Origin: Herbiconiux flava
GTDB taxonomy: Bacteria; Actinomycetota; Actinomycetes; Actinomycetales; Microbacteriaceae
Length of the DNA: 64,000 nt
Assembly (NCBI RefSeq): GCF_013409865.1
Contig: NZ_JACCBM010000001.1
Location: 558,001-622,000 of the forward strand
Reading direction: 5' to 3'
Below are positions 1 to 64,000 of the stretch, one piece after another. The notes under the pieces were generated by a model that was not told the origin of the DNA, made no database searches, and worked only from the letters and a program-made list of their open reading frames with translations. The translations under genes were made by a program, and so were the position numbers. Within the stretch, counting starts at the first letter, position 1, and every line of letters starts with the position of its first letter.

Positions 1-1443
1 CTCGCCGATGCGGGGGCCGTAGTCGACGCGGCCCTGGTCCTCCACGAGGATGTCGAGGGTTCCGCGGGCGCCGGCCGGCAGCGCGATGCGGCGGTCGTGG
101 TGGTCGCGGGCGAGCACGCCGAGGGTGACGCCGTTCAGGCGCACGATCGCACGGTCGCGCACCTCACCGAGCTCGAGCACGGGCGGAAGCGCAGACGCAG
201 ACGCAGACGACACCGTCGTGTCGATCTCCGTCCGATACAGCGCGAACCCGCGGAACAGCCCCAGCGCGTCCATGGTCGGCAGCTCATCCGACGTCACCCA
301 CTCGCCGAGCAGATTCGTCGCGGCATCGAGCGGCAGCGACGCGGTGAGCGGCACCCGGAACGCGGGGGCCGACGGCGCCGCGGAAGGCCGGGCATCCGGA
401 ATCGACGGGTTGTACTTCGCCAGCACCTCGCGGAAGGCCCAGTACTTCGACGTCGGGAACCCCGCCTCGTCGAGCGGTGCGTCGTAGTCGTAGCTCGTGA
501 CGATCGGCTGGTAGACGCCCTTGTCGTTGGCGCCGTTGGTGAAGCCGAAGTTGGTGCCGCCGTGGAACATGTAGATGTTCACCGAGGCGCCGAGCGCGAG
601 CAGCTCGTCGAGGTCGGCCGCCGACTGCGCGGTGGAGGTCGTGTGGTGGTGGGCGCCCCAGAAGTCGAACCAGCCATCCCAGAACTCCGAGCACATCAGC
701 GGCCCGGTGGGCTGGTGCTCGCGCAGGGTGGCGAGGCGCTCGGCCGAGCGCGATCCGAACGAGCCGGTCTTGTGCAGGCTCGGCAGGCTGCCGTTCGCGA
801 GCATCTCGTCGGTGGGCTGATCGACCGTGGTGAAGGGCACGGTCAGGCCGATGCCGCGGTTCATGGCGACGAGCTTCTCGAGGTACACCGGGTCGGAACC
901 GTACGCGCCGTACTCGTTCTCGATCTGCACCAGGATGATCGGCCCGCCGTTGTCGATCTGCCGGGGCACGAGCACCGGCGCGAGCTGCTCGAGGTAGCGC
1001 TGAACGGCGGCGAGGTACTGCGGCTCGTCCCGGCGCACGCCGACCGTGCCGCTCGTGAACAGCCAGGACGGCAGGCCACCGTTATCCCACTCGGCGCAGA
1101 TGTAGGGCCCGGGGCGCACGATCGCGTGCATCCCCTCGGCGGCGACGTCGTCGAGGAAGCGGCCGAGGTCGAGCCCGCCGCTCAGGTCGAACTCGTCCTC
1201 GTGCGGCGCGTGGGCGTTCCAGGCGACATAGGTCTCGATGGTGTTGAGGCCCATCTCGCGCGCCTTGCGGATGCGGTCGCGCCAGAGATCGGGGTGCACC
1301 CGGAAGTAGTGCAGCGCCCCCGAGAGGATGCGCACCGGCTCCCCGTCGAGCTCGAACTGCTCGGCGCCGATGGCGAAGCGCGACGCGGGGGTGGCCGTGA
1401 CCGAGGCGGCCTCCGGGCCGGCGGCAGGGGTGGACTCAGACAT
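1..1443 (-). CDS. GH35 beta-galactosidase, 3' end cut by window edge
   Basis: Glycoside hydrolase family 35 enzyme expected to remove terminal beta-galactose from oligosaccharides. The visible 481 residues have no signal peptide, so it is probably cytoplasmic. The family's proton-donor motif IENEYG is present (Glu177 in NEY), as is the nucleophile motif SEFWDGW (Glu253), along with the N-terminal TIM-barrel segments LSGALHYFRV and RPGPYICAEW. Family members of this type usually run to about 580-600 residues, so roughly 100 C-terminal residues lie beyond position 1. The ATG start overlaps the last 8 bases of the upstream GH51 gene, indicating translational coupling. It is the last visible gene of the operon that starts with the permease at 6398. 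Family assignment is secure; whether it prefers beta-1,3-, 1,4- or 1,6-galactosides is not visible. Confidence 0.93.
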   Translation of the reverse strand, partial: MSESTPAAGPEAASVTATPASRFAIGAEQFELDGEPVRILSGALHYFRVHPDLWRDRIRKAREMGLNTIETYVAWNAHAPHEDEFDLSGGLDLGRFLDDVAAEGMHAIVRPGPYICAEWDNGGLPSWLFTSGTVGVRRDEPQYLAAVQRYLEQLAPVLVPRQIDNGGPIILVQIENEYGAYGSDPVYLEKLVAMNRGIGLTVPFTTVDQPTDEMLANGSLPSLHKTGSFGSRSAERLATLREHQPTGPLMCSEFWDGWFDFWGAHHHTTSTAQSAADLDELLALGASVNIYMFHGGTNFGFTNGANDKGVYQPIVTSYDYDAPLDEAGFPTSKYWAFREVLAKYNPSIPDARPSAAPSAPAFRVPLTASLPLDAATNLLGEWVTSDELPTMDALGLFRGFALYRTEIDTTVSSASASALPPVLELGEVRDRAIVRLNGVTLGVLARDHHDRRIALPAGARGTLDILVEDQGRVDYGPRIGE

Positions 1444-3022
1444 CGAGCTTCTCCTCAGAGATCAGGGCGCCCGAAGGCGCGAGCACCACGACCGACCACG
1501 ACAGGGCCGGCAGGGTGGCGGTGAGCAGGGCGCCGTCGAGGCTCACCCCGCGAAGGTCGGTCATCGCGACGGGCTGCGCGCCCGCGTCGTTGACGGTGTG
1601 GCGATCGCCGCCGGGCGGCGTGCAGAGCGTCTCGGCGCTCACCAGCTGCAGAGCGGATGCTCCGCCCGCCGACGCCCCGGCCTCCGCGACCCCACCCAGG
1701 GCCACCTCGAGCGCGACGTCCTCATCGAGCGACCGGTTCGTGACGAACAGCACGATCCCGCCGTCGTCCCCCACGGTCGCGACGGCGTCGACGAGCGGCG
1801 CCTCCCCGTGCGCGGCGGTGCGGATGCTCGGCACCTCGACCACGGGCGCGACGACCCGTCCGTGCGCGAGTGCCGCCGTGCGCTGGAACGGGAAGAAGGT
1901 GCTCTGCCGCCACGCCGGCCCGCCCGGCTCCGAACGGATGGGCGCGATCACGTTCACCAGCTGGGCGAGGTTCGCCATGGTCACGCGGTCGCTGTGGCGC
2001 AGGAGCGAGACCAGCAGGGAACCGACGACCACCGCATCCGTCACCGAGTACGCGTCCTCGATCAGGCGCGGATGCTCGGGCCAGTCGCCGTTCATCACCA
2101 CCGGCTTGTCGATCTCGTTCCACCGCCGCTGGTACCAGACGTTCCACTCGTCGACGCTGATGCCGACCGGATGCCCGGACCCCGGCCCGGCGCCCGCCTC
2201 GTCGATGATCGCCGCGACCTGCTCGATGTAGCGGTCGAGGGCGGTGCCCGAGGCGAGGAAGCTCACGGCGTCGCCGTCGGACTCCTCGTAGTAGGCGTGC
2301 AGCGAGATGTGGTCGACGAGACCGACGGTGTGGCGCAGCACAGTGCGCTCCCACTCGCCGAACGTCGGCATCTCGGCGTTCGAGGATCCGGCGGCGACGA
2401 GCTCGACCGCGGGGTCGACGAACTTCATCAGCCGGGCGGTCTCGGCGGCGATCCGCCCGTACTCGTCGGCCGTCTTGTGCCCGATCTGCCAGGGCCCGTC
2501 GACCTCGTTGCCGAGGCACCAGAGGCGGATGCCGAAGGGCTCCTCGGCTCCGTTCGCGCGCCGGCGCTCGGCGAGTGCGGTGCCGGCCGGGTGGTTGGCG
2601 TACTCGAGGACATCGGCGGCCTCGGCGATGCCGCGGGTGCCGAGGTTCACGGCGTACATCAGCTCGAGCCGGGCCTCGCGGGCCCAGTCGGCGAACTCGT
2701 GCAGGCCGACCTGGTTGGTCTCGACGCTGTGCCAGGCCGCGTCGAGCCGCACCGGGCGATGTTCGCGCGGGCCGACGCCGTCCTCCCAGCGGTAGCCCGA
2801 GACGAAGTTGCCGCCGGGGTAGCGCACGGTGGTGGCGCCGAGCTCCTGCACGAGGGCGAGCACGTCGGCGCGGAAGCCGTCCGGCCGGGCATCCGGGTGG
2901 GCGGGCTCGTAGATGCCCTCGTAGACGCTTCGGCCCATGTGCTCGACGAAGGTGCCGAAGAGCCGCCGGGGGACGGCGCCGATCGACGTGCCCGGGTCGA
3001 TCGAGAGTCGGGCGGAGAGCAT
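1436..3022 (-). CDS. GH51 alpha-L-arabinofuranosidase (first copy)
   Basis: Intracellular family 51 alpha-L-arabinofuranosidase, 528 residues, close to the family norm of about 500. It should release L-arabinose from arabino-oligosaccharides. The acid/base Glu173 lies in CLGNEVDGPW and the nucleophile Glu292 in SVDEWNVWY; the N-terminal VRYPGGNF motif is also present. The start ATG at 3022 has an AGAAAGG ribosome site. No signal peptide is seen, which fits action on imported sugars. The gene follows the sugar-binding lipoprotein of the same operon after a hairpin and overlaps the GH35 gene. The second GH51 at 13539-15056 is a clear paralogue in another operon, with its acid/base at the same residue number. 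Confidence 0.95.
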   Translation of the reverse strand: MLSARLSIDPGTSIGAVPRRLFGTFVEHMGRSVYEGIYEPAHPDARPDGFRADVLALVQELGATTVRYPGGNFVSGYRWEDGVGPREHRPVRLDAAWHSVETNQVGLHEFADWAREARLELMYAVNLGTRGIAEAADVLEYANHPAGTALAERRRANGAEEPFGIRLWCLGNEVDGPWQIGHKTADEYGRIAAETARLMKFVDPAVELVAAGSSNAEMPTFGEWERTVLRHTVGLVDHISLHAYYEESDGDAVSFLASGTALDRYIEQVAAIIDEAGAGPGSGHPVGISVDEWNVWYQRRWNEIDKPVVMNGDWPEHPRLIEDAYSVTDAVVVGSLLVSLLRHSDRVTMANLAQLVNVIAPIRSEPGGPAWRQSTFFPFQRTAALAHGRVVAPVVEVPSIRTAAHGEAPLVDAVATVGDDGGIVLFVTNRSLDEDVALEVALGGVAEAGASAGGASALQLVSAETLCTPPGGDRHTVNDAGAQPVAMTDLRGVSLDGALLTATLPALSWSVVVLAPSGALISEEKLDV

Positions 3023-3095
3023 CCGGAGCCTTTCTGGGGAGAGCGTGTTCGGTGTGGCGCAGCCTGATGGAGCGCTTTCCGAGCGAACAGAAGAA

Positions 3096-3128
3096 GCGCG
3101 GCGGCCGGGGTCGCCGACCGCCGCGCTC
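3096..3128 (-). terminator. intercistronic hairpin between binding protein and GH51 genes
   Basis: A perfect 10-bp inverted repeat (AGCGCGGCGG at 3096-3105, CCGCCGCGCT at 3119-3128) with a 13-base loop lies just 7 bases after the binding-protein stop codon. On the minus strand it is followed by TCTTCTGTTCG, only weakly T-rich. It is more likely a partial terminator or 3'-end mRNA stabiliser than a full stop, letting the binding protein be made in excess over the downstream enzymes. That role is inferred. Confidence 0.6.
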
Positions 3129-3135
3129 CCGGGGA

Positions 3136-4482
3136 CTACTTGACGGTGAAGCCCTGCTGGCTGCCGTAGTCGACCAGCTGGTCCTGCCAGGTCGACAGGC
3201 CCTCGTTCAGGTCGCCCTTGTTCTCGTAGGCCTGGCCGACGGTGTCACCGAAGATGCTGTTGGCGTACACCTGGTAGGGCAGGTAGTGCCAGCCGGTGGG
3301 CACGTTCTTCGACGCGTCGACGAGCACCTCGTTGATGGCCTGGCCGCCGAAGTACTCGGGGGTCTGGGCGAGGAACTCGGGCGACTCGAGGTCGGCCGTG
3401 GTGGCGGGGAAGCCGCCCGAGGCGAGGAACACCTTGATCGACTCGGGGTCGGAGTTCAGCCACTTCAGGAAGCCGGCCGCGAGAGCCTGGTTCTTCGACT
3501 GCTTCAGCACGACCTGGCCGCCGCCGCCGTTCTCCGCGGTCACCGGGGTGCCGTCGTAGGTGGGCATGGGGGCCACGCGCCAGTCACCGGAGGCGTCGGC
3601 CACCGAGGACTCGAGCACGCCGGGCATCCACGCACCGGTCAGCAGCGTCGCGATGCTGCCGTCGCCGAGGCCCTTGTACCACTCGTCGCCCCAGCTCGGG
3701 GTGCTGGAGAGCAGGCCGCCCTCGTTGAGCTTGTTCCAGGTGTCGGCCCACTTCTTCGAGCCGTCGTCCTGCAGGTCGATCGAGACGTCGGTGCCCTCGG
3801 CGGTGAACGGCTTGCCGCCGGCCTGCCAGATCATGCTGGTGGCGAAGCCGGGGTCTCCCGTGTCGGAGGTGATGTACTTCGACGGGTCGGCCGTGTGCAG
3901 CTTCTCGGCCGCGGCGACGTACTCGTCGTAGGTGGTGGGCACCGCGATGCCGTACTGGTCGAAGACCGTCTTGTTGTAGAACATGGCCATGGGGCCCGAG
4001 TCCTGGGGCAGGCCGTAGATCTTGCCGTCGAAGGAGACCGAGCTCCACGGGCCGCCGCTGTACTGGTCCTCGAGGTCGCCGAAGCCGTACGACGACAGGT
4101 CGACGAGCGAGTCGGAGAGCGCGAACTGCGGGATGGCGTAGTACTCGACCTGCGCCACGTCGGGGGCGCCGGAGCCCGCGGTGATCGCGTTCTGCAGCTT
4201 GGTGTACTCGTCGGTGTTGGTGCCGGCGTTGACGAGCTTGACGTCGACGTTCGGGTAGGCCTTCTCGAACGCGGCGACCTGGGCCTCGCCCGACGGGGTC
4301 CAGCTCCAGTAGGTGAGGGTGCCACCCTTCTCGAGCGCGGCCTCGATGTCGTCGGACGAGCCGCCGCCGCTCGAGGAGCTGCCGCCGGAGGCGCAGGCCG
4401 CGAGCGAGAGCCCGAGGGCGAAGGTGGTTGCTGTGGCGAGGGCGACACGGCGCAGTGTCGACCTCCGGGACGTGATCTTCAT
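3136..4482 (-). CDS. sugar ABC transporter substrate-binding lipoprotein (CUT1 type)
   Basis: Extracytoplasmic solute-binding protein, 448 residues, family 1 (MalE-like). The N-terminus has a charged stretch, a hydrophobic core and a lipobox ending LAAC, so it should be a membrane-anchored lipoprotein. The mature part opens with a Ser/Gly linker, then the typical LTYWSW strand. The ATG at 4482 was chosen because a GAAAGGAA ribosome site sits 6 bases upstream; an upstream in-frame extension would place residues before the signal peptide. It follows the two permease genes of the same operon. Linked GH51 and GH35 genes suggest arabinose- and galactose-containing oligosaccharides as ligand; this is inferred from context only. 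Confidence 0.92.
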   Translation of the reverse strand: MKITSRRSTLRRVALATATTFALGLSLAACASGGSSSSGGGSSDDIEAALEKGGTLTYWSWTPSGEAQVAAFEKAYPNVDVKLVNAGTNTDEYTKLQNAITAGSGAPDVAQVEYYAIPQFALSDSLVDLSSYGFGDLEDQYSGGPWSSVSFDGKIYGLPQDSGPMAMFYNKTVFDQYGIAVPTTYDEYVAAAEKLHTADPSKYITSDTGDPGFATSMIWQAGGKPFTAEGTDVSIDLQDDGSKKWADTWNKLNEGGLLSSTPSWGDEWYKGLGDGSIATLLTGAWMPGVLESSVADASGDWRVAPMPTYDGTPVTAENGGGGQVVLKQSKNQALAAGFLKWLNSDPESIKVFLASGGFPATTADLESPEFLAQTPEYFGGQAINEVLVDASKNVPTGWHYLPYQVYANSIFGDTVGQAYENKGDLNEGLSTWQDQLVDYGSQQGFTVK

Positions 4483-4567
4483 CGGGGGTTCCTTTCGAAC
4501 TTCTTCGTTGTGGAGGTTTCTTCTTGTGTGCGGGGTTCTGTCGTGCTCGTGGTGCTGCACGGCTTCG

Positions 4568-5488
4568 TCATTGCTTGACGCTTCCGGCGCTCAGGCCCGA
4601 CTGCCAGAAGCGCTGGAGGAACAGGAAGGCGATCACGATCGGCACGATGGTGAGGAGCGCACCGGTGATCACCAGGTTGTAGATCGGCTGGGCCGCGACG
4701 CCGCTGGCCTGCGCGCTCCACTGGCTGAGGCCCACGGTGAGCGGGTACCAGGTGGGCTCGGAGAGCATGATCAGCGGGAGGAAGTAGTTGTTCCAGGTGG
4801 CGACGATCGCGAACAGCAGCACCGTGACGATGCCGGGCGAGAGCAGCCGCAGCGAGATGGTGAAGAAGGTGCGGATCTCGCTCGCCCCGTCCATCCGGGC
4901 CGCCTCGAGGATCTCGGTGGGCACCGCGTCGACCGCGAAGTTCCAGATCAGGTAGAGACCGAACGGGCTGATCAGCGAGGGCAGGATGACCGCCCACGGC
5001 GTGTTGGTGATGCCGAGCTGGCTGAACATCAGGAACGTGGGAACCGCCAGCGCCGTGCCGGGGATGGCGACGGCACCCAGCACCACGGCGAACACCGCGC
5101 GCCGGCCGGGGAAGTTGTACTTGGCCAGGCCGTAGCCGGCCACCGTGGCGAGGAAGGTCGCTCCGCCCGCGCCGACGACGACGTAGAGCAGCGTGTTGCC
5201 GAACCACTGCACGAAGATGCCGTCGCGGTAGGTGACGGTCTCGACGATGTTCTGCCAGAGGTTGAAGTCGCTGCCGAACCAGAGGCCGAAGCTCGAGAAC
5301 AGGTCGCCCTGGTCCTTGGTGGCGTTCAGCACGAGCCAGAGCAGAGGCACGATCGAGTAGATGACGACGATCGCCATGACGATCGTGAGGACGATCGACT
5401 TGCGCTGACGCGGGTCCTTGCTGGGCCGCACGTAGTTCGGGCGGTGGGTCTTTTTGACCTTTGGCAGGTCGTGGGTGACGGCGCTCAA
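4568..5488 (-). CDS. sugar ABC transporter permease, MalG type
   Basis: Inner-membrane permease of a CUT1 sugar importer, 306 residues, with six expected membrane spans. The EAA loop, which contacts the ATPase, is visible as EILEAARMDGASEIRTF. The C-terminus LFLQRFWQSGLSAGSVK is typical of MalG-like subunits. No ATG fits the N-terminus: the start read is TTG at 5488, preceded by AGGAGG at 9-base spacing that lies within the end of the upstream permease gene. The two genes are one base apart. It pairs with the MalF-type subunit and the binding protein on either side. Confidence 0.9.
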   Translation of the reverse strand: MSAVTHDLPKVKKTHRPNYVRPSKDPRQRKSIVLTIVMAIVVIYSIVPLLWLVLNATKDQGDLFSSFGLWFGSDFNLWQNIVETVTYRDGIFVQWFGNTLLYVVVGAGGATFLATVAGYGLAKYNFPGRRAVFAVVLGAVAIPGTALAVPTFLMFSQLGITNTPWAVILPSLISPFGLYLIWNFAVDAVPTEILEAARMDGASEIRTFFTISLRLLSPGIVTVLLFAIVATWNNYFLPLIMLSEPTWYPLTVGLSQWSAQASGVAAQPIYNLVITGALLTIVPIVIAFLFLQRFWQSGLSAGSVKQ

Positions 5489-5489
5489 C

Positions 5490-6398
5490 TCAGCGCACCT
5501 CCTGACGGGAACCGCGCAGCTGCACGATGTAGGCGATGACGGCGGTGATGATGCCCATCACGATCGCGACGGTGGCGGAGTAGTTGAACTGCTGACCGGC
5601 GAACGAGAGGTTGTAGGCGTACATGTTCGGCGTGAAGTAGCTCGAGATGACGTTCGGCGCGAGGTTCTGCAGCAGGTTCGGCTCGTTGAAGAGCTGGAAG
5701 CTGCCGATGATCGAGAACACGGTGGCGATGACGATCGAGCCGCGGAGGGCCGGGAGCTTGATGCCCGAGATGATGCGGAACTGCCCGGCGCCGTCGAGCT
5801 CGGCCGCCTCGTAGAGCTCGCCGGGGATGACCTTCAGCGCCGCGTAGAAGATGAGCATGTTGTAGCCCATGAACTCCCAGGTGACGATGTTGCCGATCGA
5901 GGCCAGCACCCACTGCGAGCTGAACGGCTGCAGCAGCTCGAAGCCGACGAGGTCGTTGATGGAGCCGGAGAGGCCGAACTGGTTGCCGTACATGAAGCCC
6001 CAGATCAGGGCGGCGACGACGCCGGGAACGGCGTAGGGCAGGAAGATCGCGATGCGGAAGAAGCTCGAGCCGTGCAGCCGGGCGCTGTCGACGGCGAGCG
6101 CCACGAAGAGTGACAGCGCCAGCATGATCGGCACCTGGATGACGAGGAAGAGGGTGACGCGGAAGAGCGACTCCCAGAACTTCGCGTCCTGGAACAGCTG
6201 CAGGTAATTGCCTAGGCCGACGAAGCCGGAGCCGCCGACGAGCTGCTGGCGGAACAGCGACAGCACGATCGCGTAGACCACGGGGGCGACGAGCACCGCG
6301 AGGAACACGATCATGAACGGGGCGACGAAGCCCCAGCCACGCCAATCGCGTCGGGCCCGCCGCATGGGGCGGGGTGTGACTGCTGTCGCCGACGTCAT
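5490..6398 (-). CDS. sugar ABC transporter permease, MalF type
   Basis: First gene of the minus-strand arabinogalactan-type operon. The 302-residue integral membrane protein has about six spans and the EAA motif ELYEAAELDGAGQFRII. The ATG at 6398 is supported by GAAGGAAG eight bases upstream; the long upstream in-frame extension runs through the divergent regulator and is rejected. It forms the channel with the following MalG-type subunit. No ATP-binding subunit is encoded in the operon. Transcription probably starts near 6485 under control of two LacI-type operators. Confidence 0.92.
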   Translation of the reverse strand: MTSATAVTPRPMRRARRDWRGWGFVAPFMIVFLAVLVAPVVYAIVLSLFRQQLVGGSGFVGLGNYLQLFQDAKFWESLFRVTLFLVIQVPIMLALSLFVALAVDSARLHGSSFFRIAIFLPYAVPGVVAALIWGFMYGNQFGLSGSINDLVGFELLQPFSSQWVLASIGNIVTWEFMGYNMLIFYAALKVIPGELYEAAELDGAGQFRIISGIKLPALRGSIVIATVFSIIGSFQLFNEPNLLQNLAPNVISSYFTPNMYAYNLSFAGQQFNYSATVAIVMGIITAVIAYIVQLRGSRQEVR

Positions 6399-6465
6399 CG
6401 TCCACTTCCTTCGATGGGAGGGTTTTCGCTCGTGCTGTTCGTGCTGGTTCTGTTCGCGTTGCACC

Positions 6466-6481
6466 ATGTTTGCGTCAACAT
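6466..6481. promoter_or_regulatory. LacI-type operator, proximal copy
   Basis: Sixteen bases, ATGTTTGCGTCAACAT, form a dyad with 5-bp outer arms ATGTT/AACAT around a central CG. It lies just downstream of the predicted start of transcription of the permease operon. A 14-of-16 match occurs at 23880-23895 in front of the GH30 gene. The likely ligand is the LacI protein encoded from 6567. Confidence 0.75.
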
Positions 6482-6491
6482 GAACGGCACG

Positions 6492-6519
6492 AGCATAACA
6501 TGTTGACGTAACCATGCAA
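6492..6519 (-). promoter_or_regulatory. promoter of the permease/GH51/GH35 operon
   Basis: On the minus strand, a -35-like TTGCAT (6519-6514) and a -10-like TATGCT (6497-6492) are separated by 16 bases. The distal operator fills the spacer and the proximal operator lies just after the start site, a layout that would block RNA polymerase when the repressor is bound. The leader before the first gene is then about 85-90 bases. Confidence 0.6.
6500..6515. promoter_or_regulatory. LacI-type operator, distal copy
   Basis: ATGTTGACGTAACCAT is an imperfect 16-base dyad of the same family as the proximal operator, centred 34 bp from it, about three helical turns. It sits between the predicted -35 and -10 boxes of the permease operon and about 50 bp upstream of the LacI start codon, so it could also serve autoregulation. 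Confidence 0.65.
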
Positions 6520-6566
6520 GCGCCGACGGGGATCGATGCGCTTCGCACCTGTCTTGAGGGGAATCC

Positions 6567-7613
6567 GTGACCGACACGCTGAAGACCGGCCAGCGCCGGC
6601 CGCCGTCGATGGCCGACGTCGCCCAGCACGCCGGCGTCTCGTCGCAGACCGTCTCCCGCGTCTCGAACGGCCTCACCAACGTCGACGAGTCGACCCGCGA
6701 GCGGGTGCTCGCCTCGATGCAGGCCCTCGGCTACCGCCCGAACGGGGCAGCCCGCGCCCTGAAGCGCGGACGCTTCAACAGCATCGGCGTGATCATGTTC
6801 ACGCTCGCGACCTTCGGCAACATGCGCACCCTCGACGCCATCGCCACCGAGGCCGCCAAGGCCGACTACTCGGTCACGCTCATCCCGCTCGCCGACCAGA
6901 CCCTCGGTGCGGTCTCCGGCGCCTACCGTCGGCTGAACGACCAGGCGGTCGACGGCGTCGTCATCGTGTTCGAGGCGCACCTGATCGACCGCGGCGAGAT
7001 CGCGCTGCCGCCGGGCCTGCCGGTGGTGGTCATCGACTCCAACGCGGGTTCCGGATACGCGGTGGTCGACAACGACCAGCTCGAGGGCGCGCGGCTCGCG
7101 ACCCAGCACCTCCTCGACCTCGGCCACCGCCAGGTGCACCACATCGCAGGCCCGACCACCTCGTTCTCGGCGATGCACCGGGTGGACTCGTGGCGCTCGA
7201 CGCTGCGTGCATCCGGAATCGAACCGCCGTCGGTGCACCATGGCGACTGGTCGACCGAGTCGGGCTACCAGATCACGCTCGCGCTGGCCGCCGACCCGTC
7301 GGTGACTGCCATCTTCGCCGCGAACGACCAGATGGCGCTCGGCGCGATGCGGGCGCTGCACCAGCTCGGGCGCGACATCCCGGGTGACGTGAGCGTCGTG
7401 GGCTACGACGACATGGAGGAGGCGCACTCGTTCTGGCCGCCGCTCACCACGGTGCGGCAGGACTTCCACTCGGTGGGGCGGATCGCGATGGAGCGACTGT
7501 TCGAGCAGATCGCGGCCGGGGGGCACTCCTCGCTGGGCGGGGTGACGACGGTGCCGACGGAGCTCGTGGTGCGGGAGTCGACGGGGGCGCCGCGGGGGGT
7601 CTCGGGGTCGTAG
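6567..7613 (+). CDS. LacI-family regulator of the arabinogalactan-type regulon
   Basis: 348-residue LacI/GalR-type repressor. The N-terminal helix-turn-helix (residues about 15-40) reads MADVAQHAGVSSQTVSRVSNG, and the LGYRPNGAARAL hinge segment follows; the rest is a periplasmic-binding-protein-like effector domain with the usual AIFAANDQMALGAM and VSVVGYDD motifs. The GTG start at 6567 has GAGGGGA upstream. It is divergent from the permease operon, and the shared intergenic region holds two matching operators. Similar operators at 23.9 kb suggest it also controls the GH30 gene. The inducer is unknown, probably an arabinose- or galactose-containing sugar. Confidence 0.93.
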   Translation: MTDTLKTGQRRPPSMADVAQHAGVSSQTVSRVSNGLTNVDESTRERVLASMQALGYRPNGAARALKRGRFNSIGVIMFTLATFGNMRTLDAIATEAAKADYSVTLIPLADQTLGAVSGAYRRLNDQAVDGVVIVFEAHLIDRGEIALPPGLPVVVIDSNAGSGYAVVDNDQLEGARLATQHLLDLGHRQVHHIAGPTTSFSAMHRVDSWRSTLRASGIEPPSVHHGDWSTESGYQITLALAADPSVTAIFAANDQMALGAMRALHQLGRDIPGDVSVVGYDDMEEAHSFWPPLTTVRQDFHSVGRIAMERLFEQIAAGGHSSLGGVTTVPTELVVRESTGAPRGVSGS

Positions 7614-7646
7614 TCGCTTCGCGACGAGCAGCCTCAGTCTGGAAGG

Positions 7647-7665
7647 GCGACGTCATCGACGTCGC
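7647..7665. other. short perfect hairpin between two LacI genes
   Basis: GCGACGTC and GACGTCGC form an 8-bp perfect stem with a 3-base loop, 34 bases after the first LacI gene. No T-run follows. It may be a weak terminator or a regulator site for the second LacI gene; the sequence does not decide. Confidence 0.35.
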
Positions 7666-7821
7666 ACCGGCGGGCGCTGCAGCCGCTGCGCACTGGGGCC
7701 GGCGAGCACACGGCAGCGCGGTTATGGCTAGTTTTGAGATGGCCGGTCCGCGGACGGCCGAGCTCAAGGCAGCACGTATCCGGCGCTGCGACTGCAGCGG
7801 AGGCGATCAGGGAGGAGGCCG

Positions 7822-8874
7822 ATGAGCACGCAGAACGGTTCGGTGACGATGCAGGACGTCGCCGCCCTCGCGAAGGTTTCGGTGAAGACCGTGTCGAACG
7901 TGCTGTCCGGCTACGAGCACGTCTCCGCCAAGATGCGCGCGCGGGTGATGGCCGCGGTCACCGAGCTGAACTACGAGATCAACGTCTCGGCGCGCAATCT
8001 GCGCACCGGCCGCACCCAGGTGCTCGGCCTCGCCGTGCCCGAGCTCAGCCAGGCCTACTTCGCCGAACTGGCCGACGCGGTCATCCGGGCCGCCAAGGAG
8101 CGCAACTACACCGTGCTGATCGAGCAGACCACGACCGGTGGGCCCGACGAGATCTCGACGGTGAGCGCGATGCGACGGCACGCGATCGACGGCGTGATCT
8201 TCAGCCCCTTCGCGCCCGAGTCGGGCGATCTGTCGCGGCTCGACCTCGAGTTCCCCGTCGTGGTGCTCGGCGACCGTGACGCCGTGAGCCCCGCCGATCA
8301 CATCACGATGTCGAACGTCGCGGCGGTCAAGGCGGCGACCGACCACCTGATCGAGTCGGGCCGGTCCCGCATCGCCGTGATCGGATCGGACCCGCACGAT
8401 CCCGTCGGCACCGCCGCACTGCGGTTCCGCGGCTACGCCGAGTCGCTGCGGGAGCACGGCCGTGACCTGGTGAGCGACCTCGTCTGCTCGGTGCAGCTCT
8501 GGCACCGCGCCGACGGAGCGGCCGCGGTCGAACGACTGCTCGAGCGCGGCGTCGAGTTCGACGGGCTGGTCTGCTTCAACGACGCGTTGGCGCTCGGGGC
8601 GATGGCCCGGCTGCAGCAGCTCGGCCGACGGGTGCCCGACGACGTCGGCGTGGTCGGCTTCGACGACATCGAGGACTCGCGGTTCTCGACGCCGAGCCTG
8701 ACCACCGTCTCGCCGGGGCGGGAGGAGATCGCGCGCCTGGCGGTCGACACCCTGGTGCGCCGGATCGAGCATCCCGGTCAGCGTGACGTTCCGGTCGACC
8801 TGGCCGTGGGCTACGAGCTGGTGGTGCGCGGCTCCAGTACGCCTCTCTCGGCCGCAAGAGCACCCTCCCGCTGA
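7822..8874 (+). CDS. LacI-family regulator of the second sugar operon
   Basis: 350-residue LacI/GalR-type regulator. Helix-turn-helix residues about 9-30 (MQDVAALAKVSVKTVSNVLSG) are followed by the hinge region and an effector-binding domain ending with typical VGVVGFDDIEDSRF and LTTVSPGREEIARLA motifs. The ATG at 7822 has GGAGG close upstream. It lies directly before, and in the same direction as, a binding protein/permease/glycosidase operon whose promoter carries a perfect 16-bp palindrome at 8925-8940, the probable binding site. It is a paralogue of the regulator at 6567 but has different recognition-helix residues, in line with the different operator. Confidence 0.92.
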   Translation: MSTQNGSVTMQDVAALAKVSVKTVSNVLSGYEHVSAKMRARVMAAVTELNYEINVSARNLRTGRTQVLGLAVPELSQAYFAELADAVIRAAKERNYTVLIEQTTTGGPDEISTVSAMRRHAIDGVIFSPFAPESGDLSRLDLEFPVVVLGDRDAVSPADHITMSNVAAVKAATDHLIESGRSRIAVIGSDPHDPVGTAALRFRGYAESLREHGRDLVSDLVCSVQLWHRADGAAAVERLLERGVEFDGLVCFNDALALGAMARLQQLGRRVPDDVGVVGFDDIEDSRFSTPSLTTVSPGREEIARLAVDTLVRRIEHPGQRDVPVDLAVGYELVVRGSSTPLSAARAPSR

Positions 8875-8891
8875 GCCGAGCCGGAAGCCAC

Positions 8892-8920
8892 TTGACGCCC
8901 CGACCGCGATCGGTTACCGT
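8892..8920 (+). promoter_or_regulatory. promoter of the second sugar operon
   Basis: TTGACG (8892-8897), a 17-bp spacer and TACCGT (8915-8920) form a good vegetative-type promoter in the 129-bp gap between the second LacI gene and the binding-protein gene. The predicted start site falls inside the palindromic operator. Confidence 0.65.
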
Positions 8921-8924
8921 CATT

Positions 8925-8940
8925 TTTACATCGATGTAAA
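8925..8940. promoter_or_regulatory. perfect 16-bp LacI-type operator
   Basis: TTTACATCGATGTAAA is a perfect palindrome lying 4 bases after the -10 box and covering the likely transcription start. Its position and symmetry fit repression by the LacI protein encoded just upstream. I found no second copy by eye. Confidence 0.75.
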
Positions 8941-9003
8941 TTTCATCGGGATCCCGATACCACGCTCCGCAACAAAGTCGTCGGAGCAGATAGCAGGTGC
9001 ACA

Positions 9004-10272
9004 GTGAAGAAGCTGATGATCGCGGCAGCCGCGATCGCCCTCGCCACCGCAGGGCTCTCCGGATGCTCGGCCTCCGGCTCCGAGACCGCAGCCTCCGGTC
9101 CGGTCGAGCTCACGTTCTGGCACGGATACACCGAGGCCGACGGCGACGTGCTCGACTCCATCGTCGACGACTTCAACGCCTCGCAGGACGACGTGAAGAT
9201 CAGCACCGAGACCAAGACCTGGGCGGTCATCGACGACACCCTGCTGCCCGCGCTGTCGTCGGACAGCGGACCGCAGCTGGTCGCCATGCCCGCCGAGCGC
9301 CTTCCGGTGTACGCCTCGAAGAAGGCGCTCGTCGACCTCGACGGCTTCTACGCCTCCGACTCCAGCAACACGGCCGAGCTGAATCCCGAAGCCGTGGCCA
9401 TGGAGACCGTCGACGGCGTGAAGTACGGCGTGCCCACCGGGTTCGTGCCGCTCAGCGTCTTCTACAACAAGGCGCTGCTCGACGCGGCCGGGGTGACCAC
9501 CTTCCCGACCACCTGGGACGAGTGGGTGGATGCGGCCAAGAAGTCCACCATCGACCAAGACGGCGACGGCACCCCCGAGCAGTACGGACTGGTGCTGCCT
9601 GACCACGGGACCGTGGGCAACGGCCTCTGGGCCAGCCTGTTCGAGGGCAACGGCGGTTCCATCACCAGCGAGGACGGCACGGAGGCCACGATCGACTCGC
9701 CCGAGAACGTCGAGACCCTCGAGTACTGGTCGTCGGCCATCAACGACGACAAGATCTCGCCCACCGGTGTCGACGGCATCGGAGCCGACAACCTCTTCAC
9801 CGCCGGAAAGGCCGCGATGCACGTCGGCGGGCCCTGGATGGCGTTCGTCTCGAAGGACGCCGGCATCGACTACGGCATCGCGCCCATCCCGGCAGGCCCC
9901 GAGGCGCAGGTGGCTTCGGCCATCGGCGTGTCCATGGCCGTGACCGCTCAGGCCGACGAGGCCGAGCAGAAGGCGGCCGAGAAGTTCCTCGCCTACTTCA
10001 ACGACAAGGCGACCGCGACCGAGTGGTCGCTCGGCTCCGGATGGCCGTCGCTGCGCACCGACGTGACCGCCGCCGACGTGGCGTCCAACCCCATCGTGGC
10101 CACCCTCACCGAGATCGCTCCCTACAGCCGGGCGCTGCTGCCCGGCGTCGTCCAGAGCACCGACGTGCTGACGGCGGTCGACGAGGCCACGCAGAAGGCC
10201 GTGGCCGGCGGTGATCCCGCCGAGCTGCTGTCTGCAGCCCAGTCCGAGATCGACGGCGCGCTGAGCAAGTAG
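9004..10272 (+). CDS. sugar ABC transporter substrate-binding lipoprotein (second operon)
   Basis: 422-residue family 1 solute-binding protein. The signal peptide MKKLMIAAAAIALATAGLSG ends in the lipobox LSGC, so it should be lipid-anchored outside the membrane. The mature protein starts ELTFWHGYTEADGDVLD, typical of sugar-binding proteins. The start is GTG at 9004 with AGG about 9 bases upstream. It heads the operon of two permeases, a GH1-type enzyme and a GH51 enzyme, so the ligand is probably a plant-derived oligosaccharide. It is only distantly similar to the binding protein at 3136. Confidence 0.92.
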   Translation: MKKLMIAAAAIALATAGLSGCSASGSETAASGPVELTFWHGYTEADGDVLDSIVDDFNASQDDVKISTETKTWAVIDDTLLPALSSDSGPQLVAMPAERLPVYASKKALVDLDGFYASDSSNTAELNPEAVAMETVDGVKYGVPTGFVPLSVFYNKALLDAAGVTTFPTTWDEWVDAAKKSTIDQDGDGTPEQYGLVLPDHGTVGNGLWASLFEGNGGSITSEDGTEATIDSPENVETLEYWSSAINDDKISPTGVDGIGADNLFTAGKAAMHVGGPWMAFVSKDAGIDYGIAPIPAGPEAQVASAIGVSMAVTAQADEAEQKAAEKFLAYFNDKATATEWSLGSGWPSLRTDVTAADVASNPIVATLTEIAPYSRALLPGVVQSTDVLTAVDEATQKAVAGGDPAELLSAAQSEIDGALSK

Positions 10273-10279
10273 CGCGCGT

Positions 10280-10314
10280 CCGGGCACCCGGCCCCCACAG
10301 GGGCGGGTGCCCGG
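10280..10314 (+). terminator. strong intercistronic hairpin after binding-protein gene
   Basis: CCGGGCACCCG (10280-10290) and CGGGTGCCCGG (10304-10314) form a perfect 11-bp stem, and the loop can add a 4-bp CCCC/GGGG stem. It starts 7 bases after the binding-protein stop, has no T-run, and the permease gene follows in the same direction. It likely protects or partly terminates the transcript so the binding protein exceeds the permeases. It mirrors the hairpin at 3096-3128. Confidence 0.6.
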
Positions 10315-10369
10315 CGGCTCCTCCCGCACCCCGGCGCACGCCGCCACCGGCTCGAGAAAGCAGAGCACC

Positions 10370-11320
10370 ATGACCACAACGACGTCGAGACCCGGCCGGC
10401 GCTACCGCCCGCCGGCCCAGCTCGGCGGGCGCGGCCCCGTCGGCGCGACCTTCCGGCGCCGGTTGACGATCGTCGGCTTCCTCGCTCCCGCCCTCGTCAT
10501 CCTGGGTGTGTTCGTCGGCTGGCCGATGGTCTCCGCACTCCGGCTGTCCTTCACCGACGCGAGCGGCTTCGGGCAGGAAAAGTGGGTGGGGCTCGACAAC
10601 TACGTGCGCGTCTTCACCGACTCCGACATCGTGCGGTCGATCGGCAACACCGCGCTCTACGCCGTGCTGTTCACGCCGGTGGCGATCGTGGTGGCCCTCG
10701 TGCTGGCCCTGCTGATCAACAGCCCGCGGCTGCCGTTCCGCGGCTTCTTCCGCACCACGCTCTTCCTGCCCTTCATCGTGTCGCTCGCGGTCGCGGCCTT
10801 CGCCTGGTCGTACCTCCTCGACCCGCAGATCGGTCTGCTCAACTACTGGCTCCAGGCCCTGGGCGTGCGGATCGGCAACGTGCTGCAGGATCCCGTGCTC
10901 GCCATGCCCACCGTCGTGCTCGTCGCCGTGTGGAAGAGCTTCGGCTTCTACATGGTCATCTTCCTCGCCGGCCTGCAGGAGATCCCGACGAGCCTCTATG
11001 AAGCCGCGCAGCTCGACGGCGCCACCGGCTGGAAGCGGTTCACGAACGTGACCTTCCCGATGCTCGGCAACACCATGGCCTTCGTGGGGATCGTGGCCTT
11101 GATCGCGGCACTCCAGGCCTTCGATCAGATCTACGTGCTCACCGGCGGCGGCCCGTACCGCAGCACCCAGACCATCGTGATGGAGATCTACAGCTCGGGC
11201 TTCAAGGACCTGGAACTCGGATTCGCCTCGGCCCTGTCGTACGTGCTGCTCATCGCGACGCTGCTGCTCAGCCTGGTGCAGTTCCTGTTCTTCGGTCGCC
11301 GCGCGGAGTCGGCCTCGTGA
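10370..11320 (+). CDS. sugar ABC transporter permease, MalF type (second operon)
   Basis: 316-residue membrane protein with a basic cytoplasmic N-terminus, six predicted spans and the EAA loop SLYEAAQLDGATGWKRF. The ATG at 10370 with GAGAAAG upstream was preferred to an in-frame upstream start that would sit in the hairpin. Its stop overlaps the GTG of the next permease by four bases (GTGA), so the two subunits are probably made in equal amounts. Confidence 0.92.
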   Translation: MTTTTSRPGRRYRPPAQLGGRGPVGATFRRRLTIVGFLAPALVILGVFVGWPMVSALRLSFTDASGFGQEKWVGLDNYVRVFTDSDIVRSIGNTALYAVLFTPVAIVVALVLALLINSPRLPFRGFFRTTLFLPFIVSLAVAAFAWSYLLDPQIGLLNYWLQALGVRIGNVLQDPVLAMPTVVLVAVWKSFGFYMVIFLAGLQEIPTSLYEAAQLDGATGWKRFTNVTFPMLGNTMAFVGIVALIAALQAFDQIYVLTGGGPYRSTQTIVMEIYSSGFKDLELGFASALSYVLLIATLLLSLVQFLFFGRRAESAS

Positions 11321-12201
11321 GCGCCGTCGTGTCGGCCGCCCGGCCGGTCGAGCGGGATGCGGTGCGCATCCGGGCCCGGCGTCGTGAGCGGGTCATCCGC
11401 TGGTCGTTCTTCGCCGCCTTCCTCGTGGTGACGATCGCCATCATGCTGCCGGTGATCATCATCGTGCTCACCGCCTTCAAGCCGGTCTCGGAGGTGAACG
11501 CGTACCCGCCGACCCTGCTGCCCACGACCTGGACGCTCGACAACTTCGCCACGATCTTCTCCGACCTGCCGTTCCTCCGCCTGATCGGCAACAGCGTGGT
11601 GTTCGCGGGTGGTGTGACGGTGTTCGCGCTGGCGTTCGACTCCCTCGCCGCCTACGCCCTGGCGCGGCTGGACTTCCGGGGCAATCGCGTGCTGCTCGTC
11701 GTGATCATCGCCAGCCTGATGATCCCGTTCCAGGCCACGCTCATCCCGATCTACCAGCTCGTCTCCGATCTGGGCTGGGTGAACACCTTCCTCGGGTTGA
11801 TCGTGCCGCGGGCGGCCGACGCGTTCGGCATCTTCTTCCTGCGCCAGTTCTTCGTCTCGCTCCCGCGCGACCTCGACAACGCGGCCCGGATCGACGGGGC
11901 GTCGGAGTGGCGCATCTTCCGCAGCATCGTGCTCCCGAACGCCGTGCCGGCCCTGCTCACCCTCGCGATCTTCACCTTCGTGAACAACTGGAACGACCTG
12001 CTCTGGCCGCTGGTGTTCACCACCGACTCCGAGATGGGAACCATCACCTCGGGACTGACACTGCTCACCGGCCCCGGCGGCATCATCCCCCAGGGAGTGA
12101 TGATGGCGGGCTCGCTCATCGCCGTGCTGCCACTCGCCGTCATGTTCCTGCTCGTGCAGCGACGCTTCATCGAGAGCGTCGCCAGCACGGGTCTGAAGTG
12201 A
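11317..12201 (+). CDS. sugar ABC transporter permease, MalG type (second operon)
   Basis: 294-residue partner permease. Six spans are predicted, with the EAA loop DLDNAARIDGASEWRIF and a C-terminal LVQRRFIESVASTGLK typical of MalG-like subunits. Translation starts at GTG 11317 inside the end of the previous gene. As in the other two sugar systems here, no ATPase gene follows; glycosidase genes come next. Confidence 0.92.
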   Translation: MSAVVSAARPVERDAVRIRARRRERVIRWSFFAAFLVVTIAIMLPVIIIVLTAFKPVSEVNAYPPTLLPTTWTLDNFATIFSDLPFLRLIGNSVVFAGGVTVFALAFDSLAAYALARLDFRGNRVLLVVIIASLMIPFQATLIPIYQLVSDLGWVNTFLGLIVPRAADAFGIFFLRQFFVSLPRDLDNAARIDGASEWRIFRSIVLPNAVPALLTLAIFTFVNNWNDLLWPLVFTTDSEMGTITSGLTLLTGPGGIIPQGVMMAGSLIAVLPLAVMFLLVQRRFIESVASTGLK

Positions 12202-12238
12202 CCGGCTCCCCCACTCGCACGACAAGAAACGAGCATCC

Positions 12239-13507
12239 ATGAACTGGTTCGACGACGGCCGGCTGCACTTCGCGCTGGGCATCGAGGACACCTTCGTGCC
12301 GCAGTCCCGCCCGGGAGAGCGGGCGATCGACGAGTACGAACTGACCGAGCACTACCAGCAGTACCGCGCCGATCTCGGTCTGGCCAAGGGAGTCGGCGCC
12401 GAGATGGTGCGGTGGGGCGTGCCCTGGTACCGCGTCGCCCCGCAGGCCGGAGCGTGGGACTGGTCGTGGGTCGACCGCGTGATGGACCGCTTCGCCGAAC
12501 TGGAGCTGCGGCCGCTCGTGGATCTGCTGCACTACGGCACCCCCCTCTGGCTGGAAGAGCAGTTCGCGCATCCCGACTACGCACAGCACGTCACGGAGTA
12601 CGGAGCCCGTTTCGCCGAGCGCTACGGCCACGTCGCCACCGACTACACGCCCGTCAACGAGCCGACGATCCACGCCCTGTTCTCCGGCGAGTACGCGTAC
12701 TGGCCGCCGTACCTGTCGGGAGAAGCCGGCTTCACCCGCATCGCGGAGGCGCTCGCCCGGGGGTTCGTCGGCACCCAGCGTGCCATCGCGCAGGTGCTCG
12801 GCGACCGGGCGACCTTCCTGCACGTCGACGCGGGCATGCGCTACACGGGCGCCGTCGACGCCGCCGAGCACGTCGAGACGGTGACCCGCCTGCGCGAGCA
12901 GTCCTTCCTGGTCGAGGATCTCGTCACCGGCCGCGTCGACGCCCGTCACCCCCTGCTCCGCCAGCTCTCTCGGGGCGGGATGTCCGACGCCTCACTGTCG
13001 TGGTTCAGCGAGAACCGGGTGCAGCCCGACGTGATGGGGGTGAACTACTACCCGAGGCATTCCACGGAGGTGTTCGAGGCGGGGGTGCATCACGGTGGGG
13101 GCTTCGCCGACCCGCGTCCGTACCACGACGCCGGCACCGAGGGCCTCGCCGAGGTGCTGCTCGCCTACGCCGCACGCTACGGCGCCCCCGTGATGCTGAG
13201 CGAGACCTGCGTCACCGGAACGCCGACGGAGCGCATCCGCTGGATGGACGAGTCGCTGGCCGAGATCGGACGACTGCGCCGGCAGGGCCTCGCCGTCGTC
13301 GGGTACACCTGGTGGCCGTTGTTCGACATGTACGAGTGGACCTATCGGCACAGCGACGCGCCCCGTGCCGATCACCTCCTCACCATGGGCCTGTTCGACC
13401 TCGTCGAGCAGGCCGACGGCACCCTCGCCCGCCGTCGCAACGCCGTCGCCGACCGCTTCGAGCTGCACGCCACCACCTCCACGGCCCTCCAGACCTCCCT
13501 CGCCTGA
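12239..13507 (+). CDS. GH1-like beta-glycosidase
   Basis: 422-residue glycosidase of clan GH-A most like family 1 (beta-glucosidase/beta-galactosidase). The acid/base motif appears as VNEPTIH (Glu141) and the nucleophile as MLSETCVTG (Glu322); the classical family 1 nucleophile motif is TENG, so this is a divergent member. It is also shorter than the usual 440-480 residues. WWPLFDMYEWTY near the C-terminus resembles the family 1 sugar-binding end. No signal peptide is present, so it should act on imported oligosaccharides. The ATG at 12239 has only a weak purine-rich ribosome site. Substrate (beta-galactoside or beta-glucoside) cannot be read from sequence. Confidence 0.8.
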   Translation: MNWFDDGRLHFALGIEDTFVPQSRPGERAIDEYELTEHYQQYRADLGLAKGVGAEMVRWGVPWYRVAPQAGAWDWSWVDRVMDRFAELELRPLVDLLHYGTPLWLEEQFAHPDYAQHVTEYGARFAERYGHVATDYTPVNEPTIHALFSGEYAYWPPYLSGEAGFTRIAEALARGFVGTQRAIAQVLGDRATFLHVDAGMRYTGAVDAAEHVETVTRLREQSFLVEDLVTGRVDARHPLLRQLSRGGMSDASLSWFSENRVQPDVMGVNYYPRHSTEVFEAGVHHGGGFADPRPYHDAGTEGLAEVLLAYAARYGAPVMLSETCVTGTPTERIRWMDESLAEIGRLRRQGLAVVGYTWWPLFDMYEWTYRHSDAPRADHLLTMGLFDLVEQADGTLARRRNAVADRFELHATTSTALQTSLA

Positions 13508-13538
13508 GACCGGACCCTTGATCAGATCGGACCCCCCA

Positions 13539-15056
13539 ATGCTCGACGCCCGCCTCTCGCTCGACCCGCGCTCCCCGATCGGGACCATCGACCGACGGCT
13601 CTTCGGCTCGTTCATCGAGCACCTCGGCCGGGCCGTCTACCACGGCATCCACGAGCCCTCCCACCCCACCGCCGACGGGAACGGATTCCGGCAGGACGTG
13701 ATCGAGCTCGTCAAGGAGCTCGGCGTCTCGACCATCCGCTACCCCGGCGGCAACTTCGTCTCCGGTTTCCGCTGGGAGGACAGCGTCGGACCGGTCACCG
13801 AGCGGCCCCGCCGCCTCGACCTCGCCTGGCACTCCACCGAGACCAACGAGGTCGGCCTGCACGAGTTCTCGGACTGGCTCGAGGCGGTGGGCAGTGAGCT
13901 GATGCTCGCCGTGAACCTCGGGACCCGAGGCACCGCGGAGGCCCTGGAACTGCTCGAGTACACCAACCTCGCCTCCGGAACGGCCCGCGCCGAAGCCCGC
14001 CGCGCGAACGGACGCGAGGAGCCGTTCGACGTGCGCATGTGGTGCCTGGGCAACGAGATGGACGGTCCCTGGCAGCTCGGCCACTCCTCCGCCGAGGACT
14101 ACGGCAAGAAGGCCGCCATGACGGCGAGCGCGATGCGGTCGTTCGACCCGGACCTGCAGCTCGTGGTCTGCGGTTCGTCGAGCTCCTCGATGCCCACCTT
14201 CGGCGAGTGGGAGCGGGTGGTGCTCTCGCACTGCTACGACGACGTCGACTACATCTCCTGCCACGCCTACTACGAGGAGAAGGGCGACCGCGCGAGCTTC
14301 CTCGCGTCGGGGGTCGACATGGACCGCTTCATCGACGCGGTCGTCGCCACCGCCGACCACGTCAAGGCGGTGCGAGGCAGCAGCAGGACCATCGACCTCT
14401 CCTTCGACGAGTGGAACATCTGGTACAACGAGAAATTCGAGACGGTCGACAAGATCACCGGCGTCGACAACTGGCCGGTCGCCCCCCGGCTCCTCGAGGA
14501 CGAGTACACCGTCACCGACGCCGTGGTCTTCGGCAGCCTGATGATCTCTTTACTGAAGCACGCCGACCGGGTGACCAGCGCCTCCCTCGCCCAGCTCGTG
14601 AACGTGATCGCGCCGATCATGACCGAGCCGGGCGGGCCGGCCTGGCGGCAGACCACGTTCTTCCCCTTCGCCGAGACCTCGGCTCACGCGCGCGGCGTCG
14701 CCGTCGACGTGGCGCTCGACGCGCCCGGCTACGACACCGCCCGCTACGGCACCGTGCCCGTGGTCGACGCGGTCGCGAGCCACGACACAGAGGCCGGCCG
14801 GGCGGCGGTCTTTCTCGTGAACCGGTCTCAGGATGCGCCTCTGCGGGTGTCCGTGCAGCTCGCGTCGGCCCTCGGCGCCATCACGGCGGCCGACGCGGTC
14901 GTGCTGCACGACGACGATCCGATGGCGTCGAACACCCTCGCGCACCCGGATCGGGTCTCGCTGAAGGGCCTCGACGTGCAGGTGGACGGGTCGAGCATCG
15001 TGCTCGAGCTGCCTCCGGTGTCGTGGGCTCGGGTGAGCGTGGTGGTGGCGGGATAG
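13539..15056 (+). CDS. GH51 alpha-L-arabinofuranosidase (second copy)
   Basis: 505-residue intracellular family 51 arabinofuranosidase. Acid/base Glu173 lies in CLGNEMDGPWQ and nucleophile Glu291 in SFDEWNIWY. Residues around both sites are nearly identical to the first GH51 copy, showing paralogy, while the C-terminal beta-sandwich domain is more diverged. The start ATG at 13539 aligns with the start of the other copy; the ribosome site is weak. It is the last gene of the second sugar operon. Having one copy in each LacI-controlled operon suggests the two transporters bring in different arabinose-containing substrates. Confidence 0.94.
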   Translation: MLDARLSLDPRSPIGTIDRRLFGSFIEHLGRAVYHGIHEPSHPTADGNGFRQDVIELVKELGVSTIRYPGGNFVSGFRWEDSVGPVTERPRRLDLAWHSTETNEVGLHEFSDWLEAVGSELMLAVNLGTRGTAEALELLEYTNLASGTARAEARRANGREEPFDVRMWCLGNEMDGPWQLGHSSAEDYGKKAAMTASAMRSFDPDLQLVVCGSSSSSMPTFGEWERVVLSHCYDDVDYISCHAYYEEKGDRASFLASGVDMDRFIDAVVATADHVKAVRGSSRTIDLSFDEWNIWYNEKFETVDKITGVDNWPVAPRLLEDEYTVTDAVVFGSLMISLLKHADRVTSASLAQLVNVIAPIMTEPGGPAWRQTTFFPFAETSAHARGVAVDVALDAPGYDTARYGTVPVVDAVASHDTEAGRAAVFLVNRSQDAPLRVSVQLASALGAITAADAVVLHDDDPMASNTLAHPDRVSLKGLDVQVDGSSIVLELPPVSWARVSVVVAG

Positions 15057-15258
15057 GTAAGCAGCTCGCCGGCGGGTTGCGCATCCTTCGATCGGGCATG
15101 CGCCGCTCGTGACCGGCGGGCCGCCAGTTCCCCTCTCGCCGGATCATCCGGCCTCGCTTAGGGTGAAACAGACCGGCGATCACTCTGAGCTCGCGGTCGT
15201 CTTCGTCGGGAACCTGAGCTCGGGCCCATCCACGACCCCTCGAACGGAAGGCACACGC

Positions 15259-16053
15259 GTGCGCGTCACCCCTCGGATCTGGATCGGCCTGGCGATCTGG
15301 GCCGGCTATGTGCTGGTCATCTTCGTCGTCTCGATCCTGAGCGGCGTGCCCTTCCCCGAGATCGGCACGTCTGCGGAATCGACGTGGCGCGGGGCGGTGC
15401 TCGACCTCGCCGTCGGCGCCCTCGGACTCGTCGTCGTCGCGACGGTGCTGGGGTGGTGGCGCCCAGCCCTGTTCGAGCGCCGACGGTCGCAGCACCGGTG
15501 GCCGGTGTTCGTGCCGATCATCATGCTCGTCGCCGCCGTGCTGAACCTGATCAACACGGATTGGTCTCAGTTCGACGCGTCGTTCGTGCTCGCGCTGGTG
15601 GCGCTCGGTGTCCTCGTCGGGTTCAACGAGGAGCTGATGGCCCGGGGCCTGCTGCTGACCGCGCTGCGGTCCCGGCTCGGTGAGGGCTGGGTCTGGTTCC
15701 TCTCCAGCGCTCTGTTCGGGGTCATGCACCTCGTCAACGCCGCACTCGGCGCCCCGCTGGCTAGCTCGCTCCTCCAGGCGGCGCTGGCGTTCGCGTCAGG
15801 GACGGCGTTCTACATCGTGCGCCGGGTCACCGGTTCGTTGATCTGGGCGATGCTGCTGCACGGCCTCTGGGACGTGTCGGTGTTCTCCGTCGGGCACGCC
15901 CCCATCTCGACCGCGTTAGGAGCCGTCCTCGCGCCACTCATCGGCATCCTCTCGCTCGCCGTCGTCTACTGGGTCATCAAGGGAACCGGCGAACGGGTGC
16001 CGCCTGCCGACGCGCGGCGATGGAGCGCCCCCACACCCTCGACGGCGGTCTAG
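15259..16053 (+). CDS. CPBP-family intramembrane metalloprotease
   Basis: 264-residue polytopic membrane protein of the CPBP (CAAX protease and bacteriocin-processing, ABI) family. The glutamate pair motif NEELMARG, the FGVMH motif and the later LHGLWD motif supply the conserved Glu and His residues. About seven hydrophobic segments are visible. The GTG at 15259 was chosen because GGAAGG lies 7 bases upstream; an upstream ATG at 15109 would add 50 residues that do not look like protein. The substrate is unknown. It follows the GH51 gene by 200 bases and seems to be its own unit. Confidence 0.8.
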   Translation: MRVTPRIWIGLAIWAGYVLVIFVVSILSGVPFPEIGTSAESTWRGAVLDLAVGALGLVVVATVLGWWRPALFERRRSQHRWPVFVPIIMLVAAVLNLINTDWSQFDASFVLALVALGVLVGFNEELMARGLLLTALRSRLGEGWVWFLSSALFGVMHLVNAALGAPLASSLLQAALAFASGTAFYIVRRVTGSLIWAMLLHGLWDVSVFSVGHAPISTALGAVLAPLIGILSLAVVYWVIKGTGERVPPADARRWSAPTPSTAV

Positions 16054-16140
16054 CGCGCGGTTCGAACCGTCGATGCGACGGGTGGTGCTTCGGGATGCTC
16101 GTCAGGACGAGCGCGATCGTGCGCCTCCCGACGGTCAGCT

Positions 16141-16440
16141 CTATCTGCCCGCCACCAGCAGCGCCAGCAGCCCCGCGAGCACCACCGGCACCACCACGAA
16201 CACCATCACCCGCACGAGCGCGCGCGGGCGCGGGCGCCCCGTCGCTCCGCTGCTGCCGACGTGGTAACCGGCCAGCACGATCAGCGGTCCACCCACGAGC
16301 CCGAGGAACGTCGCGGCGCCCGGCGCTGCACCCAGCTGGCCGACGGTGGCGAAGAATCCGAGGGCACCCAGCAGAGCGAGTACGAAGCCCAGCGGCCTCG
16401 CCACGAGGAGCCACCACGGGCGCACCTCGGAATTGCTCAT
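16141..16440 (-). CDS. small membrane protein of unknown function
   Basis: 99 residues with three hydrophobic segments (about residues 11-32, 38-60 and 78-98) separated by a short basic stretch GATGRPRPRA. No family recognised. The ATG at 16440 with GAGGGGA eight bases upstream was preferred over an upstream ATG at 16503. It is convergent with the CPBP protease gene and divergent from the PepSY gene. Confidence 0.65.
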   Translation of the reverse strand: MSNSEVRPWWLLVARPLGFVLALLGALGFFATVGQLGAAPGAATFLGLVGGPLIVLAGYHVGSSGATGRPRPRALVRVMVFVVVPVVLAGLLALLVAGR

Positions 16441-16522
16441 CTGAAACGTCCCCTCGTCGTGTTCATTCAAGCCGAGTGATCGTGCGACCGCCAGGCGGAG
16501 CATGGCTCCGGGGTCGTGGGCC

Positions 16523-16540
16523 GCTTCAGGCTGGCTTCAG
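16523..16540 (+). promoter_or_regulatory. 11-bp-spaced direct repeats upstream of the PepSY gene
   Basis: The heptamer GCTTCAG occurs at 16523-16529 and again at 16534-16540, an 11-bp period. This spacing is typical of sites for OmpR/PhoB-type response regulators, which bind head-to-tail as dimers. Such a regulator is encoded at 17327. The repeats lie about 70-85 bases upstream of the PepSY start codon. Confidence 0.6.
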
Positions 16541-16608
16541 CGGCCGGTTGGGAGTGTGGGGGTGTTCGCACGCAGTGCGTGTCCACTCGCTTCACGAAGG
16601 AGAACCCC

Positions 16609-17256
16609 ATGCAGAAGAAGACGAAGATCATCGGCGGCGCGACCCTGGCGGCTGTGCTCGTGCTCGGCGGAACCGGGATCGCGTACGCCGCGACCGACGG
16701 GTTCGAGGGTTCCGACGCGCTGACCGGCGGCGACCTCGACCGCGCGGCGACGGTGGCCTCCGAGGAGATCGGCGGCGGGTCGGTGACCTCGGCCGAGCGC
16801 GACGACGACGGGTACGAGCTCGAGCTGAAGGGTGACGACGGGCGGTACTACGAGGTCGAGCTGGACGGGTCGTTCGGGGTCGTGTCGAGCAGCGCGGATG
16901 ACCGGGTGGGCGACACCGGGTCGAGCGGCAGCGGCAGCGGCAGCGGCTCGGGCGAGAGCGGCGAAAGCGGCGAGAGCGGCACGGGCGAGGCGGGCGGCCC
17001 GGCGGATGGCGGCGATGACGAGGGTGACGGCGCGGGTGCGGGCAGCGCATCCGTCGACCCCGACGACCTGCAGGGCGAGGAGCTCGAGAAGGCCTCGGCC
17101 GCTGCAATCGCCGAGGCCGGCGGCGGCTCCGTGACCGACGCCGAGACGAGCGACGACGCCGACCACGCCTATGACGTCGAGGTGCGACTGGATGACGGCA
17201 CCGAGGTCGACATCGACCTCGACGCCTCGTTCGGGGTCGTGCGCACCGAGAAGTAG
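16609..17256 (+). CDS. exported PepSY-repeat protein
   Basis: 215-residue exported protein. A signal peptide (MQKKTKIIGGATLAAVLVLG...AYA) is followed by two related modules of about 55-60 residues, each with a helix of the LDRAATVASEEIGGGSV or LEKASAAAIAEAGGGSV type and a two-strand end DGSFGVV or DASFGVV. These fit PepSY domains. A long Ser/Gly/Glu-rich linker joins them. The protein is very acidic. PepSY proteins are often the target gene and feedback partner of an adjacent two-component system; here the response regulator starts 70 bases downstream. The ATG at 16609 has AAGGAG upstream. Confidence 0.85.
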   Translation: MQKKTKIIGGATLAAVLVLGGTGIAYAATDGFEGSDALTGGDLDRAATVASEEIGGGSVTSAERDDDGYELELKGDDGRYYEVELDGSFGVVSSSADDRVGDTGSSGSGSGSGSGESGESGESGTGEAGGPADGGDDEGDGAGAGSASVDPDDLQGEELEKASAAAIAEAGGGSVTDAETSDDADHAYDVEVRLDDGTEVDIDLDASFGVVRTEK

Positions 17257-17267
17257 GGGCGAGACCC

Positions 17268-17296
17268 AGGGCGGGCCGGCGATGTCGGCCCGCCCT
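17268..17296 (+). terminator. hairpin terminator-like element after the PepSY gene
   Basis: AGGGCGGGCCG and CGGCCCGCCCT form a perfect 11-bp stem with a 7-base loop, starting 11 bases after the PepSY stop. Only TTGT follows, so termination may be partial. It separates the abundant PepSY transcript from the regulator genes. Confidence 0.65.
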
Positions 17297-17326
17297 TGTA
17301 GCGTTGACGGAGCGGAGGGAGACCGG

Positions 17327-18001
17327 ATGCGCATCCTCGTGATCGACGACGAGCTGAACCTGCTGCGCGCCGTCGAGACCGGGCTCGAGGCCGAGGGCTT
17401 CGCCGTCGACACCGCCACGAACGGCACCGACGGGCTGTGGCTCGCCCGCGAGAACGACTACGCCGCCATCGTGCTCGACATCATGCTGCCGGGCATGAGC
17501 GGATTCCGCATCTGCGCCGAGCTGCGGCGGGCCGGCGACTGGACGCCCGTGATCATGCTCACCGCGAAGGACGGCGACCTCGACCAGGTCGAGGCGCTCG
17601 ACACCGGGGCCGACGACTACCTCACCAAGCCGTTCTCGTTCCAGGTGCTGCTGGCGCGGCTGCGGGCGCTGATCCGGCGCGGCGGGTCCGAGCGGCCGAC
17701 CGTGCTGACCGTCGGCGATCTCGCGCTCGACCCGGCGACCAAGCGGGTCACCCGCGGCGACGTGCCGATCGAGCTGACGACGCGGGAGTTCAGCGTGCTC
17801 GAGTTCCTCGTGTCGCGGGCGGGCGCCGTCGTGTCGAAGCGCGAGGTGCTCGGGGCGGTGTGGGACTTCGACTTCGAGGGCGATCCGAACATCGTCGAGG
17901 TGTACGTGCGGCACCTGCGCAACAAGGTCGACCGGCCGTTCGGGCGCGCGTCGATCGAGACGATGCGCGGGTCTGGGTACCGGGTGGTCGACGATGGGTG
18001 A
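17327..18001 (+). CDS. OmpR/PhoB-type response regulator
   Basis: 224-residue two-component response regulator. The receiver domain (residues about 1-115) has the acidic pocket VIDDE, phosphoacceptor Asp51 in VLDIMLPG, and the conserved Thr and Lys in MLTAKD and TKPF. A winged-helix DNA-binding domain (about 130-222) ends with VEVYVRHLRNKVD and TMRGSGYRVV. The ATG at 17327 has GGAGGGAG upstream. Its stop overlaps a GTG codon in frame with the histidine kinase. The likely target is the PepSY gene, through the direct repeats at 16523. Confidence 0.95.
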   Translation: MRILVIDDELNLLRAVETGLEAEGFAVDTATNGTDGLWLARENDYAAIVLDIMLPGMSGFRICAELRRAGDWTPVIMLTAKDGDLDQVEALDTGADDYLTKPFSFQVLLARLRALIRRGGSERPTVLTVGDLALDPATKRVTRGDVPIELTTREFSVLEFLVSRAGAVVSKREVLGAVWDFDFEGDPNIVEVYVRHLRNKVDRPFGRASIETMRGSGYRVVDDG

Positions 18002-18050
18002 GCGGGCCGGGTCGGGGTACCGGGTGGTCGCCGATGCATGAGCGCGCCGG
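17971..18050. repeat. 40-bp tandem duplication at the regulator/kinase junction
   Basis: Bases 17971-18010 and 18011-18050 match at 35 of 40 positions. The first copy holds the regulator stop and an overlapping GTG; the second copy lies in the kinase N-terminus. As 40 is not a multiple of three, the two copies are read in different frames. It looks like an old slippage or unequal-crossover event. Confidence 0.85.
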
Positions 18051-19539
18051 GTCGACGGATGCGCGGGCCGCCGCTGCGACGGGCCCCCGCCCGGGCGACG
18101 GAACCCGACGGCGCCCGTTCGGGCGGCCCCGTTCGGTGCGGGCGCGCATCACGCTGATCACCACGCTCGTGGTGGCCGTCTCGGCGGGCCTCGGTGGGGC
18201 GGGATTCGCGCTCGTGCTGTCGCAGAGTCTGCTCGACCAGGCGACGACCGCCGCCGAGCTCGAGCTCGACCGGTTCGAGGCCGCGGTCGACACGGGTGGG
18301 CCCGGTTCGCTCGCCGAGCTCGACGGGTACGCCCAGGTCGTGCGCGACGGGGCGGTGGTGGGCGCGACCGACGAGCTCGAGGACGTGGCGCCGCTCGCCG
18401 GGTCCGGCCCCTCCGGCTCCCCCGGCCCGTCGGGCTCGTCCGGCGGTGACGACGACTCGGGCGACGACGATCCCGGGGGCCCCGGCATCACCGGTGACCG
18501 CGGCACGTCCGACGCCGGCGACCTCACCGGGCGGGTGGTCTCGGTGCCGGGCGACGACGACCGCCTCGTGGTCGCGGCGAAGGAGGTCGACGACGGGCTG
18601 CTCGTCGCCGGCGTCGACGACGGGCCGCGCACCGAGGCCGTCGGCACCACGGTCGTTCTGCTGCTCGTCGCCGTGCCGCTGCTCGTCGCCGCCATGGCCC
18701 TCGTGACCTGGCTCGCCGTGGGGAGGGCGCTGCGGCCGGTCGAGCGCATCCGTCTGGACACCGAGCAGGTCACCGCCGCCGACCTCGGCCGCCGCATCGC
18801 CGCTCCCGGATCGGGCGACGAGATCGACCGCCTCGCCCAGACCATGAACCGCATGCTCGAGCGCCTCGACGAGAGCCAGCGCCGGCAGCGCCGCTTCGTG
18901 TCCGACGCCTCGCACGAGCTGCGCTCCCCCATCAGCGCCCTGCGCCAGAACGCCGAGGTCGCGCTCGCCTACCCCGACCGCCTGCCGGTCGAGCGCCTCG
19001 GGCGCACGGTCGCCGAGGAGTCCGCGCGAATGGCCGAGCTCGTCGACGGCCTGCTGCTGCTCGCGCGCGCGGATGAGCGGGGCCTGGTTCCGGATGCGCG
19101 CGACGTCGACCTCGACGACCTCGCCCTCGCCGAGGCGCGGCGGCTCCGCGCGCTCGCTCCCCAGCTCACGGTCGACGCGACCGGCGTCTCGGCAACACGC
19201 GTGCGCGGCGACTCCCGGATGCTCGAGCGAGCCCTCCGCAACCTCGGCGACAACGCGGCGCGGCACGCCCGCGGGCGCATCGCGATCTCGTGCACCGTCC
19301 TCGACGGCGCCGCCGTGCTCACCGTGGACGACGACGGACCGGGCATCCCCCCCGACGAGCGCGAGCGCGTGTTCGAGCGCTTCGTGCGGCTCGACGACTC
19401 GCGTGCGCGCGACAGCGGCGGATCGGGCCTCGGCCTGCCGATCGTCGCATCGATCGCGGCGGCGCACGGAGGCGCGGCCACCGCCACGGCGTCGCCCCTC
19501 GGCGGCGCCCGCCTCGAGCTCCGCCTCCCGCCCGCCTGA
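17998..19539 (+). CDS. sensor histidine kinase
   Basis: Membrane-bound histidine kinase, 513 residues from the coupled GTG at 17998 or 501 from ATG 18034; neither has a strong ribosome site. A first membrane span (about 55-80) leads to an extracellular region with an unusual Gly/Ser/Pro/Asp-rich insert, then a second span, a HAMP domain, and the dimerisation helix with phospho-acceptor His306 in SDASHELRSP. The ATP-binding domain shows LRNLGDNAARHA (N box), DDGPGIP (G1) and SGLGLPI (G2). It works with the response regulator just upstream. The first 12 residues come from the tandem duplication if the GTG is used. Confidence 0.92.
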   Translation: MSGPGRGTGWSPMHERAGSTDARAAAATGPRPGDGTRRRPFGRPRSVRARITLITTLVVAVSAGLGGAGFALVLSQSLLDQATTAAELELDRFEAAVDTGGPGSLAELDGYAQVVRDGAVVGATDELEDVAPLAGSGPSGSPGPSGSSGGDDDSGDDDPGGPGITGDRGTSDAGDLTGRVVSVPGDDDRLVVAAKEVDDGLLVAGVDDGPRTEAVGTTVVLLLVAVPLLVAAMALVTWLAVGRALRPVERIRLDTEQVTAADLGRRIAAPGSGDEIDRLAQTMNRMLERLDESQRRQRRFVSDASHELRSPISALRQNAEVALAYPDRLPVERLGRTVAEESARMAELVDGLLLLARADERGLVPDARDVDLDDLALAEARRLRALAPQLTVDATGVSATRVRGDSRMLERALRNLGDNAARHARGRIAISCTVLDGAAVLTVDDDGPGIPPDERERVFERFVRLDDSRARDSGGSGLGLPIVASIAAAHGGAATATASPLGGARLELRLPPA

Positions 19540-19556
19540 CCCCGCCCGCGGCCATC

Positions 19557-19610
19557 GACCCGTCACAAACCGCCCTCTCGATGCGCTGAGAGGGCGATTT
19601 GCGACGGGTC
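19557..19610. repeat. long imperfect inverted repeat
   Basis: Arms of 23 bases (19557-19579 and 19588-19610) pair at 21 of 23 positions around an 8-base loop, 17 bases after the kinase gene. Such a long stem is much larger than a normal terminator. It may terminate the kinase transcript or be a copy of a dispersed palindromic element. Confidence 0.7.
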
Positions 19611-19763
19611 GGTGAGAGAGGGGCCCGCCCGCCCGGACTCCGGTCCCGCAGACGCGGATGGGTGGGTCGCGGCACACCAGGTGCTCCGCGCACGCCTGGG
19701 CGGTGCCGATGCTCCAGAGGACTCGGTGCCGGCCACGCGTGCCCGAAGCCATCGCCCGAGACG

Positions 19764-19798
19764 CGGATGCGGCGCACCGAGGTGGTGCGCCGCATCCG
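19764..19798. terminator. perfect 15-bp hairpin between convergent genes
   Basis: CGGATGCGGCGCACC (19764-19778) and its exact complement (19784-19798) flank a 5-base loop. It lies 46 bases past the GH30 stop codon on that gene's strand and also downstream of the histidine kinase, so it could end both transcripts. No T-run follows on either strand. Confidence 0.65.
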
Positions 19799-19844
19799 GG
19801 TGGGGTAGGACCGGTTCAGGCCGGGTGGACCGGCGTGGGGTAGG

Positions 19845-22800
19845 TCAGGCGCGGCGGTGCCGGCGGAGGCCGAGGGCCAGGGCGCCGAGGAGCAGCGCCA
19901 GGAGGCCTCCCGCCACGAGCGGCAGCGGGGCCGCGCCGGTCGAGGCGAGGCCGCCGGCGCCCGAGCCGCCGGTCCCGCCCGAACCCGCACCGCCGGAGCC
20001 GGAGCCACCCGAGCCCGAGCCGTCGCCGGGAGCTCCGGGCGCGCCGGGAGTCCCGGGCGAACCCGGGGTGCCCGGGGTGCTGGGGTCGCCGGGCGTCCCC
20101 GGGTCGCCCGGCGTGACCGGCGGGTCGACCGCCGCCGCGATGGCGACGGCTGCCGAGTCCGCCGTCCCCACGCGGTACCCGTCCGCGCCTGCGGTCACGC
20201 GCGCCGAGACGGCGTGGTCCGCGTCGTCCGCGACCGGCGTGTAGCCGGGCGAGGTGGCCCCCGCGATCGGAGCCCCGTCGCGCATCCATTGCACCGACGC
20301 ACCCGCAGCAGCAGCCGCCGGGTCGGTCGTCACGACGACCGAGAGCGGCGAGCCGACGCGGTACGCCCCGTCGATCTGGGTGCCCGAGACCACCGCCGAC
20401 ACCGCGACCGCCCGGTCGAAGCGCACCGTGTAGCTGGTGACGCTCACGCCGTCGGGCGCCGTGACGGTCACGGTCGCGACCGCGCCGTTCGCATCCGTCG
20501 CCGGATCGATGGCCACCGTGGCGTCGGTGTCGACCGCGAAGGCCTGCAGCACCGGGATCCGCGACCCCGACGACGGCACCGTGTACGAGGTGGTCGCCGG
20601 GTCGAAGCCCTCGATCGCGACGCCGTCGACCGCGAGTCGGGCGAGCTGCGACACCGTCGAGACGCCGGCCGCGGTGGCGTAGATCTCCACCTCCGACACG
20701 ATCATGTGCGTGTCGGGCGCCGCCGTCAGTGCGGCCCGCACCGCCGACGCCTGCACGCCGCCGAGGGCGACGTCGACCACGGGAGCGCTTCCGTCGGGCG
20801 AGACGACGGCGGTCGGAGCATCCGGAGCCGCCACCCAGTCACCCGCGGGCGTGCGGTACTCGACGGTCAGCGAGGTCGGCCAGGTCTCGGAGGACCCGTC
20901 CTTCCAGAAGCGCAGCGTGACGCTGTCGACCGTCTTCACCGAGCCGAGGTCGTAGCTCAGCGTGTCGGATGCACGCTTCGAGCTGCTCACCCAGTTCGAC
21001 CAGCCCTTGTCGTCGAGCACGCGGTTGCGGGTGGCGTCGACGCTGTAACCCGGCTCGGTGAAGGTGGCCGAGGCGGTCGTCGCCGCATCCGGGGCCACGT
21101 TCGAGGAGCCCGGCACCGTCACGATCAGCGAGAGCGTCGCGGGCAGAGCCGGCGCCGCGGGGTCGTTGGAGACCGCCTCGCCCGGCACCGTCACCACGCC
21201 GGGTGACGCGAGGTCGGCCTGGTCGACGCCCGAGAAGTCCCAGGCGACGACGGCGTCGTAGCTCGTCTTGCTCGCGCCGATGCGGGCGGGCACGGTGGCC
21301 GGCGCCGCGTCGATCACGCTCTGCAGCTCGGCCCCCTCGTAGGTGGTCAGCGAGACCGGGTCGGTCGACGTGAAGCCGCCGACCTCCACGGTGACGGATG
21401 CGCTGTCGAACGCCGTGCCGAACGCATCCGTTCCCGAACCGGTCACCGTGACGGTGCCGGGCTGGTTCCAGTCGATGCCGTCCGTGTTCCAGGTGACCGG
21501 CACCGCGATGCCGGCGCCCGAGCCGTAGATCGGGGTGACCGTCGCGGGCAGCACCGGGGCGACGCCCGCGACCGTGTTCACCGTGATCGGCTCGAAGCCC
21601 TGCAGCGCCGTGTCGCGGAAGCCCCACGCCTGGTTGGCGCCGTTGTTCGACTGGTAGACGTTCACCGGGGCGCCCTCGTCGGTCGACTGCCCGGGCACCT
21701 CCAGCGCGGTCGCGGTCTGGGCGTTGACCAGGGACCAGCTCGCGCCGGTCGAGGTGGTGAGGATCCACTGGCTCGAGCGGTCGGCCGCGGCCTGCTCGGG
21801 CGTCTGGTCGCGCAGCACGACTCCGTCGGACGTGGCGGCGAGCACCTGGCCGGTCGCGCCCCGGAGCACGTAGCGCTCGGAGTTGCTGAGGCCGTCGGTG
21901 AGCTTGTCGACCGTCCAGAGCTGGCCGGCCGCGTTCTCGGCGGTGGTGGCGGTGATCACCGCGCCGGGCGCCTCGCCGGTCGCGACGGCGCCGTTCGGCG
22001 TCAGGGCCTTGCCGCTCTGCGTGCCGACGATCTGGTAGGCGGAACCGTCCTGAAGGGGGATCGCCGTGTCGGCCACCCCGCTGACACCCGAGATCACGAA
22101 GGTCGACACCGAGCGGGCGGGAACCGTGACGGTGACCGTCTTCGCGGTCGCGTCGACCGGCACCGCCGCGCCCTCGACGAGGGCGTTCGCCGTCACGTCG
22201 TCGGCGGGCGACTCGGTGGTGACGATCGGGGTGAGGGTGGCTCCGGGAGCGATGGTGCCGAACTCCGCCAGGTCGATCGTGACCGTGCGGTCGCTGGTCG
22301 ACGGGTTCGCGTGCACCAGGGTCACCCCGCTGCCGTCGGCCTTCAGGGCAGTGGTGGTCTGCGCATCCGTCGAGGGGATGATGTGGTCACCGGGGCGGAT
22401 GTAGTGCGTGAAGTTGCGGATCGTGTTGTACTTCGCGTTCGTCTCGACCTTGCAGCTCGGGTCGGCGTCGCCGTCGGCGAGGCGCCGCACGCTGTCGCCG
22501 TCGGCGTTGCAGTCGAAGTCGATCTGCACGCTGCCCCAGTTGAGCTTCTCGACCTTCTCCATGTTGTAGGCGTCCTCGACCGGCTGCCAGAGCACCCAGG
22601 CGCTCGGCTCGAGCTCGCGCAGGTCGTCGGTGATGCGGGCGGCGACGCCCAGGCCGTTGGCGATGTTGGTCTGGTTGTTGACACCGGAGCCGTCCCAGTC
22701 GCCCTCGATCTCGCTCATCCAGAGCGGCTTGCCCGCCGCCTTGGCGATGTCGCGGGCGTAGGGGCGGCCGCCGGTGCCGTAGGTGTGCACGTTCAGCTGG

Positions 22801-23858
22801 TCGACCTCGGCCTTGGCCTCGTCGCTCCAGGTGTTCCAGTTGGTGGCGAAGAGGCCGGGGTTCGTCTCGTCCATCGCCGAGATCACGGCGTCGGTGGTCG
22901 TGGTGTCCTCGGCGAGCTCGGCGGCGAGCGCCTTGATGACCTGGTCCTGCACCTCAGGGCCGATGTGGGCACCCTCCTGGCCGCCCTGCTTCGGCCATCC
23001 GGTCGACTCGTCGATGTTGGTGCCCCAGTAGTTCGTGTTGGGCTCGTTGAAGGGGTCGACGGTGTCGAAGCGGATGCCCTCCTGCTCCTCCACGGACTGG
23101 ACCACCGTCTTCAGGTAGGCCACGTAGTCACCGATCGCCTCGGGCTTCAGCTGCTCGGCGCTCGAGTCGAAGCCGCCGGAGACGAAGCCGCTCTCGGTCA
23201 TGAAGTAGGGCGGGGAGTTGTTGAAGGCCTCCCACTTGGTGATGCGGCTCTTCAGCTGCTCGACCCACCAGCGCTGGGTCTCGTCGGCGGTGAAGTCGTA
23301 GGAGGCCGGGTCGTCGGGGTTCCAGGCGGCGGCGTAGCGGTCGCGGTCGGCGTAGTCGGAGGTGATCGGGCCTTCGGCGTCGCTCGCTCGGAGGTCGGGG
23401 TTCCACCAGCCGTCGACCGCTGCGCCCTGGCGGAGGTAGGGAGGGACGTCGGAGGCGTTGCCACCGCCGATGTTGTAGCGGGCGATGTTGAGGTTCAGGC
23501 CGTCTTCGCCGAAGACCTTGTCGAAGAGGTCCTGGCGGACGTCGGCGGGGTAGTCGCCGGTGGCGTTGGCGAACCAGACGAGGCTGGTGCCCCAGCCCTC
23601 GAAGGCCTGGTTCTGGTAGGCGGGGTTGGGGGTGATGGTGAGGGGGGTCGGGGCTGCGGCTGCTTCTTGCGCGGTGGCGGCCTGTGCAGCTGCTTCTTGC
23701 GCGGTGGCGGCCTGTGCAGCTGCGGGCGCCGCTGCCGGGGCTCCTGTGCGTGAGGGCGAGGCGGAGGCCGCGGCCCCGCCGCCGAGCGCCGAGGCGCCGA
23801 GCAGCAGAGCGATCGACCCCGCCACGGCGGCCGTGCGGGCGCGTGACGACGATGTCAT
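19845..23858 (-). CDS. secreted, wall-anchored multidomain GH30 glycanase (endo-beta-1,6-galactanase-like)
   Basis: 1337-residue surface enzyme. Signal peptide about 1-33, then an Ala-rich stretch holding a repeated QAATAQEAA unit. The GH30 catalytic region (about 72-590) contains FEGWGTSLVWFA, LNIARYNIGGGN, the acid/base Glu272 in PFNEPNTNYWG and the probable nucleophile Glu383 in MSEIEGD; this resembles endo-beta-1,6-galactanases of subfamily 5. Further domains: ricin-type beta-trefoil (about 595-750), two Ig-like domains (about 752-918), an F5/8 type C carbohydrate-binding domain (about 920-1065), a cadherin-like/Ig pair (to about 1236), a Pro/Gly linker, then LASTG, a membrane span and RRHRRA, a class E-type sortase signal. 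ATG 23858 has GAAGGA upstream. Substrate specificity is inferred from motifs and context. Confidence 0.88.
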   Translation of the reverse strand: MTSSSRARTAAVAGSIALLLGASALGGGAAASASPSRTGAPAAAPAAAQAATAQEAAAQAATAQEAAAAPTPLTITPNPAYQNQAFEGWGTSLVWFANATGDYPADVRQDLFDKVFGEDGLNLNIARYNIGGGNASDVPPYLRQGAAVDGWWNPDLRASDAEGPITSDYADRDRYAAAWNPDDPASYDFTADETQRWWVEQLKSRITKWEAFNNSPPYFMTESGFVSGGFDSSAEQLKPEAIGDYVAYLKTVVQSVEEQEGIRFDTVDPFNEPNTNYWGTNIDESTGWPKQGGQEGAHIGPEVQDQVIKALAAELAEDTTTTDAVISAMDETNPGLFATNWNTWSDEAKAEVDQLNVHTYGTGGRPYARDIAKAAGKPLWMSEIEGDWDGSGVNNQTNIANGLGVAARITDDLRELEPSAWVLWQPVEDAYNMEKVEKLNWGSVQIDFDCNADGDSVRRLADGDADPSCKVETNAKYNTIRNFTHYIRPGDHIIPSTDAQTTTALKADGSGVTLVHANPSTSDRTVTIDLAEFGTIAPGATLTPIVTTESPADDVTANALVEGAAVPVDATAKTVTVTVPARSVSTFVISGVSGVADTAIPLQDGSAYQIVGTQSGKALTPNGAVATGEAPGAVITATTAENAAGQLWTVDKLTDGLSNSERYVLRGATGQVLAATSDGVVLRDQTPEQAAADRSSQWILTTSTGASWSLVNAQTATALEVPGQSTDEGAPVNVYQSNNGANQAWGFRDTALQGFEPITVNTVAGVAPVLPATVTPIYGSGAGIAVPVTWNTDGIDWNQPGTVTVTGSGTDAFGTAFDSASVTVEVGGFTSTDPVSLTTYEGAELQSVIDAAPATVPARIGASKTSYDAVVAWDFSGVDQADLASPGVVTVPGEAVSNDPAAPALPATLSLIVTVPGSSNVAPDAATTASATFTEPGYSVDATRNRVLDDKGWSNWVSSSKRASDTLSYDLGSVKTVDSVTLRFWKDGSSETWPTSLTVEYRTPAGDWVAAPDAPTAVVSPDGSAPVVDVALGGVQASAVRAALTAAPDTHMIVSEVEIYATAAGVSTVSQLARLAVDGVAIEGFDPATTSYTVPSSGSRIPVLQAFAVDTDATVAIDPATDANGAVATVTVTAPDGVSVTSYTVRFDRAVAVSAVVSGTQIDGAYRVGSPLSVVVTTDPAAAAAGASVQWMRDGAPIAGATSPGYTPVADDADHAVSARVTAGADGYRVGTADSAAVAIAAAVDPPVTPGDPGTPGDPSTPGTPGSPGTPGAPGAPGDGSGSGGSGSGGAGSGGTGGSGAGGLASTGAAPLPLVAGGLLALLLGALALGLRRHRRA

Positions 23859-23879
23859 GGGAGTCCTTCGTTGGAGTGC

Positions 23880-23895
23880 CTGTTTGCGTGAACAT
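23880..23895. promoter_or_regulatory. LacI-type operator upstream of GH30 gene, proximal copy
   Basis: CTGTTTGCGTGAACAT differs at only two of 16 positions from the operator at 6466-6481. It overlaps the -10 box and start site region of the GH30 promoter, so the LacI protein encoded at 6567 probably represses this gene too. Confidence 0.72.
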
Positions 23896-23923
23896 TGTGA
23901 CACCCCCCGTTGTGGTCACGCAA
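23894..23923 (-). promoter_or_regulatory. GH30 gene promoter
   Basis: On the minus strand TTGCGT (23923-23918) and CACAAT (23899-23894) are 18 bp apart. Both boxes overlap the two operators. The predicted leader is short, about 30 bases, and contains the GAAGGA ribosome site. Confidence 0.5.
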
Positions 23924-23927
23924 ACAT
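23912..23927. promoter_or_regulatory. LacI-type operator upstream of GH30 gene, distal copy
   Basis: Read on the minus strand, ATGTTTGCGTGACCAC matches 12 of 16 bases of the operator at 6466-6481. Its centre is 32 bp from the proximal copy, against 34 bp for the pair at 6.5 kb, so both promoters share the same tandem layout. Confidence 0.65.
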
Positions 23928-24047
23928 TTCGCCCACATCCGTCGAGCCGGATCGTCGCGGGTTGCGGGTGCCCGCCTCCCACACCAGGGTGAAGGGGACG
24001 TCCGGTCGTGACGTCCGTCCGATCGCGAGATGCGTCGAGGGAGCCGT

Positions 24048-24947
24048 ATGAGGGTCACCGTACTGGGGGTGCCGAGCAGCACCGGCGCGTACTGCGTGGG
24101 GGTGGAGAGTGCGCCCGCGGCACTCCGGGAGGCGGGGCTTCTCGACGCTCTTCGCGCTGCCGGCGCCGACGTCGTGGACGCGGGGGATCTGACGACGCGG
24201 TTCTGGCATCCGGATCGGGAGCACCCCTTCGCACAGAACGTGGGCGACGAGGCGGAGTCGATGCGGGAGCTGTCGGCCGCTGCGGCCGGGCTGATCGCCG
24301 ACGGCGAGAGACTGCTCGTGCTCGGCGGGAGCTGCCTGGTCGCCGTCGGGCTCTGCGCCGCCCTGGCGCAACGCGGGGATCGCCCGCGCCTGGTCTACCT
24401 CGACCGTCACCTCGATCTCAACACGCCGCACTCCACCACCGAGGGCTCGCTGAGCTGGATGGGCATGGCCCACGCGCTCGCTCTCGAGGGCGCGGCTCCG
24501 GAACTCGTGTCCGCGGCGGGCGACGCTCCGTTGCTGCAGCCGGCCGACCTCGTGTACCTCGGGGCGGACCCGTCGGGGGCGGCCACCGAGTGGGAGCGCG
24601 AGCAGGTCTCCGCTCTAGGTCTCGCGATCGTCGACCAGACGGCGCTCTGCGACGATCCCGGCAGCGCGGCGCAGCGAGCGCTCGACGCCATGACCGGCGG
24701 GCCGTTCGTCGTCCACCTCGACGTCGACGTCCTCGACTTCCTCGACGCCCCCATCGCCGAGAACGTCAACGGCCGCAACAGCGGGCCCACGATCGCCGTG
24801 CTGGGGAGCGCGCTGTCCGTGCTCCTGCAGCACCCCGACTGCCTCGGGCTGTCCCTCGGCCAGCTCGTCCCGGCGCACGCGGCGTCGGAGCCGACCGCGG
24901 TTCCGCGGCTCATCGCCGCCCTCGTCTCGGCGCTGACGACCGACTGA
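24048..24947 (+). CDS. arginase/agmatinase-like protein with altered metal site
   Basis: 299-residue protein with the ureohydrolase fold signature. Two of the three manganese-binding motifs survive: YLDRHLDLNTP in place of DAHxD, keeping Asp, His and Asp, and HLDVDVLDFLDAP in place of SxDxDxxDP. The first motif, normally GGDHS, reads LGGSCLVAVG and lacks the ligand histidine. Normal arginases use both metals to hydrolyse guanidino groups, so this one may have one metal, another substrate or no enzyme activity. The ATG at 24048 has GAGGGAG upstream; an earlier in-frame ATG lacks one. No arginine genes are nearby. Confidence 0.8.
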   Translation: MRVTVLGVPSSTGAYCVGVESAPAALREAGLLDALRAAGADVVDAGDLTTRFWHPDREHPFAQNVGDEAESMRELSAAAAGLIADGERLLVLGGSCLVAVGLCAALAQRGDRPRLVYLDRHLDLNTPHSTTEGSLSWMGMAHALALEGAAPELVSAAGDAPLLQPADLVYLGADPSGAATEWEREQVSALGLAIVDQTALCDDPGSAAQRALDAMTGGPFVVHLDVDVLDFLDAPIAENVNGRNSGPTIAVLGSALSVLLQHPDCLGLSLGQLVPAHAASEPTAVPRLIAALVSALTTD

Positions 24948-25206
24948 CGCACCGCCTCCGCGTTCGCGTCCCGGCGCTCGCGTGCCCGGCGCTCTCGTTC
25001 GGCCGGGTCAGGGTCGGCGGGTGAGACGGATGATCGGGGCGGGGCGGCTCGACGATGACGTCATGGCGAGCAGCGAGGGGGCGGCGGTCGCGGCGGCGGT
25101 CACGGACGCATCCCAGGCCCGGCGGTGGACGGGGCGGACGGCGTAGGGGAGGCGGGCGGGGTGGGTAGCCCGGCCGATGCGGGCGGCGGGGTGGGCGGGA
25201 CGCCGG

Positions 25207-25473
25207 TCACAGGGCGGTGAAGGAGCCCCAGAAGAAGCCCGAGAGCCAGATGGGAGCCGTCGAGACGATCGCGGTCACGACCGCGGCGATGAGCAGCGCG
25301 ATCAGGGGGACGACGACCGCGAGCAGCACGCCGAGCGAGATGCCCGCCTGGGCCGCGCGCACCCCGGGGCGGTCGGTGACGTCGGTCTCGTTGTCGGCGA
25401 TGAGGCGCGTGAGCTCGTCGGTCTCCGGCGCGGGGCCGGGGAGCGGGGCGGGGGTGCTGCCGGGGTGGGACAT
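25207..25473 (-). CDS. small membrane protein of unknown function
   Basis: 88 residues: a Pro-rich hydrophilic N-terminus (about 1-40), one long hydrophobic segment (about 44-70) and a second short one (about 73-88). No family recognised. It lies downstream of the peptidase gene on the same strand, separated by 152 bases, with a weak ribosome site. The 259 bases between it and the arginase-like gene hold nothing I can name. Confidence 0.6.
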   Translation of the reverse strand: MSHPGSTPAPLPGPAPETDELTRLIADNETDVTDRPGVRAAQAGISLGVLLAVVVPLIALLIAAVVTAIVSTAPIWLSGFFWGSFTAL

Positions 25474-25625
25474 GGTCGTCCCATCCTACGGACGGTGCCC
25501 CCGACACGCCCGTCGCCGGGCCGGAGCCCGCACCCCGGCAAGCCCAAGCCGGGCACGCCGCCGCCCGGTCGGGCGCCTCGGGCGAGGCCGCGGTGCAAGG
25601 GCAGCGGGCAGCGCCCAGCGAGCGT

Positions 25626-27176
25626 TCAGCGCGCCAGCGCCCCCATCCACTCCTCCACCGCGGCGGGCGTCCGCGGCAGCCCTGCCGAGAGCAGGATCGA
25701 CGACGTCTCGGTCACCACGAGGTCGTCCTCGATCCGGATGCCCAGCCCCCGCAGCTCGGCCGGCACCGTCAGGTCACCCGGCTGGAAGTACAGCCCCGGC
25801 TCGACCGTGAGCGTGTGGCCCGCCGCGAGCACTCCGCCGAGGTACGTCTCGTGGGGCGCGTGGTTGCAGTCGTGCACGTCCATGCCGAGCATGTGCCCGG
25901 CGCGCGAGATGCTCCAGCGGCGGTGATACGACGCCGAGGGCGCCATCGCCTCGTCGACCGAGCAGCGGATCAGCCCCAGCTCGATCAGCCCCTCCGTCAG
26001 CGAGCGCCCGCACGCGTCCTGGTAGTCCTGGAACCGCACGCCGGCCCGCAGCGCGTCGATACCCGCCTGCTGCGCGCGCAGCACGATCGAGTAGACGTCG
26101 CGCTGCAGCGGGGTGAAGGTTCCGCTGACCGGCAGGGTGCGGGTGATGTCGGCGGCGTAGAGGGAGGGCAGCTCGACGCCCAGGTCCATCAGCACGAGGT
26201 CGCCGTCGACGAGCGGGCCGGTGTTGCGGGTGTAGTGCAGCGTGGTCGCGTGGGATCCGGCGGCGACGATCGAGCCGTACGCCGGCCCCTCCCCCTCGAC
26301 GAGGGCGCGGCGGGCGAAGGTGCCCTCGAGGTAGCGCTCGCCGCGGGGCTCGGCACGCGCATCCTGCCAGGCTTCGAGGCAGTCGTCGAAGCCGCGGGCC
26401 GTGCCGTCGACGGCGAGCTGCAGCTGGCCGATCTCCCAGTCGTTCTTGATCAGGCGCAGCTCGTCGAGCGCCGCCTTGAGGGCGAAGTGCGGCGAGAAGG
26501 CGGTGCCGCAGGTCTGCCGCACGAGTTCGTCGACGCTCTCGTCGAGCGTGGGCAGCACCCGGATGCGCCGGGCCCGCCGCGCCGCCCGTTCGAAGTCGCG
26601 GGTGAAGTCGGTCAGCGGCCGGGTCTCGATGCCGAGCGCCGCCTGCGTCTCGGCGAGCGTCGGACGCGGCCCCACCCAGAGGTCGCCGAGCGCGTCGTTC
26701 TGCCAGAACTCGTCGCCGTCGCGGCCCGACGGGGCGCGCAGGTAGAGGATCGACCCCGCCTCGCCGCCCGTCGTGTCGACGACCAGGACGCTCTCGGCCA
26801 CGTCGTTGCCGGTCAGCCAGACGTGGTCGGTGCCGGGTCGGAAGCGGTGGTCGCTGTCGTTCGAGCGCACCCGCGGCAGCCCCGCGGGGATGATCAGCAG
26901 CTCGGCCGGCAGCGCCTGCGCCAGCCGAGACCGCCGCTCGGCCGTGTAGGCGATCACGGGGTCGTCAGGGTCGATCACCGGCTCGGGGTCGGCCCATCCG
27001 GCGGTCATGAACGCGCCGTCACCCGGCAGCGGGCTGCGGTTCACGGCCCGCGGCATGGTCCACAGAGCGGATGCCGCCGGCACCGCGACGGCCGGCTCCG
27101 CAGGCGGACCCGCCGCCCCGGGCATCGGCTCCGCCACAGTGGCGCGCTTCGCGGAGGAGGTCGTGCGCGGGGTCAT
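25626..27176 (-). CDS. pepP: Xaa-Pro aminopeptidase (M24B, aminopeptidase P-like)
   Basis: 516-residue metallopeptidase that should remove the N-terminal residue from peptides with proline in second position. An N-terminal 'creatinase-like' domain (about 60-215) carries the RPGTDHVWLTG segment, and the C-terminal pita-bread domain holds the metal ligands: Asp in LMDLGVE, Asp in AADITR, His in GHMLGMDVHD, Glu in VEPGLY and Glu in RIEDD. The ATG at 27176 overlaps the stop of the upstream ATPase gene (ATGA), so it is the last gene of the peptide importer operon. About 45 extra N-terminal residues are low-complexity. No signal peptide: it acts on imported peptides. Confidence 0.92.
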   Translation of the reverse strand: MTPRTTSSAKRATVAEPMPGAAGPPAEPAVAVPAASALWTMPRAVNRSPLPGDGAFMTAGWADPEPVIDPDDPVIAYTAERRSRLAQALPAELLIIPAGLPRVRSNDSDHRFRPGTDHVWLTGNDVAESVLVVDTTGGEAGSILYLRAPSGRDGDEFWQNDALGDLWVGPRPTLAETQAALGIETRPLTDFTRDFERAARRARRIRVLPTLDESVDELVRQTCGTAFSPHFALKAALDELRLIKNDWEIGQLQLAVDGTARGFDDCLEAWQDARAEPRGERYLEGTFARRALVEGEGPAYGSIVAAGSHATTLHYTRNTGPLVDGDLVLMDLGVELPSLYAADITRTLPVSGTFTPLQRDVYSIVLRAQQAGIDALRAGVRFQDYQDACGRSLTEGLIELGLIRCSVDEAMAPSASYHRRWSISRAGHMLGMDVHDCNHAPHETYLGGVLAAGHTLTVEPGLYFQPGDLTVPAELRGLGIRIEDDLVVTETSSILLSAGLPRTPAAVEEWMGALAR

Positions 27177-28027
27177 GCGGCGGTCCGCTCCAGGGCGGCG
27201 GGCACGTCGTCGAGCCAGGTGGCCCGGTCGGCCTCGGCGGGCGCGAGGGGCAGCCGCCCGAGTCCGTCGGGCAGCGGGATCGCCGCGAGGAGGGCCCGCG
27301 TGTACGGATGCAGCGGGTTCTGCCAGACGGTTTCGGTGTCGCCCGACTCCACGACCCGGCCGCGGTACATCACGAGCACGCGGTCGGCGATGCGCCGCAC
27401 CACCGAGAGGTCGTGCGAGATGAACAGCATCCCGGCGCCGGCCTCCACGCTGAGCGAGCGCATCAGGGCGGCGACGCTCGTCTGGGTCGAGGCGTCGAGG
27501 GCCGAGATGGGCTCGTCGGCCACGAGCATCCTCGGCCGCGCCGCGAGAGCACGCGCGATGGCGATGCGCTGCTTCTGGCCGCCCGAGAACTCGTGCGGAA
27601 AGCGGGTCAGCATCGCGGGGTCGAGGCCCACGCGGCGCAGCCAGTCGGCGGGGTCGGAGCCCTCGTCGCCGCGGGCGAGCGCCGCCCGCACGCCGTCGCC
27701 GAGCTGCTCGCCGATGCGGCGGCGGGGGTTGAGGGAGGAGTTCGGATCCTGGAAGACCATCTGCATGCCCGTCATCGCGGGACTGCGACGGCGGAGGCCG
27801 AGCGGCGGCACGTCGGCGCCGTTCAGGCGCACGTCGCCGGCCCGGCGCTTCTCGATGCCGACGACGGCGCGCGCGAGGCTCGACTTGCCGCAGCCGCTCT
27901 CGCCGACGAGCGCCACGACCTCCCCGGCCGCGACCCGGAAGCCGACTCCGTCGACCGCCCGGAGCGCCGGCCGCCGCCCGTACTCGACGACGATGCCCTC
28001 GGCCTCGAGAACCGTTCCGGCGCTCAT
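27173..28027 (-). CDS. peptide ABC transporter ATPase, DppF/OppF type
   Basis: 284-residue ATPase with Walker A GESGCGKSS, Q-loop VFQDPNSSLNP, signature FSGGQKQR, Walker B MLVADEP and switch His in FISHD. The end WQNPLHPYTRALLAAIP belongs to the oligopeptide/dipeptide family C-terminal extension. It overlaps the preceding ATPase gene by four bases and the peptidase gene after it by four. It powers the importer together with the DppD-type subunit. Confidence 0.95.
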   Translation of the reverse strand: MSAGTVLEAEGIVVEYGRRPALRAVDGVGFRVAAGEVVALVGESGCGKSSLARAVVGIEKRRAGDVRLNGADVPPLGLRRRSPAMTGMQMVFQDPNSSLNPRRRIGEQLGDGVRAALARGDEGSDPADWLRRVGLDPAMLTRFPHEFSGGQKQRIAIARALAARPRMLVADEPISALDASTQTSVAALMRSLSVEAGAGMLFISHDLSVVRRIADRVLVMYRGRVVESGDTETVWQNPLHPYTRALLAAIPLPDGLGRLPLAPAEADRATWLDDVPAALERTAA

Positions 28028-28998
28028 CGCGCTCCCCCTTCGACGTCGTCAGCACCATCGACCGCAGAACCGCCCTCGACCGCAAGACCGCCGACCGAAC
28101 CCGCTGCACCACCCGCGGAGCCGGCCTCGTGCCCCTCGACCAGCTCCTCCACGAGCACCTCCGGGCTCTCCTCGAAGCTCGACCCCGGCAGCGCCGCGAG
28201 CAGCGACCGCGTGTAGGCGTCCTGCGGCGCGGTGAACAGCTTCTCGCGCGGTGCCGACTCCACGACGAGCCCCTGCCGCATCACCGTCACCTCGTCGGCG
28301 ACGGCGCTCATCACGCCAAGATCGTGGGTGACGAGCAGGATGCTCAGCCCCCCGTCATCGACCAGCTCCCGCAGCAGCTGCAGCACTCCGGCCTGCACGG
28401 TCACGTCGAGCGCCGTGGTCGGCTCGTCGGCCAGCAGCACGGTGGGGTCGCAGGCGAGCGCCACCGCGATCGCGATGCGCTGACGCTGACCGCCCGAGAA
28501 CTGGTGGGGGTAGCGGGAGAGGGCGGCCCGCGCATCCGGAACCCGCACCCGCTCGAGCAGGGCCTCGGCCTTCGAGCGCGCGGCGGCCTTGGAGAGACCG
28601 AGGTGGTGGCGCAGGTGGTCGGTGAGCTGACGGCCGACGGTGAGCTGGGGGTGCAGGCTCGTCGACGGGTCCTGGAAGACCATCGCGACCCGGCGCCCGC
28701 GCACCGCGCCGAGCACTTGCCGCGACGCGCCCACGAGCTCGATGCCCGATGCCGTCGAACCCGCGCCGGTCGAGCCGGTCCCGGCGCCGGCGTCGTCGGC
28801 CAGCCGGATGCTCCCGCTCGCCGTCATCGACCCGGGCAGCAGCCCGAGCACGGCCAGCGCCGTCATCGTCTTGCCCGACCCCGACTCCCCGGCCAGCCCG
28901 TGGATGCCGCCGCGCTCGAGCGCCAGGTCGATCCCGTCGACGATGGCATGCGTGCGGGTGCGGATGCGGAGCCCGCTGATGGTGAGTGCGTCGGTCAC
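28024..28998 (-). CDS. peptide ABC transporter ATPase, DppD/OppD type
   Basis: 324-residue ATPase: Walker A GESGSGKTM, Q-loop VFQDPSTSLHP, signature FSGGQRQR, Walker B VLLADEPTTALD and switch His in VTHDLGV. A short Gly/Ser/Ala-rich insert between Walker A and the Q-loop (near residue 75) and an Ala/Gly/Glu-rich tail of about 45 residues are unusual. The GTG start at 28998 overlaps the permease stop (GTGA). It is the partner of the DppF-type ATPase. Confidence 0.94.
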   Translation of the reverse strand: MTDALTISGLRIRTRTHAIVDGIDLALERGGIHGLAGESGSGKTMTALAVLGLLPGSMTASGSIRLADDAGAGTGSTGAGSTASGIELVGASRQVLGAVRGRRVAMVFQDPSTSLHPQLTVGRQLTDHLRHHLGLSKAAARSKAEALLERVRVPDARAALSRYPHQFSGGQRQRIAIAVALACDPTVLLADEPTTALDVTVQAGVLQLLRELVDDGGLSILLVTHDLGVMSAVADEVTVMRQGLVVESAPREKLFTAPQDAYTRSLLAALPGSSFEESPEVLVEELVEGHEAGSAGGAAGSVGGLAVEGGSAVDGADDVEGGAR

Positions 28999-29960
28999 AG
29001 CGTGGTGCCTCCCCCGCGGATGGTCTGCGACTTCGGGTCGAGGGCGTCGCGCAGGGCGTCGCCGACGAAGTTGAACGCGATCACGACGGTGAGGATGGCA
29101 AGTCCCGGGAAGACCCCGATCCACCACGCGTCGAAGTTCTGGATCGCATCCGACACCATCGAGCCCCACTCTGCGGTCGGCGGCTTCGCTCCGAGCCCGA
29201 GGAACGACAGGCCCGACAGCAGCAGGATGGCCGTGCCGATGTCGAGGCTCGCGAGCACCAGCACGGGCCCGACGATGTTCGGCGCGATGTCGCGGCCGAG
29301 CGAGCGCAGCGGCGAGAAGCCGAGCAGCTGCCCCGACACGACGTAGTTCGAGGAGCGCAGCCCGAGCACGAGCCCTCGGGTGAGCCGGGCGTAGGCGGGC
29401 CACGACACGATCAGCGCGGCGAGCACGGCGTTCAGCAGCGAGGCGCCGAGGGCGGCCGCGATGACCATGGCCAGGATGACCGTGGGGAACGCCATCACGA
29501 GATCGGTGACGCGCATGGCCACCTCGTCGACCGCGCGGCCGAAGAACCCGGCCACGGCGCCGACGATCGCACCGATCAGCACCGACATCACGACCAGAAG
29601 CAGGGCGAGCGGGATCGTGACGCGGGCGCCCCAGATCACGCGGGAGAACACGTCGCGGCCGAGCGCGTCGGTGCCCATCAGGGTGCCCTCGCCGGGCGCC
29701 TGGAGGATCGGCAGGTCCTGCGCGAGCGGGTCGTGCGGGGCGATGACGGGGGCGAGCAGGGCGACGAGGATCCAGAGGATTCCGACGGCGGCACCCAGTA
29801 GGCCGAGTGGTGCCGACCAGCGACCGAGCCGCAGGCGGGGACGGCGCCAGCGGGGTCGTGCGGCGGAGACCGGGTCGAGCATCCCGGCGCCGACACCGTC
29901 GCGGGGGCCGGCCGGGGCACCGTCGCGCGGGTCCGGACGGGTGGTTCGCGCATCCGTCAC
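28995..29960 (-). CDS. peptide ABC transporter permease, DppC/OppC type
   Basis: 321-residue permease. A Pro/Arg-rich cytoplasmic N-terminus precedes about six spans. The segment GTDALGRDVFSRVIWGARV and the LSFLGLGAKPPTAEWG motif are diagnostic of the DppC/OppC group. The GTG at 29960 overlaps the upstream permease stop, and its own stop overlaps the ATPase GTG. Confidence 0.94.
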   Translation of the reverse strand: MTDARTTRPDPRDGAPAGPRDGVGAGMLDPVSAARPRWRRPRLRLGRWSAPLGLLGAAVGILWILVALLAPVIAPHDPLAQDLPILQAPGEGTLMGTDALGRDVFSRVIWGARVTIPLALLLVVMSVLIGAIVGAVAGFFGRAVDEVAMRVTDLVMAFPTVILAMVIAAALGASLLNAVLAALIVSWPAYARLTRGLVLGLRSSNYVVSGQLLGFSPLRSLGRDIAPNIVGPVLVLASLDIGTAILLLSGLSFLGLGAKPPTAEWGSMVSDAIQNFDAWWIGVFPGLAILTVVIAFNFVGDALRDALDPKSQTIRGGGTTL

Positions 29961-31036
29961 GAGGCCAGCCTCACTCTCGGGTCGAGCACGCCGTAGAGCA
30001 GGTCGACGATCAGGTTCACCAGCAGGTACATCACGCCGATCAACAGGCCGACGCCCATGATGCCGGGCAGGTCGAGGTGCGAGGCGGCCTGGTAGGCGTA
30101 CGAGCCGATGCCCGGCCAGGCGAAGATCGCCTCGACCAGCACCGTGCCGCTGAGCAGGCTGCCGAAGGCGAGACCCACGACGGTGAGAATCGGGATGCTC
30201 GCCCCCCGCAGCACGTACGAGAAGATCACCGTGCGGGTCGGCAGACCCTTGGCGCGGGCGGCGCGAACGTAGTCCTGGTCGAGGATCTCCAGCACCGCCG
30301 TGCGCACGAACCGGGTCAGCAGACCCACGGTGTAGAGGGTCAGCACGAGCACCGGGAGGAACAGGTGCGAGGCCGCGTCGAGGAAGGTGTCGAGCTGACC
30401 GGCCAGCAGGGCATCCACCGTGTAGAGGCCTGTCACCGTGGGCGGCGTCGTGAAGTCGCTGCTCAGCCGGCCCGAGCCCGGGGCGATGTGCAGCTGGAAG
30501 TAGAAGACGTAGTAGAGCACCAGCGCGAGCCAGAAGGTCGGCACGCTGAGGCCGGCCAGCGACACCACGCGGAGCACGTGGTCGGAGGCCTTGCCGCGGC
30601 GGTAGGCGGCGATGGTGCCGAGCACCACGCCGATGATCACGCTGAGCACGATGGCGCCGAGCGCGATCTCGAGGGTGGCCGGGAGGGCCTTCGCCAGGTC
30701 GTCGACCACGGGGTTGTGCGTGGTGGTCGAGACGCCGAGGTCGCCCTGCAGCAGGTTGCCGAGGTAAGTGAAGTACTGCACCACGAGCGGCTGGTCGAGG
30801 CCGTAGGTGGCGCGGAACTGGGCGACGATCGCCGGGTCCTCCGCGGCGCGCTGGCCGAGGGCCGCTGCCACCGGGTCGCCCGGTACGAGGTTCGTCAGCA
30901 CGAAGGTGACGAGGGTCACGCCCACCACGAGCAGCAGCGAGGTGAGCACGCGGCGCAGCGCGTAGCGGAGGAACGGGTGGGCCGCCCGGCCGCCGCGCGA
31001 ACGCGGCGACCGGACGGCCTTCGTGCTGGTGGACAC
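29957..31036 (-). CDS. peptide ABC transporter permease, DppB/OppB type
   Basis: 359-residue permease, longer than the usual 310-340. It has the family start FLRYALRRVLTSLLLVVGVTL and LVPGDPVAAALG, the loop DYVRAARAKGLP and the end AIFAWPGIGSYAYQA. A GTG start at 31036 lies 3 bases after the stop of the binding-protein gene. It forms the heterodimeric channel with the DppC-type protein. Confidence 0.94.
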   Translation of the reverse strand: MSTSTKAVRSPRSRGGRAAHPFLRYALRRVLTSLLLVVGVTLVTFVLTNLVPGDPVAAALGQRAAEDPAIVAQFRATYGLDQPLVVQYFTYLGNLLQGDLGVSTTTHNPVVDDLAKALPATLEIALGAIVLSVIIGVVLGTIAAYRRGKASDHVLRVVSLAGLSVPTFWLALVLYYVFYFQLHIAPGSGRLSSDFTTPPTVTGLYTVDALLAGQLDTFLDAASHLFLPVLVLTLYTVGLLTRFVRTAVLEILDQDYVRAARAKGLPTRTVIFSYVLRGASIPILTVVGLAFGSLLSGTVLVEAIFAWPGIGSYAYQAASHLDLPGIMGVGLLIGVMYLLVNLIVDLLYGVLDPRVRLAS

Positions 31037-31039
31037 GAG

Positions 31040-32638
31040 CTACTTCGCGGCGAGGGCCGCGATGTCGATGGTCCACACGGCGTTGTAGACGACGCCCGTC
31101 ACGTCCTTGGCCGCAGCGATGTTGTTGCCGGGCTGGAGCAGCGGGATGAAGGGGCCGTCGGCGTTCAGCGCGGTCTGCAGCTCCTCGAAGCGCGACTGGC
31201 GCTCCTCGTCGGAGCCGCCGGCGGCCGCGGCGTCGGCCAGCGTCGAGATCGCGGGGTTCGCACCCTCGGCCCAGCCGGAGCGGAGGCCGACGACGTTGCC
31301 CGGGGTGAACACGAGGTAGTCGCTCGGGTCGGGGTAGTCGGGGCCCCAGTACCACAGGCCCATGGTCTCGGTGCCGTTGCGGTAGGCGTCGAGCTCGGTG
31401 GCGACGGGGGCCGGGGCGAGCTCGACCGTGATGCCGGCGTCCTTCAGCTGCGACTGGATGCGCTGGGCGATCGTCGGGAAGTCGATGCCGTTCAGGCTGA
31501 TGTCGCTCGGGAAGTTGAGCGTCACCGACTCGCCGGCGTAGCCGCTCTTCGCGAGGTCGGCCTTGGCGGCGTCGAGGTCCTGCGTCAGCGCTCCGCTCTC
31601 GGGGAGGGCGCCGAGCAGCATGCTCGGCACGACGCCGGAGGCCTGCGCGGTGCCGGTGCCGGCGATCGAGACGAGGTCGTCGTAGTCGATGGCCTCCTTG
31701 ACGGCCTTCACGAAGTCGGGGTTCGAGGTGATCGCCGAGACGCTCGGGTTCTGGTTGAGCAGCAGGAAGATCACGTTCGCCGAGGGGTCGCTGGTGACCT
31801 CGACCGAGTCGCCGAGCGCCTCGGCCTGGGTGCCCGAGAGGTCGAGCGCCACGTCGGCGCTGCCGCCCTCGACGTTGATCTTCTGGGTGGCGCCCTCGAC
31901 GTTCTGGATGACCACGCGGCCGTAGCCGGGGGCGTCGCCGTCGTAGTTCTCGTTCGCGGTCAGCACGACCTGCGAGGCGAGGTCGAGAGTGTCGAGCACG
32001 TACGGGCCCGAACCGGCGGAGGTGGTGTTGAGGAACTTCTCGGCGGTGTCGGTCTCGTCGGTGGTGCCGCCGTTCTCCTTCACGACCTTCGAGTTCAGGA
32101 TGCCGAGAGCCGGGTTCGCGAGGATCGCCGGGAGGGCGGGCGTCGGGGTCTCGGTGGTCAGCACGACCGTCTTGTCGTCCTGCTTCGTGACGGTGACGCC
32201 GTCGAGCAGGAACGAGGGGTTGCCCTTCAGGCCGATCACGCGCTGCAGCGAGAAGACCACGTCGTCGGCGGTCATCGCGGTGCCGTCGGAGAAGGTGTGC
32301 TCGCCGGTCAGGGTGAGGGTGAAGGTCTTGGCGTCATCGGACTGCTCGAGGCTCGCGAGGCCGTCGACGACCTTGGAGACGTCGCCGCCCTCGAAGGTGA
32401 GGAGGGTCTCGTAGAGCGCCTTGTCGACGAGCTGGCCGGTGGGCTCGTACATGCGGCCCGGGTCGGCCGTCTTGAGGTCGAACGCCTTGTTGATGGTGAG
32501 CGTCTGGGTGCCGCTGTCGGCGGTGTCGGTGCGGCCCGAGGAGCAGCCCGCGACGAGGAGGGTGAGCGAGACCGCTGCTGCGGCGATCGCGACTCGGGTC
32601 GGGGTGGAGCGCGTTGTGCGTGTGGTGCGGAAAACCAT
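31040..32638 (-). CDS. peptide ABC transporter substrate-binding lipoprotein
   Basis: 532-residue family 5 solute-binding protein. An Arg-rich N-terminus and hydrophobic core end in the lipobox VAGC. Typical family segments are present: FTLTLTGEHTFSDGTAMTADDVVFSLQRV and LWYWGPDYPDPSDYLVF. The ATG at 32638 has AGGAGG upstream. It is the first gene of the operon; ligand probably di- or oligopeptides, and the linked X-Pro peptidase hints at proline-containing ones. Confidence 0.93.
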   Translation of the reverse strand: MVFRTTRTTRSTPTRVAIAAAAVSLTLLVAGCSSGRTDTADSGTQTLTINKAFDLKTADPGRMYEPTGQLVDKALYETLLTFEGGDVSKVVDGLASLEQSDDAKTFTLTLTGEHTFSDGTAMTADDVVFSLQRVIGLKGNPSFLLDGVTVTKQDDKTVVLTTETPTPALPAILANPALGILNSKVVKENGGTTDETDTAEKFLNTTSAGSGPYVLDTLDLASQVVLTANENYDGDAPGYGRVVIQNVEGATQKINVEGGSADVALDLSGTQAEALGDSVEVTSDPSANVIFLLLNQNPSVSAITSNPDFVKAVKEAIDYDDLVSIAGTGTAQASGVVPSMLLGALPESGALTQDLDAAKADLAKSGYAGESVTLNFPSDISLNGIDFPTIAQRIQSQLKDAGITVELAPAPVATELDAYRNGTETMGLWYWGPDYPDPSDYLVFTPGNVVGLRSGWAEGANPAISTLADAAAAGGSDEERQSRFEELQTALNADGPFIPLLQPGNNIAAAKDVTGVVYNAVWTIDIAALAAK

Positions 32639-32673
32639 GGAGGCCTCCTGGGAATGGGTCGGCTGGACGGTGT

Positions 32674-32713
32674 TGGGAAACTGTGGCACAAATCGACGCA
32701 GTCCTTTTTCCCA
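32674..32713. promoter_or_regulatory. inverted half-sites in the divergent peptide importer/Lrp region
   Basis: TGGGAAA (32674-32680) and TTTCCCA (32707-32713) are exact complements 33 bp apart in the 125-bp gap between the binding-protein gene and the Lrp gene. Lrp/AsnC proteins bind spaced dyads as octamers, so this is a candidate site for the adjacent regulator. Confidence 0.4.
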
Positions 32714-32763
32714 GAGGCACTATCGTGGACGAAATGCCGCCGTCGGCGGGTGAGGAGTCGGAT

Positions 32764-33348
32764 ATGTCGATCACCGATCAGGCCGTGACCCCGGCTGCTG
32801 GACAAAGCGCGGGGGGTCTCGACGAGGTCAATCTGCGCATCCTCGCCATCCTGCGGGAGAACGGGCGCATCTCGATGTCGGCGCTCGCGGAGCGGGTCAA
32901 CGTCTCACGGGCGAGCGTCTACAACCGGGTCGAGCAGCTCACCGCATCCGGAGTGATCACCGGATTCTCAGCGCAGGTCGACCCCGGCAAGGTGGGGCTC
33001 GACGTCTGCGCACTGGTGTTCGTGACGGTGCATCCGCAGTCCTGGCACCGGTTCCGGGAGGGCATCCTGCAGATGCCCGACGTCGAGTACTGCTGCATCA
33101 CGACGGGTGAGCACGACGCCATGCTGCTCGTGCGCTCGCTCGACATCGGCGGCGTGCACGACTTCGTGACCGGCGTCGTGGCGGCGCGGCCCGAGGTGAA
33201 GTCGGTGGTGTCGGTGGTGGTGCTCGACGAGGTGGTGCGGAAGGCGTATCTGCTGCCCTCGGACATCCCCGACCGCTCGGGATCGACGAATCGGCTGGGG
33301 ATGACGCGGTTCACGACCGCGGGGAACGGGCGGGACGCGGCGCGCTGA
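32764..33348 (+). CDS. Lrp/AsnC-family regulator
   Basis: 194-residue regulator. The helix-turn-helix (about 25-60, LRILAILRENGRISMSALAERVNVSRASVYNRVEQL) is followed by the RAM ligand-binding domain with CITTGEHDAMLLVRSLD. A tail of about 40 residues beyond the usual 150 is unusual. ATG 32764 was chosen over ATG 32734 because GAGGAG lies 7-8 bases upstream. It is divergent from the peptide importer operon, which it probably senses amino acids for. Confidence 0.9.
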   Translation: MSITDQAVTPAAGQSAGGLDEVNLRILAILRENGRISMSALAERVNVSRASVYNRVEQLTASGVITGFSAQVDPGKVGLDVCALVFVTVHPQSWHRFREGILQMPDVEYCCITTGEHDAMLLVRSLDIGGVHDFVTGVVAARPEVKSVVSVVVLDEVVRKAYLLPSDIPDRSGSTNRLGMTRFTTAGNGRDAAR

Positions 33349-33438
33349 TCCGCCGCGGGTGGGCGCTTGCGACGACCGCCGCCGAGCGGGGAGCGCCGCG
33401 TGCGCCGATGGCGTGAGCGAGCCGGCCGCTCGCGCCGG

Positions 33439-33789
33439 TCAGACCTCGACGCAGATGCTGACGTGGTCGACGCCGTCGATCTCGAAGTCCTCGACGAGCC
33501 GCACGCGGCCCTCGGCGTCGAGCTCGACCCGGCTGCCGCCGGTGCCGCTGACGACGGTGACGCCGTCGAGCATCTGATGCACGAACGAGACCTGCAGGGC
33601 GTCCCCGGTGCGCGTGCCGACGAAGCGGCCGAAGGTCACGGTGTCGCCGTCGTAGTCGCCCCAGATCACGCCTTCGCGCTCGAAGTAGTGGAACCGCGAC
33701 GGCGACGCGGGGTCGACCGCGCTGTTGGTCGAGGACTCCATCACGAATTCGCGGCCGTCGAGACTGGGGGCGGTGGGGGCTTCGTTCAC
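33439..33789 (-). CDS. small conserved protein ('N-acetylglutamate synthase-like' family)
   Basis: 116-residue soluble protein. The order GREFVMES...FHYFEREGVIWGDYDGDTVTFGRFVGTRTGD...DHVSICVEV matches a widespread small beta-rich family that databases often label N-acetylglutamate synthase, a label I would not trust. The function is unknown. Start: GTG 33789 fits the domain, with CATACT 7 bases upstream suggesting a leaderless mRNA; ATG 33837 has an AAAGGA site and would add 16 residues, but it lies in an inverted repeat. It is convergent with the Lrp gene and tail-side of PutA. Confidence 0.65.
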   Translation of the reverse strand: MNEAPTAPSLDGREFVMESSTNSAVDPASPSRFHYFEREGVIWGDYDGDTVTFGRFVGTRTGDALQVSFVHQMLDGVTVVSGTGGSRVELDAEGRVRLVEDFEIDGVDHVSICVEV

Positions 33790-33799
33790 GTCAAGGAGT

Positions 33800-33837
33800 A
33801 TGCACGACGACGGGTGTCGTCCTGATGCATCGTGCAT
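33800..33837. promoter_or_regulatory. inverted repeat before the small conserved gene
   Basis: ATGCACGA (33800-33807) and TCGTGCAT (33830-33837) are perfect complements. The right arm overlaps the 11-mer TCCTGATGCAT (33820-33830), which recurs at 37530-37540 in the PutA/LysR region. It is a candidate regulator site upstream of the GTG start at 33789. Confidence 0.4.
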
Positions 33838-33916
33838 TTCGTCGAATCCTTTAGGCCGCAGCCAACCCGATCTGGACGAATCCGTTCCGGGGAGGCCGCG
33901 GCCCGTGCGATTCGTC

Positions 33917-36900
33917 TCAGAGCGCCTCGACCAGCTCGGCCAGGGCGCGGTCGGGGGTGCCGAAGCGGTGGGCCGTGATCGAGACCGCCTGCTCGCGCAG
34001 GAACGGCAGCAGCTCGAGGCGTCCGGCCTCGGTCACGGGGCCGCTCCAGAGGGCGACGTCGGGGCGTCCGGCGGTGGCGGCCACGACCTCGTCGGTGGGG
34101 GTGCCGATCAGGCGGATGCGCGCCGGCGCCCGCCCGGCGAGGGACGCGGCCCACTGAGCATCCGTCTCGACCTGCACCGTCAGCGTCAGCCCGTCCGGCA
34201 GCTCCTCGAGCAGCGCGGCGAGCTCGGGGTCCGCGACGCTGACCGTGGCCGCGTCGCCGCTCCGCAGCGCCGCCGCGACGACGCGCAGCACCTCGACCGC
34301 CGGAGCCGCCGAGCCCGCCCGCACCACCGTGCCGCCCGCCGCGCGGTAGCGGAACACGTTGTGCTCGGCGGCGACCTGGGAGACGTCGACGGCGGCGCCG
34401 AAGCGGTCGCTCCAGACGCGGGCGTCGCTGTGCGCGGCACGGGTGAGGAACGCCACGGCGTCGTCGCCCACGAGGGGCGAGCGACGGGCGGCGGCCAGGA
34501 GGACGGTGACTGCCGGGAGGAGGGCGGGAGCATCCGGAACCGCGTGGGCGGCTGGAGCCGAACCGGTGGCTGGCGCCGAGCCGATGATCGTAGCCGAATC
34601 GGCGGAAGGAGCCGAACCGGTGGAGGGCGCCGCCGACGGCAGCCACGACCCCAGGTTCACCAGGTAGTTCGGCCCGCCGGCCTTGGCGCCCGCGCCCACC
34701 GACGACTTCTTCCAGCCGCCGAAGGGCTGGCGCTCGACGATGGCGCCCGTGATGCCGCGATTGACGTAGAGGTTGCCGGCCTCGATGCGGTCGAGCCAGA
34801 TGGAGATCTCGCCGCGGTCGAGCGAGTGCAGCCCCGAGGTGAGGCCGTAGTCGACCTCGTTGACGATGTCGATGGCCTCGTCGAGGGTGTCGGCCGTCAT
34901 GATGCCGAGGATCGGGCCGAAGTACTCGGTGCGGTGGAACGCCGAGCCGCGGGCGACGCCGTCGCGGAGACCCGGGCTCCAGAGCCGGGCGTCGTCATCG
35001 CTCAGGGCGCGCGGGCGGATCAACCACGACTCGCCCTCGCCGAGAGTCGTCAGCCCTTCACGGAGCTTCGGGCCGGGCGCCTCGATCAGCGGGCCCATGC
35101 GGGTCGACGCGACGTGCGGCAGGCCGACGGGCAGCGAGGAGATCGCGTCCATCAGCTGCGAGCGGAAGCGGGGCGAGGACGCCACCGAGCCCACCAGCAC
35201 CACGAGCGACGCGGCCGAGCACTTCTGTCCGGCGTGGCCGAAGGCGGAGGCGGCGACGTCCTTGACGGCGAGGTCGAGGTCGGCCGACGGAGTGACGATG
35301 ATCGCGTTCTTCCCGCTCGTCTCGGCCAGGAGGGGCAACGACGGGCGGAACGAGCGGAACAGCTCGGCCGTCTCGAACGCGCCGGTCAGGATGACGCGGT
35401 CGACGGCCGGGTGCGAGACCAGCTGGCGGCCGAGCGTCTCCTCGTCGACGTCGACGAGCCGCAGCACGTCGGTGGGCACGCCGGCGGCCCAGAGCGCCTC
35501 GGCGACGAGTGCGCCTGAGCGGGCGGACAGGCCCGCCGGCTTGAACAGCACGGGCGACCCCGCGGCGAGCGCCGCCAGTGCCGAACCGGCCGGGATGGCG
35601 ACGGGGAAGTTCCACGGCGGGGTGACGAGCGTCAGACGGGCGGGCACGAACGTGGCGCCCTGGACCGTCTCGAGCTCCAGGCCTCGCTCGGCGTAGTAGT
35701 GGGCGAAGTCGACGGCCTCCGAGACCTCGGGGTCGGCCTGGTCGATGGTCTTGCCGGCCTCGGCGGCCATCACCTCGATCAGCTCGGCCCGCCGCTCTTC
35801 GAGCACGTCGCCGGCGCGGTGCAGGATGGCGCCGCGCTCGGCGGCCCCCAACTCGGCCCAGCGCTCACCTGCCTCGACGGTGCCCGCGACGATGCGCTCG
35901 AGCTCGGCCTCGGTCTCGACGCGGGCGGCCGCGACGGTGTCGATGCTGAGAGTGCTGCCGTCGATGCGCGAGAGGATGCCGTCGGCCCACACCCGGTTGG
36001 CCGCCACCGACGGGTCGGTGTCGGGCGTGCTGACGAAGCGGCCGGGCGCCGATCGGCCGACCTCGGCGAAGCGGTCGGCCACCCGGCGGGCCGGCGGCAC
36101 CGCGGTGTCGAGCGCCTCGAGCGAGGCGGTGAAGCGGCGGCGCTCGCGCTCGAACAGCTCGGGCCGGTCGTTCAGCTCGAAGACGGCCGACATGAAGTTC
36201 TCCTGCGACGCGCCCTCCTCCAGGCGGCGGATCAGGTACGCGATCGCCACGTCGAACTCCTTCGGCGACACCACCGGCGTGTAGAGCAGCAGCGAACCGA
36301 CCTCGCGCTTGACCGCCTCGGCCTGGCCCTGCGCCATGCCGAGCAGCATCTCGAACTCGAGGCCGTCACGCACGCCGCGGCGGCCGGCCACGATCCAGGC
36401 GTAGGCCAGGTCGAAGAGGTTGTGGCCCGCGACGCCGAGCCGCACGTTGCCGATGCGGTCGGGGTGCAGGGCGTAGTCGAGCACCCGCTTGTAGTTGGTG
36501 TCGGAGTCCTGCTTCGTGCCCCAAGTGGCGAGCGGCCAGCCGTGCAGCGAGGCCTCGACCTGCTCCATCGGCAGGTTCGCGCCCTTGACCAGGCGCACCT
36601 TGACGCCGGCGCCGCCGTGGGCCCGGCGCTTCGCCGCCCACTCCTGCAGGCGCATCATCGCGGCGAGCGCGTCGGGCAGGTAGGCCTGCAGCACGATGCC
36701 GGCCTCGAGCTGACGGAACTCGGGCCGGTCGAGCAGGCGCATGAAGACCTCCAGGGTGAGGTCGAGATCCTTGTACTCCTCCATGTCGAGGTTGATGAAC
36801 TTGGCGGGCCTTCCGCTCTTCAGCGGCTTCGCGGCCTCGGCGAAGAGGGGGATGAGCTTCGCCACCACGTCGGCGACCGAGTCCTCGAAGGCCCAGGGCG

Positions 36901-37486
36901 CGTGCGGGGCGACCGTCGACGAGACCTTGATCGAGACGTAGTCGACGTCGTCGCGACCGAGCAGCCGGATCGTGCCGCCCAGCCGCCGACCGGCCTCCTG
37001 CTCGCCCAGCACGGCCTCGCCGAGGAGGTTCACGTTCAGGCGCGTGCCGGGCTTGCGGATCTTCGCGATCGCCGGCCCGAGCTTCTTGTCCGTGGCGTCG
37101 ATCACGAGATGGCCGACCATCTGCCGCAGCACGCGGCGCGCGATCGGCACGACGACGCCGGGCAGCACCGGCGCCATCACGCCGCCGAGGCGCACGGCGG
37201 CGCGGAGCGGCAGCGGCAGGAACGCGGGCACGTCGGGCGCGATGCGGGCGAGCGTGGCGGCGGCGACCTTGAGGTCCTCCGGGCGCACCACTCCGTCGAC
37301 GAAGCCGACCGTGAAGTCGAGGCCCTTGGGGTCGGCGAGCACCCCGGCCAGACGGGTGGCCGAGGCGTCGGACTCGTGGCTCGCGGCCTCGGTCAGCCAG
37401 CGGCGCACGAGCGCGACGACCTCGTCGGCGAGGGCGGCGGTGTCGGCAGCGGTCGTGGTGCGGGGCGCATCCGTCAGATCGGTCAT
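33917..37486 (-). CDS. putA: bifunctional proline dehydrogenase / P5C dehydrogenase
   Basis: 1189 residues. The N-terminal FAD-dependent proline dehydrogenase part (about 60-480) oxidises proline to pyrroline-5-carboxylate and shows VSIKVSST, VRLVKGAN and RLGVAGHNLFDLA. The C-terminal aldehyde dehydrogenase part (about 540-1020) makes glutamate, with Glu722 in LAETSGKN and catalytic Cys756 in HAGQKCSAA. A low-complexity Ser/Ala/Pro stretch (about 955-990) precedes a C-terminal segment of about 200 residues. There is no DNA-binding domain, so regulation probably falls to the divergent LysR protein. ATG 37486 has GGAG 9 bases upstream. Confidence 0.95.
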   Translation of the reverse strand: MTDLTDAPRTTTAADTAALADEVVALVRRWLTEAASHESDASATRLAGVLADPKGLDFTVGFVDGVVRPEDLKVAAATLARIAPDVPAFLPLPLRAAVRLGGVMAPVLPGVVVPIARRVLRQMVGHLVIDATDKKLGPAIAKIRKPGTRLNVNLLGEAVLGEQEAGRRLGGTIRLLGRDDVDYVSIKVSSTVAPHAPWAFEDSVADVVAKLIPLFAEAAKPLKSGRPAKFINLDMEEYKDLDLTLEVFMRLLDRPEFRQLEAGIVLQAYLPDALAAMMRLQEWAAKRRAHGGAGVKVRLVKGANLPMEQVEASLHGWPLATWGTKQDSDTNYKRVLDYALHPDRIGNVRLGVAGHNLFDLAYAWIVAGRRGVRDGLEFEMLLGMAQGQAEAVKREVGSLLLYTPVVSPKEFDVAIAYLIRRLEEGASQENFMSAVFELNDRPELFERERRRFTASLEALDTAVPPARRVADRFAEVGRSAPGRFVSTPDTDPSVAANRVWADGILSRIDGSTLSIDTVAAARVETEAELERIVAGTVEAGERWAELGAAERGAILHRAGDVLEERRAELIEVMAAEAGKTIDQADPEVSEAVDFAHYYAERGLELETVQGATFVPARLTLVTPPWNFPVAIPAGSALAALAAGSPVLFKPAGLSARSGALVAEALWAAGVPTDVLRLVDVDEETLGRQLVSHPAVDRVILTGAFETAELFRSFRPSLPLLAETSGKNAIIVTPSADLDLAVKDVAASAFGHAGQKCSAASLVVLVGSVASSPRFRSQLMDAISSLPVGLPHVASTRMGPLIEAPGPKLREGLTTLGEGESWLIRPRALSDDDARLWSPGLRDGVARGSAFHRTEYFGPILGIMTADTLDEAIDIVNEVDYGLTSGLHSLDRGEISIWLDRIEAGNLYVNRGITGAIVERQPFGGWKKSSVGAGAKAGGPNYLVNLGSWLPSAAPSTGSAPSADSATIIGSAPATGSAPAAHAVPDAPALLPAVTVLLAAARRSPLVGDDAVAFLTRAAHSDARVWSDRFGAAVDVSQVAAEHNVFRYRAAGGTVVRAGSAAPAVEVLRVVAAALRSGDAATVSVADPELAALLEELPDGLTLTVQVETDAQWAASLAGRAPARIRLIGTPTDEVVAATAGRPDVALWSGPVTEAGRLELLPFLREQAVSITAHRFGTPDRALAELVEAL

Positions 37487-37530
37487 GCAGCAATGCTCCG
37501 TCACGGCAAGCCTCAGCAAAAGCGATGGTT

Positions 37531-37544
37531 CCTGATGCATATGC
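37531..37544. promoter_or_regulatory. candidate LysR-type site between putA and its regulator
   Basis: CCTGATGCATATGC contains the 8-bp palindrome GCATATGC (37537-37544). It lies in the 88-bp divergent region, about 50 bases before the putA start and 31 before the LysR start. Its first part recurs exactly at 33820-33830. Confidence 0.45.
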
Positions 37545-37574
37545 GTAAGCTGACGTGAACAGAGAAGAGTCCGG

Positions 37575-38489
37575 ATGCTCGACGTGCGCAAACTCGTGCT
37601 GCTGCGCGAACTGGCGATCCGCGGCACCATCGCGGCCGTCGCCGAAGCGCTCAGCTTCAGCCCCTCGGCCGTGTCGCAGCAGCTCAGCGCCCTCGAGCGC
37701 GAGGCGGGCGTCGCCCTCTTCCGCCGCACCGGACGACGCCTGCAGCTCACTCCCCAGGCCGAGGTGCTGGTCGCGTCCGCCGCCGAGCTGCTCGACACGC
37801 TCGAGCGCGCCGACGTCGCGCTGCAGTCCTCGCTCGAGACGGTCAGCGGCACCCTGCGGGTCGCGGTGTTCCAGTCGGCGGCGCTCACCCTGATGCCCCC
37901 GGCTCTGCGATCGATGACCGACGAGCATCCGAACGTGCGCATCGAGATGGCGCAGCGCGAGCCCGGCCAGGCGCTGCACGACACCTGGGCGCGGGAGTTC
38001 GACCTCGTGGTCGGCGAGGAGTACCCGGCGCACTCGGCCCCGTGGCTCAGCGGTCTCGAGCGGCACGACCTCACCAGCGACGCGGTCGAGCTGGCGCTGC
38101 CGGGCGAGGCGGCCAGCCCGCATCCGCTGGCCTCGATGCAGGATGCCCGCACGATGCCCTGGGTGATGGAACCTCAGGGCACCGCGAGCCGCCACTTCGC
38201 CGAGCAGCTCTGCCGGGTCGCGGGCTTCGAACCGGACGTGCGGTACGAGACCGCCGACCTGCAGACGCAGATCCGGCTGATCGAGACGGGCAACGCCGTG
38301 GCGTTCATGCCGGAGCTGGTCTGGGCGGGGCGGCCGACGACCTGCCGGCTGGTCACGCCGCCGGGCGCGCCACGGCGCACGATCTTCACGGCGCACCGGG
38401 CCTCGGCGAGCGGATCCTCGGCGATCAGCGCGTTGCGGGCGGCGCTTGAGGCATCGGCGGCCTCGTGGCGGGCGTCAACCTCGGGATAA
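37575..38489 (+). CDS. LysR-family regulator, probably of putA
   Basis: 304-residue LysR-type regulator. The winged helix-turn-helix (about 1-60: LVLLRELAIRGTIAAVAEALSFSPSAVSQQLSALERE) has the usual dimerisation helix after it, then a periplasmic-binding-like effector domain starting SGTLRVAVFQSAA. The ATG at 37575 has AGAAGAG upstream. Its divergent place next to putA points to control of proline use. Its last codons overlap the TetR operator downstream. Confidence 0.9.
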   Translation: MLDVRKLVLLRELAIRGTIAAVAEALSFSPSAVSQQLSALEREAGVALFRRTGRRLQLTPQAEVLVASAAELLDTLERADVALQSSLETVSGTLRVAVFQSAALTLMPPALRSMTDEHPNVRIEMAQREPGQALHDTWAREFDLVVGEEYPAHSAPWLSGLERHDLTSDAVELALPGEAASPHPLASMQDARTMPWVMEPQGTASRHFAEQLCRVAGFEPDVRYETADLQTQIRLIETGNAVAFMPELVWAGRPTTCRLVTPPGAPRRTIFTAHRASASGSSAISALRAALEASAASWRASTSG

Positions 38490-38511
38490 CTTGCACAGTG
38501 GTGTGCAAGTT
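38488..38511. promoter_or_regulatory. TetR-type palindromic operator
   Basis: AACTTGCACA and TGTGCAAGTT form perfect 10-bp arms around a 4-bp centre. The left arm includes the -35 box and the right arm reaches to the -10 box of the TetR operon, so binding would exclude RNA polymerase. The protein encoded from 38527 is the obvious candidate to bind it. Confidence 0.85.
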
Positions 38512-38519
38512 AGTAGAAT
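38491..38519 (+). promoter_or_regulatory. promoter of the TetR/YhgE operon, leaderless
   Basis: TTGCAC (38491-38496), 17 bp, TAGAAT (38514-38519), then only 7 bases to the GTG start codon. The mRNA should start at or next to the start codon. Confidence 0.75.
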
Positions 38520-38526
38520 CGGGGGC

Positions 38527-39246
38527 GTGTCCACCAATCTCTCCCCCCGCGCTCCGCGCCGCGACGCCCTCGAGAACCGCGAGGCCATCGTGCTCGCCGC
38601 CTCGGTCGTCTTCCGCCGCGACCCCGAGGCGTCGCTCGACGCCGTCGCCGCCGAGGCCGGGCTCTCGCGCCGCGCCCTCTACGGCCACTTCTCCTCCCGC
38701 GACGAACTGCTCGCCGAGCTGCTCACGCGCGGCGGCGCCCGCATCTCCGCGGCGCTGGCCGACGTGCACCACGACGACCCGCGCATCCACCTCGCTCTGA
38801 TCGGCGCCGCCATCTGGGCCGAGGTGCAGCAGGTGCGCGTGCTCGCCCAGCTCGCGGTGCACGGCCCGCTCGAGAAGACGGTGGCGTCGGCCCTGTCGCC
38901 GGTGCGCGCATCCGTTCGCCGGGCCACCAGCGCCGGTGTGGCGCAGGGATACTTCCGGGAGAGCGTGCCGGTCGAGTCGCTCGCGCAGCTGATCGAGGAT
39001 GCGGCGATCGGCGTGCTCGACGTCGCCGTGCGCACCGACCTCGACGAGGCCGAGGGGCGGCGGCTCGTGATGACCGTGGGGTTGTCGGTCGCGGGGCTGT
39101 CGTGGCGGGAGGCGGATGCGCTGGTGGAGTCGATCCCGGCGTCGCTGCTCGCGCCGTGGAGTGCCGGGGATGCTGCCGGCGACGCTGCCGACGCCGGCGA
39201 CCGTTCTGGCGCCGCCGGCGCTGCTGACGAAGGGGGCCGGGCATGA
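38527..39246 (+). CDS. TetR-family regulator
   Basis: 239-residue TetR-type repressor. Helix-turn-helix residues about 15-55 include VFRRDPEASLDAVAAEAGLSRRALYGHFSSRDELLAELL. The rest is an all-helical ligand domain, ending in an Ala/Gly/Asp-rich tail. GTG 38527 is used with no ribosome site, in line with leaderless translation. It overlaps the next gene by four bases (ATGA) and probably represses its own operon through the 24-bp palindrome. Downstream membrane protein suggests it senses a compound handled at the envelope. Confidence 0.9.
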   Translation: MSTNLSPRAPRRDALENREAIVLAASVVFRRDPEASLDAVAAEAGLSRRALYGHFSSRDELLAELLTRGGARISAALADVHHDDPRIHLALIGAAIWAEVQQVRVLAQLAVHGPLEKTVASALSPVRASVRRATSAGVAQGYFRESVPVESLAQLIEDAAIGVLDVAVRTDLDEAEGRRLVMTVGLSVAGLSWREADALVESIPASLLAPWSAGDAAGDAADAGDRSGAAGAADEGGRA

Positions 39247-39872
39247 AGATCGTGGCGCAGGGCGTGAGCAAGGGGCACGCGGGCATCCCCTTGCCCGAGC
39301 GCGACGTGACGTACGAGACCGGGCGCGTCGTCGTCGCCGAGGCGGAGGTCGGCGACCAGCCGACCGTGCTCTCCCTCATCCTCAGTGGGCGCATGACCCC
39401 CGACAGCGGCTCGGTCACGATCGACGGCGCCGACGACCCGGCGCGTCTGCGCGAGGCGATCGCGCTCGTCGACGCCCCCGAGGTGAGTGAACCGCCGGCC
39501 GACCTGAAGCTGCGCGACGTCGTGCGCGAGGAGCTGATGTACGCCGGCCGCTCGACCACCCGGGCGACGATCGCCCAGACCCTGGCCGACGCGGGCGCCG
39601 CCGATTACGCCGAGGTGCGCATCGGCGCGGTGCCGGCCACCCTGCGCATCCGGCTGCTCACCGAGCTCGCGTCGTTCCGGCGCGGCGTGAGCGGCCTCGT
39701 CATCGCCGCACCCGACCGCCACGGCGGCGACCCGCGCGAATGGCTCGAGATCGCCAACGACCTCGCCGCTCGCGACTTCGCCGTGCTCGTCGTCTGCGGC
39801 GCCCCCTCTTCTCTTCTGGTGCAGTCCCTGCTGCCCAGCGTCGACACCCTGGAACCGGAGCAGTTCTCGTGA
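39243..39872 (+). CDS. ATPase-like protein lacking Walker motifs
   Basis: 209 residues with the outline of an ABC ATPase but without its catalytic motifs. LSLILSGRMTPDSGSVTIDG matches the segment that follows Walker A in ABC proteins, yet the P-loop itself is VGDQPTVL. No LSGGQ signature exists (the matching place reads VPATLRIRLLTELASF) and Walker B is degraded to LVIAAPDR. It should not hydrolyse ATP. It overlaps the TetR and YhgE genes by four bases on each side, so it is a fixed partner, perhaps a structural or regulatory subunit of the YhgE protein. Reading it as a degenerate ABC protein is inference. Confidence 0.7.
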   Translation: MKIVAQGVSKGHAGIPLPERDVTYETGRVVVAEAEVGDQPTVLSLILSGRMTPDSGSVTIDGADDPARLREAIALVDAPEVSEPPADLKLRDVVREELMYAGRSTTRATIAQTLADAGAADYAEVRIGAVPATLRIRLLTELASFRRGVSGLVIAAPDRHGGDPREWLEIANDLAARDFAVLVVCGAPSSLLVQSLLPSVDTLEPEQFS

Positions 39873-41932
39873 AGATCTACCACCTCGTCGCCACCGAGCT
39901 GAAGCGGCTGACCGCGACCGGCATGGCGAAGCTCGCCCTCGTCGCGCTGATGCTCGTGCCCGTGCTCTACGCCGGGCTCTACCTCTGGGCCAACAACGAC
40001 CCCTACGGCAACCTCAAGGACGTGCCGGTGGCGCTCGTCGTCGAGGACACCGGCGCCACCGTCGACGGCGAACAGGTCGACTACGGCCAGCAGGTCGAGG
40101 ACCAGCTGCTCGAGGACGAGTCCGTCGGCTGGATCGTCACCGACGCCGACACCGCCGAGCAGGGCGTGCGCGACGGCACCTTCGACTTCATCCTCACGCT
40201 CGGCCCCGACTTCTCGACCGCGCTCACGAGCGCCGAGGGCGACGCGCCGACCCAGGCCGTCGTCGAGCTCACCACGAACGACACGAACAGCTTCCTCGCC
40301 ACCACCATCGCCGGCCAGGTCGCCGAGAAGGTGCGCGCCAGCATCACCGAGCAGGTCGGCAAGGAGGCGGCACTCAAACTCCTCGACGGCTTCGCCACGG
40401 TGCGGGAGAACCTGACCACGGCAGTCGACGGCGCCGATCAGCTCGCCGACGGCACCGCGAGCGCCAGCGACGGCGGCCAGCAGCTCGCCTCGGGCGCGGG
40501 CACCGCGAACATCGGCGCCCTGCAGCTCGCCGACGGGCTGCAGCAGCTCCAGGCCGGCTCGGCCGCGCTGCCCGACCAGGCGAACCAGCTGAACGACGGC
40601 GCCCAGCAGCTCTCCACCGGGCTGCAGCAGCTGCAGGCCGGCTCGGCCTCCCTGCCCGGCGACACCGCGCGCCTGAACGACGGCGCGCAGCAGGTCGCGG
40701 CGGGCAACGCGCAGCTGGCGTCCACGGCGTCGGGTCTCGCGACTGAGGTTCAGGATGCGGTGAACCAGGCTGCGGCCGTGCGCTCCGACGCCGAGGCGGC
40801 CATCGCCGCCAGCGCCCTCACCCCCGAGCAGAAGCAGGCGCTCCTCGCCGACATCGCGCAGATCGCCACCGCCGTGGACTCCGGCAACGCGCAGGTGCAG
40901 GCCGCCAACACCCAGATCGGCACCCTGGCCGCCGGCAGCGCGCAGGTCGCCGCCGGAACCCAGCAGCTCGCCGACTCGGCACCGCAGCTCTCCGGCGGCA
41001 TCGCGACCGCCGCCTCCGGAGCCACGCAGCTCGCCGCCGGAACCCAGCAGCTCGCCGACGCCGCCCCCGCGCTGACGAACGGCATCGCCTCGGCGGCGTC
41101 CGGCGCGTCCCAGCTCGCGGGCGGAGTGACGCAGCTCGCCCAGGGCTCGCTCGACCTCGCGGGCGGTCTCGGCACCCTCGACAGCGGGGCGGACGAATTG
41201 CGCGACGGCCTCGCATCCGGACTCGACGACGTGCCGAACCAGACCGCCGACCAGCGCGAGACCGCGGCCCAGACCATCTCCGACCCGGTCGCGGTCGACA
41301 GCGACGCGGTCACGAAGGCGAGCAACTACGGAGCCGGCATGGCGCCGTTCTTCATCAGCCTCGCGGCCTGGATCGGCATCTACGCGCTGTTCCTGATCGT
41401 GAAGCCGCTGTCGCGCCGCGCCCTCACCGCGCTGAAGAGGCCCTTCACCGCGACCACCGCCGGCTGGGCCGCACCCGCGCTCCTCGGTGCGGTGCAGATG
41501 CTCGCGGTGTTCGGCATCATCACCCTCGCGCTCGGCTACCAGGTCGAGCACCCGTGGGGGATGCTCGGCTTCATGGTGCTCACCTCGGCGACGTTCGCGA
41601 CGATCATCCTGGCGCTGAACATCCTGCTCGGCAGCGTCGGGCAGTTCCTCGGGCTGGTGCTGATGGTGCTGCAGCTGGTGACCGCGGGCGGGACGTTCCC
41701 GTGGCAGACGCTGCCCGGGCCGCTGCAGGTGCTGCACCAGGTGCTGCCGATGAGTCACGCCGTCGACGGCATCCGGCAGCTGATGTACGGGGGCGACGTG
41801 TCACTCGCGGGGGCCGACGCGGGGGCGCTGTTCTTCTGGCTGGCCGGGGCGCTGCTCGTCTCGTACCTCGGGGCGCGGCGCATGACGCGCCACCGCACCC
41901 TGCGCGACCTGCGCCCCTCCCTCATCGGCTGA
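39869..41932 (+). CDS. YhgE/Pip-domain membrane protein
   Basis: 687-residue membrane protein. One N-terminal span (about 20-45) is followed by a large outside region with the VPVALVVEDTGATVDG opening of YhgE/Pip proteins and many copies of an 11-residue-like unit of the type LADGTQQLASGA (about 195-460), predicted to form a long helical rod. Five or so spans complete the C-terminus, ending with ABC-2-like segments. GTG 39869 overlaps the previous stop. Relatives include phage receptor Pip and components of ESX/type VII-linked systems; the role in this organism is unknown. Confidence 0.88.
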   Translation: MKIYHLVATELKRLTATGMAKLALVALMLVPVLYAGLYLWANNDPYGNLKDVPVALVVEDTGATVDGEQVDYGQQVEDQLLEDESVGWIVTDADTAEQGVRDGTFDFILTLGPDFSTALTSAEGDAPTQAVVELTTNDTNSFLATTIAGQVAEKVRASITEQVGKEAALKLLDGFATVRENLTTAVDGADQLADGTASASDGGQQLASGAGTANIGALQLADGLQQLQAGSAALPDQANQLNDGAQQLSTGLQQLQAGSASLPGDTARLNDGAQQVAAGNAQLASTASGLATEVQDAVNQAAAVRSDAEAAIAASALTPEQKQALLADIAQIATAVDSGNAQVQAANTQIGTLAAGSAQVAAGTQQLADSAPQLSGGIATAASGATQLAAGTQQLADAAPALTNGIASAASGASQLAGGVTQLAQGSLDLAGGLGTLDSGADELRDGLASGLDDVPNQTADQRETAAQTISDPVAVDSDAVTKASNYGAGMAPFFISLAAWIGIYALFLIVKPLSRRALTALKRPFTATTAGWAAPALLGAVQMLAVFGIITLALGYQVEHPWGMLGFMVLTSATFATIILALNILLGSVGQFLGLVLMVLQLVTAGGTFPWQTLPGPLQVLHQVLPMSHAVDGIRQLMYGGDVSLAGADAGALFFWLAGALLVSYLGARRMTRHRTLRDLRPSLIG

Positions 41933-41946
41933 CCCCGCGCGCGACC

Positions 41947-43638
41947 TTAGGAGACGGTGAGGGTGCGGGTGTGCCAGCCCGAGGCGCCGTCGGGGGCCGG
42001 CGGGGCCTCGTCGGAGGTCTGGGTGTAGCCCGAGCGGTCGGTCGCGCGCACCGCGACGGTGTGGTCGCCGGGGGTGGCGTCCCACTCGTAGACCCACTGC
42101 ACCCAGGTGTCGATGCCGGCGGTGTCGGCGAGCCGCGCATCCGCCCAGGGGCCGTCGTCGACGCGCACCTCGACCTTCTCGACGCCCGTGTGCTGGGCCC
42201 AGGCCACGCCCGCGATCGGCACCGTGCCGGCCGCGATCGAGGCTCCGACCCGCGGCACGTCGATGCGCGACTCGGTCTTGATCGGGCCGAGAGCCGACCA
42301 GCCGCGGGGCGTCCAGTAGCCCTCCGACTCGTCGAAGGTCGTGAGCTGCAGCTCGGTCACCCATTTCGTCGCCGAGACGTAGCCGTAGAGGCCGGCGACG
42401 ACGACGCGCACGGGGAATCCGTGCTCGACGGGCAGGGGTTCGCCGTTCATGCCGACGGCGAGGATGCCGACGCGATCCGGGTCCTGCAGCACCTCGAGCG
42501 GGGTGCCCGCGGTGAAGCCGTCGATGCTGCGGCTGAGCACCATGTCGGCGCCGGGCAGCGGCTTCGCGCGGGCCAGCAGCTCGCGGATCGGGTAGCCCAG
42601 CCAGAGCGCGTTGCCGATCAGGTCACCGCCGACCTCGTTCGAGACGCAGGCCAGGGTGACCGGATGCTCCTCCAGCGGCAGCGCGACGAGATCGTTCCAC
42701 GTCAGCTCGATCTCCTGCTCGACCATGCCGGTGATCTTCAGCGACCACGTGCTCGCGTCGACGCTCGGCACCTGGAGGGCGGTGTCGATGCGGTAGAAGT
42801 CGGCGTTCGGGGTGATGTAGGAGGCGAGGCCGTCGAGGCCGAGCTCGGCCCCGGCCGGGGCGGCGGGCGCAGGGGTCGCGGCGGCGGGGAGGGTGATGGC
42901 CTCGCGCGCGGCGGTCACGGCGGAGGCCGCGGCGTTCATGCTGCGCGCGACCACGCCCGCGACGACGGCGCCGACCGCGGTCACGCCGGTCGCGACGAGG
43001 AACCGCCGCCGGTCGACGCGGGCCGCGCCGGGCGCGGCCCTCGAGGCGCCTGGGGTGGTGGCGCCGGCCTCGGATGCGCCGTTCCCGAGGGCCCCATCTG
43101 ACACACCTTGTGTCGTCTCGCGCCCATTCGCCACAACTTGTGTCGTCTCGCGCCCATTCGCCACAACTTGTGTCGGGTCGGGGGCGGGGGTTCGGGGCGC
43201 GGAGGCCTGCCAGGCGCGGAGGCGCTGGGCGAGCATCCGGAGCAGGAGCGCGCCCGCGATCATGCCCACGACGGTCGGCAGGCCCGAGAGCGCGCCCGCG
43301 CCCGAGCGTGTGGTGACCGCGAGCACCGCGACGCCCGAGACGAGCACGAGGAGGACGACGCCGAACGGGGTGCGGCGCCATTCGAGCAGGCCCGCGAGAG
43401 CCGCGAGCACCGCGACGACCACACCGAGGATCGTCAGCAGCGCCGCCTTGTCACCGGTGCCGAAGAGCTGGATGACCAGGTCTTTCACGCCGGGTGGGGC
43501 GAGGTCGATGACGAGGGATCCGACCGCGAAGAGTGGGCTCGTCGACGCCCCGGCGAACACCGCGATCACCTCGGCGATCGCGAGCACGGCGGCGGCCGAG
43601 GCGAGGCCCGCGGCGGCGGCCCAGAGTTTCCAGCGCAT
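41947..43638 (-). CDS. membrane-anchored sulfite-oxidase-type molybdopterin oxidoreductase
   Basis: 563 residues. Four N-terminal membrane spans (about 1-150) and a linker are followed by VDRRRFLVATGVTAVGAVVAGVVA, a Tat-like twin-arginine segment acting here as an internal span. The molybdopterin domain (about 250-450) includes the cofactor-binding Cys331 in TLACVSNEVGG; a Mo-cofactor dimerisation domain (about 460-563) closes the protein. The linker contains two copies of the decapeptide TQVVANGRET, encoded by a 30-bp repeat. The substrate is unknown. It is convergent with the YhgE gene, 14 bases apart. Confidence 0.9.
   Translation of the reverse strand: MRWKLWAAAAGLASAAAVLAIAEVIAVFAGASTSPLFAVGSLVIDLAPPGVKDLVIQLFGTGDKAALLTILGVVVAVLAALAGLLEWRRTPFGVVLLVLVSGVAVLAVTTRSGAGALSGLPTVVGMIAGALLLRMLAQRLRAWQASAPRTPAPDPTQVVANGRETTQVVANGRETTQGVSDGALGNGASEAGATTPGASRAAPGAARVDRRRFLVATGVTAVGAVVAGVVARSMNAAASAVTAAREAITLPAAATPAPAAPAGAELGLDGLASYITPNADFYRIDTALQVPSVDASTWSLKITGMVEQEIELTWNDLVALPLEEHPVTLACVSNEVGGDLIGNALWLGYPIRELLARAKPLPGADMVLSRSIDGFTAGTPLEVLQDPDRVGILAVGMNGEPLPVEHGFPVRVVVAGLYGYVSATKWVTELQLTTFDESEGYWTPRGWSALGPIKTESRIDVPRVGASIAAGTVPIAGVAWAQHTGVEKVEVRVDDGPWADARLADTAGIDTWVQWVYEWDATPGDHTVAVRATDRSGYTQTSDEAPPAPDGASGWHTRTLTVS
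43101..43180. repeat. in-frame 30-bp tandem repeat in the molybdoenzyme gene
   Basis: About two and two-thirds units with exact 30-bp period. The core on the minus strand is GACACAAGTTGTGGCG, followed by GAATGGGCGCGAGAC. The period is a multiple of three, so the reading frame is kept. The same core and the same period occur in the non-coding region at 63401-63460. Confidence 0.85.
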
Positions 43639-43697
43639 GCCTCATCTTCGTAGCCGAGGCTGGGGGTGCGCCGTGCGCGGCCGAGGCGGCGCGGCGC

Positions 43698-43839
43698 GGT
43701 CAGCAGCGACCCGGCCGGCGGCTGCGCGAGAGCCGCCCCGCGCGGGTCAGCGGCGGCGGGCGCGGATTGCGTGCGGGGCCGCCCGCCGGGTCAGCGGCGG
43801 CCAGCCCGGATAGCGTGCGAGGCCGCCCCGCGCGGTCAG
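43698..43839. repeat. degenerate 44-47-bp tandem repeat
   Basis: GGTCAG occurs at 43698, 43745, 43789 and 43834, each followed by a GC-rich stretch ending near GCCGCCCCGCGC. Three imperfect units fill the 197-bp gap between the molybdoenzyme and the DUF3054 gene, and the last copy supplies the DUF3054 stop codon. Confidence 0.6.
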
Positions 43840-44243
43840 CCGCGCCGGGCTCGGAGCCGCCGCACGAGGGCCGCGATCGCGCGCCACCCCGCGAGGAAGA
43901 CGCCCAGCACGATAGCCGTCACGATGACGAAGCTCAGTTGCACCCCCTGGCCGCTCGCCACGCGCAGCAGCATGCCGAGCACCACCGCCGCCACCCACAC
44001 CACGACGCCGGTGGGCCAGACGGCGAGGGGGCGGCGCCAGCCGAGCGAGGCGGCCCAGCCGACCGCCGCGCCCACGACGAAGGGCCAGGCCGTGACGGCG
44101 AAGCCGGCGAGGGCGTCACCCTCGTCGTGGCTGCGGCGCCCGATCGCCACGAACAGCAGCACCAGCGCGAGGTCGACGACGGCAGCGACCACGACGGCAC
44201 GAGCGGATGCGCGGCGAGCGGCCGAGGGCGACGAAGAGTTCAC
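43836..44243 (-). CDS. DUF3054 membrane protein
   Basis: 135-residue protein with four membrane spans. The start VDLALVLLFVAIGRRSHDEG and the segment AWPFVVGAAVGW are typical of the DUF3054 family found in actinobacteria; function unknown. GTG 44243 lacks a ribosome site, but TAGGAT lies 6 bases upstream, suggesting a leaderless mRNA. Confidence 0.85.
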   Translation of the reverse strand: MNSSSPSAARRASARAVVVAAVVDLALVLLFVAIGRRSHDEGDALAGFAVTAWPFVVGAAVGWAASLGWRRPLAVWPTGVVVWVAAVVLGMLLRVASGQGVQLSFVIVTAIVLGVFLAGWRAIAALVRRLRARRG

Positions 44244-44390
44244 CGCTCGATCCTAGATCGCGCGCCACACACCCGGCCGCGGCGAGCGCGAGACGTCCGC
44301 GGCGAGCCTGAGACCACCCCGACGCCCAGGGCGCCGCGAGCGGAGGCGCCCGAAGTGGGCGGGGCCCGGGCGGTGCGGCGCGCATCCGGA

Positions 44391-44396
44391 TACCGT
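44391..44396 (+). promoter_or_regulatory. -10 box of a leaderless mRNA
   Basis: TACCGT lies 7 bases before the ATG of the metallo-beta-lactamase-fold gene, which has no ribosome site. Transcription should start at the start codon. Confidence 0.5.
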
Positions 44397-44403
44397 GGCC
44401 CGC

Positions 44404-45252
44404 ATGACGAGCCACGCGAACGGATGGACCGAAGTCGGCGACGGAGTCTTCGTGCGGCGGTACGAGCCGGTCGACGTGTCGGTGGGGGCGATCGTCGGCC
44501 CGACCGGCGTGACCGTCGTCGACACGCGGAACAGCCCCGAGGAGGGCGACGAGATCCTGCGTGACGTCGTGGCCGAGTTCCGGCGCCCGGTGGTCGCGGC
44601 GATCAACACGCACGCCCACTACGACCACACCTTCGGCAACGAGCGCTTCGCGGCGCACGGGGTCGGCATCTACGGGCATGTGCTCGTGCCGCGGCACTTC
44701 GAGCAGCACGAGGCCCCGCGGCTCGCGGCCGTGCAGGCCGACCCGTCGCGCGAGCCCGACAAGAACTGGGCCGACGTGCACCTCACCCCGCCGACGGTGC
44801 TCGTCGACGCACCGCTCACGATCGACCCGGGCGAGCGGATGATCGAGCTGCTGCCGATCGAACCGGGCCACACCGACACCGACCTCGCGATCCATGTTCC
44901 GGACGCGGGAGTCTGGTTCCTGGGGGACGTCCTCGAGGAGTCGGGGCCGCCGATGTTCGGCTCGGGCTCGTTCCCGCTGGGGTGGCCGGCGGCGCTGCGC
45001 TCGGTGCTCGGGCGCGTCGGGGCGGACGAGGTGATCGTGCCGGGGCACGGCACCGTGGTCGACCCCGCCTTCGGCGAGCGCCAGGCGGATCGTCTCGAGG
45101 CGGTGGCGGCGTTCATCCGCTCGACGTACGCCGACGGCGGTGCCGACTCCGATTCGGCAGCCCTCCCGGCCGAGCTGCTCGCACTGTGGCCGGAGCCGTC
45201 GCTGCGCTCGGCCCTCCGGGCGGGCTACGCCGCCCTCGGAGCCGAGCGCTGA
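44404..45252 (+). CDS. metallo-beta-lactamase-fold hydrolase
   Basis: 282-residue zinc hydrolase. The zinc-binding motif THAHYDH, then the later His in EPGHTDTD, Asp in WFLGDVLEE and His in VPGHGTV are all present, so it should be active. The substrate is unknown; relatives hydrolyse esters, thioesters or lactams. ATG 44404 is preferred over a GTG three codons earlier because the -10-like TACCGT lies 7 bases upstream. It is cytoplasmic. Confidence 0.88.
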   Translation: MTSHANGWTEVGDGVFVRRYEPVDVSVGAIVGPTGVTVVDTRNSPEEGDEILRDVVAEFRRPVVAAINTHAHYDHTFGNERFAAHGVGIYGHVLVPRHFEQHEAPRLAAVQADPSREPDKNWADVHLTPPTVLVDAPLTIDPGERMIELLPIEPGHTDTDLAIHVPDAGVWFLGDVLEESGPPMFGSGSFPLGWPAALRSVLGRVGADEVIVPGHGTVVDPAFGERQADRLEAVAAFIRSTYADGGADSDSAALPAELLALWPEPSLRSALRAGYAALGAER

Positions 45253-45262
45253 GACGCGGCGC

Positions 45263-45502
45263 TCAGCTTGCCGAGAACTCCCCCGCGACGATGGCGTCGG
45301 CGTACTTCCGCACGTCCGGCCCGGGCTCGTAGTCGATGAACCGGTCCTTCAGGTGGCGGTTCAGCTCGGCGTACACCTCGTCGGACGTGGCGTCGGCGTG
45401 GGATGCCGCGACGGCCGAGACGGCCTCGCGGAGCACGTTGTCGGCGTCGTCGAGGATCTTCGCGCGGGCCTCGTCGTTCCAGCGGATCTCTGATTGCTCC
45501 AT
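45263..45502 (-). CDS. small acidic hypothetical protein
   Basis: 79 residues, soluble, helical, acidic (MEQSEIRWNDEARAKILDDA...). A segment AELNRHLKDRFIDYEPGPDVRKYADAIVAGEF follows. No family recognised. The ATG at 45502 was chosen because TAGCGT lies 7 bases upstream, a leaderless layout; two earlier in-frame starts at 45508 and 45511 overlap that box. It is convergent with the hydrolase gene. Confidence 0.65.
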   Translation of the reverse strand: MEQSEIRWNDEARAKILDDADNVLREAVSAVAASHADATSDEVYAELNRHLKDRFIDYEPGPDVRKYADAIVAGEFSAS

Positions 45503-45609
45503 GACCATCACGCTATGCCGGTCGCGCGAACCCGCAAGGGGCCGGGGACGGGCCCGACGCTCAGCGGACAGGGGTGGCGCCCCGCCGCCGGCTGCACGAG
45601 ACTGAACCG

Positions 45610-45873
45610 GTGACCCACACCGACATCACCGTGCTGAACTACACCGTGAACGCCGACGTCTACGCCCGCTACGGCGCCGACTTCGACACCGAGGCGGTGA
45701 ACGACGAGATCCTGCGGATCGTCAACGCCGAGGCGCCGGCCGGCGTCACCGTGCACCGCAACGGCAAGGTCGTCGCCGAGGACGACGCGATCGACGCCGC
45801 CCGCTCCTTCGACTGGGCGGGCGTGCTCAAGCGCATCGACCTCGACACGATCCTCGCCGAGCACGGCCGCTGA
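45610..45873 (+). CDS. small hypothetical protein
   Basis: 87 residues, soluble, mixed alpha/beta (TDITVLNYTVNADVYARYGADFDTEAVNDEILRI...). No family recognised; codon use is normal. The start GTG at 45610 has no ribosome site; GAGACT lies 6 bases upstream, a possible -10 box. An upstream in-frame ATG at 45574 would remove this spacing. Confidence 0.6.
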   Translation: MTHTDITVLNYTVNADVYARYGADFDTEAVNDEILRIVNAEAPAGVTVHRNGKVVAEDDAIDAARSFDWAGVLKRIDLDTILAEHGR

Positions 45874-45931
45874 CCCCCGGCGGTCCCCCGCCCGGCGCGG
45901 CCCGCCCCGGCGCGGCCCCCGGCCGCCCGCC

Positions 45932-46002
45932 GGTGAGTCGCGGCAAAGCGTCGCACTTCGCCGCGACTCAGCCCGAAACGCGACCATCTGCCGCGACTCA
46001 CC
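45932..46002. repeat. palindromic intergenic element
   Basis: Perfect 14-bp inverted arms (GGTGAGTCGCGGCA at 45932-45945, complement at 45989-46002) flank 43 bases that hold a further copy of CGCCGCGACTCA (45959-45970). It fills the gap between the small hypothetical gene and the EamA gene. It resembles a dispersed palindromic unit more than a terminator. Confidence 0.7.
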
Positions 46003-46087
46003 CGACGGTGCACTGTGTACCTGAGCCACATCGTGGGTGTAGCGATGGTCGCTTGTGCGCCGGGGCCCGCGCCGCGAGGCTGGCCCC

Positions 46088-47074
46088 ATGCCCCTGCGCG
46101 ATCGACTCCTCGCCGCCCTCGTCGCCGTGCTCTGGGGGGTCAACTTCGTGGCGATCCACTTCTCGCTCGAGCACTTCCCGCCGTTCTTCCTGGTGGCGCT
46201 GCGGTTCCTGGTGCTGGCGATCCCGACGGTGCTGTTCGTGAAGTGGCCCGGGGTGAAGGTGCGGTGGCTGCTCGGGTACGGGCTGGGGTTCGGCATCCTG
46301 CAGTTCGCGTTCCTCTACGCGGGGATGTCGGCCGGGATGCCCCCGGGCCTCGCCTCGCTCGTGCTGCAGGCCTCGGCGCCGTTCACGGTGGTGCTCGCTG
46401 CGCTGTGGCTGAGGGAGCGGCTGTCCGTGGTGCAGGGGGTGGGCATCCTGATCGCGGTCGCCGGGCTCGGCGTGATCGCGGCCGAGCGGGCGGGCGTCTC
46501 GGCGCTGCTGCCGGTGGTGCTGACACTGTTCGGCGCGCTCGGCTGGGCGTTCGGCAACATCTGCAGCCGCCAGGCGAAGCCGGTCAGCCCGCTCGGGCTC
46601 ACGATGTGGATGTCGGTCGTGCCGCCCGTCCCCCTGCTCGTCCTGTCGCTGCTGGTCGAGGGGCCGGCGCGCATCGGCGAGTCGCTCGCCACCGCCTTCA
46701 CGCTCGAGGCGCTGCCGGCGATGCTCGGGCTCGCGTACACGGTGCTGCTCGGCACGGTCGTCGGGTCGGGCATCTGGGTGACGCTGATGAAGCGCAACCC
46801 TTCGAGCCGTGTGGCGCCGTTCTCGATGCTGGTGCCGGTGGCGGGGTTCACGAGCGCGTGGCTGATCCTCGGGGAGGTGCCGAACGCGGGCGACCTCGTG
46901 GGCGGCGCGATCGTGATCGCGGGCGTGCTGATCGCGACGGTCCCCTGGCGTGGCCGCCGCTCCCGGCCCGGCTTCGACGCGGATGCTCGACCGACCACCA
47001 CCGGTGAACCCACCGCCCCGGCCGCCCCGCCGGCCCCCTCGCGCCCCTCGGCCGTCGGCATTCGGCACGATTAG
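46088..47074 (+). CDS. EamA-family (drug/metabolite) transporter
   Basis: 328-residue membrane protein with ten expected spans and two EamA repeats: the first opens ALVAVLWGVNFVAIHFSLE and has LQASAPFTVVLAALWLRERL, the second has SMLVPVAGFTSAWLILGEV. It resembles exporters of amino acids or other metabolites (YedA/YdcZ-like). A Pro/Ala-rich cytoplasmic tail of about 40 residues follows. ATG 46088 has no ribosome site; GAGGCT lies 6 bases upstream. Its stop shares bases with the stop of the convergent methyltransferase gene (TTAG). Confidence 0.88.
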   Translation: MPLRDRLLAALVAVLWGVNFVAIHFSLEHFPPFFLVALRFLVLAIPTVLFVKWPGVKVRWLLGYGLGFGILQFAFLYAGMSAGMPPGLASLVLQASAPFTVVLAALWLRERLSVVQGVGILIAVAGLGVIAAERAGVSALLPVVLTLFGALGWAFGNICSRQAKPVSPLGLTMWMSVVPPVPLLVLSLLVEGPARIGESLATAFTLEALPAMLGLAYTVLLGTVVGSGIWVTLMKRNPSSRVAPFSMLVPVAGFTSAWLILGEVPNAGDLVGGAIVIAGVLIATVPWRGRRSRPGFDADARPTTTGEPTAPAAPPAPSRPSAVGIRHD

Positions 47075-47766
47075 AACGGGTGGTGCTGCACGATCCAGGC
47101 GTGCATCGCGACCGCCGCGGCCGCCGAGGCGTTGATCGAGCGGGTGGAGCCGAACTGGGAGATCTCGACCACCGCATCCGCTGCGGCGAGCGCCTCGGGC
47201 GAGAGGCCCGGGCCCTCCTGCCCGAACAGCAGCAGGCACCGCGCCGGGAAGTCGAACGTCTCGATGATGACGCTGCCCGGCACGTTGTCGATCGCGATGA
47301 TCGGCAGCCCTTCGGCGGCGCAGTACTCCACGAGCGCCGCCACGTCGGGGTGGTTCTGCACGTGCTGGTAGCGGTCGGTCACCATGGCGCCGCGCTTGTT
47401 CCAGCGGCGGCGGCCCACGATGTGCACGGTCTCGGCCGCGAAGGCGTTGGCGCTGCGCACGATCGAACCGATGTTGAGGTCGTGCTGCCAGTTCTCGATC
47501 GCCACGTGGAAGGGGTGCCGGGTCCGGTCGAGCTCGGCGACGATCGCGTCCATCCGCCAGTAGCGGAAGCGGTCGACGACGTTGCGGGTGTCGCCGCGCT
47601 CGAGCAGCTCGGGGTCGTACCAGGGGTCGGTGGGCCGCTCGCCGATCCAGGGTCCGACGCCGCCGGCGCTCAGCTCGTGGCTCGGGCTCGGGCCGGGGCC
47701 GGGCTCGCCCGGCGTGGGGTGATCGGCGGATGCTCGTCCCAGCTCGTTCTCGCGCGCATCCGTCAC
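47071..47766 (-). CDS. SpoU-family RNA 2'-O-methyltransferase
   Basis: 231 residues. The SPOUT knot motifs are visible: NIGSIVRSANAF (motif 1), LLLFGQEGPGLS (motif 2) and RSINASAAAAVAMHAW (motif 3). It should methylate ribose in tRNA or rRNA; the exact site is not predictable. An N-terminal extension of about 60 residues is Pro/Gly-rich. Start GTG 47766 has TAACCT 6 bases upstream, a leaderless layout. Confidence 0.85.
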   Translation of the reverse strand: MTDARENELGRASADHPTPGEPGPGPSPSHELSAGGVGPWIGERPTDPWYDPELLERGDTRNVVDRFRYWRMDAIVAELDRTRHPFHVAIENWQHDLNIGSIVRSANAFAAETVHIVGRRRWNKRGAMVTDRYQHVQNHPDVAALVEYCAAEGLPIIAIDNVPGSVIIETFDFPARCLLLFGQEGPGLSPEALAAADAVVEISQFGSTRSINASAAAAVAMHAWIVQHHPF

Positions 47767-47879
47767 CCGCCCAGGTTACCGGCGATGATGGAGGGCGCCC
47801 CCGCACGCGGACCGGCACCCGCCAGGCCCGCGCGCAGACCGGCGCCGCGACCGCCGCAGCCCACGACCCGAGGAGCCCG

Positions 47880-48935
47880 ATGAACCGCCCCGTCACCCGC
47901 TGGAGCCGCGTCGCCGTGGTGAGCGTGCTCGCCGCCGTCGTGGTCGGCGTCTTCGTGCTCGCCTTCACCTGGCCGTCGGTCACGTCGACCGTGCACGCGG
48001 TTCCGGTGGTCGTCACGGGCGAGGGCCCGGCCGCCGAGGCGCTCGCGCAGCAGCTCGACACCGTGGCGTCGGCGACGTTCGACGTCAGCCGCGCATCCAC
48101 GAGGGACGATGCCGTCGCGATGATCGAGAGCCGCGAGGTGCTCGGCGCGGTCGTCGCCGACGAGTCGGTGCCCGAGGTGCTGACCGCCTCGGCGAACGGG
48201 GTCGCGGCGAGCCAGGTCTTCACGCAGCTCGCCGCGCAGCTGCAGGGCGTCTTCGCGCAGCAGCTCGAGGCGCAGGGCGTCGCGGCCGATGCCGTGCCCA
48301 CGATCGCGGTCACCGACGTGGTGCCGCTGGCGGCGACGGATGCGCGGGGATCCGGCCTCACCGCCCTCGCCTTCCCCCTGGTCATCGGCGGCATGATCGG
48401 CGGCATCGCGGTCTCGCTGCTGGTCGCAGGAGTCTGGCGCCGGCTGGTGGCCGTGCTCGCCTACGGGGTCGCGGTCGGGGTGGTCGTGGTGGCGATCGGG
48501 CAGGGGTGGTTCGGCATCCTGCAGGGGAGCCCGGTGCTGAACGGACTCGCCGTGGGGGCCGCGCTGGTCTCGATCAGCGCCTTCATCGTGGGTATGACCT
48601 CGCTGATCGGCCCGCCCGGCATCGCGGTCGGCGCGGTGCTCGCGATGCTCGTCGGCAATCCGATCTCGGGGGCCGCGCAGCCCGTGCAGTTCCTGCCCGC
48701 GCCCTGGGGTGCGGTCGGACAGTTCCTGCCGCCGGGCGCGGGGGCGACGCTGCTGCGCGACCTGTCCTACTTCCCGGCCGCGCCGACGTGGGCCTCGTGG
48801 CTGGTGCTGGCCGCGTGGATCGCGCTGGGCGTGCTGCTGATGACCCTGGGGCACTTCCGCAGTCGGGCCGTGCTGCCGGCGCAGGACGGCCTCACGCCGG
48901 AGGCCGGCCGAGCATCCGCCCCCGCAGCCGGCTAG
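47880..48935 (+). CDS. ABC-2/YhgE-like membrane protein
   Basis: 351 residues. One N-terminal span (about 8-32), an outside domain of about 120 residues (PVVVTGEGPAAEALAQQLD...), then five or six spans. This layout is that of a small YhgE/ABC-2-type permease. No ATPase gene is adjacent. The ATG at 47880 has GAGGAG upstream. Substrate unknown. It is convergent with the CorA gene, six bases apart. Confidence 0.65.
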   Translation: MNRPVTRWSRVAVVSVLAAVVVGVFVLAFTWPSVTSTVHAVPVVVTGEGPAAEALAQQLDTVASATFDVSRASTRDDAVAMIESREVLGAVVADESVPEVLTASANGVAASQVFTQLAAQLQGVFAQQLEAQGVAADAVPTIAVTDVVPLAATDARGSGLTALAFPLVIGGMIGGIAVSLLVAGVWRRLVAVLAYGVAVGVVVVAIGQGWFGILQGSPVLNGLAVGAALVSISAFIVGMTSLIGPPGIAVGAVLAMLVGNPISGAAQPVQFLPAPWGAVGQFLPPGAGATLLRDLSYFPAAPTWASWLVLAAWIALGVLLMTLGHFRSRAVLPAQDGLTPEAGRASAPAAG

Positions 48936-48941
48936 AGGCGG

Positions 48942-50000
48942 CTACAGCCAGCGGTTGCGCTTGAAGACGAGGTACAGGCCCACGCCCATCCCGAGCATCG
49001 CGACGAGCGCCAGCGGGTAGCCGAAGACCCAGTGCAGCTCGGGCATGTGGTCGAAGTTCATGCCGTAGACGGTGCCGATCAGGCTCGGCGCGAACAGGAT
49101 GGCCGCCCACGCCGAGATCTTCTTCACCTCGTCGCCCTGCTGGATGCTCGTCTCCGACAGCTTCCGCGTGTCGTCGGCGAGCGCGAGGCTCGCCTCGGAG
49201 ATGCGCCGCATCTCGTCGTTCTGGCGCTGCGTGGTGAGCGTCGAGTGAACGGTGAGGGCGTTCTGCAGCGTCGCCCGGAACGCGTCGCCGTGCCCGGCGA
49301 CCGCCAGCACGTGGTCGAGCACGTCGCGCAGCCCCCGCTGCACCTCGAGGTCGACCGCGTACTTGTCGGCCCCGCGCAGCAGCGCCTCGAGCATGGTGAT
49401 GAGCGGATGCACGGCCCGCTGGAAATCCATCACCTCACCCAGGAGGTCGTAGATGCGCCGCGACACGTCGGGGTCGCCGCCGAACAGCTGCTTCTCGATC
49501 TCGTCGATGTCGTTCTGCAGCCCCCGCACCACCGGCGAGTACTCGTCGACGACCTCGTCGAGGATCGCGTAGAGCACCGCCTCGGGCCCGAGCGCCAGCA
49601 GCTCGGGGTTGCCCTCGAGCCGGTGCCGAACCGCGGCGAGGTTCGGCGACTCGGCGTGCCGCACGGTCACCACGAAGCCGGGGCCGATGAAGACGTGCAC
49701 CTCGCCGAACTCGACCTCCTCGCTCGCGTCGACGTAGCGGGCGGGCCGCAGCACCACGAAGAGCGTCTCGCCGTAGCGCTCGAGTTTGGCGCGCTGGTGC
49801 CCGGTGAGGGCGTCCTCGACGGCGAGGTGGTGCAGGTCGAACTCGGTCTCGAGCGAGTGCACCTCGGCCTCGTCGGGGCGGTAGAGGCCGATCCAGGCCA
49901 TGCCGCCGTCCTGCCGCATCAGCGCGTAGGTGTCGTCGAGGCTCTTCGGTGTGCGGGCGCGGCGGCCGGCGACGTAGACCGCGTTGTCGATCAGGGGCAT
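48942..50000 (-). CDS. corA: CorA-family magnesium/divalent metal transporter
   Basis: 352-residue channel subunit, pentameric in the family. A large N-terminal cytoplasmic domain is followed by two C-terminal spans joined by the YGMNF signature loop (GMN motif), then HWVFGYPLAL. The acidic loop between the spans, DHMPELHW, is typical. The final basic FKRNRWL is conserved. It imports Mg2+ or a related ion. Confidence 0.93.
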   Translation of the reverse strand: MPLIDNAVYVAGRRARTPKSLDDTYALMRQDGGMAWIGLYRPDEAEVHSLETEFDLHHLAVEDALTGHQRAKLERYGETLFVVLRPARYVDASEEVEFGEVHVFIGPGFVVTVRHAESPNLAAVRHRLEGNPELLALGPEAVLYAILDEVVDEYSPVVRGLQNDIDEIEKQLFGGDPDVSRRIYDLLGEVMDFQRAVHPLITMLEALLRGADKYAVDLEVQRGLRDVLDHVLAVAGHGDAFRATLQNALTVHSTLTTQRQNDEMRRISEASLALADDTRKLSETSIQQGDEVKKISAWAAILFAPSLIGTVYGMNFDHMPELHWVFGYPLALVAMLGMGVGLYLVFKRNRWL

Positions 50001-50108
50001 GGGGCGAGCGTACGTCGGGCAGGTGAACGCGCGGTGACCGGGCGGATGCGCGGCCGCAGCGACCGGACGCCCACCCCGCGCATCCGTCGGGCCGGCGGGC
50101 GGGCGGCG

Positions 50109-51509
50109 TCAGCCCGCGCCGGTGACCGTCAGCACGATGAGCACGACGTTGAGGGCGACGATGAGGGCGGCGACGGTCCACGCGGCGATCCGCACGGGCA
50201 TCCGGTCGACGAAGCCGCCCATCACGTGCCGGTCGCCGGTGAGACGGATGAGCGGGATCAACGCGAAGGGGATGCCCACCGACAGCAGCACCTGACTGAG
50301 CACCAGCGCCCAGGTCGGGTCGATGCCCGCCGCCAGAACCGCGAGCGCCGGGATCAGCGTCACGACGCGGCGCACCAGGATCGGCACCCGGATCGTCAGC
50401 AGCCCCTTCATGATCACCGAGCCCGCGTAGGCGCCGACGCTGGTCGAGGCGAGCCCCGAGGCGAGCAGCCCGATGGCGAAGATCGTCGCGATCACGGGCC
50501 CGAGCGCGGCGCGGATGGCGTCGTAGGCGCCCGGGATCGTGTCGGTGCCGGCGACGCCGCGGAGGCTGGCGGCGGCCAGCAGAAGCATGGCGATGTTGAC
50601 GACGCCGGCGAGCAGCAGAGCGATCAGCACGTCGGTGCGGGTGGCGCGGAGGAGAGTGCGGAGGCGCGAGGCGTCGGCGCCGTGCGGGCGGGGGTCGGCC
50701 GCCTCGTCGGGCGGCGCGGCGGCGGGGGCGGATGCGCGCGCGGGACGGGCATCCTGAGCCGTGAAGTCGGTGCGCTCGGCGACCCGCGCCCACTCGGCGT
50801 GGTGACGGTCGCGGGCGAGGGCCGAGTGCAGGTAGATCGCGTGCGGCATGACCGTGGCGCCGAGCATGCTGGCGGCGAGCAGCACCGTTGCGGTGCCCTC
50901 GAAGCGCGGCACCAGGCCGGCCGCGGCGTCGGACCAGCTGACGGGGGACACGACGGTGCCGGCGAGGAATCCGACGGCGATGACCGCGAGCATTCCGATG
51001 ATCACGAACTCGAAGGTGCGCTGCCGGCGCGCCGACTGCACGAGCAGCAGCCCCATCGACACCACGCCGACGATCAGCCCGCCGAGCACGAGCGGCAGCC
51101 CGAACAGCAGATTGAGGGCGATGGCGCCGCCGATGACCTCGGCGATGTCGGTCGCGGCGGCCACCAGCTCGGCCTGCAGCCAGTACGCGCGCCGGGGCCA
51201 GCGACGGATGCGCGCCCCCACGTGCTCGGGCAGCGTGCGCCCCGTGACGATGCCGAGCTTCGCGGACTGGTACTGGATCAGCATCGCCATCAGGTTCGCC
51301 AGCACCAGCACCCACACGAGCAGGTAGCCGAACTGCGCGCCCGAGGTGAGGTTCGCGGCGACGTTGCCGGGGTCGACGTAGGCAATCGAGGCGACGAACG
51401 CGGGCCCGAGCATGGCCAGGGGGTGCCACCAGCGGGGGCGGGGGGCGGATGCGCGGGGCGCCGGTTCGGGCGTCGCTGCCCGCTCGGCCTCGTGCACATT
51501 TTTAGGCAT
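50109..51509 (-). CDS. mntH: NRAMP-family manganese/metal transporter
   Basis: 466-residue proton-coupled divalent metal importer. The metal-site motif DPGN lies in SIAYVDPGNVAANL, and the second motif MPHAIYLHS is intact. About eleven spans. An unusual hydrophilic loop of about 60 residues, rich in Ala/Pro/Arg, follows the MPH helix. ATG 51509 is inside a 22-bp palindrome and TAATTT lies 6 bases upstream, so the mRNA is probably leaderless and repressed at its start by a metal-dependent DtxR/MntR-type protein. Confidence 0.93.
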   Translation of the reverse strand: MPKNVHEAERAATPEPAPRASAPRPRWWHPLAMLGPAFVASIAYVDPGNVAANLTSGAQFGYLLVWVLVLANLMAMLIQYQSAKLGIVTGRTLPEHVGARIRRWPRRAYWLQAELVAAATDIAEVIGGAIALNLLFGLPLVLGGLIVGVVSMGLLLVQSARRQRTFEFVIIGMLAVIAVGFLAGTVVSPVSWSDAAAGLVPRFEGTATVLLAASMLGATVMPHAIYLHSALARDRHHAEWARVAERTDFTAQDARPARASAPAAAPPDEAADPRPHGADASRLRTLLRATRTDVLIALLLAGVVNIAMLLLAAASLRGVAGTDTIPGAYDAIRAALGPVIATIFAIGLLASGLASTSVGAYAGSVIMKGLLTIRVPILVRRVVTLIPALAVLAAGIDPTWALVLSQVLLSVGIPFALIPLIRLTGDRHVMGGFVDRMPVRIAAWTVAALIVALNVVLIVLTVTGAG

Positions 51510-51519
51510 GCCGAAAAAT
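51498..51519. promoter_or_regulatory. MntR/DtxR-type operator over the mntH start codon
   Basis: A 22-bp palindrome with one mismatched pair; half site TTTTTAGGCA and its complement meet at the start codon. AT-rich ends with a GGCATGCC centre suit a DtxR/MntR-type regulator. No such regulator is encoded in the window. Confidence 0.7.
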
Positions 51520-51571
51520 TAGCACGTCAAGCCCCCCGCGCCCAGGGGTTGCGGCACGCCACAATGAGGGG

Positions 51572-52708
51572 ATGACCGACGACGCCTCAGCCCGGCCCCT
51601 CCTCTGGGCCGGTTCGTACACCGCCGAGTTCCCGGGGCGCGGTCTCGGTCTGACGCCGCTCAGGCGCGACGACGCGGGCGGGCTCGCGGTGGCCGGGGCC
51701 GCCCACACGACGGCGTCGCCGAGCTTCGCGGTCGCGCATCCGTCGCTCGCGGTGCTCTACACCGCCGACGAGAGCCGCTCGACGGTATCGGCCTTCGCGG
51801 TGTCGGGTTCGGTGCTGACCGGTCTCGGTTCGCAGCCGGCCGGACCCGCCGTGTGCCACGTGGCTGCCTCGGGCGGGTTCGTGGCGGCGACGTGCTGGGG
51901 TGACGGGCGGGTGCTGGTCTACCCGCTCGATCCGGCCGGGCGGCTCGGGGCGCCGGTGCTCGCGGCGCCCGCCGTCGACCCCCACGCCGATTCGCGTCCG
52001 GCCGTCGACGTGCACACCGGCGACGCACCGCGCAGTCAGGCCCACATGACGCTCGTGCTCGACCCGCTGTCCGACGGCTCCCGGATGCTCGCCACCACCG
52101 ACCTCGGCTACGACCTCGTGCGCTTCTGGGCGTGGACGCCCCCTGCCGCGGGCGCCGGCACCGACACCCCTGGGTCGCTCGCGTCGCTCGGCGAGGTGGC
52201 GCTGCCGCTCGGATCGGGGCCGCGGCACCTCGTGCGCACCCCCGACGGACGGCTGCTCGTGGTGACCGAGTACTCGGTGGAGGTCGCGGTGCTGGAGCCG
52301 ACCGCCTCGCACGACCCGGCATCCCCTGGTGACCCCGCGCCCGTCGCCCCGTACCGGCTGGCGCGGACGGTGCCGGTGCTCGCCGACGGCGCGGCGCCCG
52401 GCGACAGCGGCGCCGAGATCGCTCTCTCGCCCGACGCGCGGCACCTCTACGTCGGCGTGCGCGGCAGCGACCTCCTCGTCACCCTCGAGCTCGACGGCCC
52501 GGCCCTCCGCCCGGTGGCCCAGGTGCCCAGCGGCGGCCGCACCCCCCGCCACCACCTCGTCGACGGCGACCGCCTGCACGTCGCCCACCAGGACTCCGAC
52601 GAGCTCACCACCCACGCCCTCTCGCCCGAGGGCCTCCCCACCCGCATCGTGGCCCGCCTCCCCCTCGGCTCCCCCACCGTGCTTGCGGCCTCACCCGCTC
52701 GCGCCTAG
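51572..52708 (+). CDS. lactonase-family beta-propeller protein
   Basis: 378 residues of the 6-phosphogluconolactonase-like seven-bladed propeller family. The opening WAGSYTAEFPGRGLGL, the middle SQAHMTLVLDP and DLGYDLVRFW and the end SGGRTPRHHLVDGDRLHVAHQDS are typical. It is cytoplasmic. Some members hydrolyse 6-phosphogluconolactone; this one lacks a linked pentose-phosphate gene, so activity is uncertain. ATG 51572 has CACAAT 6 bases upstream, a leaderless layout. Confidence 0.82.
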   Translation: MTDDASARPLLWAGSYTAEFPGRGLGLTPLRRDDAGGLAVAGAAHTTASPSFAVAHPSLAVLYTADESRSTVSAFAVSGSVLTGLGSQPAGPAVCHVAASGGFVAATCWGDGRVLVYPLDPAGRLGAPVLAAPAVDPHADSRPAVDVHTGDAPRSQAHMTLVLDPLSDGSRMLATTDLGYDLVRFWAWTPPAAGAGTDTPGSLASLGEVALPLGSGPRHLVRTPDGRLLVVTEYSVEVAVLEPTASHDPASPGDPAPVAPYRLARTVPVLADGAAPGDSGAEIALSPDARHLYVGVRGSDLLVTLELDGPALRPVAQVPSGGRTPRHHLVDGDRLHVAHQDSDELTTHALSPEGLPTRIVARLPLGSPTVLAASPARA

Positions 52709-52812
52709 CATCGAGGTCTACCTCGTCGCGGGCCGCGACGTCGGTGCGGCCACCTCACCGGCCGGCCGAACGGCTCGCGGACACGGGGGCTCCCCGCACG
52801 GAAGATCGGCTC

Positions 52813-52866
52813 TTGCGCATCGTCACCGGTACTGCGTCCACGACGCAGCAGCTGCCCTCGCACTGA
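52813..52866 (+). CDS. candidate 17-codon leader peptide before the ABC-F gene
   Basis: A TTG-initiated reading frame encodes MRIVTGTASTTQQLPSH. It contains a perfect 7-bp hairpin (CTGCGTC at 52832-52838, GACGCAG at 52842-52848). It sits in the 259-bp leader of the ABC-F gene. It lacks a clear ribosome site and could be chance; support comes mainly from its position and the downstream pairing at 52903-52966. Confidence 0.3.
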   Translation: MRIVTGTASTTQQLPSH

Positions 52867-52902
52867 CGTCGCCCGCCCCCGCCCGCTGACCGGGTGAGGC
52901 TC

Positions 52903-52966
52903 GCGCTCCCGCTCCTCCGGCCGGAGCCCGGTCGTCGTCGTGTGCCGTCACGACCACCGGGAGCGC
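52903..52966 (+). promoter_or_regulatory. long-range RNA stem masking the ABC-F ribosome site
   Basis: GCGCTCCCG (52903-52911) is a perfect 9-base complement of CGGGAGCGC (52958-52966), which contains the GGGAG ribosome site directly before the ATG at 52968. An inner palindrome CTCCGGCCGGAG lies at 52915-52926. The fold would block translation until opened. Confidence 0.45.
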
Positions 52967-52967
52967 C

Positions 52968-54578
52968 ATGCCCAAGCCGTCCAGCACCCTCAGCACACCG
53001 TCCATCGTCCTCACCGACTGCACCTTCGCCTGGCCCGACGGATCCGTCGTGCTCGATCGCGTCAGCGCCGCCTTCGGGCGCCGGCGCACCGGCCTCGTCG
53101 GCGCCAACGGCGCCGGGAAGTCCACGCTGGTGAGGCTCATCACCGGCGACCTCGAGCCGACCCGAGGCACCGTCTCGACGAACGGAGCCGTCGACCTCCT
53201 GCCCCAGCGCTTCGAGCGGGGGCCGGACGACACCGTCGCCGACCTGCTCGGCGTGCGGGAACGGCTCGACGCCCTGCAGGCCGTCCTGGCGGGCGACACC
53301 GATCCGCGGCACCTCGTCGCCCTCCAGGACGACTGGGACGTCGACACCCGGGCGGTCGCCGCGCTCGGCGAAGCCGGCCTCGACCTCACCGCCGACGAGC
53401 TGCGGCGACCGATCGCGACCCTCTCGGGCGGGCAGGCGGTGCTCGTGGCCGTCACGGGCGTCCGGCTGCGCGGTCGTCCCATCGCGGTGCTCGACGAGCC
53501 CACGAACAACCTCGACCGCCGGTCCCGCGGGATCCTGCTCGATCTCGTGGACCGGTGGCCGGGCGTGCTCGTCGTCGTGAGCCACGACCGCGAGCTCCTC
53601 GAGCACGTCGACGAGGTCGCCGAGCTGCGGGACGGTTCACTCCGCACCTTCGGCGGCACCTGGTCGGCCTTCGAGGAACGCCTCGACGTCGAGCACGCGG
53701 CCGCGGAGCGCGACCTCCGCGCCGCCGAACAGGTGCTCCGCTCCGAGCGCCGACGACGGGTGGAGGCCGAGACCACGATCGCCCGGCGCGCGAAGGCGGG
53801 CGAGAGAGCGGCCGGGTCGATGCCGAAGATCCTCGCCAACACGCGACGCAACCGCGCCGAAGCGACGGCCGGGAAGCTCAGGTCGGGTCACGCTGACGCC
53901 GAGGCCCGCGCCCGGGAGCAGGTCGAGGCCGCCTCGGGGAGGGTGCGGAACGACGACGACGTGAAGATCGACCTCCCCGACCCGGGGGTGCCCGCCGCGC
54001 GGCGGCTCGCGGAGTTCACCGTCCGGGGTCGGGCCACCGTGCTCCAGGGGCCCGAACGCCTCGCGGTCGTCGGCGCGAACGGCACGGGCAAGACCACACT
54101 GCTCGCGCAGCTCGTCGGCGTGGAGGGAGCCCGCCCGCATCCCCTTCCCGCCACGGGCGCGACCGCGTTCACCGACCGCATCGGGTGGCTGCCCCAGCAC
54201 CGCGAGGATCGGCTCGACGACGACCGCACCGTGCTCGAGCACATCGCCCTCGACGCGCCGGCCGCCTCCCCGCGCGAGCTGAGAGACGCACTCGCCCGCC
54301 TGCTGATCCGGGGCGAGGTCGTCAACCGGCCGACCAGGACGCTGTCGGGCGGGGAGCGGTTCCGGGTCGCCCTGGCCGGTCTCGTCCTCGCCCGCCCCGT
54401 GCCGGAGCTGCTCGTTCTCGACGAGCCGACGAACGACCTCGACCTGGCGACGACCGACCACCTCGTCGCCGTGCTCCGCGCCTGGCGGGGCGGCCTGGTC
54501 GTCGTGAGCCACGACGAGATCTTTCTCGACCGGCTCGCACTGGACGCGCGGTTGATCCTCGACGGCCCGACGCCGTGA
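52968..54578 (+). CDS. ABC-F family ATPase (ribosome-associated)
   Basis: 536 residues with two ATPase domains and no membrane spans. Domain 1 has Walker A GANGAGKST, signature LSGGQAVL and Walker B VLDEPTNNLD; domain 2 has GANGTGKTT, LSGGERFR and VLDEPTNDLD. A charged linker helix region (about 225-330) joins them. ABC-F proteins act on the ribosome, some by displacing antibiotics; the leader structure would suit an inducible resistance type, but the linker alone does not decide between that and a housekeeping role. Confidence 0.9.
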   Translation: MPKPSSTLSTPSIVLTDCTFAWPDGSVVLDRVSAAFGRRRTGLVGANGAGKSTLVRLITGDLEPTRGTVSTNGAVDLLPQRFERGPDDTVADLLGVRERLDALQAVLAGDTDPRHLVALQDDWDVDTRAVAALGEAGLDLTADELRRPIATLSGGQAVLVAVTGVRLRGRPIAVLDEPTNNLDRRSRGILLDLVDRWPGVLVVVSHDRELLEHVDEVAELRDGSLRTFGGTWSAFEERLDVEHAAAERDLRAAEQVLRSERRRRVEAETTIARRAKAGERAAGSMPKILANTRRNRAEATAGKLRSGHADAEARAREQVEAASGRVRNDDDVKIDLPDPGVPAARRLAEFTVRGRATVLQGPERLAVVGANGTGKTTLLAQLVGVEGARPHPLPATGATAFTDRIGWLPQHREDRLDDDRTVLEHIALDAPAASPRELRDALARLLIRGEVVNRPTRTLSGGERFRVALAGLVLARPVPELLVLDEPTNDLDLATTDHLVAVLRAWRGGLVVVSHDEIFLDRLALDARLILDGPTP

Positions 54579-54593
54579 GCCGCCGTCGGCCCG

Positions 54594-54617
54594 CCGGGCC
54601 TGTCCGAGAAGGCCCGG
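54594..54617. terminator. hairpin after the ABC-F gene
   Basis: CCGGGCC (54594-54600) and GGCCCGG (54611-54617) form a 7-bp stem with a 10-base loop, 15 bases past the stop codon. Three GGTCC units follow instead of a T-run. Likely terminator of the ABC-F gene. Confidence 0.45.
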
Positions 54618-54644
54618 TCCGGTCCGGTCCGGGACATTCGCTAT

Positions 54645-54658
54645 CGTGACCGGTAACG
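54645..54658. promoter_or_regulatory. LacI-type operator, copy 1 (autoregulation)
   Basis: CGTGACCGGTAACG lies 24 bases before the LacI start codon and just after a TATCGT -10-like box. Identical to the copy at 55887 and the reverse complement of the copy at 55809. Confidence 0.8.
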
Positions 54659-54681
54659 TCGATGCGAACGAGGAGGCCGCG

Positions 54682-55725
54682 ATGTCCGAGCCACGCCCCG
54701 CCCCCCAACGCGCCGCCACGATCTACGACGTCGCCCGCATGGCCGGCGTCTCGCACCAGACGGTCGCCCGCTTCCTCACGGGCACGGGGGGCATCCGGCC
54801 GGCGAACAAGGTGCGGGTCGAGCAGGCGCTCGCCGAGCTGAACTACCGCCCCAACCGCACCGCCCGCTCGCTCGCCACGAACCGCACCTTCCGCCTCGGC
54901 GCCCTCGGCTACGAGCTCTCGGGAACCGGCCCCAGCAAGACGATGCAGGGAGCGAGCGAGGCCGCCCGCCGCGCGGGATACAGTCTCGACATCGTGAGCC
55001 TCGACCCGATGAAGGACACCGAGCTCGACGAGGCCCTCGACGTGCTCAACAACCGCGATCTCGAGGGCGTCCTCGCCACCGCGCCCACCGACGCGGTCAG
55101 CGCAGCGCTCGACGCACTCGATCTCGGGGTGCCGATCGTGGTCGACCGGGGTTCCGATCTCGAGGCGATGATCGCGAGCGAGACCGCCGACGGCGCCCTG
55201 CCCGACGTCGGCCCCTTCGCCGCCGTCCGGCACCTCATCGACCTCGGCCACACCCGCATCGCCCACCTCGCGGGCCCCGCCGACTGGATCTCGGCCCGCA
55301 GCCGCATCGCCGCCTACGAGCGCACCCTCCGCCACCACGGTCTGGAGCCGCTGCCGCTCGTCGCCGGAGACTGGTCCTCGCGCTCGGGCTACCTCGCCGC
55401 CCCGGACGTGCTCGCGCTGCAGCCCACCGCCGTCTTCGCGTCGAACGACCGCATGGCCCTCGGGCTGATGAAGCGGATGCACGAGCAGGGCATCCGCATC
55501 CCCACCGACATCAGCGTGGTCGGCTTCGACGACCTCGCGGAGGCCGAGTTCTTCCACCCCTCCCTCACCACGGTGCGCCAGGACTTCGACGCGATGGGCC
55601 GTGCCGCCGCCGAGACCCTGATCGCCATGATCGAGCATCCCGACGAGCTGCCGCACGTTCCCTACCCCGTGCCCGAGCTCGTCGTGCGCGAGTCGACCGG
55701 CCCCGCCCCCGGCACCCCGGCCTGA
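54682..55725 (+). CDS. LacI-family regulator of the third sugar-type operon
   Basis: 347-residue LacI/GalR-type regulator. Helix-turn-helix residues about 12-35 (IYDVARMAGVSHQTVARFLTG) and hinge LNYRPNRTARSLATN are followed by an effector domain with AVFASNDRMALGLM and ISVVGFDDLAEAEF. ATG 54682 with AGGAGG at 54671 is clearly the start; an earlier in-frame GTG at 54646 lies inside the operator. Three copies of one 14-bp site flank this gene and the next operon, so it represses itself and the importer. Confidence 0.93.
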   Translation: MSEPRPAPQRAATIYDVARMAGVSHQTVARFLTGTGGIRPANKVRVEQALAELNYRPNRTARSLATNRTFRLGALGYELSGTGPSKTMQGASEAARRAGYSLDIVSLDPMKDTELDEALDVLNNRDLEGVLATAPTDAVSAALDALDLGVPIVVDRGSDLEAMIASETADGALPDVGPFAAVRHLIDLGHTRIAHLAGPADWISARSRIAAYERTLRHHGLEPLPLVAGDWSSRSGYLAAPDVLALQPTAVFASNDRMALGLMKRMHEQGIRIPTDISVVGFDDLAEAEFFHPSLTTVRQDFDAMGRAAAETLIAMIEHPDELPHVPYPVPELVVRESTGPAPGTPA

Positions 55726-55808
55726 TCCCGAGCCGACCCCGGCCGGCTCGGTGGAGGCCCTGCCCGCCCGGCGCCGTCGGGCATCCGGATGCCCGCCGGT
55801 CACGATTT

Positions 55809-55822
55809 CGTTACCGGTCACG
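55809..55822. promoter_or_regulatory. LacI-type operator, copy 2 (upstream)
   Basis: CGTTACCGGTCACG, exact reverse complement of the other two copies. It lies about 20 bp upstream of the -35 box and 78 bp from the next copy, centre to centre, suiting a DNA loop. Confidence 0.8.
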
Positions 55823-55839
55823 TTTTTTCGCCGAAAGCC

Positions 55840-55869
55840 TTGCGAGGTCGATCGCGCGCCCCGTACGCT
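55840..55869 (+). promoter_or_regulatory. promoter of the third sugar-type operon
   Basis: TTGCGA (55840-55845) and TACGCT (55864-55869) with an 18-bp spacer lie between two operator copies. The leader before the binding-protein ATG is about 80 bases. Confidence 0.55.
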
Positions 55870-55886
55870 GACGGTCAACCGCAAAA

Positions 55887-55900
55887 CGTGACCGGTAACG
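55887..55900. promoter_or_regulatory. LacI-type operator, copy 3 (downstream)
   Basis: CGTGACCGGTAACG within a 20-bp near-palindrome (55884-55903, one mismatched pair). It starts about 10 bases after the predicted transcription start, where bound repressor would block elongation. Confidence 0.8.
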
Positions 55901-55956
55901 TTTCGGCGGAACCACCGCCCGCAGTGCAGCGGGCCAGACCCAAGGGACCGACTTCG

Positions 55957-57276
55957 ATGATGAAACCCGCCGCGCGCATCCGCGCCCTCTCACTCGCCAG
56001 CCTCGCCGTGGGCGCCCTCCTCCTGGCCGGCTGCTCCGCCCCTGGAACCGACGACGCCGCATCCACCCCCGACGGCCCGATCACCCTCGAGTACTGGTCG
56101 TGGGCACCGAACATCGAGAAGATCGTCGACGTCTGGAACCAGGCGAACCCCGACATCCAGGTCAACGTCAACACCTCGGTGGCGTCGACCGAGATCGTCG
56201 CCAAGCTGGCCGCCGCCAAGCAGGCCGGCAGCCTCCCCGACGTCTCGAACACGACCTATGAGAACCTGCCGAACCTCGTCACGAGCGAGATCGCCTCCGA
56301 CGTCACCGACATCATGGGCGACCGCGAGACCGAGACCGCAGCGCCGGCCTGGAACCTCACCACCTTCGGTGATGCGAACTACGCCGTGCCCCAGGGCACC
56401 GCGCCCATGTTCCTCTACTACCGCACCGACATCTTCGAGCAGTACGGGCTCACCGCTCCCACGACCTGGGACGAGTACGCGGCGACCGCCGCCGCCCTGC
56501 ACGCGGCCGACCCGGCCAAGTACCTCGCCACCTTCCCGGCGAACGACGCCCAGCTCTTCGCAGCCCTCAGCCAGCAGGCCGGCGCCGAGTGGTGGTCGCA
56601 GGACGACGGCGCCTGGAGCGTCGGCATCGACGACCCCGCGTCGCTGAAGGTCGCCGACTACTGGCAGGGTCTGGTCGCCGACGGCTCGATCGCGACGTTC
56701 AAGACCAACACCCCCGAGTGGCAGGCGGCCCTCGCCGACGGCACCCTGGCCAGCTGGCTCGGCGCCGTCTGGACCCCGCCCATCCTGCAGAACAACGCCC
56801 CCGACACCGTCGGCAAGTGGGCCGCCGTGCCGCTGCCGCAGTGGACGCCGAACGACCCGAGCTCGGGCGTGCTCGGCGGCAGCGGCACCATCGTCACCAC
56901 CGGGGCGAAGCACCCCGAGCAGGCCAAGCAGTTCGCGCTCTGGCTGAACACCTCGATGGACGCCCTGAAGGCCTACGTCACGTTCGCCAGCATCTGGCCG
57001 GCCACCCTCGAGGGCCGCGAGCTGCCCGAACTGCAGAAGCCGCCGGCGCTGATGCCCGAGCAGACCGACTTCTACGCCACCGCCGCCGAGATCGACGACA
57101 TCACCGCCGACGTCACCTGGGGGCCGAACGTCTCGGTCGCCTACGACGCGTTCACCAATGCCTTCAGCACCGCGGTGAACTCGGGCGGCAGCTTCAGCGA
57201 TGCCCTGTCGACGGTTCAGGATGCGGTGGTCGCCGACATGGACAAGGCAGGCTACGACGTGTCCGAAGCCCGATGA
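55957..57276 (+). CDS. sugar-type ABC transporter substrate-binding lipoprotein (third operon)
   Basis: 439-residue family 1 binding protein. The signal peptide ends in the lipobox LAGC, and the mature part opens ITLEYWSWAPNIEKIVDVWN, typical of CUT1 systems. Two adjacent ATG codons (55957 and 55960) serve as start, with AAGGGA 9 bases upstream. The stop overlaps the next ATG (ATGA). Unlike the other two systems, no hairpin separates it from its permease. The ligand is unknown. Confidence 0.92.
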   Translation: MMKPAARIRALSLASLAVGALLLAGCSAPGTDDAASTPDGPITLEYWSWAPNIEKIVDVWNQANPDIQVNVNTSVASTEIVAKLAAAKQAGSLPDVSNTTYENLPNLVTSEIASDVTDIMGDRETETAAPAWNLTTFGDANYAVPQGTAPMFLYYRTDIFEQYGLTAPTTWDEYAATAAALHAADPAKYLATFPANDAQLFAALSQQAGAEWWSQDDGAWSVGIDDPASLKVADYWQGLVADGSIATFKTNTPEWQAALADGTLASWLGAVWTPPILQNNAPDTVGKWAAVPLPQWTPNDPSSGVLGGSGTIVTTGAKHPEQAKQFALWLNTSMDALKAYVTFASIWPATLEGRELPELQKPPALMPEQTDFYATAAEIDDITADVTWGPNVSVAYDAFTNAFSTAVNSGGSFSDALSTVQDAVVADMDKAGYDVSEAR

Positions 57277-58250
57277 CCACGTCCACCTCGACCGCCCTCC
57301 CGGCGGTGCGGGCGGCGGCCGAGACCGCCGTCGCCCGCCCGGCCGGAGGCCGGCGGCGCGGCTCCACCCCGCGGCTCGCGCCCTGGCTCTTCGTCGGGCC
57401 GGCCGTGCTGCTCGCCTTCGGACTGCTGCTCGTCCCACTCCTCTACACGGTGTGGCTCAGCTTCCGCGGCACCCGGGTCAGCGGCTCCGGCCTCGGCACC
57501 CGGCAGGAGGTGTTCGTCGGCCTCGACAACTACCTCGCGAGCATCGGCAACCCCGAGCTCTGGGCGGGCTTCGGCCGCATGCTGGTCTACGGCGTGATCT
57601 CGGTGCCGGTCACGATGATCCTCGCGCTCGTCTTCGCGCTGCTGCTCGACAACCTGTCGACCCGGTTCGGCCGGTTCTCCCGCATCGCGATCTTCATCCC
57701 GTACGCGGTGCCCGGGGTGATCGCGGCCCTCATGTGGGGGTTCCTCTACCTCCCAGGAGTCAGCCCCATCACGGCGGTCTTCGAGGCCGCCGGGCTCTCC
57801 GCCCCGCAGTTCCTGGGGGCCGAGATGATCTTCGGCTCGGTGGCGAACATCGCCATCTGGGGCTCCGTCGGCTTCAACATGGTCATCCTCTACACCTCGC
57901 TCCGGGGGCTCCCCTCGGAGATCTACGACGCCGCCCGCATCGACGGGTGCAGCGAGGTGCAGCTGGCCCTGCGCATCAAGCTGCCGCTGATCGTGCCCGG
58001 CGTCATCATGACCGGACTGTTCTCGATCATCGGCGCCCTCCAGGTGTTCAGCGAACCCAACACCCTCCTCACCCTCACCACCACCATCAGCTCCGACTGG
58101 GTGCCGATGATGCTCATCTACCGCGACGCGTTCGTCACCAACGACCTGTTCGCCGCCTCGGCCACCTCCGTGATCGTGACGCTCGTCACCCTCGCGGCCT
58201 CGGTGGGCCTGCTGCGGTTCCTGCAGGGCCGCGCGTTCGGGGAGGACTGA
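57273..58250 (+). CDS. sugar-type ABC transporter permease, MalF type (third operon)
   Basis: 325-residue permease, six predicted spans after an Ala/Arg-rich start, with EAA loop EIYDAARIDGCSEVQLA. The ATG lies within the binding-protein stop. It ends two bases before the partner permease gene. Confidence 0.92.
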   Translation: MTTSTSTALPAVRAAAETAVARPAGGRRRGSTPRLAPWLFVGPAVLLAFGLLLVPLLYTVWLSFRGTRVSGSGLGTRQEVFVGLDNYLASIGNPELWAGFGRMLVYGVISVPVTMILALVFALLLDNLSTRFGRFSRIAIFIPYAVPGVIAALMWGFLYLPGVSPITAVFEAAGLSAPQFLGAEMIFGSVANIAIWGSVGFNMVILYTSLRGLPSEIYDAARIDGCSEVQLALRIKLPLIVPGVIMTGLFSIIGALQVFSEPNTLLTLTTTISSDWVPMMLIYRDAFVTNDLFAASATSVIVTLVTLAASVGLLRFLQGRAFGED

Positions 58251-58252
58251 CC

Positions 58253-59167
58253 ATGACCGCCGTCCGCACCGGCGGGGCCCGGCCCCGCACCGATGCCCGC
58301 CCAGCCGTGACCCGCCGCCCGAGCGTCACGCGGCCCCGGGCCGCCTTCTGGCCCACCTTCGTGCTCCTGATCGGTGCCGCCTACTCGCTGCTGCCCGTGC
58401 TGTGGCTGTTCACGGCCGCCACGAAGAGCTCGGGTGAACTGTTCACGACGTTCTCGCTCTGGCCGAGTTTCACCGGCGGCTTCGCCGAGAACTTCCAGGC
58501 CCTGATCACCACCCGCGACGGGGCGTTCTGGCAGTGGTGCCTGAACAGTCTGATCTTCGCAGGAGGCGGGGCTCTGCTCGGCACGGCCGTCTCGGCGCTG
58601 GCCGGTTACGGTCTCGCGAAGTACCGGTTCCGGGGCAAGAAGCTCGTGTTCGACTTCCTGCTCATCGGTGTGCTCATCCCCGGTGTCATCCTCGCCATCC
58701 CCCAGTACCTGCTGCTGTCGACGATCGGCGTCGCGGGCAGCTACTGGTCGGTGCTGCTGCCGTGCATGATCAGCCCGTTCAGCATCTACCTCTGCCGCAT
58801 CTACGCCTCGGCCGTCGTGTCCGACGAGATGCTCGAGGCCGGACGGCTCGACGGCGCCGGCGAGTGGCGACTGTTCCGCTCGGTCGCCGTGTACCCGATG
58901 GTGCCCGGGCTGATCACCGTGTTCCTGCTCCAGTTCGTGGGCATCTGGAACAACTTCCTGCTGCCCTACATCATGCTGTCGCGCAGCGAGATGTACCCGC
59001 TCACCGTCGGCTTCTTCTCGCTGATGAGCCAGGGCAACGACCAGCCGAACACCTACAACGTCGTGATCATGGGCTGTCTCGTCTCGATCGTGCCGCTGAT
59101 CGCGCTGTTCCTGTTCCTGCAGCGGTACTGGCGGCTCGACCTCGTCAGCGGCTCGCTCAAGGGCTGA
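58253..59167 (+). CDS. sugar-type ABC transporter permease, MalG type (third operon)
   Basis: 304-residue permease. Six spans, EAA loop EMLEAGRLDGAGEWRLF and end FLQRYWRLDLVSGSLKG typical of MalG-like subunits. ATG 58253 has GGGGAGGA upstream. No ATPase gene follows; the next gene is a DapA-family enzyme. Confidence 0.92.
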   Translation: MTAVRTGGARPRTDARPAVTRRPSVTRPRAAFWPTFVLLIGAAYSLLPVLWLFTAATKSSGELFTTFSLWPSFTGGFAENFQALITTRDGAFWQWCLNSLIFAGGGALLGTAVSALAGYGLAKYRFRGKKLVFDFLLIGVLIPGVILAIPQYLLLSTIGVAGSYWSVLLPCMISPFSIYLCRIYASAVVSDEMLEAGRLDGAGEWRLFRSVAVYPMVPGLITVFLLQFVGIWNNFLLPYIMLSRSEMYPLTVGFFSLMSQGNDQPNTYNVVIMGCLVSIVPLIALFLFLQRYWRLDLVSGSLKG

Positions 59168-59215
59168 TCCGCCCTCCCCTCCTCGTACCCGTCCACCTCC
59201 ACCAGAAAGCGAACC

Positions 59216-60157
59216 ATGACCGACTCCCTGCCGAACGGCGCCTGGCCCGTGATGCTCACCCCCTTCAACGACGACCGCTCGATCGCCTGGGACGAGGTCG
59301 ACCAGCTCACCGACTGGCTGATCGACAACGGCTCGGCCGGCATCTTCACCGTCGCTCTCTCGGGCGAGATGTACGACCTCACCGAGGAGGAGCGGCTCGC
59401 CCTGGCCCGCCGCGTCGTCGCCCGCACAGCCGGCCGCGTGCCCGTGATCGCCTCGTCCGTGTCGTCGGGCGACGCGGCCGAGCAGGCGCGCTCGGCCGGC
59501 GCGATGGCGGCCACGGGGGTGGATGCGGTGGTTCTGATCTCCTCCCTCGTGGCGGGCCTCGCCGAGACCGACGCCGTCTGGAAGGAGCGCGTGCAGCGCA
59601 TCCTCGACGAGAACCCCGGTGTCGACTTCGGCATCTACGAGTGCCCACTGCCGTACAAGCGCCTGCCCTCGCTCGAGCTCGTGCGGTGGATGGCGGAGTC
59701 CGGGCGCTTCGTCTTCTACAAGGACACCAGCCACTCCGTCGACACCCTCCGCGCCCGGATCGACGTGATGAGGGGCACCCGGCTGAAGATGTACAACGCC
59801 CAGATCTCCTCGCTGACCGACTCGCTGCGGGCGGGCGGTGCCGGCCTGAGCGGGTACGCGGCGAACATCCACCCGGAGTCGGTGTCGTGGCTGTGCGAGC
59901 ACTTCGACGACGCGCCCGCCGACCAGGTGCTGACCGTGCAGCGGCTGCTCACCGTGGCCGAGCACGTGATCAACTCGCGCTACCCGAGCTCGGCGAAGTA
60001 CTACCTGAGCCACAGCTCGAAACTGCGCATCCGCCCGGTGAGCCGGTGGAAGCCCGAGGGCATCGGTGCGCACGAGGGGGCACCGCTGGTGGAGTTCGCG
60101 CGCTACTTCGACAGCCTCGGGCTGCCGAATGCGGCGCGGGTGGCCGGGGCGCGGTGA
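59216..60157 (+). CDS. DapA/dihydrodipicolinate synthase-family lyase
   Basis: 313-residue TIM-barrel class I aldolase/lyase. The Schiff-base lysine is Lys169 in VFYKDTSHS and the catalytic tyrosine Tyr141 in FGIYECPLPY. In true DapA the Tyr motif is usually YNVP; here YECP, and the operon context is sugar import, so it more likely splits or dehydrates a 2-oxo sugar acid than makes lysine precursors. The ATG at 59216 follows a purine-rich AGAAAG stretch. Its stop overlaps the next start. Confidence 0.85.
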   Translation: MTDSLPNGAWPVMLTPFNDDRSIAWDEVDQLTDWLIDNGSAGIFTVALSGEMYDLTEEERLALARRVVARTAGRVPVIASSVSSGDAAEQARSAGAMAATGVDAVVLISSLVAGLAETDAVWKERVQRILDENPGVDFGIYECPLPYKRLPSLELVRWMAESGRFVFYKDTSHSVDTLRARIDVMRGTRLKMYNAQISSLTDSLRAGGAGLSGYAANIHPESVSWLCEHFDDAPADQVLTVQRLLTVAEHVINSRYPSSAKYYLSHSSKLRIRPVSRWKPEGIGAHEGAPLVEFARYFDSLGLPNAARVAGAR

Positions 60158-61095
60158 GCGCGGCCGTCGTCGCCGCGTACTGCGCTCAACCCGCGGATGC
60201 CCGTGCCGACCACGGGCGGGCATCCGTGTTCGCGCGCCGACTGCTCGACGAGACCGGCGCGGCCGGCCTCGAGGTGCCGTGGGGAAGTGACTACATCGCC
60301 GACCCCGCGCGCCTCGAGGCGGAGCTCGGGCTGGCCGGGACGCATGTGCTCACGCTCGTGCCGGTGACGATGCAGCGCGGGGCGGGCTTCGGCGTCGCCT
60401 CGCTCGACCCGCGGTGCCGGGCGGCGGCGCTCACGCTGGCCCGAGACGCGCGGGACGCCGTCGAGCGGATCGTCAACCGGGGTGCAGCGGGCTCGGTCGC
60501 CGCGGTGCACCTGCCCTCGGCCCCGCGCACGGACCCGACACGACTGCCCGCGCATCATCTCGCCCTCGTCGAGTCGCTGAGCGAGATCGCGTCGTGGGAC
60601 TGGCACGGCGCGCGGGTGATGATCGAGCACTGCGACAGCAGCTCGGGCGCGCGCCCGCAGAAGGGCTTCCTGCCGCTGCCGCTCGAGCTCGCGGCACTGA
60701 CGACGGCGACCGGCCCGACGCCGTTGGGGATCGCGATCAACTGGGGGCGCTCGGCCATCGAGACGCAGAGGCCCGACGGCCCCCTGCTGCACCTCGCCGC
60801 GGCGGTCGCGTCGGGACTGCCCGTCGGCCTGGGCATCTCGGGCGCCGGCCCATCGGCCACCCCGCTCGGCGACGCCTGGTCGGACAGCCACCTCCCCGTG
60901 CTCTCCCCCGTCTCGGCCGCAGCGGGCTTCGGCGCGAGCCTGCTCACCCCCGCCCGCCTCGCCGCCTTCTGCGCCGCGGCCCCGCCCACCGCGCCCGTCA
61001 CCGTCAAGATCGCCGCCGCGACCGACCCGCTCGCCCTGGTCGCCGACTCCTTCGCGGCCGCCGAGCACGCCCGCACGGCTACCCTCGTCGCGTGA
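60154..61095 (+). CDS. DUF4862-family protein
   Basis: 313 residues. The order VVAAYCAQPA...AGLEVPWGSD...HVLTLVPVTMQR...GFGVASLDPRCRAAAL...HLPSAPR fits the DUF4862 family, a probable TIM-barrel protein of unknown role. Possible active-site residues are the Glu/His of VMIEHCDSS and the segment INWGRSAIE. GTG 60154 overlaps the DapA-family stop (GTGA), so both are made together and probably act on the same imported compound. Confidence 0.72.
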   Translation: MSAAVVAAYCAQPADARADHGRASVFARRLLDETGAAGLEVPWGSDYIADPARLEAELGLAGTHVLTLVPVTMQRGAGFGVASLDPRCRAAALTLARDARDAVERIVNRGAAGSVAAVHLPSAPRTDPTRLPAHHLALVESLSEIASWDWHGARVMIEHCDSSSGARPQKGFLPLPLELAALTTATGPTPLGIAINWGRSAIETQRPDGPLLHLAAAVASGLPVGLGISGAGPSATPLGDAWSDSHLPVLSPVSAAAGFGASLLTPARLAAFCAAAPPTAPVTVKIAAATDPLALVADSFAAAEHARTATLVA

Positions 61096-61182
61096 GGGGC
61101 TCGCTTCGGTTCGGTGCGGTTTCCGGACGGGGGTGGGCGGCGGGGGACGCGGCGGCGGGGCGCTTTCTGGCATGATCGCCGC

Positions 61183-61497
61183 ATGCTGATCTCGACGATG
61201 AACGATGTGCCCGGCCGCCAGATCACGGGCGTGCTGGGCGAGGTGACCGGGCTGACCGTGCGGTCGCGCAACGCGGGCGTGCAGTTCGGCGCCGGGCTGA
61301 AGGCGCTCGTGGGCGGCGAGCTCGCCGGACTGACGAAGCAGCTCATGCAGAGCCGCGAGGAGGCGAAGCAGCGCCTGATCGAGGCCGCCACCGCCCTCGG
61401 CGCCGACGCCGTGATCGCCATGCGCTTCGACGCGAGCGAGGTCGGGCAGAACGCGCAGGAGGTCGTGGCCTACGGCACGGCCGTCACGCTGGCCTGA
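61183..61497 (+). CDS. YbjQ/UPF0145-family protein
   Basis: 104-residue soluble protein. The start LISTMNDVPGRQITGVLGEVTGLTVRSRN and the end LGADAVIAMRFDASE are diagnostic of the YbjQ family (heavy-metal-binding-domain-like, pentameric in known structures); role unknown. ATG 61183 has CATGAT 6 bases upstream and no ribosome site. Confidence 0.85.
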   Translation: MLISTMNDVPGRQITGVLGEVTGLTVRSRNAGVQFGAGLKALVGGELAGLTKQLMQSREEAKQRLIEAATALGADAVIAMRFDASEVGQNAQEVVAYGTAVTLA

Positions 61498-61536
61498 TCC
61501 CGTCGTCGGGGCGGGGATCCGCTCACCTCGCCGAAC

Positions 61537-61542
61537 TAGGCT
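61537..61542 (+). promoter_or_regulatory. -10 box of a leaderless mRNA
   Basis: TAGGCT lies 6 bases before the GTG of the split-barrel protein gene, which has no ribosome site. Confidence 0.5.
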
Positions 61543-61548
61543 GACCGG

Positions 61549-61983
61549 GTGACCGCACCGCTGAACGCCGCCGCCCTCGAATTCGTGACCGTGCGCCACC
61601 TGGCGACCCTCACGACGCTGCTGCCCGACGGGTTCCCGCACGTGGTGCCCGTGGGCTTCACGTTCGAGCCGACGGCCGCGGTGGCGCCCGCACCGGGGGC
61701 CGAGGCGGCGGCGAGCATCGGCACCGTGCGCATCATCACGAACGGGCCGTCGCAGAAGGTGCTGAACGTGCGCCGTGACGGCCGGGCCAGCGTCTGCCAG
61801 GTCGACGGCGCCCGCTGGATCACCCTCGCCGGCACCGCCCGCATCCTCGACGAGCCCGACGCGGTGGCCGACGCCGTCGAGCGCTACGCCGGGCGCTACC
61901 GCCAGCCGCGCGAGAATCCGCAGCGCGTGGTCATCGCGATCGACGTCGAGCGTGTGATGCAGTCGGGGCTCCTGTCCGAATAG
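61549..61983 (+). CDS. pyridoxamine oxidase-like split-barrel (FMN/F420) protein
   Basis: 144 residues. The pattern LATLTTLLPDGFPHVVPVGFTF, then IITNGPSQKVLNVRRDGRASVCQVDGARWITLAGTARI fits the split-barrel flavin/F420 family related to Rv1155. It should bind FMN or F420 and reduce an unknown substrate. The loop at about 45-58 is Ala-rich and longer than usual. Confidence 0.8.
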   Translation: MTAPLNAAALEFVTVRHLATLTTLLPDGFPHVVPVGFTFEPTAAVAPAPGAEAAASIGTVRIITNGPSQKVLNVRRDGRASVCQVDGARWITLAGTARILDEPDAVADAVERYAGRYRQPRENPQRVVIAIDVERVMQSGLLSE

Positions 61984-62047
61984 CGCAGCGGATGCGCGCC
62001 GCGCCGCCTCGACCGACGAGCTCCTTCCCCCGGCGAGCGAGGGCGGC

Positions 62048-62053
62048 TACCGT
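62048..62053 (+). promoter_or_regulatory. -10 box of a leaderless mRNA
   Basis: TACCGT lies 6 bases before the GTG of the SGNH hydrolase gene, the same box and nearly the same spacing as at 44391. Confidence 0.5.
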
Positions 62054-62059
62054 GATGCC

Positions 62060-63340
62060 GTGCCCGAAACCCGAATCCGCCGCATCGTCGCGGCCCTTCT
62101 CGCCCTGCCCCTCATCGTCGGATCCCTGGCGCTCGGCGCGCAGGCGGCTTCGGCGGGCGACGCCGGCCGGGCATCCGTCGCCGACCCCGTGCAGTACGTG
62201 GCCCTCGGCGACTCGTACTCGGCGGGCTTCGGGCTCGAGCCGTTCAGCGACGAGCCGGCGGCCGGCTGCTACCAGGCCGTGGCCAACTACCCTCATCTCG
62301 TGGCCGATGCACTCGGGCTCGCGCTGACCGACCGCACGTGCAGCGGGGCGGTGACGGCGAACATCCGGGACACGCCGCAGACGACCATCACCGGCGCCGG
62401 TGTCGCGCCCGTGCAGTCGGATGCCCTCAGCGCCGACACCGACGTCGTCACCGTGACGATCGGCGGCAACGACCTCGGCTTCTCGACGGTCGCCACCTCG
62501 TGCCTCGCCCAGTCGGCGGAGGGGCCGCTGTTCGCCGTCGACCTGCCCAACTGCCGGGCGCTCTACGTGCAGGGCTCAGGCGAGTTCGAGGTGGACACGC
62601 TGAAGGCGAAACTCGACGACACCGTCGCGCCGGCGCTCGCCGAGACCTTCGCCCTGATCGCCGCGAAGGCGCCGAACGCGCGGGTCGTGGTGGTCGGGTA
62701 TCCGTCGATCGCGCCTGACGTGGAGAACGTGCCGGCGGGCGGATGCTTCACGCCGCTGGTCACCGGCGGGAGCACGTTCCCCTCGAACGCGTTCCCGTTC
62801 ACCGACGTCGACACCGGGTATCTGCACGAGACCGAGGCGCGGCTGGATGCGGCGATCCGCACGGCGGCCGAAGGAGCCGGGGCCACCTATGTCTCGACCC
62901 TGGCCGCGACCGAGAGCCACTCGGCCTGCTCGACGACCGACCCCTACATCAACGGGGTGACGCTGACGACCGGCACCGGAACGCCATCGGGCGTCGAGGG
63001 GCTGTCGGTGAAGCTCGGGGTGCTGCACCCGAATGCCGCCGGAGTCGGCTTCCTGGCGACGGAGGTGGGGGCGGCCGTCGCGGAGGCGATCGCGCCGACG
63101 GAGCCGTCGCCGTCGCCCACTCCCACGCCGGCTTCTCCGGCGCCGACCTCGCCCGCCGCCCCCTCCGCCCCGGCGCCTCCGGGCCCGGAGGCGGGCGCCG
63201 GCGCCGTGCCTCCCGCCCTCGCGGCGACGGGGAACGACCCTCTGCCGCTGCTGCTCGCCGCCCTCGCGGTGCTCGCCGCAGGCGCCCTCGCGGCAGCCGC
63301 CGCCACCCGTCGCCCCCGCCCCGCGCGTCCCCGCCCCTAG
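62060..63340 (+). CDS. secreted, wall-anchored SGNH-family lipase/esterase
   Basis: 426 residues. Signal peptide (about 1-32), then an SGNH hydrolase domain: block I ALGDSYSAGFG with the nucleophile Ser, block III TIGGNDLGFS with the oxyanion Asn, and block V HPNAAG with the catalytic His. Cysteines suggest disulfides outside the cell. A Pro/Ala/Ser-rich linker leads to LAATG, a membrane span and a basic tail RRPRPARPRP, a class E-type sortase signal. It probably cleaves esters of lipids or polysaccharides at the cell surface. Confidence 0.9.
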   Translation: MPETRIRRIVAALLALPLIVGSLALGAQAASAGDAGRASVADPVQYVALGDSYSAGFGLEPFSDEPAAGCYQAVANYPHLVADALGLALTDRTCSGAVTANIRDTPQTTITGAGVAPVQSDALSADTDVVTVTIGGNDLGFSTVATSCLAQSAEGPLFAVDLPNCRALYVQGSGEFEVDTLKAKLDDTVAPALAETFALIAAKAPNARVVVVGYPSIAPDVENVPAGGCFTPLVTGGSTFPSNAFPFTDVDTGYLHETEARLDAAIRTAAEGAGATYVSTLAATESHSACSTTDPYINGVTLTTGTGTPSGVEGLSVKLGVLHPNAAGVGFLATEVGAAVAEAIAPTEPSPSPTPTPASPAPTSPAAPSAPAPPGPEAGAGAVPPALAATGNDPLPLLLAALAVLAAGALAAAAATRRPRPARPRP

Positions 63341-63380
63341 CCCGCGCGTCCCGCCCCGAGCCCGGACCACGCCCGAGCCG

Positions 63381-63490
63381 AGTCGCCACAACGTGTGGCA
63401 ACTGGCTCCCACCTGACACAAGTTGCGGCAACTGGCTCCCACCTGACACAAGTTGCGGCAAGTCGCGGCGAGTTGCCGCAAGTTGTGGCA
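63381..63490. repeat. intergenic array of CACAAGTTG-type units
   Basis: Two perfect 30-bp tandem copies (63401-63430 and 63431-63460) with core GACACAAGTTGCGGCA are flanked by degenerate copies (63381-63400 and 63461-63490) in both orientations. Together they make several inverted repeats in the gap between the SGNH hydrolase gene and the regulator gene. The core matches the one in the molybdoenzyme gene. Confidence 0.8.
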
Positions 63491-63513
63491 GGAGGGTCGC
63501 GCGGCGGCCGGGC

Positions 63514-63993
63514 TCAGGCCCCTGCGACCCCTTCGAGGAGCCCGCGCACGCGGTGCGGCATCGCCTCCACGAGCGACAGCGCCGTGTTCGTGCGCATCAC
63601 CCCGTCGATGCGCAGCATCCGGCTGGTGAGGCTGTGCAGGTGCTGCGGGTCGCGCGCGACGACCTTCGCGAGCAGGTCGGCGTCGCCCGTGGTGGCGTGC
63701 ATCTCGACGATCTCGGGGATCTCCGCCAGGCTCGCCATCGCCGCACTGTCCGACGCCTGGCTGATCGCGATCCAGACGAAGGCCACCAGCGGGTAGCCGA
63801 GCGCCGCCGGCGCGACGCGCTTGCTGAAGGAGCCGAGAGCGCCGCTGTCCGCCATGCGTCGCAGCCGCGCGTGCACGGTGTTGCGCGCGACGCCGAGGGT
63901 CTGGGCGAGGTGGAGCACCGTCGCGTCCGGGTTCTCGTCGAGGGCGAGCAGGATGCGGGCGTCGAGATCGTCGAGCAGGTTCACGCTGGTCAT
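63514..63993 (-). CDS. Lrp/AsnC-family regulator
   Basis: 159 residues, full family length. Helix-turn-helix (about 10-50: ARILLALDENPDATVLHLAQTLGVARNTVHARLRRM) and a RAM effector domain with HATTGDADLLAKVVARD. No close relation to the regulator at 32764. The ATG at 63993 is 7 bases from the window edge, so its promoter and any divergent target gene are outside the window. Confidence 0.9.
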   Translation of the reverse strand: MTSVNLLDDLDARILLALDENPDATVLHLAQTLGVARNTVHARLRRMADSGALGSFSKRVAPAALGYPLVAFVWIAISQASDSAAMASLAEIPEIVEMHATTGDADLLAKVVARDPQHLHSLTSRMLRIDGVMRTNTALSLVEAMPHRVRGLLEGVAGA

Positions 63994-64000
63994 TCTGTCA

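Follow-up and report, generated by a model that had tools for sequence, protein, structure and literature searches.

The closest described systems combine, in part, the elements that are considered here. LacI-family local sugar regulons, as presented in the main text of PMC4052901, use an even 16-bp palindrome with a central CG, located mostly 30–140 bp ahead of the start codon, and intersite distances of tandem sites peak at 13, 22, and 32 bp. The sites analyzed below have the same general shape; their pairs are spaced 32–37 bp, with an intersite distance of 14 bp before the GH30 gene in 15 of 22 fetched loci. The strings “micrococc,” “microbacter,” and “galactan” do not occur in that main text. 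The GosR (GalR) galactan regulon of Bifidobacterium similarly ties an actinobacterial regulator to galactan use, but it belongs to genera other than those bearing our regulator, and its main text names no GH30 target (“gh30” is absent; PMC4746261). The GH43_24 exo-β-1,3-galactanase and the GH30 enzyme Bl1,6Gal of Bifidobacterium longum also act on type II arabinogalactan or β-1,6-galactan (excerpts of PMC7889515); Bl1,6Gal is described as an exo-galactobiohydrolase, whereas our GH30 protein most resembles an endo-enzyme and has lectin and anchor-like regions, and no operator link is described in those excerpts. Finally, in BgaR-bga of B. breve, a LacI-family regulator adjoins an enzyme for arabinogalactan-derived galacto-oligosaccharides, but the system, in the sections of PMC7533333 considered, comprises only three genes (GH2 enzyme, regulator, and symporter), without a surface galactanase. 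We found no description of the regulator group, motif, or galactanase target reported below.

The stretch of DNA analyzed in the current work (the window, 64,000 nucleotides) comes from Herbiconiux flava, a type of bacterium associated with soil and plants. It encodes a LacI-family protein, LacI1 (6567–7613), which in this genome very probably represses two promoters locally, namely those of a permease operon and of a GH30 gene. The data would best be read as a type II arabinogalactan regulon under a LacI repressor, in which cutting at the cell surface is tied in trans to import and debranching.

Operator Sites and Promoters

Four operators, none assigned to a strand, are arranged in two pairs. 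The permease operon has the proximal site ATGTTTGCGTCAACAT (6466–6481) and the distal site ATGTTGACGTAACCAT (6500–6515); the GH30 gene has the proximal site CTGTTTGCGTGAACAT (23880–23895) and the distal site GTGGTCACGCAAACAT (23912–23927), each with an aligned site in the genomes G012 and G010. The sequence-only reading had placed dyads at these positions, spaced 34 bp start to start in the permease pair and 32 bp in the GH30 pair, with two of 16 bases differing between the proximal copies; the letters read at 6466, 6500, 23880, and 23912 agree with it on every point.

The sites are even palindromes with a central CG near sugar-gene promoters, although imperfect ones, a point absent from the sequence-only reading: by hand count, complementary pairs number 6/8 at 6466, 6/8 at 6500, 5/8 at 23880, and 4/8 at 23912, the distal GH30 site being the weakest. 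The imperfection of the GH30 dyads is what could be said for regarding all four as chance matches in noncoding DNA, an explanation with a negligible probability in view of their rarity and their conservation across genera. A 16-bp matrix built solely from orthologs outside Herbiconiux, and thus trained independently, ranked the four sites first to fourth in the window in the order given above (29.6, 28.1, 21.3, and 21.1 bits); the fifth-best score was 14.3 bits, and the best score in 20 random 64-kb sequences was 15.0 bits. The pattern TGTTTGCGTSAACAT, allowing up to three mismatches, matched the window at these four sites and nowhere else, against 0.48 expected matches and a maximum of two in 100 shuffles. 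Across the whole 3.85-Mb genome, exact TGTTNRCGYNAACA occurred twice, confined to the permease-operon and GH30 promoters. With up to one mismatch, it occurred five times, four of which are the sites in question; the fifth (G000:C1:1393011) scored only 3.2 bits by the matrix and lies within an ORF.

The probable promoter of the permease operon is TTGCAT-16-TATGCT (6492–6519, minus strand), assigned by sigma-70 logic. In the alignment of the genus, TTGCAT is constant in 8/8 genomes and TATGCT in 6/8. A strict sigma-70 consensus scan found no promoter at the permease operon or at GH30; therefore, the assignment at 6492–6519 rests on conservation within the genus. According to this assignment, the distal operator would occupy the promoter spacer and touch the edge of the -35 element, and the proximal one would lie just past the predicted transcription start. 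Such a layout is expected of a repressor. Some LacI-family proteins activate transcription, which leaves room for LacI1 acting as an activator at one or both promoters; given the position of the permease-operon sites in the conserved spacer and beyond the predicted start, we regard this as very unlikely and favor repression. In the GH30 promoter, the operators lie approximately 30 and 60 bp ahead of the start codon, and no clear -10/-35 elements were seen.

Genes Under the Predicted Control

The permease operon is encoded on the minus strand. It comprises ABC permease 1 (5490–6398, with an ATG start at 6398) and ABC permease 2 (4568–5488, a mechanically called ORF whose true start may be internal), both matching Pfam BPD_transp_1; the sugar-binding protein of the importer (3136–4560; SBP_bac_1 and SBP_bac_8); a GH51 α-L-arabinofuranosidase (1436–3022); and a GH35 β-galactosidase of 623 aa (1–1443), which extends approximately 430 bases past the left end of the window. 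The full GH35 ORF (L092:9572-11443) matches Glyco_hydro_35 with an E-value of 1.9e-111. An overlapping ORF at 5485–6405 was rejected as the permease, being in another frame and having no domain match. The GH51 protein scored 629 bits with the NCBIfam ArfA model, just above the cut-off of 625, and no signal peptide was seen by eye at the N-termini of GH51 and GH35. Both enzymes would thus fit the earlier proposal of debranching inside the cell.

LacI1 itself is encoded on the plus strand from a GTG at 6567 and has an N-terminal LacI helix-turn-helix and the sugar-binding domains Peripla_BP_3 and Peripla_BP_1 (Pfam).

The GH30 gene (19845–23858, minus strand) begins with an ATG at 23858 that is aligned in two relatives. 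Its product of 1337 aa includes a GH30 catalytic domain (Glyco_hydr_30_2, 50.1 bits, cut-off 27), a ricin-type lectin domain, and Big_4 and F5/8C domains. The closest solved structure is 24td, “Secreted endo-beta-1,6-galactanase” (E 2.1e-37), and the NEP and SE glutamate regions align. These regions presumably contain the catalytic glutamates. By this structural match, the protein is nearest to an endo-β-1,6-galactanase, an activity for which the subfamily GH30_5 is named in the abstract of PMC12751061. On the negative side, NCBIfam models for xylanase and endo-1,6-beta-glucanase gave only weak matches far under their cut-offs. Together with an N-terminal signal peptide and, at the C-terminus, a LASTG-hydrophobic-basic tail, both recognized by eye, the resemblance to a secreted enzyme lends support to the suggestion that this is a putative galactanase acting outside the cell. 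A search of the window's genome for a GH43_24 exo-β-1,3-galactanase, run without a positive control, gave no match at E 1e-10.

Association of the Sites With LacI1 and GH30

The sites are conserved together with the regulator. Among 16 genomes of the genus, exact sites were present in eight, precisely those with a LacI1 ortholog (58–100% identity), and in 0/8 of the others; in the seven bearers other than the one studied here, an exact site likewise precedes LacI1/permease. Our family sample consisted of 120 genomes, 36 with LacI1 and 84 without. An exact site was found anywhere in the genome in 34/36 of the former vs. 18/84 of the latter, and the total counts against a reversed-pattern control were 66 vs. 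1 in genomes with LacI1 and 21 vs. 23 in the rest. In 31/36 genomes, the 300 bp upstream of LacI1 contain an exact site (for G019, G035, and G067, as judged from coordinates), the five exceptions being G043, G076, G077, G086, and G110. GH30 occurs in 12 of the 120 genomes, all 12 of which have LacI1.

Because exact sites also occur in 18 genomes without LacI1, at about the control level, the regulator that owns a site cannot be read from the motif by itself. Related LacI paralogs may use related operators, and a different LacI-family protein might then control GH30. Candidates exist, since a second LacI (LacI2, 7822–8874) adjoins LacI1 and the genome encodes a further one with 42% identity. 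Within the genus, however, genomes without a LacI1 ortholog have no exact site, and in the 22 loci with both genes LacI1 is the one directly before GH30 among the query genes. As for LacI2, its recognition stretch (VKTVSN) differs from that of LacI1 (SQTVSR), and a perfect 16-bp palindrome, TTTACATCGATGTAAA (8925–8940, no strand assigned), precedes its own importer operon; judging by position, this palindrome is likely the operator of LacI2 and stands outside the LacI1 regulon. On these grounds LacI2 was rejected as the regulator of GH30, and control of GH30 by any paralog appears improbable. LacI1, which co-occurs with the sites, is the probable owner of the four operators.

At 33 orthologous loci (L009-L041), tandem sites precede LacI1/permease in 33/33, with the second site 33–35 bp from the first. 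GH30 also falls within the fetched stretch at 22 of these loci, and in 22/22 it follows LacI1 and is itself preceded by an exact site. In the 638,513 bases of this set, all exact sites lie before LacI1/permease, before GH30 or, once, before a second GH30. These loci also bear on the question of which gene the GH30-side sites serve. Here, the sites are in an intergenic region shared with a divergent arginase-family gene (24030–24947), approximately 100–150 bp from its start, and could act on that gene or on both. In the 22 loci, as well as in G064 and G086, the upstream query gene of GH30 is LacI1 instead, and the arginase query had no match at any of them, while the sites stay with GH30; control of the arginase-family gene is very unlikely and was rejected, and GH30 is taken as the target.

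Site variants agree more within than between genomes, with a permutation P of 0.0002 for nine chosen genomes, although this value overstates independence, given the kinship among the genomes and the overlap between samples. Judged by length, the loci L009, L010, and L011 correspond to contigs G012:C1, G003:C10, and G005:C4, respectively, and L120-L146 may share some members with L009-L041. The test covered sites with up to one mismatch, in genomes where GH30 carries a separate site; G012 (near-identical to G000) and G086 (no separate operon site) were omitted, and Microbacterium was represented by one typical site set.

The sequence-only reading had inferred that the one LacI encoded at 6567 controls both promoters. 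Four kinds of comparative evidence support this proposal: the tracking of LacI1 by the sites in genus and family, the presence of LacI1 in every family genome bearing GH30, the order of genes and sites in the loci holding both, and the agreement of site variants within genomes.

Placement of GH30, Site Spacing, and Further Sites

GH30 lies beside LacI1 in Microbacterium and its kin, is convergent with it in G010 and is 17 kb off in the window, with its own site in each case; in G123 the distance is 414 kb, and the site is still present. There are exceptions that count against the reading: among the 12 GH30-bearing genomes of the family, four (G054, G057, G128, and G043) lack a site before the gene even when one mismatch is allowed. 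GH30 of G057 and of G128 comes after GH35 in the operon direction. GH30 of G054 is also downstream in the operon direction, across a gap of approximately 2.5 kb, and the site-less GH30 of G043, approximately 8 kb from GH35, finds no explanation in its placement.

Among 60 LacI1 promoters examined, 49 had two sites, 10 had one, and one had none; among the single-site promoters, L126 has its second site beyond the 300-base span, and the one site of L145 carries a mismatch. Spacings ranged from 32 to 36 bp, and the GH30 pair of G059 is 37 bp apart. A fixed helical phase between paired operators was consequently rejected as a defining feature, and such variation suggests that the promoter may determine the spacing no less than dimer contacts do.

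Eight additional exact sites were examined in genomes with LacI1 (three in G129, two in G122, and one each in G019, G115, and G010); they are a sample, and others occur in, e.g., G059, G099, G104, G105, and G077. In two genomes, exact sites precede GH43 exo-β-1,3-galactanase-like genes: the G010 gene matches galactan 1,3-beta-galactosidases, and G129 has a relative. The other six of the eight had no query gene nearby, except a LacI of 35% identity at the edge of one (G129).

Proposed Regulon and Its Implications

Genes for a galactanase, an arabinofuranosidase, a β-galactosidase, and an importer are all present in this region, and their proposed common control is read from the sites. From what is observed directly, namely the sites with their rarity, their conservation, and their association with LacI1 and GH30, we infer physical binding, repression, the effector, and co-induction, as follows. 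At each of the two promoters, LacI1 dimers would occupy the paired 16-bp operators. Both promoters would be freed when type II arabinogalactan releases an oligosaccharide that contains galactose or arabinose, and surface GH30, the ABC importer, and internal GH51 and GH35 would rise together. GH30 would cut plant arabinogalactan outside the cell into pieces that the importer takes up. Control of this type is well supported, yet ordinary for bacteria.

Family-wide, the balance of the data tilts slightly toward a LacI regulon that is fixed except for the surface galactanase, which moves: it may close the operon, adjoin the regulator in one orientation or the other, or lie 17 or 414 kb away, and outside the operon it mostly keeps an operator copy tuned to the local LacI. 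If this is true, operators and regulator would drift together in each genome, and the sites from many species would therefore be a ready data set on the recognition specificity of LacI proteins.

Microbacteriaceae is an actinobacterial family with many plant-associated members. In this large family, our analysis offers a concrete, testable candidate regulon whose substrate would be type II arabinogalactan, a glycan carried by plant arabinogalactan proteins. A promoter link over 17 kb, read from 16-bp dyads alone, has been borne out by comparative data, and the proposed regulon predicts which sugar-releasing surface enzymes would switch on with which importer.

Operator Sites and Gene Content

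The sequence-only reading had placed two dyads at the permease operon (6466–6481 and 6500–6515) and two at the GH30 gene (23880–23895 and 23912–23927), and had attributed both pairs to a single LacI protein starting at 6567. All four dyads were confirmed at these positions, and the comparative evidence below upholds the attribution, in so far as genome comparison can indicate it.

The window covers positions 558001–622000 of contig C1 in a genome (G000) of 3.85 Mb. LacI1, the LacI-family gene starting at 6567 on the plus strand, has its best named matches in two Herbiconiux records (95 and 94% identity) and is divergent from the permease operon, in which two ABC permeases, a sugar-binding protein, a GH51 arabinofuranosidase and a GH35 beta-galactosidase follow one another on the minus strand from 6398 downward, the last gene running past the window edge. 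The GH30 gene, a predicted surface galactanase, occupies 19845–23858 on the minus strand.

In a shuffling test, the window contained 4 motif matches, these being the four dyads, versus 0.48 expected. With a matrix built from 30 distinct 16-mers of orthologs outside Herbiconiux (consensus ATGTTTACGTAAACAT), the four sites ranked 1–4 in the window. Across the whole genome, TGTTNRCGYNAACA occurs in 2 exact copies, one at each promoter, and with one mismatch it gives 5 matches, 4 of which are these sites.

Co-occurrence of the Operators With LacI1 and GH30

LacI1 matches were found at E 1e-60 in 13 of the 16 genus genomes, with best identities forming two classes, 58–100% (8 genomes) and 41–44% (5 genomes). 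Exact sites were present in every genome of the former class and absent from the remaining 8 genus genomes; the 12 sites of the genus lay before LacI1/permease (8), GH30 (3) and a GH43 gene (1). GH30 itself was present in three genus genomes, each time preceded by a site pair 32 bp apart.

Among 120 family genomes, where LacI1 presence was called at E 1e-80, exact sites occurred anywhere in 34/36 genomes with LacI1 versus 18/84 without it (Fisher P 2e-14, uncorrected for kinship); the 21 exact sites in the latter 84 genomes did not exceed 23 control matches to the reversed pattern. Of the 36 LacI1 genomes, 31 carry an exact site in the 300 bp upstream of the gene. The exceptions are G043, G076, G077, G086 and G110, the first two of which have a site with one mismatch in that stretch. 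A tandem pair spaced 33–35 bp precedes LacI1/permease in all 33 orthologous loci and is absent from the remaining 8 loci of the LacI1 search (26–33% identity). The operon core is equally stable in the 33 loci: both permeases and the binding protein were always present, GH35 in 32 and GH51 in 31, and the locus lacking GH35 (L038) ends at a contig end, with GH51 as its last gene. A one-mismatch site, TGTTCACGATAACA, recurs some way from LacI1 in seven loci of Microbacterium (L016 2221, L018 2079, L019 691, L021 953, L023 828, L028 398 and L036 2049).

GH30 follows LacI1 within the fetched stretch in 22 of these 33 loci, and in each case an exact site falls in the 400 bases ahead of GH30, as two sites 14 bp apart (15 loci), a single site (6) or a site with a one-mismatch second copy 42 bp away (1). 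In the family sample, the 12 genomes with GH30 all fall within the 36 LacI1 genomes (hypergeometric P 1e-7, uncorrected for kinship), and eight have an exact site before GH30. For three of the others, GH30 lies in the operon's direction, after GH35 in G057 and G128 and downstream with a gap between in G054; operon position gives no explanation for G043. In G123, where 414 kb of one contig separate GH30 from LacI1, the genome has just two exact sites, one ahead of each of these genes. In nine chosen genomes, sites were more alike within than between genomes (mean best distance 0.83 versus 1.51, P 0.0002).

Promoter Layout

At the operon promoter, 8 genomes of the genus share the block CTTGCATGGT...AACATGTTA, with TTGCAT followed after 16 bases by TATGCT in six of them. 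Inside this spacer lies the distal operator, and beyond the expected start the proximal one, an arrangement that would suit repression. Similar TA-rich elements were seen by eye, uncounted, just past the distal operator in many other LacI1 promoters; no good promoter was seen at GH30. PMC4052901 describes LacI regulators as binding even palindromes with a central CG, with intersite peaks at 13, 22 and 32 bp, which agree with the pair here and with the 14-bp Microbacterium pairs.

Separation of GH30 From LacI1

In G010, of the same genus, GH30 and LacI1 are convergent, their ends lying about 110 bases apart, and the window without the 12.2 kb from 7613 to 19845 would match this arrangement. The corresponding gap in G012 measures about 12.7 kb; blastn against the window gave a match from about 16.5 kb to GH30 and none over 7.6–16.5 kb, so that different DNA lies beside LacI1 in the two genomes. 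Compared with the G012 loci (L084/L085), the DNA at 7614–16521 differs while both flanks match at 91–96%. The simplest reading is that this spot is insertion-prone, perhaps with repeated exchange of cargo.

Beyond LacI1 lie a second LacI (start 7822), its own importer, a GH1/GH42-like gene and another GH51, which exceeds the ArfA cut-off; 7822–15056 probably forms a distinct regulon for arabinosides or galactosides. A perfect palindrome, TTTACATCGATGTAAA, stands at 8925–8940, ahead of the binding-protein gene of this second ABC importer. Between this operon and GH30 are an Rce1-like CAAX protease (15109–16053) and a HAMP histidine kinase (17437–19539).

Predicted Substrate and Novelty

The closest solved structure to GH30 is a secreted endo-beta-1,6-galactanase; against NCBIfam it gave weak matches alone, far under the cut-off. 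By eye, its ends resemble a signal peptide and an LASTG-type wall anchor. One locus (L030, 15557–18078) has a second GH30 copy after the first, with its own exact operator ahead. G010 carries another exact site, with a one-mismatch copy 18 bp further along, ahead of a GH43 galactanase-like secreted protein (L173, 5933–9711) that matches galactan 1,3-beta-galactosidases with solved structures, and in G129 an exact site precedes a related GH43 protein, also secreted (L167, 4297–7182). A search of the genome that carries the window, made without a positive control, found no GH43_24 relative. PMC7889515 and PMC8424115 cover the roles of GH30 and GH43_24 enzymes.

Within the open-licence PMC literature, no description of the regulon was found in titles and abstract starts, nor any paper on Herbiconiux and arabinogalactan. 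The regulon is of the well-known LacI-type sugar regulon kind. The GH30 and GH43 matches, together with GH51 and GH35, point to type II arabinogalactan as the predicted substrate of the system, and the sites before the GH43 genes of G010 and G129 may bring the beta-1,3-galactan backbone within the regulon's reach.
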